Shown: one piece after another, positions 1 through 64,000 of the stretch
Layout of the letters: the number at the start of each line of letters is the position of its first letter
How positions within the stretch are numbered: position 1 is the first letter of the stretch
Assembly (NCBI GenBank): GCA_037043015.1
Contig: CM073328.1
Location: forward strand, 10,017,495 to 10,081,494
Reading direction: 5' to 3'
Length of the DNA stretch: 64,000 nt
DNA from: Bryum argenteum
Lineage: Eukaryota; Streptophyta; Bryopsida; Bryales; Bryaceae
Position numbers and translations under genes: made by a program
The notes under the pieces: generated by a model
Seen by the model: only the letters and a program-made list of their open reading frames with translations
What the model was told of the DNA's origin: nothing
Databases searched by the model: none

Positions 1-1
1 G

Positions 2-3000
2 AAGCTGCCTCATGTGCAAGCTCTTTGCGTCCATGAGATGGTGGTACGTGCTTACAAGCATCTGTTGCAAGCTTTAGTGGCGGCAACGAAGTCAACATCT
101 GAGCTGTCAGAAAATATTGCCGAAGCTTTTAACTTGATGCTCGGGACAGCTGCTGACGATGAGAATTCACTCGTTTCTCAATGGGTCAAGACCTTTGTGA
201 AGAAACGGTTTGCCTGGAACCTGGATAGAGGGCAGGAGAATGCAGAGATTCGTAAGTATGCAGTTCTGAGGGGTTTATGTCACAAGGTTGGAATTGAGGT
301 CGCTCCACGTGATTACGCCTTGGATACTTCAACACCATTTAAGAAGTCTGATATCATTAGCATGGTGCCGGTCTACAAGCAAGTTGCCTGCTCCTCTGCT
401 GACGGAAGGACTTTGTTGGAATCCTCCAAGACTGCTCTCGACAAGGGTAAATTAGATGATGCTGTAGCTTATGGGACGAAGGCGTTAGCTAAGTTAGTGG
501 CTGTGTGCGGTCCTTATCATCGAATGACAGCAGGAGCATACAGCCTCCTTGCAGTCGTTCTTTATCACACAGGAGACTTCAATCAGGCCACTATTTATCA
601 GCAGAAGGCCCTGGACATCAATGAGCGAGAGCTTGGTCTTGATCATCCGGACACCATGAAAAGCTACGGTGATCTAGCTGTATTCTACTACCGACTTCAG
701 CACACCGAATTGGCTCTCAAGTGAGTACATTCCTCCTACGCGTTGGCCCTTCGTGTTATATGAACAAGTTGTCTTACATCAATATTTTGACCTGTAGGTA
801 CGTCAATCGGGCACTCTACTTGCTACATTTGATTTGTGGCCCTTCACACCCAAATACTGCCGCTACCTACATCAACGTTGCAATGATGGAAGAAGGCCTT
901 GGAAACATTCATGTAGCTCTCCGGTATCTGCATGAGGCTTTGAAGTGCAATCAACGGCTTCTTGGTGCTGACCACATTCAGGTACGTCGAACTCTAACCT
1001 GATATTTTCATCGTAATAGTTTCATGGTTTGAAATTGTGTCTTACGATATGTTTGACCTTGTGATTGTAGACTGCGGCCAGTTATCACGCCATTGCTATT
1101 GCGCTCTCTTTGATGGAGGCGTATTCACTCAGTGTTCAGCATGAGCAGACTACACTACAGATTCTTCAGGCCAAACTTGGTTCAGATGATCTTCGCACTC
1201 AGGTTTCTTTCTTCATCGACCTTCAGTTATTGTCTGGGGCGATCAAAAGTAGTTTTCTAGTCGACTCGACTATTTCTTGTTATGATTACTGATCTTAAAT
1301 GATTTGCAGGATGCCGCCGCATGGCTGGAATATTTCGATTCGAAAGCACTCGAGCAGCAAGAAGCTGCTCGGATGGGCATGCCGAAACCAGATGCTTCCA
1401 TAGCTAGCAAGGGCCATTTAAGGTGCTTACTGATTTCAGCTTAACTTCCTCATATCAATAACTACGTTTTGCTTTGAGTCGTAAGGTTACACGTTCAGCT
1501 ATGGGTTTGCTAGAAATGAGTGCCTTTTGAGGATTCCTGTATGCAACTTCGAAGCTTGCATTCTATAGTTCCCTCCCAGAAGCGCCTCAGAAACCCCGAA
1601 TACTATTGGATCTAACAATTAGCCTCTCGTTTTTGATAGTGTCTCGGATCTTTTGGAGTATATCAATGAAGCTGAGCAGAAGGACAAGGATGCTCTTAGG
1701 AGAAAGGCTCGTAAAGCAAAGGTACATTCGACTTCTCAGTACTTGCTCAATCTTTACATCCACCACCTGCCGTTCCTTACCAACCGAATGCTAACAGCTG
1801 CAGGGTAAAGAACCGCTTTCAATTACGGCTGAGGAGGCTACAGAGACTGAAAATGATGTCTCTGAGGTTGTAGCGGAGGTTGTACTTTCTCCCGAAATTA
1901 CTCTTGTTTCAGATGCTCCCATAATCCGAGAGGAGAATGTGCCTTCCCCGTTGCCAACCAGCCAGGTTGCAGTTCAACAATCAGAAAGTCCCGTGTCTAC
2001 TTTAGATGACGAAGAGGGTTGGCAGGAAGCCGTGCCTCGGGCTAGATCATTTGGAGCAAACAAAAGGAGACCTGCCTATGGTCAAGAAGTATCTCAGAAG
2101 GGTCCGTCTAACTACAGACCCCGAGGTATGGGTGGAGAGTATAATCGTGCAGGGAGAGGCTCAAAGGGTAACAATCCGAACACAGAGAATCAGCAGCCAC
2201 TAGCAGGAAAATTGCCTGGTAGCGTCCCGAGGCGGCGGTCTCCTACGCCTTCACAGACTGTGCCGGCAACGAAGGCACCTGTTGTGCGAGCTACTGCACC
2301 TGCAGTACCCGAATCCACGTCAGAGAAAAAGGTTATTGAGAGTGAGACTCCGGAGGCCGCGGTTGCCCAACCTACCGTTCCAGTTCGTCAACCTTCGATC
2401 AAGTTAGTTCCTGGAAAGGGATCATTCTCCTATAAAGAAGTTGCACTTACCTCCCCTGGATCTATGTTGCAAATTCGCTCCTCATCGGAAGCGTCTGTTG
2501 TTTCGGACTCTCCAGTGGCTACTGAAGTTACTGAAGTTGCTGTTGCCGTACCACTTGAAGACGGGAAGTCAGAGGACGTTACTCCGGAAGAAGCTACACC
2601 TGTGGAGGTCGAAGCTTCTCCAGTTGTAAACAGCTCAGATGAGAAGTCTAACGAGGTAGTCGATGTTAGTAGCTCTGTTCCAACTTCGACAGAGAGTGTA
2701 CTTGAGGAAGTAGAACCCGAGGAACGAATTATTGAAACTGTCGAGCCTTCTCCTAGCTCTCAAGCAATTCCGGATTCTTCCGTAAGCTCTGAAGAAGTGG
2801 CTATTGACTCGACCCCGGCCGAAGTTGAGCTTTCTGACAGCAAGCCAGCTGAAGAGCAGAAGTCTGTGTTGGTAACAGATACGCCAGCAGAGGGCTCCCC
2901 ACCAACAAGTGATGAAGATGCTGCCGCAGCAGCAGCCGCTAAGAGACTATCAGCGGCTGCACCACCATTTAACCCAAATGGAGTTTTACCGATGAAGGTA

Positions 3001-3615
3001 TCGGTACCTGCACCTAGGGCAGTGGCAGTTACGCCAATCAAGGATGGAAGAAGTCCACCTGTTGCAGGTTTCCGGCCGCCGATTGTGTTTCCGCCTCTGC
3101 AGGTCCCTGCTACAGTGGCTGTTACGCCAATCTGCAAGATGCCCAATGCAGCTCCCTTTATCCCGTACCAGTACCATGAGCCATATATGGGAGTCATGCA
3201 CGGTAACTTGCCGCCATTTCAATCTCTTCCGCAGCCCCCTCTAGTCGAGGGACCGCCGAAGGTGCCTTCGCCCATCATGATGGGGACGAAGAGAATGAAT
3301 CCCGATGCAGAAGAATTCATTCCCTCCTATTTGAGGGATACGAGTCCCAAATTGTCGGCTGCGCAACCTCCAGTGACCTCAACGGAGAATATAGTAGCAG
3401 TTGCACCTGTTGAAAGACAGGATGCCAATGAGGCAACTTTACCTACCCCTACAGTTGACAGCAATGCTAGCGCTGAAGCTGCTGAGGAGCCGTCGAAGCC
3501 AGTAGTTGACATCCACGAAGTCGATGACAAGCTGGTAAATTCTGTGTCGTCGTCGCACAATGAACTCGAGAACGGCACACCGGTTGTGGAAGTGAAGTGC
3601 GTTACGGTCCAATAA
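2..3615 (+). CDS. CLU: CLU/REC-type clustered-mitochondria family protein, C-terminal part
   Basis: Partial gene, open at the left edge. Exons: 2-720, 798-981, 1071-1202, 1310-1422, 1640-1721, 1804-3615, all with GT/AG borders and a consistent frame, giving 1013 residues. The first two exons carry the CLU-central end ([20 protein letters not shown]) and then kinesin-light-chain-like TPRs with repeated [14 protein letters not shown] / [13 protein letters not shown] patterns. A short [10 protein letters not shown] segment and a lysine-rich stretch follow, then a long disordered tail rich in E, V, P and S. That tail starts with [11 protein letters not shown], which I associate with plant REDUCED CHLOROPLAST COVERAGE (REC) proteins. 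Family knowledge: CLU/REC proteins are cytosolic and control mitochondrial distribution or chloroplast compartment size. Near the C terminus [14 protein letters not shown] fits a PAM2 motif. A possible 3' UTR intron lies at 3618-3763. REC rather than FRIENDLY is likely but not certain. Confidence 0.9.
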
Positions 3616-5235
3616 TGGTGAGTCTCTTGAACTTCGTTTCACTGAATTCTAAATCTGTTAGTGGAATCTTCCGTTAAAGATGAACCCTGTCTTGATGTAA
3701 GGCTTTGACATTGTGTGAAATTCTGTCAAGCTTGTATTGACCACTGAACTTTGGGGCTTGCAGCTTCGGGCAACGATTGAGCCGGCAGAGTACGATCGAC
3801 CGAAGCAGCTGTACAGAAAATTTTGACAGGAAGTTTTGGAGATGAGCACACCATGATGTGGAGAAGAACAGTCAATGGAAGGATGCTCTTGTAACGATTC
3901 TGCAAACATATCAGTGCAGGTTTCTCTTTATGAGCACGACTTGCAGGTCTTTTTGATTGATGCGCATTGCTCTCATTTGACAGTCACTCGGTAGCAAGAG
4001 GGATGAGAATCAGCAGCGCTGCTACCATTGCCGAAGTAGTACATACTGGGTAATTATGTTTTTCAAGTAGGGGTTACCCTCGAGTCTGCCATGATCGATT
4101 TTTAGGAGGTACAGTTTGGTATGGTTCAAACTGCAGCTCCGGCACTAGTAGAATTGTAGGTTGTAGGTTCTCTTAGATCGAGAGAATTGTTTGAGAAACA
4201 GGCTTTCACTTTGAAAGCTGGGGCCGCTTCTATCAAGTCTCACCACTTGCGCCCTACAAGATTATGTACGATTGCAGTAATATCAAGAGCATAAGTACAA
4301 GTGCATGCACCAACACAAGTTTTCGAAGTCCAGGAGCTTTGTGAGTATCATTCCTGTGGGGTTTGTGTATCATATTACTGGGGTGCCTAAGACGTTGACA
4401 CCAAAATACGATTGTACCAGTGATATGGATGAAACGATAAATATCAATATGAATGAACGGAGACCATGCAGTAAGTACCTGTCACCAAGTAGGCAAGTTC
4501 TATCTTCAAGCGATCAATCATCAGCAGATCCAGTTGGACGCTCTGATGATTCGAGAGGTGTGGCAGGAATTGTGATCATCAACCACAGGCAAATGGAAAA
4601 CGGCGCCGGGGGATTTTGAGCACTAAAAGCACAAAGTGTGTGAAGCTCTGCACCGATGGCCTGCCAGTTACGGGTACGGTTGGACCCTCGATCCATTCCA
4701 GCATGCAATCTGGGATCTCTCGATCTCAAGCCTGAGGACTCTACCGACAACGGCAGTCAAACCGGTGCGTAAATTCGGTGCTCGCCAGAAGGCAATAATA
4801 TAACGTGTAAACTTTATACAGATAACCGCATTAGCTCGATTACCCAGCAGTCATTCGATTGCGGAGCCCTTCCAGAAACCAAAACCTTTAACTCCGATCC
4901 AAAGTCCGTTTTTCATCTGCAAGAAAGATCAATCAGGATAAGCACACCGTCCTCATGATTCATTACCTTGAAATCAGTTGACAGTGAGCGATTGACATCT
5001 TCACCATCCATCTAATCCGTCCGGCATGTATACGAGAGCTCTACGCAACACCGAAATGTAACGACCACAGATCTAACTACCCACATTGTATCTGAAGCAA
5101 GACATGAAGGAATTTCAGTGAATGACCCGAGCGATTTGTGCACTTTCATTACCTGCATATGACATTCTGGTAGGGTAAAGGAGCCGCATGGGGTCTTCAA
5201 AAGCGGCCTCCCAGACATGCTCCAACACAAACTAA
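3616..5235. other. 3' UTR of the CLU gene and spacer
   Basis: No gene is visible. A GTGAGT donor directly after the stop and a TTGCAG acceptor ending at 3763 suggest a 3' UTR intron. The rest up to the MITE at 5236 has only short open frames with no family features. Confidence 0.5.
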
Positions 5236-5802
5236 GGGGCGCTTCACACTATGGCCGTCCAAGTTGAGAGGCCGTGGAATTGAGAGTCCAAACTTTGTTG
5301 AGAGTACAAAGGAATTTACTGAAAATAACCAATAAAATATTGTAATTGGAGCCTTTGGCCGGGCATAGTGTGAAGCCTCCAAAGGCCAAGCCCAAAGTCT
5401 ATGCTTTGGCCATGAACTCCCAAGGCCTCTCAACTTGGACGGTCGTAATATGAAGCCTCCAAAGGCCAAGCACACAGTCCAAACCTTTATCACTTTATTC
5501 CTTGTCCAAGGCATCCTTTTGATCTAACGGCCAAGATCTTGTCAGTTTTTGAATTTTTTGTGGAAAAAATGTGACGGCCTCTCGACCATAGTTTGGGTCT
5601 TGCAAAATGCAAGACCCAAACAAACGTCGAGAGGCCGTCGCCTTGGTCAAAAAGTGCTGCCACATAGGCCATTTGGAGAGTGACGGCCGGTGGACTTTGG
5701 CTTCTAGTGTGAAGGCTCGAGAGGCTGAAACTAGGGTTTCCTGCAATTTCATTGGCTGAAATCGACGGCCTCTTGCCCTTTGGCCATAGTGTGAAGTGCC
5801 CC
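5236..5802. mobile_element. Tourist-like MITE with internal long palindrome
   Basis: The ends are inverted repeats: the left end begins GGGGCGCTTCACACTATGGC and the right end read backwards begins GGGGCACTTCACACTATGGC. The trinucleotide TAA lies on both sides (5233-5235 and 5803-5805), as in PIF/Harbinger-type insertions. The 567 bp body has no coding capacity. Inside is a second palindrome at 5573-5639 (GACGGCCTCTCGAC against GTCGAGAGGCCGTC, plus TTTGGGTCTTGCA against TGCAAGACCCAAA). A GTGAAGCCTCCAAAGGCCAA segment is present twice. The superfamily is inferred from end sequence and TSD only. Confidence 0.75.
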
Positions 5803-5819
5803 TAAATACAGGATCCTAA

Positions 5820-6316
5820 CTAGAGTCTGGATTTAGTAGTAGAAATCTTGACTACATCAAAGATGTTTTGAGAATAAGGCATTGATTTGAGTGCAAACTG
5901 CAAAGAGTCTAGTATTGGACTATGTTAATTTGATTTTTTGTAAATACTTGCAATTTTCACCATTGCAAGGCTATTATATGAGCAGAGAAATTTTTCGATA
6001 ATTATTTTTCGGTATACGAGTGTTCTTGAGATAATATGAGCAATTTTCTAGTAGGTGATTTTTTTTCATTGTAGAAGCTTTTTTGGTAGAATTTCCACTC
6101 CAAAGTGAAATTGATGAGTTTTTTCAGTGTCTTTGCTCATCATGTTATGATCTTGCAATTTGTGAGGCAACTTTTGGTCCGCATGACCTACAACAAGTCT
6201 ATTACAAGACTGTACATCTGAGATCTAAATACCTTAATATATTTATATTCATCTATGACACTTTTTTGTGAAAATGTGTTTTTGACCACAAATACCTAAT
6301 GATGTATAGGGGTTAA
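5820..6316 (-). mobile_element. Truncated copy of the ~0.9 kb TTAA element (type P2)
   Basis: It is the reverse complement of the first part of the element at 35984-36895. Shared blocks include the GCAAGGCT(A/C)TTAT(A/T)TGAGC region and the stretch on twofold bending of GTGGAAATTCTACC. It ends in TATAGGGGTTAA at 6305-6316. The other end is missing. Confidence 0.6.
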
Positions 6317-6559
6317 AATGGATGATCTTTAAGGGAATTCCTCAATGAGTCGTGTCTAGATTCTAAGTAAAATTTCATAAGTAGTTGTGGAATAAGGCAT
6401 GCTCAAGAACATGTTGGCTTTTGTGTATACTATTTAATTGAATTAATTCTATTCTCAAGATATGTTAGTAGCTTTGATAATTAAGTATTTAGACCACCGT
6501 AGTAATATTATGTCGTAAAATACATATCATTTCATTATCATTATACTAAGGGGACCATC

Positions 6560-6677
6560 TATTTGTAATAGTTGAATTTGCAAAAGGTTCCAACTTCACA
6601 AGAGCTAAATATAGTAATTAAGTGGTTGACCAAAGTTAATAGGGCCATATTTTGGCCCCTCAAACTTTAGGGGTTAA
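6560..6677 (-). mobile_element. Fragment of TTAA element type P3
   Basis: Matches the end part of the copy at 59880-60165 (AAAAGGTTC, AAATATAGTAATTAAG(T/A)GG) and terminates in CTTTAGGGGTTAA. Confidence 0.45.
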
Positions 6678-7527
6678 GGAGTCTATGGCATAGTTTATTT
6701 GAATTAGGTGAAACCATATAACTTTATTATTCAAAGGTTGATGGTCGTCAAGAATTTTAAACTTGAAAATAGTAGTAAGGCCATCGATGGAACTAATCTT
6801 CTAACCAACCGTTCCATTCTACCACCTATGTCGCTTCATCCTTTTGAACATCGTGTCTTTTCATACTCTTGTAATTCTCTTGTAATTATACCCCTCGTAA
6901 AACCTTTTCAACTTCTGATATTCTTATTTCATGTCCTTTCACATGTCGATTTAGGACTTATGAAGACAGTAAAGAGCTTGTTCAAATTTCTTCGTTTTTT
7001 TTCGTAGAGGAATGTTTAGAAGAGAAGCTAGAAGAAATATTCAAATGGAAGACAGCCATAGCAATTGTATAGTAGGACATGGTGGACTTTGAGTGAATTC
7101 AAAAGTAAGGTGATTCCTAAAACTTTGTCATAATGACAAAGTTTAGCACAATTGCAGAGATCATAAATGTGCATCAATTTCTAGTTCTAGAGTAGAAAAC
7201 AACACAATTAGTGCATCATTTTGTTAACGCAAACACCTTGAGTATCAACAAGGCCAAATTTTATACAATAACTTAGGTTTGAAAGTATGATAGATATGTT
7301 GCGCTAATGTTGCAAAGGTCAACATGAAGGTGTTGTCAATTTAATACATGTAAATAATGAGTTTGCTGCAAGCTTGTGATTAGAGTAGAATAAATTAGAA
7401 GTCCAAACCACATAGTTCTATTTTACACTACACGGCGGAAGCCAGGACTTTAGAAAAATAGGCCAAAACGACGAACCAAGGCAGGCAACAGGGATGCAGC
7501 TGTTGCGGCTCCTTGGGCCCGAGCACC
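6678..7527. other. Spacer and upstream region of GAPN
   Basis: AT-rich with no supported gene. The 5' leader of GAPN must lie at its right side; I see no convincing TATA box. An ATG-poor stretch with TTG at 7513 precedes the true ATG. Confidence 0.4.
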
Positions 7528-10500
7528 ATGGCGGGCAAGGGCATCTTCAAGGAGATCCTTGATGGAGATTGCTTCAAATACTATGTGGATGGCGAGTGGA
7601 AACGCTCATGCTCCGGACAAGCCGTCAGCATTTCCAATCCCTCCACACGTAAACCCATTTTCAAAGTGCAAGGTATGAAATCTATACAAACACTTAAGCA
7701 AAAGATTTAGAATCTTATGAAATTCTTCAATCATTCACTTTATATCGTATACGACAACAATAAAATGTTATCACACGTTAATATCAAATATCTTGCACTA
7801 GCTCATGGTCACGGTCCCTAAACAAATTGTCAAATCCTAGATGGACTCTAGAGACATAAGACTAGATGGACTCTAGAGACATAAAACAAACCATGTACAT
7901 AGACCTAAGGGGCTCATGAATAGTCCCGATTTCCCGCATCATTTTCTAAAGAGAGACTATCATTTTCTTTGCATAGTTACGAGCGTGCAAGCATTTGTGT
8001 CAAGAATATTCTACATATATACGTTCTTTGTACTTTTACTTATTTACAACGTTTTCATTGTGGGTATGTGTAAGTACACAACATAGTTTCTAAACACGTA
8101 CAATTTTCATGCACAAGTACATGTTTTTTTAAATTTGAAAGCACAAATTTTTGCATGTTCAAAAGTGGATGGATGTTGCATTTGGTATGCATCAAAGTTG
8201 GGTTTGAAATGTCGCGAGCAATTTGTGATGTGAGAACAGCATGTACACAAGATGAAGTGAATAGATGTATCGACAGTGCCAAAGCTGCACAGAAAACGTG
8301 GGCCCGGACACCTCTATGGAAACGGGCCGAAGCTCTCCACCGAGTGGCCGCCATCATGAAAGAACAAAAAGCCCCTATTGCCGATTGTCTTGTCAAAGAG
8401 GTCGCCAAAGCTCTCAAGGATGCCGTCGTGGAGGTAAAATAAATAAATAATAGAATAATATAAAAATAATATAATAATAAAACTTTTAAAAAACCCACAC
8501 AACATCATTTGGGTCCACCGGTATATATATCTTATTTGCATAGGAAATAAATCTACTTTCTAGATCTTTCCCTAGAAATATTATTTTGACATTTATTATT
8601 TATGGTAGTTTCAATTCATATGCGGTAAGTCTATAAATTTTTTGTTGGTTGGGTGCATGGTTACCAGAGTACAAGGAATATCATGTGCTTGTGTCGAGAA
8701 TTGTCCAAGTACATACATTTTTTCTTTGTATTTCAAGTATTTTTTTTGTAATACTCCAACTATGGGTTCAAGAAATATGTTTCAAGTATGTGTGATTTAG
8801 GTATATGTATGTATTTGAATATTGAAAGTACAAGAGTATACTCACTTTGGCAACCATGGTTAAGTGTAAATAAAGGTTGTCTTACACGTAATTATATCAA
8901 TTCTCCATGAACTTCAGGTGGTCCGATCTGGTGATCTGATTTCGTATACGGCTGAGGAGGGCATCAGGATCCTTGCTGAGGGAAAGTTTTTGGTCTCGGA
9001 TCCATTTCCAGGAAATGATCGAAACAAATATTGTTTCTCATCCAAGGTATCTAGAGACCATTTTTTTTCTAAAAACCCAAACTAGAGCAGGGTTGTCTTA
9101 CATGACAGACTTTTCGTAATGTCTGTCTAAATTGTCATGTCTGACATGTCGAGTTCGACGGGAATCTCAGACCATACTAGAAAATGCATAGTAAAAATAG
9201 GAACAATTGTCTCTTTGATGTTCTTTGTCTCCTCCGAGGGTGAAAATTTGTTTGACAGTGTCGCATAAGACAACCCTAAACTAGAGGTATGTAAAAAGTT
9301 GTATACTGTACATGAAAATGTTTTGCACAAGATGTATAGAGACTTACAATTATAAAGTTATCCATTCTCATACATGGCCTTTTTATTTGTTTTTTTGTTT
9401 CCGTTAGATTCCATTAGGTGTTGTGCTAGCCATTCCACCTTTCAACTATCCTGTCAACTTGGCCGTGTCAAAGATGGGTCCTGCTCTAATCGCCGGTAAT
9501 GCAGTCGTCTTGAAGCCACCTACACAGGTACCGCACAATTGAAAGAAAGTATTTCATTCAAAACTATAACATTGTTGAACCGATGTAGTTGCTAAAACCC
9601 TAAACCCTAAGTTTAATATGTGAATATTTTATGGTGCTTGTGCAGGGAGCTGTGTCATGCTTGCACATGGTACACACATTCCATTTGGCAGGATTTCCAA
9701 AGGGGTTGATATCCGCAGTGACTGGCAAGGGTTCCGACATTGGAGATTTTCTCACAATGCATCCAGGCATCAATTGCATCAGGTTCATTAAAATAAAAAT
9801 AAGTGTTGTACAACACAGCAGTGTTGTTGTCTTATGAGACAAAATTTCTTTTCATTCGTTAGACACAATTCAAATGAGATGTACATTTGATACACTGAAG
9901 ACGACTTGAATGTACATCTCATCTAAATTGTGTTTGACAAATGAATAGGAATTTTGTCTAACAAGACAACCCTGCATCTCCAGACGTATTATGATAAGCT
10001 TTGAGATGTTTCACAACAATGATTAGAGCTACTCATGCCCTAATTCTGGTCGTTCTGTAGATCTTAAATACAAGTGATGAAATGGCTGAGTTAAACTTTT
10101 TAAAAATAAATAAAATAAATAAAAAATGATTAAAAATAAAAAATCAACTGAAAAGCCTCTTTTACTGTGTGTGTGTGAGACAGTTTCACAGGAGGTTGTG
10201 ACACAGGAATTGCCATATCTAAGAAAGCAGGCATGATCCCATTGCAAATGGAGTTGGGAGGTAAAGATTCCTGCATCATTCTCGAGGATGCGGACATTGA
10301 ACTGGCAGCCACTAATATCATCAAAGGTGGTTTCTCTTACAGGTATTTCGTGTATTTCACTCACTAAAAACCTTGTGTCCATCCTTTTCTTTTTCGCAAC
10401 TACGGTCGCAAAACTTAAATTAGGAATATGATTATCCGGTTGATCCGTAAAATGGACAATCTCATCACCAAAGGAGTCCATTTTGACGTACCAAAAATTG

Positions 10501-12375
10501 CCATCTTGTCATTTTGGTGGCGTATTTGGTCATGCTTCCAAAACTGACCTCACGGGGTTTTGTTTAAATACCACCTCTCGTTCGTGCTGAAATCTAATGT
10601 CCCTAAAAGTGTTAGTCTCACGAGGCACCACAAGCTTTAGCTTGGTGGTTAGAGCTCACGACCCCCAATGAGGAGGTTGTGGGTTCTACTCCCCATACTG
10701 GCGTAGTACTCACCACCATAGTCCACTCACGACAGTATGGGGGTTCTTGAAGCTCGTTGTATGGGTACCTCAAAGCCCTTTGGGGGATACCATGTCCAGT
10801 ATCTCTACGACCCGAGTGGCTAGGTAGGAACTAGCGTAATGTTCACCTCGAGAGGGGTTAGTAGTCCCGCCATTGGTGTGATGATCTCCAGGCATAGGGT
10901 AGGTTGAACGAACACTCTATTCACGCCGGCTTCAGAATAAGTTGGAGTTTCTCTTCTTCTTTTGTCAATCTCACGGAATATTGCCATTTTAACGGGGACT
11001 GAGGGGTTTGAATGATGATGCGTAGTGGGCAGCGATGCACGGCGGTGAAGGTGGTGTTGGCAATGGAGTGCATCGCAGATCAGCTGGTGTGCAAGATAAA
11101 TGCCAAAGTGGCCAAGCTGACGGTGGGCATGCCGGAAGACGACTGCGATATCACTCCCGTCATCAGCGAAACTTCCGCCAACTTCATCGAGGGTCTCGTG
11201 CAGGATGCCCGTCACAAGGGCGCAAGGTTCCACCAGGTTATTAACTACCACTCCACTTCACATGACCATCATCCATTCCAAGCACTCATTCCAAGCTATA
11301 ATTGATATTTTAAAAGCATGATAGAAATTTTCACCTCTACGTACATTCATAATTTTTATATAGCAATTTTAAATTAAATAAATTTATATCTAATTTTTTG
11401 TTACCAATTTAAATATTTAAATAATTTTTTAAATTAAAATTGCCATATTTGGGATACATATCGAGAGCCTTTTTTTCCAATCGTTGTTGCGATTTGGATG
11501 TTGTTGTGCAGGAATGGAGGAGAGAAGGGAACTTGATATGGCCCGTCCTTATCGACTGCGTACGACCGGATATGAGAATCGCATGGGAGGAGCCGTTCGG
11601 ACCAATTTTGCCGGTTATCCGCATCAAGACCGTGGAAGAAGGCATCCACCATTGCAATGCCAACAACTTCGCCCTGCAGGTCATTATTATTATTCATTGA
11701 AACCATGCATTTTATGTAGTTCTATTTTATTGTAATGAATTGTTTTCCTAATAGAGTTGTGCAGTAGAAAAAGCTCTCCCTCATTTCAAAATTGAAAAAA
11801 AAAAAAAATGGATGCCTATGTTTTATGGTACCAGGGTTGCGTTTTCACAAAGAGTTTTGACAAAGCTATTATGATAAGTGACGCTATGGAGTCGGGAACA
11901 ATTCAAATCAACTCGGCTCCTGGTCGTGGACCAGATCACTTCCCTTTCCAAGTAAGCTTTTAGCAACCATATCTTTTTCTCGTAATAAATTTGATACTCA
12001 CCCAAATTCACTAGAAAAATAGTATGACCGTCACAACCAACAAAGGTAAGGTAAGGTGCTCTAAATGCTTACTTTGCCCATGCATACAAATTACTTGCAT
12101 GGCTAATTTCATTACACATTTGTCATGCTGAAATTTGTGCCATTACTAAGCACACCTTACGTGAAAGTGTCATAAGCCCACGCAAAAACGGCCCCGTTCT
12201 TTCTTAGTAGTTTTGAGTTAAGATTTTTGTGATTCTAACATCGGGGTTGTGTATGTTAAAGGGTTTGCGAGATAGTGGTGTGGGTTCGCAAGGCATCACC
12301 AACAGTATCAACATGATGTGTAAAACCAAGAGCACCGTCATGAATTTCCCTGCAGCCACTTACACAATGGGCTAA
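7528..12375 (+). CDS. GAPN: Non-phosphorylating NADP-dependent glyceraldehyde-3-phosphate dehydrogenase
   Basis: Complete gene of ten exons: 7528-7672, 8240-8433, 8918-9046, 9408-9527, 9646-9782, 10184-10342, 11026-11236, 11512-11679, 11835-11951, 12262-12375. They total 1494 bases and 497 residues, the usual length for plant GAPN (ALDH11 family). The start [14 protein letters not shown] matches the family. Visible catalytic parts are Asn169 in PPFNYPVN, Glu265 in MELGGKD and the nucleophile Cys299 in SGQRCTAVK. The end reads SINMMCKTK...YTMG. The enzyme oxidises glyceraldehyde-3-phosphate to 3-phosphoglycerate in the cytosol, making NADPH and bypassing the phosphorylating GAPDH step. Exon 6 reads FTGGCDTG, one residue more than the FTGGDTG I recall for seed plants. 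Introns and the 3' flank hold a SINE and hAT-like MITEs, yet no exon is damaged. Confidence 0.96.
9088..9278. mobile_element. hAT-like MITE, copy A (GAPN intron 3)
   Basis: The left end CAGGGTTGTCTTA and the right end read backwards TAGGGTTGTCTTA are inverted repeats. A perfect 8-base duplication AACTAGAG lies at 9080-9087 and 9279-9286. Eight-base duplications and (C/T)AGGG ends are typical of hAT elements. There is no coding capacity. Confidence 0.8.
9821..9973. mobile_element. hAT-like MITE relative, copy C (GAPN intron 5)
   Basis: The ends TTGTTGTCTTATGAGAC and GTCTAACAAGACAACCCTG resemble copies A and B. The interior is itself a long hairpin: ATTCAAATGAGATGTACATT near 9870 faces AATGTACATCTCATCTAAAT near 9911. 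No clear duplication is seen. Confidence 0.55.
10623..10968 (+). mobile_element. tRNA-derived SINE, full copy (GAPN intron 6)
   Basis: A pol III A box TAGCTTGGTGG (10638-10648) and a B box GGTTCTACTCC (10682-10692) lie about 45 bases apart, as in a tRNA. The region then runs about 280 bases to a TC-rich tail (CTTCTTCTTTTG). A direct repeat TCTCACG flanks it (10616-10622, 10969-10975). Related copies lie at 40065-40408, 27065-27560, 39375-39425 and 54320-54450. Confidence 0.8.
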
Positions 12376-12539
12376 CCGTAGAAAACTTATTCAAAAGCTT
12401 TTTTGGTTTTTTTTTTTTTTTTTTTTTTTTTTTGAGTGAGTCCCTTCAATACGATAGTTTTGTTTGGCATTCAAATACTTACGCAAAGAGAATGCACATA
12501 ATTGACTTCCCCTAAGAGTGTCCTATGCATACACTAGTG

Positions 12540-12727
12540 CAGGGTTGTCTTATGAGGCACTGTCAAACGTAAGACAAACACAAGAGTTAAACAAACATTC
12601 ACCCTTGGAGGAGGTAGATGAAATCAAACGGCTTTTACTATGCATTCTCTAGTATGGTCAGACATTCCCGTCAAACTTGACAATTTGGAGAGACATTACG
12701 GAAAGTGTGTCATGTTAGACAACCCTA
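12540..12727. mobile_element. hAT-like MITE, copy B (downstream of GAPN)
   Basis: CAGGGTTGTCTTATGAG at the left end and TTAGACAACCCTA at the right end. The interior resembles copy A in the opposite orientation (TTACTATGCATTCTCTAGTA, GACATT CCCGTC region). Flanking bases do not give a clean 8-base repeat. A poly(T) run lies upstream at about 12404-12433. Confidence 0.7.
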
Positions 12728-14010
12728 GTACTTTAGTGCTTATGTAAGCCTTTGAGCATTTCAAGCCCTTGGTAAAGAGGTGCTATGCTTCAATTTATTT
12801 TGTACTTGACTACAAAGTAAATTGATCCAGCACCTAAGAGACTACAAATCTTCCTCTCCCTATACTTTTTTTTAACGAGTTCTACATTATCAACCTGCAA
12901 TAAAAAGAATACCTTTTTTTAACATTGTAAGAAAAAATTGTGGAGCTGTCAAGTTTTCTAGTATTCTTGTTGTAGAATTGTGTGAGTGCAACGACAATCA
13001 TGTGATTTGGATATTGTATGCAAAAGTTATCAAGAGTCACATAATTTTTTGGTAGAAATCCAAGGGTGAATGATATCAAATTAATTGTGTAAGTATACAG
13101 ACTTGTTCATTGAGATTAGATTTTCTGTAATAAGTAGTGCTAATGATTCATAACATTACACGTAGGATCTACACATGGGTGCTTTTGATATAATAAGTCT
13201 TCATTATCAACGCAACAAAAGATTAACTTCTATTTCTACTAGTTTTGTAGCAATACTTAACGAATTCCATTCCCCAATTGCTCTAAAAGTACAAATTTTC
13301 TAAAAGCATCCTCCTCAAATGTGCATATAAACAAGAAAGTCGTATGCTAAGCTCATGGATTCTACAAAATTTATGGACAACTTACTCACTTTAGGAGTTA
13401 TTTGATACCTATTTGTCTACACCAATAAAGCAATGATTCTAAAATAAAACCTTGAATTTTTGCTTTGATTTTCATAAGATGGTGCACAAATTCTATCGTA
13501 CACAATCAAACATTGCACAACCTTCCAATTTTTAACTAGAGCCATAACATAAACCTTACAACATAGATTTGCTAAGAATCTTGAAGGCATTGCAAACACA
13601 TGTGTAATAAGCTTGTAAAGTGACAATTTGGATATACAAAATTAAGCAGATAGAACCACATAAGAGCCTATTAGGTTCCACATGATGTTTCCACATAGGT
13701 AAACAACTGCTCGCACTGGACCTTCTGAACTCAGTCAATATTTGACACCTCCGTAAGCTACCTTCGGATCTCTAGAATCAATACAAACCATACTATGTAT
13801 CTAATGACATTCACATGGGAAAAAGGCCTGGAGCGTTTAGCCTTTAACCCAGTGTCTTTCAAATCAGAGACATAGTTCTACTCAAAACAGAAAGCGATTA
13901 CCTAGCCCCCAAGGAATGAAAAAGGCTCAATGTACAGGTACATAAAGTACACTACCTTCAAAATTACTGCAAGTAAAAGCACTGCAGTACCTGAGATTAT
14001 TAATTCCCGC
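12728..14010. other. Spacer between convergent GAPN and MINPP genes
   Basis: AT-rich and without a supported gene. It should contain the 3' UTRs of both genes, which converge here. Confidence 0.4.
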
Positions 14011-17000
14011 TTACAACTCTGAGTGGCACACACTCCCTTGAGCAGGTGATGACCAAAAGAGCCATCTAAACAAGTGGGAAGGAATGGAGAAAAACTTCTG
14101 GAAAAATGTCATGTGAGCTGGCTCATGCACCACTTGCATGGTACAAATGGACTCAAAGCTCCGCTGCATGTGGGGCGCAACCACATGCTCCTGTTCAATC
14201 GACCACCACAAGTCAGTATAGAACTAGTAAATTTGAGCATACAGGAAAAAGGGCTGTTCTCGATTCGCACTAGAATACTACTAACTTCAAGGAAAGATCC
14301 GTCACCTTGAACGTCTCAACTGGACAGAAGTATGTGCCGTTACATGCCTGTGTACACAAAAAAAACAACCGTGTTAGTCTTCCTGGAATGGGCAAGAGGA
14401 CAAAAGCCTCTACAGTTTCTTACATTTCTTTTTCCTCGAACGAGCCCTGCTCAATACAAGGTGAACTTGGAGCAGTCTACCTGCCTAGGTTGTATGTTTG
14501 CATTCCTTAGATCAAACTGTTTACCACTTGTTGCGTCATGTTTTCAAATATTTGGGCTGTTTGCAATCGAAAGAAACTGTTTTGGCTGCTATTGGAGTTG
14601 ATACTCAAAGCAAGAAGATAAGAGAACAGTATTTACCGGCATGATGACAGGCTTTTCGTTGTGCAAAGCCTGCACCAAGTACTTCACTCCAGCTTCATTA
14701 TCCGCAGGGCACTTGTGCAGTACCAAAGCAGTGTTGGCTGCGAAGGGCGCTACAAGAGCACCTCGCCACAGGCGCTGCTGGGGTGGTCTCAGAGGAGCAT
14801 CTAACGGACTCTCACTTTGCACCTGCTTGATATCTGCATCACAACAAATCGCAAAACTGTAAGAAAAGAAAAACTAACACGGAAATTCCCTCAAGCCTCA
14901 ATTATCATTCATAAGTCCCTTTCCTTACTACAATCCTCCGATATCATATTCAAATGACAGTCTCAAATTACCACTTTTCTTCATTACACATTTCAGCTCA
15001 TTCTTAGAGATGTTAAGCTGCTACGTCTAATTCCTGCATTGCTTAGCGATAGGTACGAACGAAATAGAAAAATACTTCAAGAATTAGATGTAATATCAAT
15101 AGTACAAGACTTACCAGTGCCTTCCAGAAACAGGCCAAGGAGACAAGTTAATGGGATGACGGTCTCTGCATGAGCAAACCGCAACCGGGCTTTCTCCACT
15201 AACTTGTGGGATTCTGTAGGGACCGGACAAAAGTCAGAACATGAAAGTCCGATTCGCTAGGGCTTAGTTGTTGATTACAAAGCGTTACACGACTTTCAGG
15301 TCATCATCTACTAGCAAAGCAATGCACGACTTGCTCAGAAATCGATGATTCATGTGCTAACAAAGGAACTGAAAAGCATTCACAGGAAACGTACGATCAG
15401 CTGCCATAGCACGCTCCATGGTTTTCATGATGTCATCTAGTAGAGGAATGCCCATTCGGTAATTGATGGTTTCTCCGTAGCCTTTGAGATGATGCATCTC
15501 TAGATCATCAGCCCATTCAAGCAATTCAATCTGAACATACACCGACACACACTTAACAAAAATACTAGGAAGCATTCTAACCACAGCATAATAAATATAT
15601 ATAAAACCATACTCTGAAATTACCGACAAACGGAAGTATGTTGCTGAAGTTGGATAAATCGCTACGCAGTTATAGCCTAGAGGTACTTAGAATTGAGTTA
15701 TAAACAACTGACATCGAACTAAAGCTTACCTCTTCAGCTGTAAAAAGGCCGCACGCTTGATCAGTCACATCCAATAGAGAAGCCTCCTGTTAAAAGCAAA
15801 AATTCTACATGAGGTCAATTGCAACTACAGGAGTGCAAGAAACATCATACAAAACTAACATGCAAGAAAGGAGCTCTTTACATTTTTGCATAGTAACCAA
15901 AGAGTGGTCACGTCATGAGGAGTGACTGGCAAGTTATAGCGGCCATGCACTGCCTTTGCAACGAGCTCGTACACTTGCGCTTGCCAGCCAGCAACTTTAG
16001 GCTTACGCAATCTCTTCGACTCCTGCGAGTAGCTCAAATCACAACCACATCAATATCACTGAAGAAAAATACCATTGCACCAATGTCTACACATTCAAAA
16101 CAGTCATGCAAAATTATAGCATATTTGAAGCCCTGGTATGGAGCCAAACTAGCTTAAGAAGTTCTCACTCCAAGAAGGTGAGCTCTATTTTGCTGGAAAC
16201 TTCCGGTTCTGCTCGATATCTTCCATACCAAAGTATAGAAATATTGAAGAAGAATGCCTACGATATCACAAAACTATCAACTTAACAAAACGAACCTTAT
16301 AAGCCATACAGGTGTCGTGGAAACGAAGGTGAATATCACGCCCTTTGCTGTCGGTAATGACAGAGAATGCACGTTGGTTTCCTGAGCCTAAGGTGCCCTC
16401 AGCAGCGAACAGTCCCATCCCAAATGCCACAGAACTTGCAGAAGATCTACCAACCTGAGCTCAAAACAAGCACCACACAATCATTACTCAGGAGCTCCCT
16501 CAGCATCCTTACTCTTCTACAGAGAAGTTATACTTTGATCAACAGCTTGAGCTCCGTATCAAACAGGTGGAAGACACCAAATGCTACAAGCAAGTCTTAA
16601 CCATTCAAATGTGAAACTGTCTGCAGTACCTGCGTAGCAATAATGGGATAGACATCAGGGTGATATTTCTCAGAGAAGATGTCAGGATACTGCATTTTGT
16701 AGCGCTGCGCCAAATCGTAGAGCTCCTCTTCTCCCTTAGGAAGCAGCTCTCCTCCGATCTGCTTGCCCGACCATGGCGACTTCCAATCGTTGATCCAAAC
16801 CGGTGGCAATGAAGTAGCGTCCGTTTGTGTCTTAGCTGCCTCGGTGTATAGATATCGAAGCCTCTCCGCAAACATCTCCAACTCCTGCACTCGCTTCTTC
16901 GTAGGTCTACGTGATCCATGCCTTGCCTACAAACATGATTCCCCCTTCAGTTCTCCCGACAACCCATTCATACATTGCCGAGTAATCCCTCGTACATCTC

Positions 17001-17474
17001 AATTGAGAATCCTCCCTAATCATAAAAATTCCACTTACAGAAGCTTCCTCTGAACCCTAATCGATTCAAATATTCCTTCCCGCTCAATTTCGCTTTAAGT
17101 CCACAGAACTTACCACGAGGTTGATATGTACAGGAACACAACCGTTTGGTGCGCTATCCACCTTCTCGTTCCCATACTGGATGCTCTTTCCAGCTGCGTA
17201 GCTGCAAAATTCAAAATGTAACAGCAATCAAGAAAACGAATCTCTCGTAACTTGACCTAATCAAGAGTCTCAATCAGGCTCTTTTGCAAGCGACCAATTC
17301 AAGCGTGGACACAATCAAATTCAAAGGTGGACAGAATTTGGAATGGCAAAAAGGATTTGGAATGGCTGACCTGGTAGAACTAGAGATGTGTTGCTTTACA
17401 TCGAAATGGGCGGGCGCAGCAGCTACTGCGGCTCCCAGAAGCAGGGCCAAGAGCGCAAAACTCCAAGGGGCCAT
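14011..17474 (-). CDS. MINPP: Multiple inositol polyphosphate phosphatase (histidine acid phosphatase phytase)
   Basis: Complete gene on the minus strand. Exons from 5' to 3': 17371-17474, 17114-17201, 16630-16926, 16296-16454, 15882-16022, 15730-15786, 15395-15530, 15115-15213, 14637-14833, 14306-14347, 14011-14190. They total 1500 bases and 499 residues. The N terminus MAPWSFALLALLLGAAVAAA is a signal peptide, so the product enters the secretory pathway. The catalytic histidine motif ARHGSRRP lies at about residues 65-72, and the proton-donor motif is HAE (residues 342-344, FAHAET). Several paired cysteines in the C-terminal third suit a secreted enzyme. Such enzymes remove phosphates from phytate and other inositol polyphosphates. 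The chain ends in HSEL, close to the ER-retrieval tetrapeptides KDEL/HDEL. The start is the first ATG before the signal peptide. Confidence 0.94.
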
Positions 17475-18990
17475 AGTGATGCGTTCGATCCTTGGATTGA
17501 ACGTCCGTGAAAAGATTCATGCGAGGTTTGAATCAATGATTCTTGTGTAGGCGGAAAAGGGCCATTGGGTGAGGAATCAGTGATCCAGGCGGTCATCGGA
17601 GACGGCGCCACTTGGCCGCTGGTCCATGCTGCTGAATCCTCCCCGCAGGGCCCAGCTGGCAGATTCTCTCTGGTTATCCTCGGCGGCTGCGCATTTGAAA
17701 TTCCAATGTTCGTTTGTTTTGCTGCGACGATGCGGATGATGACTCCGTCTTGTTCGTTCGTTTGTCGCAAGGGATTTGGTCGCCCTCCATAGCTCGCTCG
17801 GCATGGGCGGCAGGTTTGTTGCTGCTGCATTGGGCGCAATGAGCGAGGCCTTGGTTTTGGCGGTTCATGGGGATGCCACAATGGCACCTCGCTCCCTTTT
17901 GGTCCTATGTGGAAAGATGTGGAAGACTATTGACAAGCCTATGTTTGTCTATTACCCACTCTCCTCTTTTTTGAATCCTCGTTGTCAAGAATAACTTACA
18001 TTTGCGAGCCTTTTTTTTCCTTGATCTTATCTTGTCTTTCTTTGGAGTTTAGCGAGTTAACTACCACGGACAAAGATTCAGTTTCAAACTAAGAACAAGG
18101 AAACCTTTCAAACACTTATCATCGATCTGGACCGTTGGTAGAAAGTAGTGTAGGAGCCACTGTTGCCCAAGCAACTAATTATCGGTATAACATTCTTGAT
18201 TTTCTTTTTTTAATCTGTTTGACAAGATTGGTGAATTTACATAATGTGGGATGCTTAAAACTGTACAAGACCACAAAATGTACGCTATGATCATTCAAGC
18301 AAGGAGGTACAGTATAGCTTTCAACTTCAAATTTTAATGTACATACTGTGTAAGTTTATTGTATACACAGTTATTTGTACACCTATTACTCTAGCTTCCA
18401 AAAAATATATATATAATAATAAAATAAAATAAAAAATTTAAAAAATTAGAGATATATCCAAAATTAACAATTTTCAATAAGTCCAATCTCTTACATACAT
18501 TGCAAATTCTCCAAAAGAATATTCCTTGAACACCCCTTATTAAGCTTTCTAATTTGTGTGGTTTTCGAGCATCATACTTTAGAAGATTTTTAAAAATCCT
18601 GAAAATCTCTACTAGACTTGCATTTGCGACCACTTGCGCTTAGCATTGTTGCTTATTTGTCAACTCAAGTTTCATTCGAATGTCATTGCTTGCATTTGTT
18701 CCTAAGGTAGGCTCATCATTAATAATGAAAATGAGAGGATTCAATGTCTAAAATAATTCTTCTAAAATGAAGAATGAAAGGATGTCACAGCGAAGGGAAC
18801 AAAGGTATCAATAGGAGGGGTAAACTTAGTCAATGTGCTTTAGGTAATACACCAAATCACATCAAACAAGTCATAATAATGATTACTTCATACATTGGAA
18901 TATTGAATAGTGTCAAATCAATTGAACCGTCATTCACTTGGTTCAAATAAAAAAGAGGCTATAGGTGGGTCAAAGGAATCAATAGCATCC
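17475..18990. other. Upstream region of MINPP and spacer
   Basis: A GC-richer stretch at 17475-17900 is probably the MINPP promoter and leader. The long open frames on both strands here show no family signal. From 18000 on the DNA is AT-rich and I see no gene. Confidence 0.4.
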
Positions 18991-18995
18991 ATAAG

Positions 18996-19178
18996 GGGAA
19001 AACAAGTATCAACAACATCACTAGCATCAAAGAATCAATGTCACGGCCAAGCGGGCCGAAAGGTATCAACAACATCAATAGCATCAAAGAACCAATGTCA
19101 CGGCCAAGGGGGCCAAAAGGTATCAACAACATCAATAGCATCAAAAGAATCAATGTTACGGCCCAAGTGGGCCAAAAA
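18996..19178 (+). repeat. Minisatellite, about three ~57-base units
   Basis: Units read AAAGGTATCAACAACATCAA, TAGCATCAAAGAA and CAATGTCACGGCCAAG-GGGCC. Their spacing is about 57 bases, a multiple of three, so one frame stays open as a repeated peptide (KVSTTSIASKNQCHGQ). Degenerate units continue to the left near 18780. I do not read it as a protein. Confidence 0.65.
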
Positions 19179-21422
19179 TATCAACATGAGGGGTCAAAAG
19201 GACAAGTTGATCAACCTTATATGTATAATTTGAAAAATCACACTCAATGGTCGTAAGATTGATGCTACATGAATTGGATGTTGTAGGACGAGACAATAAA
19301 TGTAATAAATTATCTCATATAAATTGATTTAATCAAAATAAAAAATAAATAATAAATAACATCTAACTGCCTTATGCTCTCAAATTGAGGAATATAAGTC
19401 CCTATTTGATTGGTTCATAATTGATTCCAAGTAGGATATTTTGAAGAAGATTGGATTTAGAAGATTATCAACCCCTAAAAGTTCAAAAGAGTAATACATG
19501 CCCAAACCACCTCTAAATGATCCTACTCAAAATTAGTATATAAATTCTATTAGAGATTTTTTATTTTTTCTAAAAAAAGAAAAAAAAGAAAAAAAAAATC
19601 TTTGATAGAATCTTCCACATTAGTCCTCTTTCTAAATTTCAACAAATTTGACCATGAAAATCCTGGGATACATGCATTTGAAGTTTCATTCTTTGTAAAA
19701 AGAATACTTTTGATCTCTTATACCTACATAATATTATAAAAATTGTGTAACAACTTTGTCGTTATTGAGCACTTTAAAAATATATGAGCAAGGAACTTCA
19801 ACCAAGCAATGTTCAAAGATATAAACATGGTCGCCTCAAAAATTATGTTATAGAATAGTGTTACCTACCATTCATCTACTATCTCTTAGATATTGGAGAG
19901 GCATAACATGATGTTGAAGGCTTACAATAGGCAAAGGTACACAAATACCAAGCATTTTATAAAAACAATTCACAATATGATATAGAGGGTTGTCCCGAGG
20001 AACTCTTCATTTGACCTGCATTTTAACACATAATGAACTAAAAGTGACTAAAAAAAAGCACAAGTATAGATAAGAATTTCTTTTTTGATTAACCTCTGAA
20101 GACCCTTGAAAGCCAAAATGGTTTTTTGTTATTTTGAACAACTTATATGAAGGGATTAAATAATATTATTATGGAGTGTCCCTATAATATAAGGTGTATG
20201 TGCAAAAACTGCTAAGTCAAATTCAAATTTTAATATTTTAGAATTGCGAATTGTTATTTAAGACCCAACTCCGTAGAAATAAACTTTGTCATATTGACAT
20301 TTTTTTGGACTTTTTTAATTTGACATGATCTTCATGACATTGAGGCTAGAACTCCAAGAGACCAAACTTGGTCATAAACTAAACTCAACAAGGGCAACCT
20401 CCAAAAATTACAGTAGCTAGCTTCAATATTTTTCATGATTTCACCTTCTCTCTCTTCTTTCTCTTTCAAAATTTGTGGATATTGAGATTCATGAATCCTC
20501 TAATTTTTTAATATATTTTGTTTGCCTTAAAAAAGTAAACTTTTTGACCATACCTTAATTCCAATATGGTGGTAGAAAACGGAGTTTCAAGCTTGGAGCT
20601 CCCAAAAATGTAAAGATTCTCAGGGGGTTTAGAAATGGGGATTGACAAAGTGATAACCCTCTTACCCCTATTGCCTATGCTCATGGTGGGCACTTCGAGG
20701 GGTTACGCATCTAATGCCATTACTTAAAAAGTTGGTTCATACAATGACCTTAAAATTGCCCATGGAAATATCTCGTTCAGTGGGAAGCTTATACAAAAAA
20801 GACTACAAACCCAAATGAAGATATGTAACTTGTATATGATAGTCAACTCACCAAACTTTTACTTCATATATTTCTACTTTTGGATGATGTAGCCATGGCA
20901 AGACTCCAAAGTTTTCATTTGACCCAATAATAACCGTTTGAGATAAGGATTATGATATAACATTGAAATATATCATTCACTCAACAAGTCTTGTCATACA
21001 TGTAAATAATAAGATGATCATTACAGTATAGACTACACAATCCTTGCGGTCTACATCAAGGTTACCGAAGTACAAGAATACCTTGTACTTTCAAATTCCG
21101 GATATGTACTTTCGGTTAAATTTTTGATATACTTATAGATTATTTTTTCATACTTGTAAATACCCATCAACAAAATACGGACACCTGTAAACTAGTACTA
21201 CCAGCATTTCTCGGAGGCCCATCAGCGGATGAGATTTTGTCTTTAGAATCCTTGGAATTTTCGACTCGGACCCCTCGACAACCGCTTTTGATAACTTTCA
21301 ATTCAGAAAAAGGACCAGCAGCCCCATTTTACTCTAGTAGTCTATTCCTTGGCCTTTTAAGCCTAAACATCAAAAACTTAGAGGCTCTTTACCCTCCCCT
21401 CCCTTGCCCGCCAAAAGCGCTA
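19179..21422. other. AT-rich spacer
   Basis: No gene. A weak TTAA element start (TTAACCTCTGAAGACCC) is at about 20090 without a clear partner end. A block near 21090-21190 (TACTTATAGA, AAATACCCATCA) recurs near 59390-59470. Confidence 0.35.
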
Positions 21423-21737
21423 CACTAAAAACTATATTTAGTGTTGAATGACAATTGGTGTAGTTACCATCATCGTACTTCAACACTATTAATCAACTTG
21501 TGGACAATTAGTGTATTGGGGGCCACCATTTCTTGATGGCTACCTCCCTTTCAGCCGCCATTGTTGCAAGTTGGATGATTAAGGCTAACACTAGATGTCA
21601 AATTCTTCAATTTTCAATTCTTTAATTCTTACTATTGCTCACAATTGGTGTTGGAATTGACAATTAGAGTTGCTACAATACTAACCTTGTTGACAATTGG
21701 TGTTCAGTGTCGCCAACACTAAATATAATTTTTAGTG
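21423..21737. mobile_element. MITE with CACTAAA ends and TA flanks
   Basis: The left end CACTAAAAACTATATTTAGT and the right end read backwards CACTAAAAATTATATTTAGT are near-perfect inverted repeats of about 25 bases. TA lies on both sides. TA flanks point to the Tc1/mariner group; the CACTA start alone might suggest En/Spm, but no 3-base duplication is present. Confidence 0.65.
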
Positions 21738-22859
21738 TAGTCGCGATGACTTACAGTGATCCACAAAATACCCTAAGTACTTCAGAAGTACTAAAAATTC
21801 TTAGAACAAATACGGCATATTCTTTGTACTCTTGTAACCATAAATACACCGATATAAATAGGAGGAATCTAATTCCCAAGCCGAGTCATGAATATTGGAA
21901 ACGTGACAAAATCCCTCGTGGACGCATGTGATTGGGCCTCATTTACTTAAAACTGCCTCATCCGTGCCAGTCAGTGTGGCACTGCCAGGCTGACTGAGAA
22001 AAGTAATTGCCACCTTTTGTATTTGGGGTACCTCCACATGATTGGTGCCATTTTAAACAATGATGAGGACCCCATTATGGAGTTAACTTAACTCATGAAA
22101 AAGTAATAAATAAAAAACTAATCCCTATTTGAGTGACAAATGTGATTTGATTATTTTAATTTTTTTAAATTTTGATTACTTTGGTAGTTAGTGTGTGGGT
22201 TAAGTTAATGTTGGAATTACAGGAGTTGGATGAGGTGGTGAGTCAGTACACGTGGGTGGGTAGGACCTTCCGTTACACTACACTCAAGTTTGGTCACCTA
22301 ATTTGTTTTCTTATTTATTTATTTATATTTATTTAGTTTGATAATAAGAAACTTATGGGGTATTCACACTTGGAGGTGCTTAGGAATTTATTTAGGCATG
22401 AAAAAGTTTGTGAAGATTGCTATCCTAAACAACTTGGTTAGATTTGTTTTCTTGTAGGTAATCAAGTTGGGTACGCTCATGCAAAATCATTCAGCAGTTT
22501 TGACCTTCATGCAAATTTTGGAATAGATAATCGGTCGCGTCGCGAGTCGGTTATTGTTCATAACCGGTTGTGTACTCTTTAATCGCAACCGTTGATCTTC
22601 ATGATCCAAGGGTGTAGGATACAAGTTGATAGGAGAGAAGGTTGTGAGTTGTAATTTGTGATGGTGATGGGACGGGTTGCGCAATGGGATGAAGCCACGT
22701 AAGCATTGACAACGACAATAACCGGTTATGTTTAGAAGAAGGTATAAAAACAATGAAGTAGAAAATCATGCACCACGTTAGAGAAATTAATTTTTTGAAA
22801 ACTCTTGAACATGTAAACAGGAGGTCAAAGGTTTGGCAAGACAAATACTTTCTACATGA
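21738..22859. other. Spacer
   Basis: No gene. A fragment at 21760-21850 (TACTTCAGAAGTAC, ATTCTTTGTACTCT) recurs near 59450-59530, so it is a dispersed repeat. Confidence 0.35.
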
Positions 22860-23190
22860 CATGAATAAGTCACCTCGTGCCCGTGTGAATAGGAGGCTAG
22901 ACGTGGGCTCTACTTCAAAGAAGGCTCTGATGTTCTTGCTTTAGACCTTTGACAATAACATTGCTTTGTACATAACATAGACAAGCCACCTTGTGCCCAT
23001 GTGAAGATGAGGTTACGCGTGAACCTTTGGCAACCTAAATACTTTTTACATGACATTGACAAGCCACCTCCTGCCCATGTGAAGAGGAGGTTACAAGTGA
23101 ACCTTTGGCAACGTGAATACTTTGTACATTGATATTGACAAAGCCACCTTCTGCTCATGTGAAGAGGAGGCTAAAGGTGGGCTCGGCTTC
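22860..23190 (-). repeat. Tandem array at the outer end of the left arm
   Basis: About four units of roughly 75-80 bases, each with CCACCT(T/C)(C/G)TGCCCATGTGAAG and a GTGAACCTTTGGCAAC / TACTTTGTACA part. It is the mirror of the array at 30940-31930. Confidence 0.7.
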
Positions 23191-23583
23191 AAAGAATAAT
23201 CATCTAAGTGATGCTTTACCTTGTGTAAAATTGTCTTGAGACATCACATCTGAGCACACCTCACCTAAGTAGCAGATTTAATTTTTTAATTTTTTTACTC
23301 TTTGTGTAAAGAGGTTCTCAGAGAAACCTTAATGTGTGATGTAAATGTATACTATGGGGCTAAGCCAGACACTTTGTTCAAATTTTTTTTAGTTGCTTGT
23401 TGATTTCTATGAGATAAATTTTACACGTGATTTAGAGACCTTTAGTTTGTATGGTTTATTATTAAGCCATAGGTGACATCTAAGATATCAATAATTCATA
23501 CATGATTATTTGTCTAATATCATTTATTAGTTTTTGCCAAAATAATTGGAGCACCCAAGGCCAAGAAGAAGAAGAGTTGTTGG

Positions 23584-23845
23584 TTAACCCTCAACGATCC
23601 AAGAAAGCCAAAATGGCTTTTACAAGGTTCCCTAGGGATAAAAAACAATCAATTTTGACCATGGTAATTTCACAAATGAAAAAGAATCAACATTTCAAAT
23701 TTTACATGCAACTAAAAATGGCAAGTTAACTTTAGGATACTATAGTTGGATTTTCTTATTGATACTTAGATCAAGCTTTTATTGGCCTAAGTAGACAAAG
23801 GTCATATATACAATTTAGGCAATTTTGCATCACGATCTTTTGGGC
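23584..23845 (+). mobile_element. TTAA MITE type P1 (left arm, shared copy)
   Basis: Starts TTAACCCTCAACGATCCAAG, runs through the AAGCCAAAATGGCTTTT hairpin-like start and ends near CACGATCTTTTGGGC. Its counterpart in the right arm is 30140-30389, so it predates the inverted duplication. Confidence 0.65.
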
Positions 23846-24162
23846 TTTATCCTAGTGAAGTTCCAAATGACACAAACCTCTCTCACAAAACAACACAACA
23901 ATTTCACTAATCACAATACTACACAAATTAGAAGATTTTTAAATCAAATTACTAAAATCATGCAACAAGCTACCCAATGCACTCAATAGTGCTTTTGTGT
24001 GAACTCAATGGCTTAAGACATATCACCAATTTCGACATATATCTTGTTACCATGCACAAACTATTTTAGGGAAGTGAAATCCTCCAACTATACCTCAACA
24101 AGTGCGTGAACCACGCATTGTGTAAACTCGTTTGTTTAACATAACAACTTATTCTCTCTCGT

Positions 24163-24420
24163 TTAACCCCTAAAGATGAGACCGACCCGAATTACGCCGA
24201 TTTGCCTTGTGCCTAATTGAATATAGATCTCATGAAGTTGGAACCTTTAGAAGGTTGTAGAATTTTTCCATACCTTTCTAAAAAGCCATCTCATGCTTCT
24301 AAATTCCTTATACTGTAGGAGATATTCATGGTCAAAGTTTGAAAACACTATTTGAAATCTGCAAAAAATTGCCCAAATTCGATATATGCTTCCTTATTCT
24401 TAAAATCTGCCCAAATTTGA
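24163..24420 (+). mobile_element. TTAA element type P3 (left arm)
   Basis: Starts TTAACCCCTAAAGATGAG and carries AGATCTCATGAAGTTGGAAC and GGAGATATTCATGGTCAAAG. It has relatives at 25765-25990, 29315-29584 and 59880-60165. It directly follows a TTAA that is the unfilled site of a P1 MITE in the other arm. Confidence 0.6.
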
Positions 24421-25149
24421 TTAAAAAATTATCAAATGGAATAAGTTAGAGCAAACCCCAATTATTTAGTGTGGCTACACTGATCATATTTTAAAGTGTA
24501 CCATTGAGATTTTAGATTTACCTTGTTAATTTTGATTGTCAAATTAACAAGAGTAACCTCCAAAGTTTACACAAGAAAGCTTAACATTTTATAGGAATTT
24601 ACAAATTTTCTTTTGTCGAAATTTGAGAATTTGAGAATTTCTCAAAATATATTTAGCCTAAAATTTAAAAATATATAAAAGTACCTACTCACCATTCTTT
24701 TTTTCCATCAACAAAATATAATTAAAGCGATGCATGTTTACCGAAACGTTGTTTTTAGACCTTGTTTAAAAAAATGCATGAAGGTTTAAGATCCAACTAA
24801 ATCTCTTATATGTGTATAAGACGACTCGACTTAGTTATCCACATGGAAAGGAATACGAGCATAATGTTTGGGTGACAACCATCAAGTTCCCATTTGCACA
24901 AAGTAGATTATGGCTTTCAAAGAATGCCCAAAAGAAAGCTATGCATCAACTTTGATGTTATGATCTCACAAATGGTACATATCCAACATTTGCAAATTTT
25001 TATGGTAGTACTTACAATAGCAAGGTTTGAAATAGTAGCAAGGTTTGAGATTGCACGATAAAAAGTACCAAAATCCACTAAAAGAGCATACCATACACTA
25101 AGTTCTAACAAAGTAGTAGAAGACCATGGTTTTTGCTTAGGATAAGTAC

Positions 25150-25440
25150 ATCCATCTTCAGACACTGAAGCTATTCATCATACTTAGAGTGATGACACGT
25201 GTAACTTAATATTTTTTGGTGATTAGCAAATAGAAATACAAGGTTTCTCTATTTTGTGGTATTTTTAAGTACTTACATATTTGATTAGTCTTCTTAGAAA
25301 TGACTAATATATGTACACTTATAGTCGTTCACCCTACTGCATGTATATATGAGGAACATATTATTCCAAAAAAATCTCCATTCCATCACAAGGAAATCTT
25401 CTTTTTGGGTTGTCCAATTATGTGGGGCCGTTCAAATATA
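25150..25440 (+). repeat. Dispersed repeat, copy 1
   Basis: Clear similarity to 56883-57150 in the same orientation: GAGTGATGACACGTG, GATTAGCAAATAGAAA, ACAAGGTTTC and TGAGGAACAT. The family is not identified. Confidence 0.55.
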
Positions 25441-25764
25441 GGTTCTCTTACCCTATGAAGTTCCAAAAAACATGCTTGGATTCCGAGTGTTTAAATTACT
25501 TGCATCTAAACATGGCTACAAATTTGCTAAATACAATGTTGAACAATGACTCCTTCATTTTCGCTTTTTGTGAATCTTGAATAAATGTTGTCTCTATTCG
25601 CTTTTAATTTAATTTCTGGGATTTGATATCTCTAGATCTTTTGTACAAAGTATCACTTTCACTTTTGATTTGCAGAATGTGATGTTCTATGACAATGGAT
25701 GGTGACTCCTTTTCTTTTGACTGTATTGCTAAAGAACCTTTTTTTTTTGCTTTAACCATGATGC

Positions 25765-25990
25765 CTAAAATGAGCCTTAACAGGGTCGAGTTGACTCAGG
25801 CCCTCAATTAGTAAATATAAATATCGTAAAGTTGAAACTTCCTAGACCTTTCCGAATAGTCATTTCATGCTTCAAAATTCCTCATACTTTGGGAGATATT
25901 CACTTTGAAAGTGTTTTGAAACACTTTTAGGATCTGCCCAAAACTGCCCAAACAGAGATATATTCTTCTTTATTCTCGAAATCTGCCCCA
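25765..25990 (+). mobile_element. Fragment of TTAA element type P3
   Basis: Matches 24200-24420 (GGGAGATATTCA, CTGCCCAAAACTGCCCAAA, ATTCTCGAAATCTGCCC). Ends are not preserved. Confidence 0.45.
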
Positions 25991-26615
25991 AATCAATTAG
26001 ATCTTGGTAACTTCAAAAACTAAGTACCAAAAACTGAGATTTTACTTTTTCCTAGTTTTGGTTTTTGTACATGTAGAAGAGGTACCAAGGCATGGTCTCA
26101 CCATTTTTTATTTTTATTTTTATTATTTTTATTATTTTTATTTTTTTTATTTTTTTTTGGGTCGAAGACCGGCCTTTGTATTTGCATTTCAACATACCTC
26201 CACGTTAAGCATCAGTATATGTGGCATAGGTCCAATAAGGGTAAAAATTGTATAACCATAATCCTAGATCACTTTGGAACAAGAATTCAAAGAGCCTCAA
26301 CTCAAATCCACTCTTAGAAATGGTTTTTTTTTTGGCTCACATAACATTTCGTAACTATTTTACAAGTAAGGGAAAAACTATTTTCTAAACTTTGATCGTT
26401 CCAATCTCACAAATGGCAAAGAATTTGAATCTAAGATTTGGTACGCACATACACGTACAAGTAAGGTACTATATCTTACGGTTACACACTGAAAAATTTC
26501 TTAAAAGTTACAAATTTGCACACCTTGCAATGACTGATGGCTGTTTTGAGGCTTTTTGACAGTTTTGAGGCCTTACGACATTAGGGGTTAATTTATGGTG
26601 AATTTTACGATGTTG

Positions 26616-26885
26616 TTAAACCCTAAAGATTCTTGATACTAAAGGAAAGAAATCACAAAAGTAACCTTCTTCTACTTCAAGTCTGGTAAAGCTCACTTTA
26701 TTTATTATCTAAACTATTCATTGTAGGATCTCAAAGTTAACTTGACCTCTACTTATATATCAAGTTTGAATTGTTGATTATTCTTCATTCATAAGATCAT
26801 AATGGTCAAAGGTGACTTGAATTTTTTTCATGCAAGCCCTTACTCTTAAAAATCCATTCCATTTTTAAGAATTCTCGAAAGTTAA
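26616..26885 (-). mobile_element. TTAA MITE type P1
   Basis: TTAAACCCTAAAGATTCTTG at the start. The interior resembles the copy at 29589-29849 (AACCTTCTTCTACTTCA, GATCATAATGGTCAAAG). The far end is degenerate. A further TTAA end (ATTAGGGGTTAA) lies just upstream at 26580-26591. Confidence 0.6.
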
Positions 26886-27064
26886 ACTTTCAAAGAAACT
26901 TTAATGAAGTATTAAGCAAAATAATGTAATTTCACTTTCAACCATCTCGAACTCCTCTATCCTTATTTACTCAAAATCAAATGATTTGAATGACGCTCAC
27001 ATAGAATTTTAAACTCCAAATGTACGATTATTCTTAGAATTCTCGTGCGCTAGACAATCGTGAA

Positions 27065-27560
27065 CCTCGTTGTATAGGTTCCTCAAAGTCCTTTGAGAAA
27101 CAACATGTCGAGAGCCTCTATGGCCCTATACAAGAGTTGTTAACTAATGTTACAAACGTTAATTGCGAACGGTACCACTAATTTTCACAAGTCACCATAA
27201 TGTTACAACACTAATCATCAAACCATAACACTAAATGTGAGACCATGCAAACTTTCTTCTTGCAAGTCGAAGAATCTATTGGAAGTGGTGCAATTGGTGG
27301 CTTGAAGAAAAGACAAGGGACAATGATTGCAATGGCGACCTAAAGTGAACACTAATCTCAAAAACATTGAGAAACAATGTTATTTCCAGAACTCATCCAT
27401 TACACTAATCTCCACGTAACACTAATTAACAACTCTTGTATAGTAGCTCGTTAAGAATGAGCATAGTGTTCATCACAACAAAAGTCAATAGTTTCATCAT
27501 TGGAGTGATGACCTCCAAGGATAGTGAAATGAACAACTCTATTCACGTCGACCCAAAAAT
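27065..27560 (+). mobile_element. SINE copy lacking its head, split by a MITE
   Basis: The body of the SINE (CTCGTTGTATAGGTTCCTCA, then ATGAGCATAGTGTTCA and TGACCTCCAAGGATAG) is present without the tRNA-like head. It is cut in two by the element at 27129-27440. Confidence 0.65.
27129..27440. mobile_element. MITE inserted in a SINE, TA flanks
   Basis: The left end TACAAGAGTTGTTAACTAAT and the right end read backwards TACAAGAGTTGTTAATTAGT form an inverted repeat of about 25 bases. TA (or TATA) flanks both sides. It has no coding capacity. The insertion is younger than the SINE it interrupts. Confidence 0.7.
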
Positions 27561-27779
27561 AGGTTTCGAGTTCTTCTTTCACCACACAATCATTCAATTA
27601 TAAGATTCCAATTTCTCCCTTACACAAAAGTTCTTATATCAAAACAAAAATTTAATCTTGAAATTGAACATCCTAAATTTCCAAGGTTTACAATTACTTT
27701 CTACATTATATTTCTTGGTTATAACCATAATAATCGAGTGTCCAAAGATTACTTCAACAAAATGATTAAAAAAAGAAAA

Positions 27780-27890
27780 TGAAGCATGTGAAGCTTTTGG
27801 AAGGAATGATGCAAAACAAATATGCCATGTGAGCACAAAATCCAAGGAATGATGCAAAGCAAATATGCCATGTGAGCACATAATCCAAGG
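27780..27890. repeat. Two tandem copies of a ~47-base unit
   Basis: GGAATGATGCAAA(A/G)CAAAT and ATGCCATGTGAGCACA(A/T)AAT follow each other twice. Confidence 0.6.
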
Positions 27891-27954
27891 AATGTGAATT
27901 AGAATCTTCTTGCAATGTACACACAACACGGAACATTAAAATTGGACTCTCGCG

Positions 27955-28450
27955 AAAAAATATCACTTCTCTAGCAACTCGTAAAAAAAAGAATGTAGTG
28001 CAAAGAGCATATCTACGTACAATTTTTTCTTATATGGAATTTTCGTCCTCCCGAGGTGAGTCAACTCTTTTACTCAACATTTACATACGTACGGATACAA
28101 CAAGACTAAGGTTACAATTTTTTCGTCAAAAGAATATTACATATCTAGCAACTCGTAAAAAAGAAAAGAATGTAGTGCAAAGAGCATATCCACGTACAAT
28201 TTTATCCGTTAAAAGAATATTACTCGTCTAGCAACTCGTAAAAAAAAAGAATGTAGTGCAAAGAGCATATCCATGGTACAATTTTTTTTACGATGGAATT
28301 TTCGTCCTCGCGGTGAGTCAACTCTTTTACTCAACATTCACATACGTACGGATACAACAACACTACGGTACAATTTTCTTACATGGAATCTCGTCCTCGC
28401 GGTGAGTCAACTCGTCTACTCAACATCCGCATACGCACCGATAGTACCGT
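27955..28450. repeat. Complex tandem array
   Basis: Three blocks of GCAACTCGTAAAAAA-GAATG with TAGTGCAAAGAGCATATC alternate with three blocks of GGTGAGTCAACTC followed by ACTCAACATT and CATACG(T/C)AC. The order is not strictly regular. Confidence 0.6.
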
Positions 28451-29314
28451 ACAATTTTGTGCATTATGATGATGACCATGGCCACTTACAAACGGACACA
28501 CGACTTTCAAGAGCGCTGCCAGAGTGGCGTTATTGTGGTCCAATGTTACGATACTTTCATGGCATACAAAAAAACTTCGCATCAGATTCGTTCGTAGTAG
28601 TACAGCCATGTTAGTTATAGAAAAAATGGGCATTTCACGTGGCACCGCTTCTTTGAAAGCAGAATTCTGTTACGATTTCGAATTAATTTACACTATCTTG
28701 CTGCGAAATATCCGTCCGTACCTCTCCCTCTCTTTTGAGTTTTGTATTTTTAACCCCTAAAGGTGAGCACCCTCAAAAGAGGCGAGATGTAAAATTTTGA
28801 ATCTTTACAAGGTTTGAAGTATGTAACCGTGGGATGTAGTACTTAACTTAGACATGTACATGCGTACCAAAATTTGAAGTCAATTTTTCTCACCATTTGT
28901 GTGAATATAGCGTTCAAAGTTGGAAAATGGTTTTTTTTCCATGTTGTAGAATGGTAAAGTAAATTATTAGGGGGCCAAATAAACTTAGGAATATGTTTGA
29001 AAAGGAAATTTGACATGAGGCTCTTCACATTCAATGTTTCTAGGTGAGTTAGGACATGTTTATGCAATTTTTACCCTCGTGTGACGTATAAACCTGAGGA
29101 ATTGCTTGATCTTTCACGTGGAGGTGTGCTGAGATTGAAATACAACGGCTCATTTTCAACACTTAAAAAGGAGTGTAAAGAATTATTGGATTGAAGATCT
29201 GAATGGTAAGATCATGCCTTACTATCATTTCTACATGTACAAAAAAAGAAAATAAAAGATCTTGAAGAGAAGTAAAATCTCTACTTTTGGTTAAATTTTG
29301 AAGTCTCTCTGTTT

Positions 29315-29584
29315 GAATTAATGTTGGACAAGATTTTTGAGAATAAATGACCATATTCTGTAGTTTGGGCAAATATGGGCAAATTTCACATAGTGTTTTA
29401 AAAATTGACCATGAATATCTCCTAAAGTGTGAGGAATTTAAAAGCACGAGTTGAACTTTTTGGAAAGGTATAGAAAAACACTACAACTTGCCTAAGGTTC
29501 TAACTTCATGAGATCTATATTTAATTAGGCATAGGTTGCCCAAAAGCAAATCGTCCCAACTTGGGTCAGTCTGGACTTTAGGGG
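29315..29584 (-). mobile_element. TTAA element type P3 (right arm)
   Basis: Mirror of 24163-24420, ending CTTTAGGGGTTAA. It abuts the P1 MITE at 29589 through a single TTAA. Confidence 0.6.
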
Positions 29585-29588
29585 TTAA

Positions 29589-29849
29589 CCCCTAAAGGTC
29601 CTTGATACAAAATTGTTTGAATTATCTAAAAGAACCTTCTTCTATTTCAGGTGCAAAGAAAACTCAATCTAAGCATTGATTAGAAGATCCAACAGTAGGA
29701 TCTTGAAATTAACTTGACCCTTTTCTCAAATGTCAAATTTGAACCGTTAATTTTTCTCCAATTTTGAGATTATAATGGTGAAAGTTGGCTGAATTTTCTC
29801 CCTGCGGAAATTCCAAAAAGCGATTTCCGCTTTCTTGGACCTTCACGGG
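29589..29849 (-). mobile_element. TTAA MITE type P1 with proven empty site
   Basis: A 261-base body starting CCCCTAAAGGTCC and ending GGACCTTCACGGG, with TTAA on each side (29585-29588, 29850-29853). The matching place in the left arm (CTCGTTTAACCCCTAAAG, TTAA at 24163-24166) has a single TTAA and no element. It therefore inserted at TTAA with duplication of TTAA, or left without a scar. It has no coding capacity. Confidence 0.85.
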
Positions 29850-30139
29850 TTAAACGAGAGAAAAATAAGTTGATATGTTCAACAAACGAGTTTACACAAT
29901 GCGTGATTGGAGGTGCGGTTGGAGGATTTCACTTCCCTATGATGGTTCTTGCATAGTAAGAAGATTTATGTCGATATTTGTGATATGTCTTGATCCATTG
30001 AGTTCACACAAAGGCACTATTGAATGTTGGGTAGCTTGTTGCATGATTTTAGTAATTTGATTTCAAGATTTTCAAGTTAGTGTAGTATTGTGATAGTGAA
30101 ATTGTTTTCTGTTTTTTGAAGGAGGTTTATGTGGTTTAA

Positions 30140-30389
30140 AAGTTCATAGGGATCCGTAACGCAAAATTGCCTAAATTGTAGATATGACCTTTGTCTACTT
30201 AGGCCAATAAAAGCTTGATCTAAGTATAAGAATAGAATCTTAAACTTAACTTGCAATTTTATTTGGATGTAGAATCTAAATCATTGATTCTTTTTCATTT
30301 GTGAGATTTTAATGGTCAAATTTGGTTGATATTTTTCCTAAGGGAATCTCATATGGCCATTTTGGGTTTCTTAGAAATTTAGGGGTTAA
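30140..30389 (-). mobile_element. TTAA MITE type P1 (right arm, shared copy)
   Basis: Mirror of 23584-23845; ends AAATTTAGGGGTTAA. The other end is worn (GGATCCGTAACGC). Confidence 0.6.
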
Positions 30390-30763
30390 CCATCAACTCT
30401 ACTTTATCCTTGGGTGCTCAAATTATTTTAGCACCAACTAATAGATGATATTGGAAAAACAATCATGTATGAATTATTGATATCTCAGATGTCACCTATG
30501 GCTCAATTATGAATCATATAAGTTAAAGGTATTAACCGTTAAAAATTAAAGTAGAGTTTTGCTGAGTAGAAGGTTACACTTTAAAGTAGGTCTCTAAATC
30601 ACGTGTAAAAATTATCTTATAGGAATCAACAATTAATTAAGATAATAAATAGGAATCAACGATTAATTAATAAGTGTTTTGTTGAGCACCATAGTAAATT
30701 GTTACCTCATATATTAAGGATTCTCTTAGAACCTCTTTACACAAAGAGTACCAAAATAAATAA

Positions 30764-30768
<5 letters not shown>

Positions 30769-30833
<65 letters not shown>
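30769..30833. repeat. (TA)n microsatellite
   Basis: About 32 uninterrupted TA units inside the right arm. The left arm has only a short T/A-rich stretch at the matching place (about 23280-23300). Confidence 0.95.
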
Positions 30834-30835
<2 letters not shown>

Positions 30836-30939
30836 AATTACAATCTTAAGTGCTACTTAGGTCAAGTGTGCTCATATCAGATAGTCTCAAGACAATTTTA
30901 CACGAGGTAGAGCATAAATAAGTTGATTCCTTTTTGAAA

Positions 30940-31930
30940 TAGAGCTTACCTCTAACCTCCTCTTCACATAGATAGGAGGTGACTTGTCCATGTCATGTAC
31001 AAAGTATTTATGTTGCCAAAGGTTCACCTCTAACCTCCTCTTCACATGGATAGGAGGTGACTTGTATATGTTATGTATAAAGCAATGTTATTGTCAAAGG
31101 TTTCAAGGAAGCACTTGATTGGAGCGTCAACTAGGTGGTCCATCTTTGAAACAAAGCCCACTTCTAGCCTCTCTTCATATGGGCACAAGGTGACTTCTTT
31201 ATGTCATGTAGAAAGTATTGCTATTTCCAAAGGTTTCTAGCAAACTTTTGATTGGACAATCAATTAATTGACTCCTGTTTGAAGCAGAGCTACCTTTAAG
31301 CCTCTTTTTCACATGGGCATTAGGTGACTAGTCCATGCCATGTACAAAGTATTTGTGCTTCCAAAGATTCATCTCCACCCTTTAGGAGCATCACTTAATT
31401 GATCAGCCTTTGACACAAAGCCCACCTCTAGCCTCCTCTTCACATGGGCACGTGGTGAATAATCCATGTCATGTACAAAGTATTTGTGTTTCCAAAGATT
31501 CATCTCCACCCTCTTGGAGCATCACTGAACCGACGCATAGCCCACCTCTCGATCACTCTTTGAGCCCACGTCTCGATCACTTTTTGACATAGAGCCCACC
31601 TCTAGCCTCCTCTTCACATGGGCAGGTGGTGAATAGTCATTGTCATGTACAAAGTATTTGTGCTTCCAAAGATTCATCTCCATCCTCTTCGAGCATAACT
31701 TAACTGATCGGTTTTTGATACAGAGTCTATCTCTTGAGACAGAGCCCACCTTAGCCTCCTCTTCACATGGGCAGGTGGTGAATAGTCTATGTCATGTACA
31801 AAGTATTCGTGCTTCCAAAGACTCATCTCCACCTCCTTGGAGCATCACTTAACTGACGCAGAGCCCACCTCTAAATCACTCTTTGAGACAGAGCCCACGT
31901 CTAGCCTCCTCTTCACATGGACTTGAAGGG
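30940..31930 (+). repeat. Expanded tandem array at the outer end of the right arm
   Basis: Eight or nine irregular units of about 80-150 bases carry TAGCCTCCTCTTCACATGGG, TCATGTACAAAGTATTTGTG and GATTCATCTCCACCCT. The left arm has about four related units. Confidence 0.75.
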
Positions 31931-33691
31931 GACTTGTTTATTTTATGTGCATAATATCGGTATTGCCAAGGTATCAAGCATCACTTGATTCTTTTTGTGT
32001 TCTTTTAGATGGAATATGTCACAAAAACTCCTTCCTCATATTAGATAGTTCATGCAAGTTATAAATCCAAGGCACCAAAAATTGCATATGAAGACCACAA
32101 CAAGCATCAACAAATGAAATTATGTTGTTATTCAAGTAAAAAAAAAAAAGCCGATAAAGTCGCATGTATAAAAGGTTTTAATAAGTCATATAGAAGAGGG
32201 ACATGTTTCAATTTCACTTTAGAGGGGTGTAACAAATAATTGATTTTACGCACTTTGGTTTCAAATGCGACACGTCGCATTTCATCCTCAAGTCTCACAT
32301 ATATATTGTACAATATTCAAAACTTGCTCCAAAGCACATCTAGTTTCATTCACATTTCCATTCTCATCGATTTTCCCCTTCTCATTCTCGTATATTTGTA
32401 CGAGGTTGCCAAATACATCGCAATATTCAAATATCGGGATATCTCAATATTGCGAGATTATCACAATATTGAAAGTTCGTGATATTTGAATATTGGGTTG
32501 TCAAAAACGCAACTTAAGACTATCATGCCATGTGAAAAATCCCTCCTATTTGTCATTATTTTTTAATACTTCAAAGTACCAAGAAGATCCTCAAGGTAAT
32601 AGTCTCTCTCATAACCATAATACTACATAAAATAAAAACTCAAACCATGCACCTCAAAGCATACCCCCAAATTTCATGCTCCTACTAACAATGACATTTT
32701 CATAAATAAAAAGCTAGAGTCTTCTTCTTTGTTGAAAACATACAAAAGTATTCCCTCCCTCATGGATTTTGGGTAAATTCTTATCATTTTCGTATGCAAA
32801 GCACGTGTGAGCTGTAAGAAAAGGAGCCAATGATGAAATAATAATAGGGTTAAAGGGATAATAATTAGAAAATCATTAATTAATGAGAAGAAGAGAGAGG
32901 TAGGGGTGGGGTTGGCACATGGAAATGGAGTCACAAGGGGCCAGATTCTCATAATCAAGTTGGATCCAATCCACTTTGTCCTACACTTGAGGCTGCAATC
33001 CCAACCTCCAACCCCAACTTGGACTACATAACAAAGAAGGAGAAGGTCAAGGGGCCCCCAATCCTAGAACAATATTAAATTAATAGCAATATAATGATAG
33101 GATAACAATAAAATAGCTAAAAATAAACGAGAGCCAATGGAAAGGAATAAAAAAATGTTATTAAGAGGGGACCCCACCGAATTCAACCCGAGCCACCAGT
33201 TCCACCCCCGGACGGCTCGCCGCGGCACGCTGCGGCATCTCCCAGTCCTTTTTCGTCTGGAAAATTAGATGGCGTGTGCCGCTTGTTTTACCGCCGCCGC
33301 GCGGGAGCGGCCGTCGTCAGGCATCAGAGAGTGGCGTGCTAGGAGTGTTTGCACTCCGACGGAGAAGCCAGCCAGCTTTTATTGTTGTTGTTTTTTACAG
33401 CTTCTTCCTCCTGATCTCTCTCTCTCCGACTTGCTCTTTCGGAATTTGGTTTTCGCCATCGCGGAGCTCACTTTTTGTTGCCTCAAAGGCAAGTTAACGT
33501 AATGTATGTTTTTTGTTTCCCGGCTTTTGAGAATGTCTCCTTACGAGGGTTTGTTTGTGTAAGATGTTTGTTTGTTAGTCTTTTTGAGGCGCCGCTGGTG
33601 TGATTATCATCTCAATTTCGCCGTCTTTTGTGAGGAGATCATGGTGATAGTTTTTTTTTTTTTTTTTTCTGACGGCAGTGTTTTGAATCGT

Positions 33692-33724
<33 letters not shown>

Positions 33725-33877
33725 GGTGTTTTGTTTCGGTGTTGCAGGACTCATGTTGAAGTGGCTGCGGAGGAGGAGCAGGAACGAACAGGAGGACTGT
33801 AGGCGGAGTAGCTTTTTGTCAGCTTCACGCGTGTCGGAGAAAGAGAGGTTGCTGTTTCAGGTTGAAGAAGAGAGCTG
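31931..33877. other. Spacer and 5' leader of the S40 gene
   Basis: The left part is AT-rich without a gene. A small palindrome (CAATATTCAAATATC at 32422 against GATATTTGAATATTG near 32481) is present. From about 33180 the DNA is GC-richer with CT-rich runs and poly(T) (33650-33670, 33691-33723), as expected of promoter and leader. Confidence 0.4.
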
Positions 33878-34005
33878 TAAGTGCCGCGGAGGAAGAAGTT
33901 GCGTAGGATCGCTGTATTAGGGTTTCTAATTCCTTTCTGAAGTCGGTTAGATGGAAGTTACTATTCGTAAGAGTATTTGAGAATGTGCATTTTTGCTTTT
34001 CGCAG
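33878..34005 (+). other. Probable 5' UTR intron of the S40 gene
   Basis: A donor CT|GTAAGT at 33878 and a pyrimidine-rich acceptor TTTTCGCAG ending at 34005 lie nine bases before the ATG. Inferred from splice signals only. Confidence 0.5.
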
Positions 34006-34014
34006 GTGGTCGTG

Positions 34015-34698
34015 ATGGCAAGATCGAGCTCCGACAGCCGGTATTCTGAGAGAGGAAGCGGAAGCAGCAGGGCAGGGAAGCTTCTGGGATACTCATCGTC
34101 CTCTTACAATGCAGTGCACGACACAGATTCAGTGAGTGAATTGAACGAGGAGGACGTGTGGAACTTAGGGACGGACGGGGACAACTTCCCAAGCAGCAAC
34201 AGCAGAGCAGAGAGCTCGTACGTGAATTCATCAGCAGCAGGGAGTAGGAGATGGCTGGGGATAGGAGAGGAGCCAGGGTTGTCGGTGGCGTTCGCAGAAA
34301 GCTCAAGGCCGTACGGACTGTCACCGCACAAGCTGGTGGGAGGATACTCCAACAGCCGTGACAACAGATCTGCAGCAGTGAGGATGATTCCTCCCATTGC
34401 TCAGATCAGGGAGAATAGCTCTCCCAGGCCAATGATGCACCAGTCGGCGCCTGTGAACGTGCCAGACTGGTCGAAAATTTTGGGAGCAGAGAGGAAGAAC
34501 AAGTGGGCAGATGATCTAGACAGTGACAAAGAAGATGCGGAAGAAGAGAGGCTACCTCCTCACTTACAGATCCAACGTGAGTACGCTCAGAGCACCACAT
34601 TCTCTGTTTGTGAAGGTGCAGGAAGGACGTTGAAAGGAAGGGATTTGAGTCGAGTTCGTAATGCTGTGCTTCGGCAGACTGGCTTCTTCGATGGCTAA
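34015..34698 (+). CDS. S40: S40 family (DUF584) senescence regulator
   Basis: A single uninterrupted frame of 227 residues, MARSSSDSRYS to TGFFDG. The ATG at 34015 follows a splice acceptor by nine bases. An upstream GTG in the same frame would start inside the presumed intron and is not used. Family features are the central VPDWSKILGAE, the acidic DDLDSDKEDAEEE, and a conserved C-terminal block with LPPHLQIQREYAQ, GAGRTLKGRDLSRVRNAV and a final RQTGFFDG. The N-terminal half is serine-rich and looks disordered. S40 proteins are small plant nuclear proteins linked to leaf senescence and stress; their biochemical action is not known. Lack of coding introns fits the family. Confidence 0.93.
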   Translation: MARSSSDSRYSERGSGSSRAGKLLGYSSSSYNAVHDTDSVSELNEEDVWNLGTDGDNFPSSNSRAESSYVNSSAAGSRRWLGIGEEPGLSVAFAESSRPYGLSPHKLVGGYSNSRDNRSAAVRMIPPIAQIRENSSPRPMMHQSAPVNVPDWSKILGAERKNKWADDLDSDKEDAEEERLPPHLQIQREYAQSTTFSVCEGAGRTLKGRDLSRVRNAVLRQTGFFDG

Positions 34699-35743
34699 GC
34701 TGATCATTCCTTGCTATTTCGAAGTGAATTGCTGCCGGTACCAGCTCAAGCTGGTGGTTGCGTTTTGTGTTCACTTAGCTCTGGCTCTTTCTTTCACTGT
34801 ACATTGACATCGCTGTCAAGGAGCGTTGCCATCTCTCTCTCTCTCTCTTCTCTCTCTTGGAGCCAACGGAATGCATTTTGTTTGGTGAGGTATGTAGGGA
34901 TTAAATTGGTTTCGTTGTCCATATTATTTGGAAACTGCTATGTATTCATCAGTTACCGAGGGGACTGTAAATTTTGGCTATTGATTTGAATCCATGTCAG
35001 AGATTTGTACTTGACCAGGCAGGAGGACGCCCATACCTCTCTGATATGTGAATGCTGCTTTTATATGCATTATCAATCAACCCAATGGAAGCTTATATTC
35101 TCTGGACCTTATCTGAAAATGGTGTTTTTTTTTTTTTCTTACTTGGATAATGACCACGTCATATTAACTACATTCATGGGAGTAAAATACTGCATTTTAC
35201 TCCACTAGATTCGGTTGTCGTTGCTTCGGTTTTAAGGCATGTTCATCAGGATTGAATGATTATAGTTGAAGTTTTGTGTTTGATGCGAATGTTGTTCATT
35301 CTAGTTTTGTATGGCGGAATGAACATTATAATTTGCCGTCTTGTATTCGAGTGGCTCTTAGTGTTTTGGATTCGATCAAGTTTAAATGTATAAATAATGT
35401 TATGATTATTGGTTATGAGGCTTTTTGGTTGATCCTTGTGACCTAAGTGGGATATAAGAGTTCATTTGAATGTTTGAATGCATTTGCTTCCCCTTAAAGT
35501 GCATGTTTTTGAAGTGGTGTACTTTTATTGCAATGCATGATATGCCATCTTTGCATTAAGACAACAAACTTGTAAAAGTAGTCTATTTAATGATGTGAGA
35601 GAAAAGAATAACAAGTATTTGTTCTTGAAATCACATTTTCACTTGTGGATATTTGGGGTTTTCTTGTTTTACAACTTTGTTGTGTCAAATAATTACCATC
35701 TTGAGAATTAGTCTAACATTTGAGAGTGTTTTTCGTGTTTGTA
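34699..35743. other. 3' UTR of S40 and spacer
   Basis: CT-rich run at 34830-34855 in the probable 3' UTR, then AT-rich DNA without a gene. Confidence 0.35.
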
Positions 35744-35922
35744 GAGAGTAAGAGTAAAATGACTCAAAATATGACGTATTGGTAGTCCTCTTGCAGTCAT
35801 GTTTGTGTGTGTTTTTAATGACATGTGATTACGAACAGTCAAAACATGGCTAATGACTATCAATAGTCATATTTTGAGCCATTTACTATCAATAGTCATA
35901 TTTTGAGTCATTTACTCTTAGT
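35744..35922. repeat. Hairpin-forming element
   Basis: AGTAAAATGACTCAAAATAT near the left end faces ATATTTTGAGTCATTTACTC near the right end. The right half contains a duplicated ACTATCAATAGTCATATTTT. It could be a small MITE; flanks are unclear. Confidence 0.5.
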
Positions 35923-35983
35923 CGCTTTTGACAACATGACACTAGTTAGTCAAAATCAATATGACTCACATTGTCATAAAACT

Positions 35984-36895
35984 TTAACCCTTAAACGTCC
36001 TAGCCTATTTTAGCCAAATTACAAATTTTAAAAAAAGGTGTCATAGATGAAAATGAATATAAGCTATTAAGATCTCAACCTACAAAAGTGTAATACACTT
36101 GTTGTAGGTCATGTGGAACAAAATTCGAGTCATGAGGTTTCATAAATCAAGAGATTAAAACGTATTAGTACTAAAAAAAACCGCAAAATTTCATCATTTT
36201 CACTGTAGAGTGGAAATTCTACCAACAAACCAATCGCAATAAAAATATCACTAACTTCGAAGTTGTTTGCCTTCATCTCATTGGAACTTTTGCTCCAAAA
36301 AAATTTCTTGGCTCAAATAAGAGCCTTGCAATGAAGAAAACTACAAAAAAGTTTATAAAGGAAAATTTGAATAAACTAGACACTTTGCACTCACATTCAT
36401 GCCTTATCTTCAAAACACCTTCGATCTTGTAAGGTTTCTACAACCAACATCAAGACTCTAATTGGAAGCCATTGCAAGAAATAGCGTTAAGATTCAACGT
36501 GGATGAAGAAGTACATCATTCATTTTTTCACTTTTTTTGTAGACAAATCATCATTAAAAATCCAATAGCAAAATTATTTGAATAAAAAACTTCCAACTAG
36601 AATTTTGTTAGGTATGACCTTAAAATCGTGACCATTAAAAGAAATATTCATGAAAACTATTTTTGATTTCACATAATTAAGTTACCAATGGTAAAACATG
36701 GCCCATGCTTGAAAATCCAAAAACAAGAGCTGTATTCACTAAAATGCGTGCCATTAATTCATATTTAATTGTATAAGTGTGGAGTTTGTTAACTTGATTT
36801 GGTACCCAAAACAAGTGATTTCATCCAAAACGGACCTCAATGTTGCCTTCCATCCAAAATGTCATTTTTCTACATTTGGTGCGTTTAGGGATTAA
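35984..36895 (+). mobile_element. TTAA element type P2, full length (912 bp)
   Basis: Starts TTAACCCTTAAACGTCC and ends GTGCGTTTAGGGATTAA, so both ends match TTAA plus a CCYTAAACG-like inverted end. The interior is similar over its whole length to 54768-55735. No transposase-like frame is present. Confidence 0.75.
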
Positions 36896-38403
36896 ATATG
36901 TTGCAATGCCTATTGCTCTTGAAATTACATGTCAAATGTTCTTATATTTTGATATTTTAGAAGGGTGGAAGGTTTTGGAAATGTTTTTATTTAGGATGTT
37001 GATTTGAACTTTTGCAAATGCTTTTTGTGAAATTGCACTTCTCTTTTTACTATTGGAAGGGAAAACAAAGAGAGACAGGTCCACTTTATACTATTTTGAG
37101 AAATTTTGATAAATCCTAAGTCGAACTCTACTCATGATGGAATATTGTGGTTTGAAATTTTAAAAATTGTTGTTGATTGGTTCAACAAAAATTGAAATCT
37201 GAAAGTAAAAAATAATATGCCTAAGGAGTAAAATGTTATGTTGTGGAGTTGACCTTGTTCCGAGTCACTTGAGGATTACAATATATTTGAAAATTGGCTT
37301 AATTAGTAGATGTATCATACATAAGTCAAAAATTTTAGTCATTGCTTACTAATAGAAAATCCATGTTCTATATTAATTACGGATTACTCTATTTAGAATG
37401 TGATTTTGAGATGTATATAAGTTTCCACAGAAGTAAATGAACATTCTTGTGAAGACAATTTAAAAGTATTTGAAAAGTTAAAAGACTAGTTGATTCTACG
37501 TATTCAATGTTAAAATTCTGATTATTCTTAAAAGTAAATCCACTTTTGGGAACATGAACATTGATTGAGTAGAACACTTGCCAATAAGACTCTTGCTTAG
37601 GTTTGGATATCCTAAATATAAACAGGTTCTACTTATTCATTTTGGTTTAACTGATTAAAACTTCATTGTTTTAGGATCATATAGCTGAATTTAATGATTT
37701 TGAATTAAGTGATTAGAACTTCATTGTTTTAGCTTCATATAGTTGGATTTCGAATTGGCTTCCCTTCAATCTAGTTTTTTTAGGTGCACTTATTAGTTTT
37801 CCCAAAAAGGCACCAAATATACATAAATCAGGCAAACAATTTGTTCATGTACCTTTGTGTTACTTTGATTTCATTTTACTCAATGAGTAATGTCATAAAT
37901 GCAATAAATGATCAATAACTAATTTTGATAATTTTGGGTTATTAGAGTACTATTGAGAAAAGTATCATACAACACAAAGTTTGAAATTTTCTTTCAAATT
38001 GTAAAAGATATACAAATACAATTTTGAAATACTTATTGTGATTGAATTTTGAGATCAACAAAACTATTTTGTGAACACCTATGAAACTTCCTAAATATAG
38101 CTAAGTCATTCATCACATGTATAACATCGTTCATAATATATATAAAGCGCAAGAAGACTATAAGCTCCACATCAAAATAATACCCAATAATATACTTAAA
38201 GCTATAATACATAAAGACTTTCTTCCTATCAACTTGCATACCAACATTTGAAAATCATAGCAACGAAGAAACTAACAAGATTCAATTTACATTGAACCAA
38301 CAACTACTAAGCAAATAATACATTGACAACAATTTAAATTACTTACTTAGTATAAGTTATATACAACAAAAAATAATAATATGATAGATGAACAACCTAC
38401 CTG
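36896..38403. other. AT-rich spacer
   Basis: No gene. Its right part may hold 3' UTR of the coiled-coil gene: a donor-like CAG|GTAGG follows that gene's stop by three bases. Confidence 0.35.
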
Positions 38404-41400
38404 TTACTCCCTTCCTTGAGCCCACATCATTTTTGCTTCAGACAGTTGTCGTTGTTTTTGAATATCTTTTCTTGTTTGAAGCAATTGTCGTATTCTTTCA
38501 GTAGCTTTTTCAATGTGACTCAATAGTTGTCTTCTATGTAGAGCCTATATATCCAAAAAAATATTGTTAGCTCATTAGTGATGTTATCTATATAAAAAAA
38601 AAAAAGTGAAATTATACCAAATTTCTTTTCCTCACATTTTTTTAATAGCTTTCATGCTTGGGAAATTATGTCATTGACTTGTAGAGCTTCAAATTAGATC
38701 AATCTTACAACTATGATATCTTAATTTGATCATATACCTGTTTTCGTGATGTTTGATTCACTATGTTCATTGCTTTTGTATATTCAAGATTAATTTGAAC
38801 ATTTCTTCGTCGCCGATCTTCTTCTTGTTTTACCAAATATGCTCTCAACAATTTATTCTTATGTGCGGCCTTGGTTTCAATGTCCTAAATTTTTTCAATT
38901 GTAAATCAACCATAAGATCAATTCTAATACACAATAATATATAATTTTAATATTCATTGATACTGATTACCTTTTTCTATACTATCACATCTAGCTTCTC
39001 CTTGTGTTACATGATAATCATAAAAGGATATTATTGATCTACAGAATTATCTATAGAATAAAAGAATGAGTGTCGACGTGGTTATACCGTTTTTTTGTGA
39101 AAGAGTAGAGAAGGAGACGAAGGGGCACAAATACAAGGGGACATGAATATGAGGAGACACGAATATGAGGGGACGTTAAGATGAGGGGATATGAATACAA
39201 GGAGACAAGGGAACATGAGAACAAAGGAATCATGAAAGGAGAGAACAAGGGAACCAGGAAATACGAGAACAAGGGAAACAGGGAATTCAGGAACAAGGGA
39301 ACATAGAAGGAAGGAACATAAGAACAAGGAAACAGAACTGTTGTAAAGAAGAAGAAGAACACCAGACCCGTGAGGGTTGCGTAAATAAAGTGTTCGTTCG
39401 ACCTACCCTTGATGATATGCCCACAAGACTGAACCGTTGTAACATATTACAGATTCAAGAAACTTTACCTGAATACGCTTCTCTCTTCTTGCATATGCTT
39501 GTTCCAATGCTTTTTGTCTATCTTGTTCCTTCTTTTCTTGCATCATGAGTTTCTCCTTGAGTTGCTTATCTAACTCCACTTGTTTCTCAGCTTGTCGAAC
39601 TGCTACTGCCTATTGTTTCCAAAACAATTGTTATACATAAGAATTTCTTCATGTACTTCTATCATTTGTATGAGCTTCATAAAATTAAGATTTCTTGTTG
39701 TAAGAAGAAATTGAACCATAATCTTGTAAAAAATAATTTTACCAAAAGCTTCAATCAATTTCAAAAAGGAAAAGATACATACTGCATTCTTTGCATCAAA
39801 ATCATCCCTCTTCTTTTGCAGCAAATCATAATAAGCTTGTAAAGCTACGGCTTGACGCTTTTCAGCCTCAGCTCGTGCTATAGCATTCACTTTCTTTATT
39901 TCTTCATTTTTGATTGCTTGTATCCTTTTTCTTTCGGCATCTTTTGCCGCTAGTTCCTTGTTCCTTTCCATAGCTTGCTATAAAATAAATTGCAATGGTA
40001 TGTTAAGTAAGTATATAATTGTGCAAATTTTCAACAAGACCCAATGTTTTCCACAATATAGAGGAGAAATTCCAGCCTATTTAAAGGCGGGCGTGATTAG
40101 AGTGTTCGTTCGACCTATCCTTGGATGTATGCCCGGAGGTCATCACACCAATGGCGGGACTACTAACCCCTCTTGGGGTGAACACTATGCTAGTTCCTAC
40201 CTAGTTACCAGTGCCTTAAAGATACCCGACATGGTATCCCCCAAAGGGCTTTGAGGTACCCGTACAATGAGGTCCAAGAACATTCCAACATAGTTGGATA
40301 GCCTATGGTGGTGAGCACCACGCCGGCATGGGGAATGGAACCTGACGACCTCCTTATTGGGGTCCATGAACCCTAATCACCAAGCCAAGGCTTCTGGTGC
40401 CTTTCCAGAATATACTAAAACTATTGTTGTACTCTGATTGCAATAAAGTTCACAACAAGACTTCTTGTTGCACTTTATTTTTGAGAAGTGAAAAAAACTC
40501 AACGTTATCTTTTCTCCATAAAATAAAATCATAGTAATGAGGTTTTACTATATATTTTTTTACTTGAGTTACTAGAAAGAAAAATGATTTAGAAGCTTTA
40601 TCAATGTAACAAAGTTTAAAGTAGTACCTGCAATACAGCTTCTTGCATTTTCTCTATCTCTTTTCGGAATGCTTCTTGTTTTTCTGCTCGTTCTTTAGCT
40701 GCTGCAAGTGCTGCTTTTTTGGCTTTTTTCTATTTAATATAAAAATAACTTACATACAAGTCAAATTCTAACAAAAATATTGACATTACAAAGTTACAAC
40801 TAAGCTTCATATTATAAGGTTTTTTAAATTTATTTACCGCAACTATCTCTCTTTCTTTTTGCAATTTCAACTCTTCTTCATATTGCTTTTTTGCCAATGC
40901 TGCTGCAGCTCTTTCCAATTCTTCTTCCTACTAGACAAAAATTTACAAAGAAACTTAATATTATGATTCAAGGCTCTTTGAATACATACATACATACACA
41001 CACATATTATATACACACAGCGACACACACACATACATACATACACACACATACATATACACACATACATACACACATACATACTAACTACTTACATACA
41101 ACATACTACATACATACATACATACACATACATACACATATATATGACGGATAATTTTCAAGATATGTTCCAAGTGAATATCACCTCTTCTCGTCTTTTA
41201 GCTTCAATTGCTGCTTGTTGTGCAGCAAATTCTTTATCTTTTCTCTTTTTTGCTTCTTTCTGAGATGATGACATAATGATAACCATTATTAATAGTTCTT
41301 ATTTGCTAGTATCTACCAAGATGTTACATTAACCCCTAAAGATCCAAGAAAGCCGAAATGGCTTTTTGGGGTTTCCGCAGGAAAAAAAGTCAGCCAACTT

Positions 41401-44400
41401 TGACCATTATAATCTCAAAATCGGAAAAAAATTAACGGTTCAAATTTGACATATGAGTATAGGGTCAAGTTCACTTCAAGATCCTACGGTTGGATCTTCT
41501 AATTAATGCTTAGATTGAGTTTTTTTGGGCCTGAAGTAGAAGAGGGTCCTTTGTGATAATTTAGACAATTTTGTATCAAGGATCTTTAGGGGTTAAAATA
41601 CAACTTTGGAAGTATGATTGAGATGTTTGAAATAGAAACTTTACTTGTAAATATTAAACAATAATTATTACTTGTTCAGCTTCTTTTCTCAATTGCATTG
41701 CAGCCACTCGAGCAGCATCTTCTTGCATTTTCTGATAGGTTTCTGATAATTAGATCTATTGAGTTGCAAATAAAATAGGTGTAGATTAGGATGCATTAAA
41801 AAATACTCAATGATATTTCATAATTTAATAAATAACACTACTAAACAATCCCCATAATTGATTCAATTTTTGTGTTTAGACACCCACTTTTTGGATATTC
41901 ACTAAGTAGCGTTAAATGGGAAACAAATATGCAGCATTGCATCGTAAGATTATTTCACTCTAAGGTAATAATTGTTTGTTACTTGTACCCTTGGTACTAT
42001 CAATCCAATTGTGTTGATCTACACATATTGTTCTAAAGAACAAATGAAGTGGAGTCGAAGTTTCAAGAAATGAAGTCCTATATCACTACCTTTGATGTCC
42101 GTCTAAGTCTAATATGATATAGTTTGAAAGTTTTGCCAAATTTAGTGCTCATGTCTGTAAGTTTGTATATGGAGTGGATACTCTATATGATTTCTTTAGT
42201 AATGTGTTTTTGAAGTTTTCTTTTTATATACTATATAGAAGCAAGTAATCAAGTCATAGAAAATTAGAGCGTACTTTAGCAGCTTCTTCTTGTTGTTTTT
42301 TCTTTTCTCTTTCTTTTTCAACACGCCTCTTGGCTGCTTCAGCTGCTTGAAGAGCCTACTTAAATTTTAAACACTTATTATTATATAAATATATTCCAAG
42401 TCATAGTTTCTTATGATGTCCATCAAGTGACACATTTAGAAAGAGGTAGAAACTCTTTTTCACATGGTTATATTTCAAAGTTTTAAGAAGTTTCCGATCC
42501 AAAACTCATGTTAGAATTAATTGAGATAGTTTCATAACCCTTAATAAGTGTGATATTTTAATTTTAATTTTTTAAAAATGAACTATCACGAATGAAAATC
42601 ATGACAAATTTGCAACCGTAGTGTATAGATTGAACCTCACCTTGAACTACTAGAATAATAACTTGTTTGATCAATTAAACCAACTATATTATAGGATGCA
42701 ATTAGGAACACAATTGAAACTTGGTCAAAAGTATAAACAATAACCTAAAGCAGTAGCTGTAAGTTCTACATCAAATGTGTAAGCGTTTCACAGCCTTAAT
42801 TTGACCGGGCAACCACAATCCGGCCAATTTGAACGGATAGTGGCAGAAATTTTGGCACGTGCTTACGATAGGTATACAATACCCACTTGGGCATTACTCG
42901 TTTTAAGGAGCTTGCATCTACAAGGTTGGGTAGAGCCCTCTCCGACACATGGCTCCTTAAAATCAAGAACGCCCTTGTTGGGTATTCTTTACGTTATACT
43001 AAAAAAATGATTGTAACTCGGATCGTAAAAAATAACATGTTTTTCTAGTACAAACATGTATGTATCTTATAGAAGCAAACCTTTTTAGCGGAATCACTTG
43101 GACCCTGGCCTTCTCCAGACCTTGCAGCTGCTGCACCCATGATTTGTCCATCGGCAATTAAAATACTTCCGGTATCTTTCTCAGCTATAATCCTATTTCT
43201 TTCGGCAAGTAATCGATCCACCTTTTCTGCACAAACAAAAATTTATCAACTTTTAACCCCTAAAGGAGAGAGAGGCCCAAATCGGGTCAACTTGCTTGGA
43301 TAAGATATGACTTTTGTACATAGACGGAAACTTTTACAGCATGTATTTCAAGATCCATACAGTAAAATTTGATAAAGTCGGTGGGTAGACTAATTAGACG
43401 GTTACAAACAAAATTCTATGGTTGAACATTCTACAACTTAATTTTCAAGAAAATTTGGAAATTTGTTGTCCACGAATTTCAGATATGGCCATCTAGGAGG
43501 TTAGTATTGAGCTTCTCCATTAGAGATTAACTCACCTCACACTTAAACGGATAATATTGTTTTATATTGTATCAATATTACATATATTTTTTGAACAAAA
43601 TAAGGTCTTTTAGTGCATGACCTTTTCTTTCTTTTTCGAAGTATTGGAATTTCATTGCTTGGAATTCTTTTGACAACCCTCTTTCTGTAAAGTAGGCGAA
43701 GTCTCTAGAATTCAAAAGTATGTAAAAGACGATTCAATACTATGCTCATATTGTTTTGTTTATAAATTTAGAAACATGTTCTGACTCATTATGGAAAATG
43801 TTGGTGTATACCAACCTTGTAAGTAAGTAGTAGTTTTCAAGGTTGATTAGTTTCTTGAATGTAATATTAGATTTCATGCATAAATATTCAACAACATCTT
43901 TTACCGATATTGAATTTCTGCTGGATCGATGCCAAGGAGAAGACATGCTTGTAAGGATCTTGGTGTATTTACTAGCTCACCCGGTTCCGCGCTATCTGTT
44001 GATGATGAGAAAAGTATTTCTTTTGAGTTTTTAGATATTGATAAATATAGACTGAATTTTTTTATGAAAATATGTCTAATGTCCATATCGTAGTTATTCC
44101 CGATGACATTATAAAGGCTTCAAAGATCAAAGTGGATACCAATATTTGTAAGCGACAAATCTCTTTTTGCTACTCCCACTCCTTTGTGATAAGTAGCAAC
44201 CTAAGTGTAGCATATATGATGTTAAGTATTTTTCGTGATATTCTAGATTTATTTGGTAAAAAAACAATTTAATATATTCATAATTTAAAATTCTCTTGCA
44301 TTTTGATAAGTGACTATGGTAGTAAACTATCTAGACTCTACTTTTATTATTTTTGATAAAAATATTCATTGATGTAAAAAGATCAACCAACCTTCCATGC

Positions 44401-44478
44401 TCGAAGCATTTGATCGGCCCATTTGTCGGGATGGATTGGCTCGTGGGTCCATCCTCCCGGTGGAGCCACGTGAACCAT
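38404..44478 (-). CDS. Coiled-coil protein of unknown family, 11 phase-0 exons
   Basis: I do not recognise this gene. Exons from 5' to 3': 44392-44478, 43081-43221, 42275-42355, 41672-41731, 41185-41259, 40838-40927, 40628-40729, 39783-39977, 39469-39609, 38738-38884, 38404-38544. They total 1260 bases and 419 residues. Every exon is a multiple of three and every intron is phase 0. The start MVHVAPPGGWTHEPIHPDKW has an in-frame stop six bases upstream. A Trp-rich head of about 29 residues is followed by KVDRLLAERNRIIAEKD, a small Gly/Ala stretch, and then about 340 residues of nearly continuous K/E/R/A/Q coiled coil (KRRVEKEREKKKQQEE, AIARAEAEKRQAVALQAYYD). It ends MMWAQGRE. The make-up resembles trichohyalin/plectin-like ciliary proteins, which is inference. 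Introns carry a SINE, a P1 MITE and microsatellites. Exon 2 needs the AAAAG acceptor to stay in frame. Confidence 0.8.
39100..39350 (+). repeat. Purine-rich minisatellite in an intron
   Basis: Almost only A and G on the plus strand, with recurring GAACAAGGGAA, GAGGGGAC and GAATATGAGG. It lies in the intron between exons 9 and 10 of the coiled-coil gene. A similar purine tract is at 45825-45900. Confidence 0.7.
39375..39425 (-). mobile_element. 3' end fragment of the SINE
   Basis: AAAGTGTTCGTTCGACCTAC followed by TGATATGCCCAC matches the 3' part of the SINE copies. Confidence 0.55.
40065..40408 (-). mobile_element. tRNA-derived SINE, copy 2
   Basis: Reverse complement of 10623-10968 over its whole length, including the tRNA-like head (CTTGGTGATTAGGGTTCA when read on the minus strand). 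TTCCAG occurs at both borders and may be the target duplication. It lies in the intron between exons 7 and 8 of the coiled-coil gene. Confidence 0.75.
40980..41150. repeat. CA/TACA microsatellite
   Basis: Runs of ACATACATACA and ACACACACAT in the intron between exons 5 and 6 of the coiled-coil gene. Confidence 0.9.
41333..41592 (+). mobile_element. TTAA MITE type P1, best-preserved copy
   Basis: A 260-base body with perfect 13-base inverted ends CCCCTAAAGATCC and GGATCTTTAGGGG, flanked by TTAA at 41329-41332 and 41593-41596. It sits in the intron between exons 4 and 5 of the coiled-coil gene. No coding capacity. Confidence 0.85.
43253..43500 (+). mobile_element. TTAA element end in intron 1 of the coiled-coil gene
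   Basis: TTAACCCCTAAAGGAGAGAG marks a left end. The opposite end is not found, so the extent is a guess. Confidence 0.35.
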
Positions 44479-46314
44479 TTTTTATATTCTAGGAGAAAGC
44501 AATATATTGATTTTTAATCTATAGTTACAACTTCTTTTATCATTTTTTCATTCCTTGATGATTCCAAACAATAAAAAATACAAGGAGTGTAAAGCTCATT
44601 TGCAAAATGATCATCCAAGTAAACTAGATAGTAATGAAGCTATAGTCTACATACATTTAGTCTTACGGTCATAAAATTCAATGAATTTCATGACTCAACT
44701 CATGTAATTTGCCCATTATACTTAAATTGATTATTATTTTAGAGAATCATATAAAATTGATGATAAAATTTACTCATGCTTTACAAAATATTAATGAGGT
44801 ATATAATGTTTGAATACAATGATTGTATATATTAAGAACTAAGATATGAACACTTTTTGTACTAAAAACTACAAGAAATTTTGTTTCAATTTTCATATCC
44901 TTAGAAATCACCTACTTCATGAAAACTTGCAGTAATAGAGTTAGGTTCAACAATTGATTTTGCATGATAGTATCACCTAAAGTTATTAGAATTAGACTCT
45001 ATTACCTAAAGAATCAACTTTTTATACCGAATCACTCATTTGATAGGTAAAACAATTTACTTATTCTAGTCATTTTAATATATGAATATATGAACATATT
45101 GATGTTTTGAGTCGATTTTTCTAAAGAATTAACTTAGATTGGTATACATCTTATCAATATAATATATTACAAATCATAGCATTTCATTTTATAGATTATT
45201 GTTGGTAATCCACATGAAGTTAAGTACCTAGTTTGATTTAAATTTCAAGATTTCAAAATTGGGATGTTCGATCATATGCAACCTCCTGCCAACCAAAAAC
45301 CTATTATCTTGAGTTATATCATCTTAAAAAAGTGTCATTTGAAATTTCTTTGATGAGTTTACACATGTTGAAAAATGGCATCGTGATACGATGATATCAT
45401 AATATCAATCTCGAGCGTGAAGAGCTTTTCGATTTGCATTTAGAAATTTGTGTTGATGTGGAATTCCAATCACAATAAGAAGTTGCATCTTATCACACAC
45501 AACCTTACAAAGTCTTGGGGTTTATCTTTAAATTCGAATTAATGTATGTATCGCGTTTAGGTATTTTTTGTTATGCACACGTGTATAAGGTATACTTCTA
45601 CATTACAAAAACATACATCCGACTGACCAAGTTGGCATGTTATCTAATCAATAAAAAGAGAATGTTGTATGTTTGTCCCTTTGTTCGTACGGCGATCTCG
45701 GGTGATAGGTCCCTTGGTTGTGCATACACGGCATGAAGAGTTTTGAGGAGTTTGAAGAGGTTTGAGGAGTTGAAGAGTTCTATTGAGTCGAATCTGGTTT
45801 GTAGTAAGAGCTAATGAAATCTAATCAACGTGGAAAGGAAACAAGGACAAAGAGACGAGGAGACAAAGAAACAAGTGGATAAACAAATGAGGAAACACAA
45901 GAATATTGGAATAAGGAACCTCAATTGAGGGATATGGATAAATGAAACTTGAGAATGGCAGAACGCCGAAGATGTAAGCTTCAAAATAAAACTGGAAAAA
46001 GTAGTTTTAACATCCAATGGCATTTAGACCAAAACATATTTGGATAACAACTTCTTTATTACAAGACAACCTAACCTATTCAAAACAATCCTTCAAATTT
46101 AAGATAAGTCCAATACCTTACAAACTTATCCAAGCATATGCTACAACAAATTTGTGTACAAAACCACACCATCAAATTTTTCCATAACAACAATAAATGA
46201 CTGACACAACTATTTACTTTCTACCAACCAATAACTACAAAAGTTAAAAATAGAACATTTAGAAAATGAAAAAGCGTTTCAAAACAAGTATTACCACTTT
46301 ATAACAAGGAAGTA
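44479..46314. other. Upstream region of the coiled-coil gene and spacer
   Basis: Very AT-rich. No gene is supported. A purine-rich tract is at about 45825-45900. Confidence 0.35.
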
Positions 46315-46760
46315 ATTTATTTGTTGTCGAGCCCCTAGTGATCGTTGACACGTCCGTTGATACTTTATCCTATACAACTTTGTCATGAAATACACATCAA
46401 AATGGTTTGAAAGGTTATAAAGGTATTACCAACTTATAATTAGAAAGTAAGAATTCTTTTGTTGAGGCCTCAGTGACCTTTGACATTTTTGCTCACCCTT
46501 GCACAACTTTGTTGTATTGTACTCGACAAATTGGTTGAAAGTGACGCGTTTTCACATCGGTACGAGGATGTAAGGACTTTTTTGTCGGAACCGAAGTGAT
46601 CGTTGACATGACCGCTCATTCACATTCCCTACACAACTTTGTCAAAGAATACACAACAAATTAAATTTGAATTGACACAATTTTTGACGAGCATCATCAA
46701 TTTGTGACAAAAATATTTTTTATTTTATTTTTTGTCGGGCACTACAAGACCCATTTAAAT
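46315..46760. repeat. Tandem array, three and a bit ~135-base units
   Basis: Each unit has TTTGTTG(T/A)(C/G)G, AGTGA(T/C)C(G/T)TTGACA and ACACAACTTTGTC or a close variant. Units begin near 46318, 46457 and 46588, with a stub near 46730. Confidence 0.65.
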
Positions 46761-48080
46761 CACAGCCCCAACAAAATGTTGTCATTTAACACTACCATGT
46801 ACAAATATGAAAATTTTCATATGCAATCAAGATACCAAGGCTTAATAAGGACTTTTTTTTATTTACTAATTTCTTAAGAAAGAATTATGAAAAATGTAAT
46901 GAGTTTTAGCTTGAAATAAGCTTCTATGTGAAAACAAAGGCCACTTTCTGACTCAAAAAGTTTCCATACAACTAATTTGAAACTTACCTAATCACACCTT
47001 TCTAAGATGATCTACTTCAGGTGAGAGTTGATAAAATTACCAAATCTATCTATTGGCTCAAGTGAATACCAACCTTTAACTTACCCAAGAATGAGCACTA
47101 TCATGAGATGCTTCACCAAAAAAATTTCAAAAATTATCACCAAATGGATTAAGAGAGTATGGAATTTGGGTACTTTAAATATTTGAGTTACGGACTTGAC
47201 CAAACATCACAACATCACACAAAGTTGATGTGCATCATTCCTTAAAATATATGTTAGTCAATAGATTTACCTACCGATCATTTATTTATAGTACAAACAT
47301 TGGATGTGTAAACAATGATCTACTAGGCTTGTAATTTTAAACTCAAAATTCAAAATTTTATAAAAATACCCAAAAATATCATAATGAGTCGGTGAGTTTG
47401 AAATCAAGTTGTGTTTTACTTAAATCGATTTGACTTATCCTTGATCTATGCCCGTAATGATAACCTACAGTAATTAACACAATTCTTAAAGTATAATTGG
47501 CCAATCAATTCTTGATTTAATGATGTTTTGATCTTGTCGAGAGTATATATTAACACGACATCCAAAATTATGATCCAATTCTTTCAACTCCTCTTACAAA
47601 TTTATATGTCAAGTAAACTTGAGTTCACCAATACCCTCCAACTCCTTTTAAAATTTACATATGAATTGAAGGTAAACACAATGCCCTCAAAACCTTTGAG
47701 AAGATAAGGTGAATTTCATGCCCTTCAAATCTTCTCAGAAGATAATCTGTCAAATACATTTGGATTCAATGTTTTTGATATCCATCCCAACATATTAAAA
47801 TAAAACCACACAAACTTCATCTTTAGATGTAACAATTATTCATTTACAACAACCAATCTCCAACGCAACACCTTGTTTACTATCTATTAGTAACCTTCCT
47901 ATCACTAGCTTTAATTCTCTAAAAGCAAATTTTTTTTCTCTCATTCTAGAAGTAAGCCTTACTCCAATATTCAAATTGGTTGTACCAACAAGGCAACAGA
48001 AACCTAATAAATGATAACACGTCATACACAATAATCTAGATTTCCCGATCCGCCAAAGCATAAACTCCAACGGAAACTAA
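46761..48080. other. Spacer
   Basis: AT-rich. I see no gene. Confidence 0.35.
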
Positions 48081-48084
48081 TTTC

Positions 48085-48770
48085 AAAATAAAATCTTCGG
48101 CCGTCCATTTACCAACAACCAAATCAGTAACGTGTGCAACAATTTACGCTCTACCAACCACCACTCACTCATCTTCATCATTTTCCCCCTCAGTCAGAAC
48201 TTTCAAATTGACACACAACCAGATCTTTCGGATCCAATGAAGCATATAAGCCATCAACAAAACTCAACTGCGTTATCAAATCTTCACCCATCCATTTACC
48301 AACAACCAAATCAACGACGTGCAACCACTCTTCTCCAACCTTTTTCCATTCTGCCAAAAATCATAAATTGGCAGAGATCCAACGAATCCAATGAAGCATA
48401 TTCAGCAACAACAAAACTCAAACTTTGTTATTAAATCTTCAGCCGTCCATTTACCAACAACCAAATCAATGACGTGCAGTCACTCTTCTCCAACCTTTTT
48501 CCATTCTGCCAAAAATCCTAAATTGGCAGAGATCCAACGGATCCAATGAAGCATATTCGGCAGCAACAAAACTCAAACTTCGTTATCAAATCTTTCATCA
48601 ACAACCAAATCAACGACGTGCAGTCACTCTTCTCCAACCTTTTTCCCTTCTGCCAAAAATTCTAAATTGGCAGAGATTCAACGGATCTAACAAAGCATAT
48701 TCCGCAACAACAAAACTCAAACTTTGTTATCAAATCTTTCGTCAACAACCAAATCAATGGCGTGCGCAAA
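48085..48770. repeat. Tandem array upstream of the WRC gene
   Basis: Five units with starts near 48092, 48281, 48437, 48591 and 48736. They share TCCATTTACCAACAACCAAA, TCAACGACGTGCAGTCACTC, TTCTCCAACCTTTTTCC and AAATTGGCAGAGATCCAACG. Spacing falls from about 190 to about 145 bases. Confidence 0.8.
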
Positions 48771-48853
48771 AATTTACGATCTACCAACCACAACTCAACC
48801 TTTTGTTCCATTCATCCAAATTGGGCATCCCACATTATTTAATGCCCCTACAC

Positions 48854-48860
48854 TATAAAA
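48854..48860 (+). promoter_or_regulatory. TATA box of the WRC gene
   Basis: TATAAAA in the context CACTATAAAAGGAGC, about 280 bases before the start codon and directly after the tandem array. A start site near 48885 is inferred. Confidence 0.55.
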
Positions 48861-48971
48861 GGAGCACAAGAGAGAATGAAGGGAGAATGGAGAGAGGCGG
48901 AGGGGGAGGCAAAGCGAGCGAGGAGTAGTAGTAGTGAGGAGTTGATTGCAATACCCATTTGCTTGCTTTGT

Positions 48972-49127
48972 ATGAGCTCCGGTGGCGATGGCATTAGGGT
49001 TTTGAATGGTGCGCCTCCTCCCCGGTATCGCAGGGGCGTGCCCGCGCCCTCTGTCGCCGCTCCGCACCGTTTCTCTTCCGCTTTTTTCTATATCCTCCAT
49101 TTTGTAGCGCCAGCCGCGCGGTTTTGA
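48972..49127 (+). promoter_or_regulatory. Candidate upstream ORF of the WRC gene
   Basis: A 51-codon frame (MSSGGDGIRVLNGAPP...) ends in TGA four bases before the main ATG at 49132. The frame also opens earlier at 48876, but that ATG is only 16 bases after the TATA box and is probably not transcribed. Confidence 0.4.
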
Positions 49128-49131
49128 ACAA

Positions 49132-51260
49132 ATGGAGATGATGGACTCCGACGCCGGGATTGTGCTCAAAGCACGCTCCTCCTATACTTGGCTCGACAGG
49201 CTCCTATTCCTCAAGGGTTTGACAAAAGACGAAAACTCCGTCTCATGTAAGCAAGCAGCACCTCAACTCTCCCGATTGATTTCTGCCATGTTTTTGCTCC
49301 TTTGCTGAAAAATGGCTTTCTGCCTGCTGCAGTGGATCGATTAGAATCGTATCAATGCTCGGATGTGATAAGCCTCGAGGAAACGTGCAAGGTCCTGTTT
49401 AATAATGCCAACAAGTCAGGGAGCACCAGCAGCAACCTCCGAAAGTCCAGAAAGCTTTTAAGCTTCCTGCAACCGGAGCATGTTCTTAAGGTTCACCATG
49501 TGAATGGTAATGGTAATGGTAATGGTAATGGGAATGGGAATGGGAATGCAAGGGTTGAGCTTTGTGGAGAGGAAGACCGGTTGCAATGGACGTCTGGTGC
49601 TTCGGAACGGTCTTCGGAAGAGGATCCTGTTGCTACCAAGTCTATTGCTGAGAATGGAGTTGTACGAGCTTCTGTACGCTTGCTGGACTCTTTCGCTAGT
49701 GAACCACCGCCTGCTCGTTCTAAAGCTCCTGCTGTTACCAGGAATCGACGAAGCGTCTCTGACCTCGCAACAAATGTAAGGCCTTTGAGCTTTTTCGACA
49801 GTTTCGTTTTGTTGTTCGATTATTGTTTCGATCGTTTCGTGCATTGATTGATTTGTTTGAGATTATGTAGGCTCCTGCTGACCTGTTGCATATTTGTTCC
49901 GAATTTGCGAGACAATTCGACTGTACAAAGGTCGGTGGTGTTGTAATGTCATGACTTTCTTACTTCGATTGTATTATGAGTACTTTTAGGGTCCGGTTTT
50001 GATTGTATTAACTTATGTTTTAACTACAGTACGCAGCTAAGACTCAAATGCTGTACAAGTTCGAGGAGGCGAGAGTCGTTACGCAAGAGCACCGGCAGCA
50101 GAGGTGAGGTCGTCTCTCTAAGTTTTCTTTGGAATCATGGAAGGGAGGAGAATACTGAATGCATTTACTCCCTTTCATTAAAGTATTCAGAACCCAAACT
50201 TCAATTTTAGAAAAGCACCTTATCTGCTCATGCGTAACGTAGAGTCTGAAGACAGAGTAGGTAGTAGTGCGCGAGTATATTCTTCTGATCATTAACATGT
50301 TCGTGTGGTCATGGCAGGTCGGGCTTGAAAAGAAGAAGCTCTGAGATGGAAAATGGTGCGAGTTCATTTCATTGCCCTCTGTATATCACTTAGAACCTTT
50401 TCAAGTGGCAAGATTCTGATTGTCAAGTTCATGTTGCAGGTAATAGTACGAAGCGGCAGCCAACATCAGTGCCGGAACCAGTAGTGGCAAAGCCATCACC
50501 GACGCCGGTATTAGAGCTAGCACCGGATCATCCAAGCAAGAGACCAGCAGACAGCTTGGTATACATAACGTACCAGGTGTTTTTGCAAGCGGGAAGAGGG
50601 GGGCTAACAGCACGGGAGGCAGCAACAAGGATAGAGGATGCAGGGTTGGGTGCAGTCTTTCAGGGATTAGTGAAGCCACGGATTAAGATTGGCAAGATAA
50701 TCCGCAACAATCCGTATTACTTCCAAGCAGGGGAAGGCAGGTACATATTGTGTGAAGCTATAGTTGGTGTGACGCAACCCACACCATCACCGTTGCCGGA
50801 AATCATCAACAATGTACAGGAACAGCAACAACATCCCAAACCACCGCCAACAAACACGGATAGCAGGAAAGAAGCAGCGGCTATGGCTCGAAGAGAAGGA
50901 ACAGCAAGGTACTGGGCGCAAATGAACGCCAGTGGACGGACCCGTGTTGCAAAGAACCGACACAATCACTCCTCTAGCAAGCCTGGCGGTGCAAGTAGTA
51001 GGTCGTCCAAACCACCGGTTCGTTGGAAAAGCGACGAGAGCTGCCTCACAAGGAAAGAGAGCGATGATTCTCCTGAAGTTGTCGTTCAAGCCCACGCCAA
51101 ACCTCGATTAAAAGGCATGTACAAAACTGCTGTTGGTGGCAAACCGTGCAAGAGGTCGGATGGTAAGAACTGGCAATGCCCTCTCATGGCACCGCCGAAC
51201 TCCAACTACTGCGAGCACCACCAGAAGCGCATGATGAAGGACACAGCTGAAGCCTCCTAG
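49132..51260 (+). CDS. HARE-HTH plus WRC domain nuclear protein
   Basis: Complete gene of six exons: 49132-49246, 49333-49775, 49871-49930, 50030-50103, 50318-50355, 50440-51260, coding for 516 residues. The N terminus MEMMDSDAGIVLKARSSYTW is unfamiliar but well formed, and a Gly-Asn dipeptide run sits at about residues 125-140. Residues 281-350 (DSLVYITYQVFLQAGRGG, LTAREAATRIEDAGLG, IIRNNPYYFQ) match the HARE-HTH fold of HB1/ASXL/restriction-type proteins. Residues 480-504 fit a WRC zinc motif exactly: C480-x9-C490-x10-C501-x2-H504 (CKRSDGKNWQC, YCEHH). WRC is a plant DNA-binding and nuclear-targeting domain, known from growth-regulating factors, but the QLQ domain of those factors is absent. 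A role in chromatin or transcription is inferred. Confidence 0.88.
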
Positions 51261-53169
51261 ACATACAATTCATTGGAATAGTCAAGTTGAATCACTACTA
51301 TTCCCCACTGTAGCAGGCTATGAAACATTTTCGATGTATACTGGTCATCATGTGGTGTAGCATTCTTGATTCCTTCAGCAAGGAATGTTTGTGCAGTGAA
51401 CACAACTCATTAGGAGAACATTACATACAATTAGCCCCTGAAGTTAATGGTCGGGGAGATTTTCACACCACAGTGGATAGAACAACCCTTCAATTGTGTC
51501 TTAGTCCCCTTCTGTTGTACGTTCTCTGAATTGGCACTGCCCAAAGAGACAAACGACGGTTACCCGAAACTTAATCAATTATTTTGACTTTGATATCAAT
51601 CATCGATCCGGCCGAACTTCGGGTGGCCAACCGCAGTATCGAATGTCAACTTTGCAGATCAGTCTTCTTCATCTGATTGTCTCTCAATTTCTCATTACTT
51701 GCTCTTTGCAGTACCATACTTCGATCACTCGACACCACCCTACCAACCTTATGCAGAGACTCATCTGCTTTTGAGCACTTGTTTACACACTTGAAGTTAC
51801 TGTAGAATTGTTGCCATACTTCGATGTATGTCGGTGGGTCAGTCGATGAATTCGTGCTTACTTCGGCGCCTGACATGCGCCTGCCGTAGCTTCCTGACCT
51901 AACCAGGAAAGTGGAGGAATCGGTCCCGCAGTAGTCTGATCTATAGCACAACTCCCGAGAAAATAGTCTACCCAGAACTCTGTAACGATCGAGAGACTAT
52001 GGCAGGAATGTCGAGCTACGATATTCCATTCGGTTACCGGAGACTCTGTGACGAGCTAGCTAGTGTGACTACTGTACGTTTGGGGAAGTCGACATTGTTG
52101 TTGTTGCTGGTCCCGTCGTCCGGTCGATCGATGTATGGATCGTGGCCATTGTAGCAAGCTGAGGTCCGGTTGAAGTGACTGAGAGTTTGGGTGCCGGCCT
52201 GATGTGATACTGAAGTGGACTGACTTGAGGTGGTGTTGTGCAGTGCAAGTAGTACTACTGTGGCGTTTGCAGGCAAAAGGTGCAGGACAAGAAAGGAATT
52301 GGGATCAAGTGCGTGTTGATAAAGAGAACGGTGCTATCACCGACCTTTCATTAGGCGGCGAAGAAGAGCCGCTCTCTAGATCCAATCCGGGTTCACCACG
52401 GAGGTGGTGGGCCCCAGTTTTTGGGCCCATTTTTTTTTGTTTTTTCATTTTTGTAATTTTTCATTTTTCATTTTATTCATTTTTCAAAAAATAAAATAAA
52501 ATGTCTATGCCCCCATTTTACCTTAGGGGGCCTCTCAATGGAATGTTATACGTAAAAATACCGGGTACCTTTTTATTAGTCCCCCTCCATGTTTGGAAAT
52601 TCCATGAGAGAACCTAGATTGAATTTAGTGTCTGACCTCTTCTTCTAACTTAGGGTTCTAATCACAAGAAGGAAAACAACAACAATCTCAATGACACCAT
52701 ATATTATAGTCGCCATATTGCTATAACTCTAGTAGCACACCTCTATAACATCACACGTTTGGAAATGTGGAATTAAAATAGATTAAAGATACCCACTTTA
52801 GCCCTAATTCTTGGAATAAGTTAAAGTCTGTCTTGGAAGGGTATGAGTGTACTTTACTTACCCCTGAATTTGAGAGGTCCAAAATGATTGTTTCTGGAAT
52901 TAATGTGTAGTAATCAGAATATAGGATACTAAGATTATTAACACTAAATTCTTAGTAAATTTGTGTCTAATTAGTCTACCTATCAAGTTATATCAACCTC
53001 CTTATAATTGTGATCTTTAAATGTGATTTTATTGAATACATGAACATCTACACGTGAGTGTTTGCATTTATACTCTTGTTCTATTCATTATACTATGTTC
53101 ATTTATTTCAATGAATTCCCTTCCTTAGTTCCATAGTCTTGCAAAGTTCCTAGTTTATTGAATATGGAA
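51261..53169. other. 3' UTR of the WRC gene and spacer
   Basis: No gene accepted. A minus-strand frame at 51646-51951 is less AT-rich than its surroundings but has no recognisable motif. T-rich DNA follows at 52430-52500. Confidence 0.35.
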
Positions 53170-54307
53170 TTAACCCCTAAATATCCTTGTGTTTTTGGAA
53201 GCTCCAACACCCAAAACTGCTATTTTCTACCACTTTGAGGTCATGGGAGCACGAACCAATTTTTTTTTTACAATTTTTAGTAACTCCAACCGTAAGATCT
53301 CAAAGACAACTACGTTGTGAAACAATCCTCAGAATTTCAGCCGTTGGATGTGCATCAGATGTGAGATCGTAACGTTCAAAGTTGATGCGGAGTTTGTTTT
53401 TTGGCCTTGCCCGAGAAACATTGTCCACTTTGTGCAAAGGGGGACTTGATGATTTTTTGGCCAAACATTTTGGTCATATTTTTTTCCAAGTAGGTATCTA
53501 AGTTGAGTATGCGTGTGCAAAATGTTGGAGGTTGCCCTTGTTTGTAAGGCAAAAAGTAAAATTGTTATGTACATGGAAGGTCAAATATCGGCTTAGAGGT
53601 GCGGTTTTAGAAATATCAACATTGTGGAATGACACTTTAGAATTTCTAGAAAATGTACGGTGAGGACATTGCTTTATGAACATGCAATGTATTAGTGAAA
53701 AAAAAAAATTCAAAAACTTCAAATCTCAAGAATTTGTGAGATTCCACTGAAGAATGAAGGAAAAAGCAAGTGAAATGAGAGGGGCAACCATGGAGGCTGG
53801 GCTCCCTTCCCCTCCTAAAGGGGTCCATCATGCGAAAGGCAAGAGGTGCCTGACACATGCCCAAGATTTGAAAAGGCTAGTGACATAAATTGATGATGGA
53901 TGGGCATGAAGGTGCTTTGGAGGATTAGGATTGGATTGAGGATAATTAGGTGGTTGAACTCTTGTCAATAAGAGCTCTGGAATGCCGGGTCAGTCCGTTA
54001 TCAGACCCTAAACCCCCTGCCCCGTGAGAAGTTTGTTTGTTGTGCCCCTTGTCTGCCATGTTCTCCAACCTCCCGCTCGTTGGTGCAGAGCTCAGCCCGA
54101 CCTGCCCTCTCAGACCCCCAATTCTAAAATTTGCCAAATAACCTCATAAAATACAAATTTTTTGATGCAATTTTTGTAGCAGTAACCTTGGAGGGTAACT
54201 CACACACCCTCAAAAAATCACCCTAAAATATCAATTTTTACTAAGAAACTAAGGGTGACCAAAACAGCAAAAGACCGTTTCGGTTTTTAAGGAGCTTTAG
54301 GGGTTAA
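53170..54307. mobile_element. TTAA element type P4 (about 1.1 kb)
   Basis: The left end TTAACCCCTAAATATCCTT and the right end read backwards TTAACCCCTAAAGCTCCTT match in 17 of 19 bases. TTAA is at both borders. The interior has no transposase frame and differs from P1-P3. A GC-richer block at 53950-54130 may be a later insertion. Confidence 0.6.
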
Positions 54308-54319
54308 ACTCATTTTACG

Positions 54320-54450
54320 ACCGATGTGCATAGAGTGTTCGTTAAACCTATTCTTGGATGTTTATGCATGAAAGTGATGACAGCATTTGTAGGACCACTA
54401 ACTCCTTTCAAAGTGAATGCTATGTTGGTGCCAAGTTGGCCACTACACTC
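54320..54450 (-). mobile_element. 3' fragment of the SINE
   Basis: AGAGTGTTCGTTAAACCTAT, then GACCACTAACTCCTTTCAAA and GTGAATGCTATGTTGGT, match the 3' half of copy 2. Confidence 0.55.
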
Positions 54451-54767
54451 GTACCGCTAATGTATATAGTACTATGATACATGTTGTATTGAAGATCCAA
54501 CAATATCTGTGAACCACTACATAATTAGTGTGTACACAAAGGATCATAAACCAAAAGGTTCAAAGACAATGTGACGACCACAATCCACCTATTTTTGATG
54601 ATTCAATGAGGCTCTATTGCATCTCGACATTTTCCAACAAGTCATTCATTCACCTCGCGCTTTGATCCCATGGGTTTTGGTGTATCTTGAATTCTTGTTT
54701 GCTATCCAAGCTAAGTGTTTTGGTTTTCTTGATATATTGAGGTTTGTTCTTGTGGAGAAATTAGGGT

Positions 54768-55735
54768 TTAACTCCTAATGGTTTGGTTCATTGGTAGAGA
54801 AAAGAACACATTCTTAAAAAAAAATGTCATAAATGGAACTGATGGTAAGTCTTTTGGATCCCAACTGTACAATCTTGTAGTATATATATTTTACATCATG
54901 TGGGTCAAATTGTGAGTCATGAGGATTCATAGATTGCAAGGTCGTAACGTATTAGTGCTCTAAAAACGTCACAAAATCTCAACATCTTCACTTTGAAGTG
55001 GAGGTGCTACCAATATACTTATTGCAATCAAAAAATCACCAACTGCACTGGTGTTTACCTTCAATAACACCCTTGAACCAAAACAAAACCATGAGCAAAA
55101 TTTATTTGCGCAAATAATGACCTTGCAAACTTCCAAAAATTTCACAAAGGAAAAATAGTCCAAAACTCAACCCTTTGCACTCAAATTTGTGGCTTGTCTT
55201 CATTACATCTTTGCTTGTGTCAAGATTTCTACCACTAAAAGTACACTCTAATTGGAATTCATCCCAAAAAATAAAGTCAAAATTCAACGTTGGATGAAGG
55301 AGATATAGCTTCTCAAAAATCATCCATTTTTCACTTTTTCCATTGTAGAAACATCATTGCAAATCCAGTACCAAAGTTATTTGGATCAAAAATCTTCTAA
55401 CTAGAAAGTTGTTAGCCTTCATCTTGAAATCATGATTCTGCCCAAAAAAAATCATGAATTACTATTTTTGATCTCACATAACTAGCTTGCAATTTTAGAA
55501 CATGCCAAATGTTTGAAATCCCAAAACGAAAGCTGTCTTCATTAAAATGCATTCCATGTACTCATAATCTATTGTATGGGTTTGCAATTTTTATCACACA
55601 AATAAGACTTGATTTGTGACTCAATCCAAGTGACTTCGTCCAAAACCAACTCGGCAAGAAGAAGTTATGGCTCTTCAAAGTTGCTGCAATCATCCAAAAT
55701 GTCGTTTTTCGGCATTCGGCCCGATTAAGGGTTAA
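54768..55735 (+). mobile_element. TTAA element type P2, second full copy (968 bp)
   Basis: Starts TTAACTCCTAATGG and ends CGATTAAGGGTTAA. Collinear with 35984-36895 (GAGTCATGAGG, GTAACGTATTAGTGCT, CATCCAAAATGTC). No coding capacity. Confidence 0.7.
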
Positions 55736-55840
55736 GCAAGTTTTCACAATAGGGGCGATAAACAAGGTGAGAGTGAGGAAAAATATTTTTCTTCTATGTA
55801 AAGTTAACCCAACCCATTGTTCATTATCATCAATTTTTAA

Positions 55841-56073
55841 TTAACCCTTAAAAGTCCCTTGGGGATAGTATGTACGCTGTTGTATAATTAGGATTTGCTA
55901 CCAACAAGAAACTCTAAACTGGAATTGTAATAGCTCACTAGAACCGCATTAATTCAAATGTCAACTTCTTCTTTGAACTCAAACCCATTAAAGGTGTGCA
56001 TTCACTCCAAATACAACAAAAATACACTGTATCCTACTGGTCGCCACGGCATGCTCAGACCTTTAGGGGTTAA
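55841..56073. mobile_element. TTAA MITE type P5 (233 bp)
   Basis: Starts TTAACCCTTAAAAGTCC and ends AGACCTTTAGGGGTTAA. Inverted ends and TTAA at both borders; its own interior. Confidence 0.65.
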
Positions 56074-56227
56074 CTAACATTGGTCCTTTGGTTTGTACTT
56101 TGCACATGCACCAAAGCAATTTATTACGAGATTATTATTACGGCTAGTTAGGACTTCCTAACAAGAAACTATCGTTATGGTAGTTGCGAGGTAGAAAGCT
56201 GACTAACTACTCATAATCGGGGAAGTA

Positions 56228-56444
56228 CACTAAATAGGTAGATTAGTGTTAGATTTTTATAAGATTTGAAAATGCTACAAGTTTTTACTTTTGGTACAAA
56301 AAATTTACCAAGAGTATTGATTCCAATACTATGTAAGGATCCCCATCTTGACCATTGTAGAGGGTAAAAATATTGACTAACAGTAAAAACTTATAGCTTG
56401 TTTACGTAAATTAGTGTATCTAACACTAATCTACCTATTTAGTG
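56228..56444. mobile_element. MITE with perfect 27-base inverted ends, TA flanks
   Basis: The left end starting CACTAAATAGGTAGATTAGT (56228-56254) is the exact reverse complement of 56418-56444. TA is on both sides (56226-56227, 56445-56446). The interior of about 160 bases is non-coding. Perfect ends suggest a recent insertion. Ends resemble those of the element at 21423-21737. Confidence 0.8.
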
Positions 56445-57789
56445 TAGTATTCCTTCATTAGAATCCAAGATAAACTTCTTAAATGATAGCAATTGGTGCC
56501 AGGAAAGTTCCAAAAAGTGAAAATTGACCCTACGAAAAAGAAGATAAAAAAGAAGGATTTGACCAAAACTTCCTGACTGATCACCTTTATTTAAAGGGAA
56601 ATCATTTTGACTAATAAATTTGACTCTAACACCAAACCAATTGCCATGCATGCATTGGGGAGGGGGGGGGGGGTGCATCAGGCTAAATTGGGTTGCTATT
56701 ACAATAGCAAAACAACCCATTGAAAGTTGAAGCTCCTTTTGACAAATTGATTTGAATAAAATTTCAACTGAAGGGTACTTTCCTGCCAGAAAGGTGCCCT
56801 GAAGTTTCAAGATATTTTGACTGTTGCCCCAACAGGGACTTCTGGTCCGAAAAGGGGAATACCTGGGGTAGGTACACCTATTTTCGGACACTTAAGCCAT
56901 TCACCATACTTGGAGTGATGACACGTGCGATTTAGCATTTTTCAGTATGATTAGCAAATAGAAAAGACAAGGTTTCCTTATTTTTGAGGCATTTTTAAGT
57001 ACTTATTACAAATTTCAAAAGTGAATAATATAGGTACACCTGTAGTTGATCACTGTGTTGCATGTACGTGTGAGGAACATTTCATTACAAGGCAATCTTC
57101 ATTATAGGTTGTTCGATTATGGGGGGCGTTCAAATTCAGGTGTGCTTACTCTTGATAGTTTGTAAGTAAGAAAGTACACCAGGTCAATTACTTTAAAGTC
57201 AGAAAGTACATCAGGAACTTTCTTGATCCAAAAAAAAAGTCATGTTTTCAGAAAAATAAAAAAATAAAGCATAGGAGTTATACATCAATTAGAGTGGGTA
57301 ACATATTAGTCTACCATACCCAAGGTATCTTTGGACAAACCCATCAATTTCTTTATTCGATCTCACCGTCATTTTTGAGAATAAAATCAATTGAAAAAAA
57401 CCCAAAGCTGCAGTGGATCTCTAACTTCCTGTTTTTTTGGTTTTTTTTCAAAAAAAACCAATTTTAACATCTTCTTCGCAAAGGAAAAAATGTTGCATGA
57501 GGCTGCATGTCCATTGACCCACTGATCATATAGTACTGTACAAGACAACCTTGCGCACATGGGTCATTACCCGGAATCAGGGAGACCACCACGGCTGTAA
57601 TAGAATAGACGAGAGTCTTCAAAGTGGACCACCTGGGTGGCACTTTTTCAAAAGAATTGAACCCCCTCGGACCATTTCGGAGGGGGGGGGGGGGTTGTCC
57701 GTTCTTTTTTCATGTGGCTCCATGTGCTGAAAAACAAACCATCCCCGACCAGCTCATCATCCTCCTGCCATTTGGGAGCCATGTCTCGA
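56445..57789. other. Spacer with dispersed repeat copy 2
   Basis: 56883-57150 repeats 25150-25440. Poly(G) runs occur near 56665 and 57685. No gene is supported. Confidence 0.4.
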
Positions 57790-58835
57790 AACTATAATAA
57801 GATGCGAGCAATTTTTGTTGCATGGGGAATATGAGTCGAAAGATCGAGCACGTGGAATCATCATTTTTGGACTCTTTTACAATGAGTTATGAGTTTTTGA
57901 AATATAGGTGAATCTAAATTGCTGCCCTAAAGTGACACCCCTATAATGTTTGCAGTGGTGGCTATTATGTACCTAGGAATGAAGATTACTAGAGCCCTAT
58001 AATAAGGTGCAAGCAATTTTTGTGCATGGGGAATTTGAGTAGGAAGATCGAGCAGGTGGAATCATCATTTTTGGACTCTTCTACAATGAGTTATGAGTTT
58101 TTAAAATATAGGTGAATCTAAACTGTTGCCTTGAAGTGACACCCCTATTATGTTTGCAGTGGTGGCTATTATGTACCTATGAGTGAAGATTACTAGAGCC
58201 AAGTCTAGAAACTGAAATAAGGTGCAAGCAATTTTCGTGCAGGGGAAATATGAGTCGAAAGATCGAGCACGTGGAATCATCATTTTTGGACTCTTCTACA
58301 ATGAGTTATGAATTTTTGAAATATAGGTGAATCTAAACTGGTGCCCTAAAGTGACACCCCTATAATATTTGCACTAGAGGCTATTCTGTACCTATGAGTG
58401 AAGATCACTAGAGCCAAGTCTAGAAACTGTAATAAGGTGCGAGCAATTTTCGTGCAGGGGGAATATGAGTAGAAAGATCGAGCACGTGGAATCATCAATT
58501 TTCGACTCTTCTACAATGAGTTATGAATTTTTAATAGGTGAATCTAAACTGGTACCTTGAAGTGACACCCTTATAATGTACGCACATGTGGCTACTATGT
58601 ACCTATGGGTGAAGATTACTGGAGCCAAGTCTAGAAACTGTAATAAGGTGCAAGCAATTTTCGTGCAGGGGGAATATGAGTCAAAAGATCGAGCACGTGG
58701 AATCATCATTTTTGGACTCTTCTACAATGAGTTATGAATTTTTGATAGGTGAATCTAAATTGGTCCTCTAAAATGACACCCTATGATGTTTGCAGTGGTG
58801 GCTATTATGTACCCATGAGTGAAGATTACTAGAGC
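57790..58835. repeat. Tandem array of five ~212-base units
   Basis: Units begin near 57790, 57997, 58209, 58426 and 58638. Each has AGATCGAGCACGTGGAATCA, CTCTTCTACAATGAGTTATG, AAGTGACACCCCTATAATGT and GTGGCTATTATGTACCTA. Units are roughly 85-95 percent alike by eye. Each carries a similar minus-strand frame of about 60 codons (MMIPRARSFDSY...), probably a by-product of the repeat. Confidence 0.85.
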
Positions 58836-59879
58836 TTCATTATGGGAGGTGCTCCATTTTGGACCAGTGTACTATGTGAAACGCTTTGAGATATCCTACT
58901 CAACAAATGAATGACTTGCGTCTCAAAATCTACGGTGGAAACAATTTATATGATGAGCAAAGGGTGTCCCTTGAGTCTTCCTTTAGCAAGTAGAATATGG
59001 ATCTTTATCAAGCAATGCGAGAAGAGCTTTCACATCAAACGACGAGCTTAATCTTTGAACATTATGATTTCACAAATGATGCACATCTAAAATTTGATGT
59101 AGCACGTTTTGCTAGTATTTGATTTCAAAATCATGCGGTTTAAAGTTCTCAAAACTATACAAAAGCATGATCCATACCACCATTCGTGCAAAGGGGTGAA
59201 AATCTACACTTCTAGAAGTTTGAAAGCAATGTGTGATTATGTGGTTGGTTTTGGAATCCTACCTCATAACACTAACTAGAGAATGGATAATAACTTTATA
59301 AATGAACTCTCTAAAAGAAAATTGAATCTTTTGCTTAGTGGGAGGGTTGTCATGTTTCAACAATCATGTTGCGCATCTTGAGATAAATATATACATACTT
59401 ATAGACTAATTTTTGTGCATTTAAATACCCATCATCAGAATATTTTAAATACTTTAGAAGTACAAAAAAATTGCATGTATGTAGTCACATTCCTGAAACA
59501 AATACGACATATTCTTTGTACTCTAGTAACCATGTTTCCGAGCACATGTCTTAGCATATCCACTGATTCTGGGTAAAAGAGATAAACAGTCAATCTGCAT
59601 AATTACCATGTGTTTTTAATTTATTTTTATTTTTATATAATTTTTAAACAATTACCAGGTGTGTTAATGGAACTGAATCTTTGAACAGAGTCCACTCATT
59701 GCGGTAGGGTGATACTCGAATAAACATCATGGAGAATATAATTATTTACTAGGAACTAGTGAAGAAATAATGAGAAGACATGTTATGCAATTTTCAATTT
59801 GACGTTGTATTTTGAGGTATGTAACTGTAGGATCTAATAGTTAACTACTATCTAATTGATTTTAGGCAGAGTTTGAGAA
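58836..59879. other. Spacer
   Basis: No gene. A block at 59385-59530 recurs near 21120-21190 and 21760-21850. Confidence 0.35.
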
Positions 59880-60165
59880 TAATTGAGCATATATCGCAGT
59901 TTGGGCAGTTTTGGGCGGATTTTGAGAATAAGTGAGCATATTTTGCAATTTGGGCAGCGTTGGACATATTTTGAATTTTGTTTTCAAACTTTGACCATGA
60001 ATATCTCCTAAAGTATGCGGAACTAAATCACTTTCTAGAAAGGTACGAAAAACATCTACAACATAGAAAAGGTTCTAAATCCATGCAAACTAGAAATAGT
60101 AATTAAGAGGCTAATGAGAGCCACATCAGCCCAAAAACAGGCCTCATGATACTTTTAGGGGCTAA
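59880..60165 (-). mobile_element. TTAA element type P3
   Basis: Mirror of the P3 copy at 24163 (TTTGGGCAGTTTTGGGC, TGACCATGAATATCTCCTAA). It ends in CTTTTAGGGGCTAA, with TTAA changed to CTAA. Confidence 0.55.
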
Positions 60166-60858
60166 GATATACAACATGAAAACATTGAAATTTTGAACTC
60201 GGAAGTTATAATGTACCTCTTGCTTGAATGTCCCTAGTGTAAACTTATTGGTCTGGAGCATCTTACCTAGATGATAAAAGGTCAATGGCCAATAATTCCC
60301 AAAAATGCCAACACGGAAGCAATCACACTTTATCTCCTCGAGAAGACTTTGGCCAAAATACTATCAGAAACCCAAGCTCGCCATAAAAAAAATCCCTCGT
60401 TTTAATTTTTTTTTTGTAGAATTCTTATCCACCTCCAAAATTTATAGTAAAAATTGTTTTGTAGAATTCTTATCCACCTTCAAAGAAACTTTGATCGGTG
60501 TGAAACCCCCAAAAATTCATGCAATTTTTGTTACTTGAATTCCATCATGAAGTATGCAAATTCCTTCATTTGCGTTAGAAATACCCAAGAAAGTCAAAAT
60601 TGGATAATGAATTTTTCAACCATGGAACATCCATTCACCACCAAGAAAATCAACACCACACTTATTATTGGTGATTTACAGAAGAATACAAATTCTCCGC
60701 AAAATAGACTTTACAATGAAAGTCATAGGCAAGCAATCCAAGTAAGCAGCACTTTTTCAAGCCAGTGGACTAACCACAATGACTAACTAACCCTGGTTAA
60801 GGCTAATCTTAGGTAACCATGGCGGAGTGTACAGTACGGTACCAGCAACCAGGGAGGC

Positions 60859-61156
60859 CCTCGTCACTAAGGGCTGTGCAGAAATGGGGGAGCGCGGAGC
60901 TGCCCGCCCACACTCGCTGCCCGCATAAAATAATTTGCCCCCTAAATTATTGTTGTTGATGTCACCAATGTCATCATGAGATACCTCCCAGGGTAAATTG
61001 GGGTCGCAGATCCCATTTTTAAACTCAAAATCTGAAAAAAATATTGTATGGCCTCTAAAAATGCAAAAATCGTATTTCTAAGAATTTCTTCCGGGCAGCG
61101 AGTGTGGGCGGGCAGCTCCGCGCTCCCCCATTTCTGCACAGCCCTTAGTGACGAGG
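60859..61156. mobile_element. Mutator-like MITE with 65-base perfect inverted ends
   Basis: The first 65 bases (60859-60923, starting CCTCGTCACTAAGGGCTGTG) are the exact reverse complement of the last 65 (61092-61156). A perfect 9-base duplication CAGGGAGGC flanks it (60850-60858, 61157-61165). Nine-base duplications and long ends are typical of Mutator-like elements. The 168-base middle is AT-rich and non-coding. Confidence 0.9.
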
Positions 61157-62089
61157 CAGGGAGGCTAAACTCCTCCGGTCATATCTATTCCCCCCGGAAA
61201 TAGCATAAGCCTTCTGTAGAGAGGCGACGGATTCCCCTTTAGACTAGGATGACGCACTCCGAAATTTTGTATTCTCAACAGCATTATTGTATACAGACGC
61301 AGCTTCACCGTCGCAACGATACCCGAGTTGCCGTCCCTCGATCATCGCCGACTCCGCAAACGCAATTGAAGCCGCTACTGCTCGAAAACAGGCCGTTGCA
61401 AACTGAGTTTGATAGTTTTTGAGTTTTTACTCTAGCAAGAACGTGTTTTCTTGACTGTCAGAAGATCTTAGAAATTTGAAGCAGAAAGAAAGCAGTACAG
61501 TTGTTGTCCTTCTGAAAGTCGCCTGCACCTGTCAGTTCTTTGCTGCATTGTTCTTGAACGGTTGCAGAGAATCGGGTGTTTGAGTTGGAAGAACGTGATT
61601 TCTTGACTGCGAGAAGAACTTTCGATTGATATTGTAGAAATTTGAACCAGGAAGAGGGAAGTACAAGTCTGTCCTGAGTTGAGAGTCTTAGAACGTGATT
61701 TTTCTTGACTGAGAGAAGAGCTTTCGATTGATATTGGAAATTTTGAAGCAGAAAGAGAGAAGTACAAGTCTGTCCTGAGTGGAGAGTCTTCCGGCTGCAT
61801 TGTTCTTGATTTGTACTTCTGTGGACGAGGAGAAGTTCTTTCTGTAGTCAGTCTCTATTATTTTCTTGGAGAGGACCTGTTGACGAGCGTGTGTGAATTG
61901 ACTGAGTGAGAAACTTCCAATTGATAACCTGGAAAGGTTCGTGTCGCTTTTTGAAGCAGTCAGTATTGATATTGAGCAAGTTCTACAAAGAGTTAAACGT
62001 GCTGTACGTTTCTTTTTGCTGCATTGCTTAAACAGCTCGATCGACAGACGTGTTTGTTTGTAATCGGAGCAACGAGCTTTCTTTTCACA
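61157..62089 (+). repeat. Leader region with imperfect repeats
   Basis: Upstream of the small Cys/His gene. Three imperfect copies of GAACGTG(A/T)TTT-CTTGACTG, GAAGA(G/A)CTTTCGATTGATAT and AAGTACAAGTCTGTCCTGAG begin near 61439, 61591 and 61692. A fourth, weaker copy is near 61895. Confidence 0.65.
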
Positions 62090-62494
62090 ATGTCTTCGGA
62101 ATCGTCTCTTGCAACCACTGCGGCGAGCGACACCTCCAGTTCTGCCGATAGTCGATACTGCAGCAGCCGTGGTGGTGCTCGAGGGGAGGCGACGTCGAAG
62201 CCAGCGCGGAGGCGATCGTATAACTTGAAAGCACGCGGAGTCGTGATTGCCAAAGCGGCATCGAGCGGCGGCGGGGGCAACCAGAAGGTGCTGTGCTCGT
62301 GCAAGGCTTGTAAAGGGCAAAGATTAGTGAGCAAGTCGACTTGCTATCGGCACTTACGAGCTGAGGCCGAAATCGCAGAAGACGATGTCAAACCAGAAGC
62401 TCCTGGATGGAATGCTTACACTCAAAGGGAGACATTACGAATGTATCAATTTCTGCAACTTGCAGCCGGAATTCGTCTCGGTTTCGTGCAGTGA
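62090..62494 (+). CDS. Small Cys/His protein, possible zinc finger, unknown family
   Basis: An open frame of 134 residues from ATG 62090. The N-terminal 65 residues are rich in Ser, Ala, Gly and Arg and contain RRRSYNLKARG, a basic patch. Then KVLCSCKACKGQRLVSKSTC and YRHLRAEAE give a C69-x-C71-x2-C74-x10-C85-x2-H88 pattern that could bind zinc. The end is PGWNAYTQRETLRMYQFLQL. I do not know the family. The CxCxxC...RH pattern recalls the N-terminal part of some plant CACTA transposase-related proteins, so a transposon-derived gene fragment is possible. It is GC-richer than the flanks, which supports real coding. A longer frame back to 62024 has no better start. Downstream frames (62500-63020) may be 3' UTR or further exons. 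Confidence 0.55.
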   Translation: MSSESSLATTAASDTSSSADSRYCSSRGGARGEATSKPARRRSYNLKARGVVIAKAASSGGGGNQKVLCSCKACKGQRLVSKSTCYRHLRAEAEIAEDDVKPEAPGWNAYTQRETLRMYQFLQLAAGIRLGFVQ

Positions 62495-63770
62495 TGACAT
62501 CTTTCCATCCTCCACAAATTACTTCCGATTTATTCTCTACAAGTCAGGCCATGGCCTAAAGGCAGGTCACGAAGCCATTTTTGAGATTGCTCTAATGCAG
62601 GATACTACAAGAAGTACCGAGACTGAGCTGGAGTGTACCATACCTCATTCACTGACTGGAAACACATTGTTTCGATTTTTTCGTACACCTTGATCTCACG
62701 GAAAGGTTGTAGTGTTACACGCCGAGAATTTTGATTCTGAGCATAGATCTACTCATAGGTCAGATCTCCAGTTCTTTTGCCCTCCGTTGTTGTACATGAT
62801 CATTTATTCAGGAGTGGCAGGAATGGACCACATTGTCCCCGTGTTTCACTGCTTTTCTTTATCATTGGATCTCGAAGGTGTAGCCGTTGAGAGCAACCTA
62901 CCATCACTTTGCAGCTTCATTCACTTTGCTCTTCCCAATGCTGCTTGTAAAGCAAGTTTGATAATTGTCGTTTTTGTATCTCACTCAATATTTGTGATGC
63001 ATGCATATGTGAACGTCAAGTAAAAACTAGAAATTGACTATAGTTGCAATGCATCAATGTCACAGGCCGAGACCTCTATAGGAAAAGATGCTCCACAATC
63101 ATTGGGCCGGAAAGTGCATACTAATGTCAAGTAAGAGGTACATTACAGTTTCCAATTTCAAATTTTGGTGTACATGCTGTGGACATTTTAGAGTGTATGG
63201 TTCTGGTAAATTTTCACTTCCACTTCCCAACCTTACAGTCAATTTAAAACGAATCCAAAATTATGATTCCAGATAGTCCAGTTTCCTAAATACTACGCAC
63301 ATTTCCCACAATTGTTTTCCTTGGCCTCTCCCCATCGAAATTACCAAGGAGGAATGTTTTTGGTTTTTAAGCATCAGACCTCAGACGTCATATGTTTGAG
63401 AGTTTTCATACTCCATAGATTGCATTCCCAAATGTTCTTCCTTAGCAAGCATCACCACTTCAAATCAATACTGTACATAATTTACAACAAACAGGACGAA
63501 ATAAGAATTTCTTCAATTCCAGTACCTCATCGAGATCACACAAAATGAATCATCAATTTGACTCTTGAACATGCAAACCATCAATGAATAAACACATTCA
63601 AATGAGACATGAAAACCCAGAAAAACACTTTCACATTCATATCAACATCATCATCTTGCACCCAAAGTACCATAATCACCTTGTCTTCCTTGCAAAAAAT
63701 ATTGTACAATTCAAGGCACTTTGACCGGAGTTTTATTACTCAAGAAAGAAAAGGGTTTGGAAAATAAATC
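62495..63770. other. Spacer between the Cys/His gene and HIPL
   Basis: Likely 3' UTRs of both neighbours, which converge. No other gene is seen. Confidence 0.35.
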
Positions 63771-64000
63771 CTAGAGCCAAACTAGAGCACATAATGCAAG
63801 GACCAAACAGAACGCACTGTTTCGGACAATGACAAAGACGGAGGAAGCATCGGAGCCCGGGGGCGCCGGGGGTTCGGGAGCCGTCGGGGACGGTGCAGGT
63901 GCAGGACCTTCCGGGAGGACCGCGTCGCAAGTTATGTTACAAGCACTTGGGCTCACCATGCGATAGACTCCATTCACTGCGAGTAAATAGATGTCGCCTT
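63771..64000 (-). CDS. HIPL: HIPL (HHIP-like) protein, C-terminal end
   Basis: Partial gene that enters from the right edge on the minus strand; 75 residues and the stop are visible. The segment GDIYLLAVNGVYRMVSPS and then ACNITC is the end of the glucose/sorbosone-dehydrogenase-like beta-propeller of HIPL proteins, with its closing cysteines. A Pro/Ala-rich linker (EGPAPAPSPTAPEPPAPP) follows, then a hydrophobic tail (AFCLVLALCALVWL) with no charged residue after it. That is the pattern of a GPI-anchor signal, so the mature protein probably sits on the outer face of the plasma membrane. Substrate and role in plants are poorly known. A second frame on the same strand (63736-63930) is a shadow. 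Confidence 0.75.
   Translation of the reverse strand, partial: GDIYLLAVNGVYRMVSPSACNITCDAVLPEGPAPAPSPTAPEPPAPPGSDASSVFVIVRNSAFCLVLALCALVWL

Follow-up and report, generated by a model that had tools for sequence, protein, structure and literature searches.

TTAA-flanked MITEs with CCC-type ends in a land-plant genome: probable non-autonomous members of piggyBac families

Introduction

Transposons of the piggyBac superfamily use TTAA as target and have ends that start with CC, and piggyBac MITEs of insects are a known kind of element. The structures 6x67 and 6x68 in the PDB, which we take to be the Trichoplusia ni piggyBac transposase, are among the closest described systems: a PDB search with one transposase fragment from the genome studied here retrieved 6x67 with an E-value of 4.5e-30, and the only other match was 9c0f (piggyBat, E 3.2e-26). 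The proteins described below align with the DDD core of piggyBac, nine of them being 24-28% identical to it over 343-369 aligned residues, and their elements agree with piggyBac in the TTAA target and the CC-starting ends. They differ in that 6x67 comprises 594 aa, whereas the frames found here span 824-909 aa from the first ATG, in having a land plant as host, and in an N-terminal part, for which scanning two of the proteins gave no Pfam match. From piggyBat the elements differ in host and sequence.

In land plants, a repeat table of the fern Ceratopteris richardii includes PiggyBac with 1,230 copies and 122,417 bases, thus about 100 bp per copy, in a passage that gives no element structure (PMC6890710). 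A 2022 review on land-plant transposable elements gives the number of plant TIR superfamilies as six and nowhere mentions piggyBac (PMC9033089), while an excerpt of another plant review lists PiggyBac among the plant superfamilies (PMC10794571). One paper reports that piggyBac was isolated from plants and one places it in most eukaryotic lineages. The initial annotation had considered piggyBac rare or poorly documented in land plants, which agrees with most of the literature searched and disagrees with PMC10794571, as far as its excerpt goes, and with the latter two papers. For bryophyte piggyBac elements, no pointer was found in the open-access literature searched, as judged mostly from listings; in a Niphotrichum paper, both places examined for 'piggybac' read 'piggybacking'. 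The superfamily itself is known; for this host group, the open-access literature searched describes it little.

Here, a window of 64 kb (the whole stretch of DNA that was analysed) and the genome around it were investigated. With high confidence, we assign the TTAA-flanked elements of the window to piggyBac families (PF13843, DDD transposase) as non-autonomous members. The host is a land plant and most likely a moss, the latter as judged from the labels of PDB entries.

Elements of the window and their terminal motifs

The elements and single ends mapped in the window are listed in Table 1. All six elements for which both ends had been proposed carry TTAA at either outer edge (6/6). The earlier estimate of about twenty TTAA-CCC ends holds as well: 14 exact TTAACCCYTAAA ends and 22 with one mismatch were counted, compared with means of 0.10 and 1.23 in 100 dinucleotide shuffles of the window, none of which attained the observed counts, exact or one-mismatch. 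Of the at least five internal types proposed, P1, P2, P4 and P5 were located, P3 had come without coordinates, and an additional type was found at 24163 and 28750-29588. The two outlying ends are indeed ends; both are right-hand and so do not form a pair. The left TTAA of the P1 copy on the minus strand doubles as the right TTAA of its left-hand neighbour.

Table 1. Positions of elements and ends in the 64-kb window.
Feature	Position	Strand	Remarks
Exact right-hand end	6666..6677	-	motif match; outside 23584-60165
One-mismatch right-hand end	6305..6316	-	motif match; outside 23584-60165
End of copy related to 28750-29588	24163..24174	+	77% alike over 278 bp
Further non-autonomous element	28750..29588	.	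TTAACCCCTAAA at either end
P1 MITE	29585..29853	-	261 bp plus TTAA each side; 88% identical to other P1
Right end, P1-like relative	30378..30389	-	about 69% alike to P1
P2 element	35984..36895	+	912 bp, both TTAA included
P1 MITE	41329..41596	+	260 bp plus TTAA each side; 13-bp exact TIR
End resembling 586-bp MITE type	43253..43264	+	first 34 bp 82% alike, E 8e-5, weak
P4 element	53170..54307	-	1138 bp, both TTAA included; internally deleted relative of B1 transposase elements
Second P2-type element	54768..55735	+	968 bp, both TTAA included
P5 element	55841..56073	+	233 bp, both TTAA included

Genome-wide (258.8 Mb), TTAACCCCTAAA occurred 14,192 times in exact form vs 172 times for the reversed control, and TTAACCCTTAAA 8,992 times vs 229. 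The plant telomere unit is CCCTAAA, and the similarity of its letters to these ends is what would suggest a chance or telomere-like origin. However, the ends are inverted and lie at the borders of dispersed repeats, and the reversed patterns are about 80 times (TTAACCCCTAAA) and 39 times (TTAACCCTTAAA) rarer. The telomere-like reading has virtually no probability; the copy borders of the window elements exclude it. The ends are better read as those of transposable elements, and they are bordered by TTAA also where TTAA was not part of the query: of 2,086 genome occurrences of the P1-type end CCCCTAAAGATCC, searched without TTAA, 1,746 (83.7%) lay immediately 3' of TTAA, and the reversed controls gave 2 and 0. 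TTAA was absent at 16.3% of P1-type ends; 11 such places were opened, eight of which belonged to two duplicated host sites and three were single cases.

Transposase genes flanked by similar ends

To the piggyBac transposase profile PF13843 (DDE_Tnp_1_7) at least 116 matches were found in the genome, all above the cut-off (best 7.4e-82), the search having yielded 777 first-look candidates of which 116 were scored. None of the scored matches falls in the window, as had been stated from the window alone. None of 14 control genomes matched PF13843. The matches are located on C1-C11 and the MITEs share the window with plant-type genes; contamination was rejected on these grounds. The plant-type genes and light-harvesting proteins support the assignment to a plant.

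Both ends were located at 17 of 24 transposase loci examined (13 + 4); of the remaining seven, five were not extended and two had one end only. PF13843 genes thus lie between the same kind of ends as those of the window elements. The transposase-bearing elements are 4.5-8.4 kb long with CCC-starting ends and TTAA outside. All 17 full-length elements begin with CCC, and the flank is TTAA in 16 and ATAA in one, the 16 TTAA cases being partly preselected because ends were mostly sought by patterns beginning TTAACC. L087 escaped the pattern and was recovered by alignment. Four young copies, the CCCCTAAAGATCC count and empty sites supplied borders that do not depend on the pattern. An exact TIR of 4-16 bp is present in 16/17 elements; for L087, cut one base off, 3 bp were counted.

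Where the transposase gene of an opened copy is one long frame (L010, L024, L086-L089), it measures 824-909 aa from its first ATG. In the three catalytic D columns, aligned to 6x67, D was found in 21/21, 20/21 (L015 has E) and 21/21 proteins. The transposase cores (n=20) fall into five clusters with at most 47% identity between clusters. On visual inspection of the sequences, a cysteine-rich C terminus is visible in L010, L018, L024 and L089, and L086 stops before that region.

Target-site duplication

Insertions were compared with empty sites, which may be sites that were never occupied. The L039 insertion has the structure ATAA-CCCC...GGGG-ATAA, and a single ATAA was present in all three empty sites fetched. 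For L052, the insert was absent in 8/8 empty sites fetched, of which six had a single TTAA and two ATAA. Independently of L039, the full-length element L087 is also flanked by ATAA. The duplication made on insertion is exactly 4 bp long and reads TTAA or, rarely, ATAA. No different duplication length was seen, and together with the PF13843 genes between such ends the 4-bp duplication supports the proposal that TTAA and CCC ends denote piggyBac. In L035, a stretch resembling an empty site of L018 (80% over 139 bp) was set aside, since the target letters have drifted there.

Two other superfamilies were considered with respect to the duplication. As Stowaway-like Tc1/mariner MITEs, the elements would have ends of the form ACCCC and a TA duplication, with the outer T and A reflecting target preference, and inside a canonical TTAA the sequence by itself does not allow such a duplication to be distinguished. 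The ATAA insertions of L039 and L087 make this highly improbable: an element duplicating TA would retain GGGGT at its right end, the L039 site has one ATAA when empty, and the transposase between the ends is of the PF13843 type. Tc1/mariner was rejected as the 2-bp TA duplication failed on the L039 empty site. TTA/TAA targets are typical of PIF/Harbinger, and since TTA or TAA is contained in TTAA, Tourist-like MITEs with a 3-bp duplication could be imagined. This is extremely improbable, as the ATAA case shows a duplication of 4 bp rather than 3 bp, on which ground it was rejected, and P4 and the 586-bp type are internally deleted piggyBac relatives.

Relationship of the short elements to transposase-bearing elements

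The piggyBac reading was further supported by comparing the window elements with full-length ones. The left 336 bp of P4 are about 75% identical to the last 332-336 bp of B1 elements (E 2e-59 and 7e-59) and its right 52 bp match their first 52 bp with 81% identity. Of the genome matches to the P4 left end, those at C2:9675139 and C4:2663437 coincide exactly with termini of L022 and L014. The first 46 bp of the P1 copy on the plus strand share 85% identity with the beginning of B1 elements and with that of L019. In alignments with B-cluster elements, P4 and the 586-bp type matched at both ends and P1 at the start and internally. Judged from these alignments, P4, and likewise the 586-bp type, are internally deleted relatives of a piggyBac transposase element.

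The initial annotation had placed an autonomous partner elsewhere in the genome. For P1, P4 and the 586-bp type, which have ends in common with a transposase-bearing element, this was borne out; a comparison with 13 full-length elements gave no transposase partner for the ends of P2 or P5. P2 and P5 can be assigned provisionally, solely by their ends, TTAA and copy borders. It could therefore be argued that P2 and P5 belong to another superfamily that also uses TTAA, with only P1, P4 and the 586-bp type being piggyBac. In line with this, the terminal inversion of P2 is weak: the two P2 elements, 69% alike over 860 bp, have perfect inverted repeats of 0 and 1 bp directly inside TTAA. However, P2 and P5 each have CCC-type or near-CCC ends with TTAA on both sides, and the transposase loci opened were only 24 of at least 116, so that we regard a separate superfamily as unlikely and piggyBac as the preferred assignment also for P2 and P5.

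By the known piggyBac mechanism, full-length copies would make the transposase, which would bind the ends of the short copies, cut them out at TTAA and paste them into new TTAA sites. As it would act on short-copy ends, the short copies may have been multiplied in trans.

Recent transposition and wider significance

Between any two of four copies of one element, 1-5 substitutions were counted over 5.7 kb (99.8% identity). The copies sit at different sites with different flanks; three have an 824-aa frame and the fourth one of 909 aa. So few substitutions point to very recent transposition of one piggyBac family, as deduced from copy identity and not from observed movement. We see an even chance that the moss hosts a still-mobile and diverse piggyBac community, with at least five deeply separated clusters, more than 23,000 exact ends and one very recently transposed family. 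If so, piggyBac would rank among the major DNA transposon superfamilies native to a land plant, against one current land-plant list. In the plant genome studied here it forms a large component that is structured and recently mobile, which raises the question how piggyBac entered or persisted in the lineage and how the plant silences it. Excision of piggyBac is precise, which makes it attractive for plant genome engineering; a plant-native family could be tried for this, and mosses would be a source of plant-adapted piggyBac tools.

Genome copies of the window elements

For each of the four window elements below, 40 first-look candidates out of many were scored, and the window copy was counted. 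P5 was full length in 40 of 43 matches listed, the 39 non-window copies being 97-98% identical, and the whole P4 element was spanned by 4 of 44 matches listed. For the P2 element at 35984-36895 (5,751 first-look candidates), positions 1-912 were spanned by 11 of 46 matches listed; most of the other listed matches run from 1 to about 851, so that fewer copies support its right border. For the P2 element at 54768-55735 (6,666 first-look candidates), positions 1-968 were spanned by 22 of 50 matches listed, and many listed matches begin near 35-38. A host repeat had 37 of its 40 listed copies on C1.

TTAA-flanked elements in the window and the genome

The initial annotation had described abundant TTAA-flanked ends in the window, and this was borne out: TTAACCCYTAAA occurred exactly at 14 sites and with one mismatch at 22, compared with means of 0.10 and 1.23 in dinucleotide shuffles, and TTAA stood at the start and finish of all six short non-autonomous elements (MITEs) named with both ends. 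In the genome (258.8 Mb, 25 contigs), of which the window covers C8:10017495-10081494, TTAACCCCTAAA was detected 14,192 times (7,028 + 7,164) and TTAACCCTTAAA 8,992 times, versus 172 and 229 for the reversed patterns. The P1-type end CCCCTAAAGATCC was found 2,086 times (control: 2), directly preceded by TTAA in 1,746 cases (control: 0).

With 40 candidates scored per element query and the window copy counted, the borders of P5 were spanned by 40 of the 43 matches listed and those of P4 by four of 44; the same borders were seen in 11 of 46 for P2 at 35984 and in 22 of 50 for P2 at 54768. Most other listed matches of the former covered 1 to about 851, and many of the latter began near 35-38. First-look candidates, whose sets may overlap between queries, numbered 957 (P5), 2,653 (P4), 5,751 (P2, 35984) and 6,666 (P2, 54768).

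Transposase-bearing elements

Piggybac transposases between the same ends, expected elsewhere in the genome, are present, for instance in two elements (B1: L014, L022) which share the end letters CCCCTAAAGATCC with P1. The PF13843 (DDE_Tnp_1_7) profile gave at least 116 matches above the cut-off (116 of 116 scored; 777 first-look candidates) and no signal in any of 14 control genomes. Both ends were placed in 17 of 24 transposase loci (L009-L028, L086-L089) and a single end in two (L013, L023), the other five (L012, L015, L025, L026, L027) being used unextended. TTAA flanked both sides of 16 of the 17 full elements, a number partly preselected by end patterns beginning with TTAACC, and ATAA both sides of L087; the borders of L086-L089 were also set by the point where copy-to-copy alignment stops. 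Including TTAA, the elements measured 4,469 to 8,392 bp. The longest, L011 (8.4 kb), may harbor nested insertions.

Coordinates and ends of the elements and other features
Feature	Position	Ends
P1	41333-41592; 29589-29849	
P2	35984-36895; 54768-55735	
P4	53170-54307	
P5	55841-56073	
L009, L010, L018, L024		CCCTTAA...
L014, L022 (B1)		CCCCTAAAGATCC
L019, L020		CCCCTAA[CG]TGCCC
L028 (B3)		CCCCTAAA
L011	426-8817 (merged coordinates)	CCCT[GA]GAACGTCGGAGC; CCCTGGAACGTCGGAGC / CCCTAGAACGTCGGAGC
L017, L021		CCCCAAA
L016		CCCCTCAAGGCCCATG
L086-L089		CCCCTAAAGGCCCA
P4 left-end match, end of L022 element	C2:9675139	
P4 left-end match, end of L014 element	C4:2663437	
Common TTAA, window	29585-29588 (junction 29577-29596)	
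Common TTAA, L017	7586-7589 (junction 7582-7597, merged coordinates)	
Chlorophyll a/b-binding arrays	C5:14730833-14760859; C2:25064562-25094660	

Compared with the PDB (E up to 0.001), the L024 transposase fragment matched only 6x67 (E 4.5e-30) and piggyBat 9c0f (E 3.2e-26). In 21 cores aligned with the 6x67 fragment the first and third catalytic D were conserved in 21 and the second in 20; identity of 6x67 to nine transposases compared was 24-28%. For the long N-terminal part of 390-440 residues (L024, L086), no Pfam family matched with an E of 0.001 or less. Twenty cores fell into five clusters, between which identity never exceeded 47%, and L089 belonged to the B cluster (69-78%).

Recent transposition is indicated by L086-L089: any two of these copies were separated by only 1-5 substitutions, plus 6-10 gap columns, across 5.7 kb, while their flanks differed from one another. 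The frames were 824 aa in three copies and 909 aa in one. Ten P1 copies were 85-98% identical to each other, three of them (L050-L052) duplicated along with a host repeat; judged by sequence, the P1 copies are older than L086-L089.

Relation of the MITEs to transposase elements

B1 matched both ends of P4, with 75% identity over the left 336 bp (E 2e-59 and 7e-59) and 81% over the right 52 bp, and genomic matches of the left end were ends of these same elements. In a 586-bp type, the first 212-238 and last 167-206 bases matched B1 and B3 (L028). The first 46 bp of P1 were 85% identical to the B1 and L019 elements, and a 98-bp internal stretch of P1 also occurred in B2 elements. For P2 and P5, no transposase partner with a like relation was found among the 13 full-length elements compared.

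Target duplication

The P1 copy L039 reads ATAA|CCCC...GGGG|ATAA, as do its duplicated paralogues L040 and L041. Its joined flanks gave 40 listed matches, three of them full-length uninterrupted sites, and the empty sites (L075-L077) all carried a single ATAA. For the P1 copy L052 the join was spanned in all 40 matches listed (208 candidates); all eight sites fetched (L078-L085) lacked the insert, with a single TTAA in six and ATAA in two. Because these empty sites carry one ATAA or TTAA, the target duplication is 4 bp and normally TTAA, as proposed, with ATAA at the L039 site departing from this rule. Eleven of the P1-type places without TTAA (L039-L049) comprised four at the ATAA site, four at one other duplicated site and three single ones.

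The host sequence around the ATAA insertion is repeated across many contigs, and in the empty copies a P1-like end adjoins the host site; the MITE therefore seems to have been transported within a larger repeat. Neighboring elements had one TTAA in common in the window and in L017, as expected if a TTAA flank serves again as target, and such reuse seems to have occurred.

Position among plant elements

The piggyBac-like reading of the window MITEs in a plant was upheld. Titles, abstracts or passages of the open-access papers found by searching contained no bryophyte piggyBac elements; that such elements were described earlier in other papers, or annotated in databases, is quite possible. For the fern Ceratopteris, 1,230 PiggyBac copies appear in a repeat table (PMC6890710), and a general review of plant transposable elements, following Wicker et al., names PiggyBac among the superfamilies (PMC10794571). 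A land-plant review gives six TIR superfamilies and nowhere uses the word piggyBac (PMC9033089). The abstract of a small-genome survey states isolation from 'insects, fungi and plants' (PMC10813416), and another abstract presence across most eukaryotic lineages (PMC9499001). The superfamily is already known; unusual are its scale, diversity and youth within a land plant.

Chromosomal distribution and host genes

Contig C1 (44.09 Mb), the longest among those with length shown, was poor in transposase matches (5 of 116; 19.8 expected by length) and P1-type ends (98 of 2,086; 355 expected). It carried none of the genome's 90 chlorophyll a/b-binding family matches and 37 of the 40 listed copies of a host repeat (40 scored of 208 candidates). 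One possibility is that C1 is a sex chromosome, another that it is heterochromatic.

Window genes matched Senescence_reg (1.4e-44) and WRC (7.5e-9), which we take to be plant-specific families. A chlorophyll a/b-binding protein of the genome ranked 9vfj_2 (620-aa chain, two matched stretches) first in the PDB, then 8htu and 7xqp, presumably both from the moss Physcomitrium patens, then 8c29 and others. A moss host is therefore likely. On C5 and C2, weak matches to the chlorophyll a/b-binding family form tandem arrays; these may encode early light-induced proteins, a group expanded in plants that tolerate desiccation.
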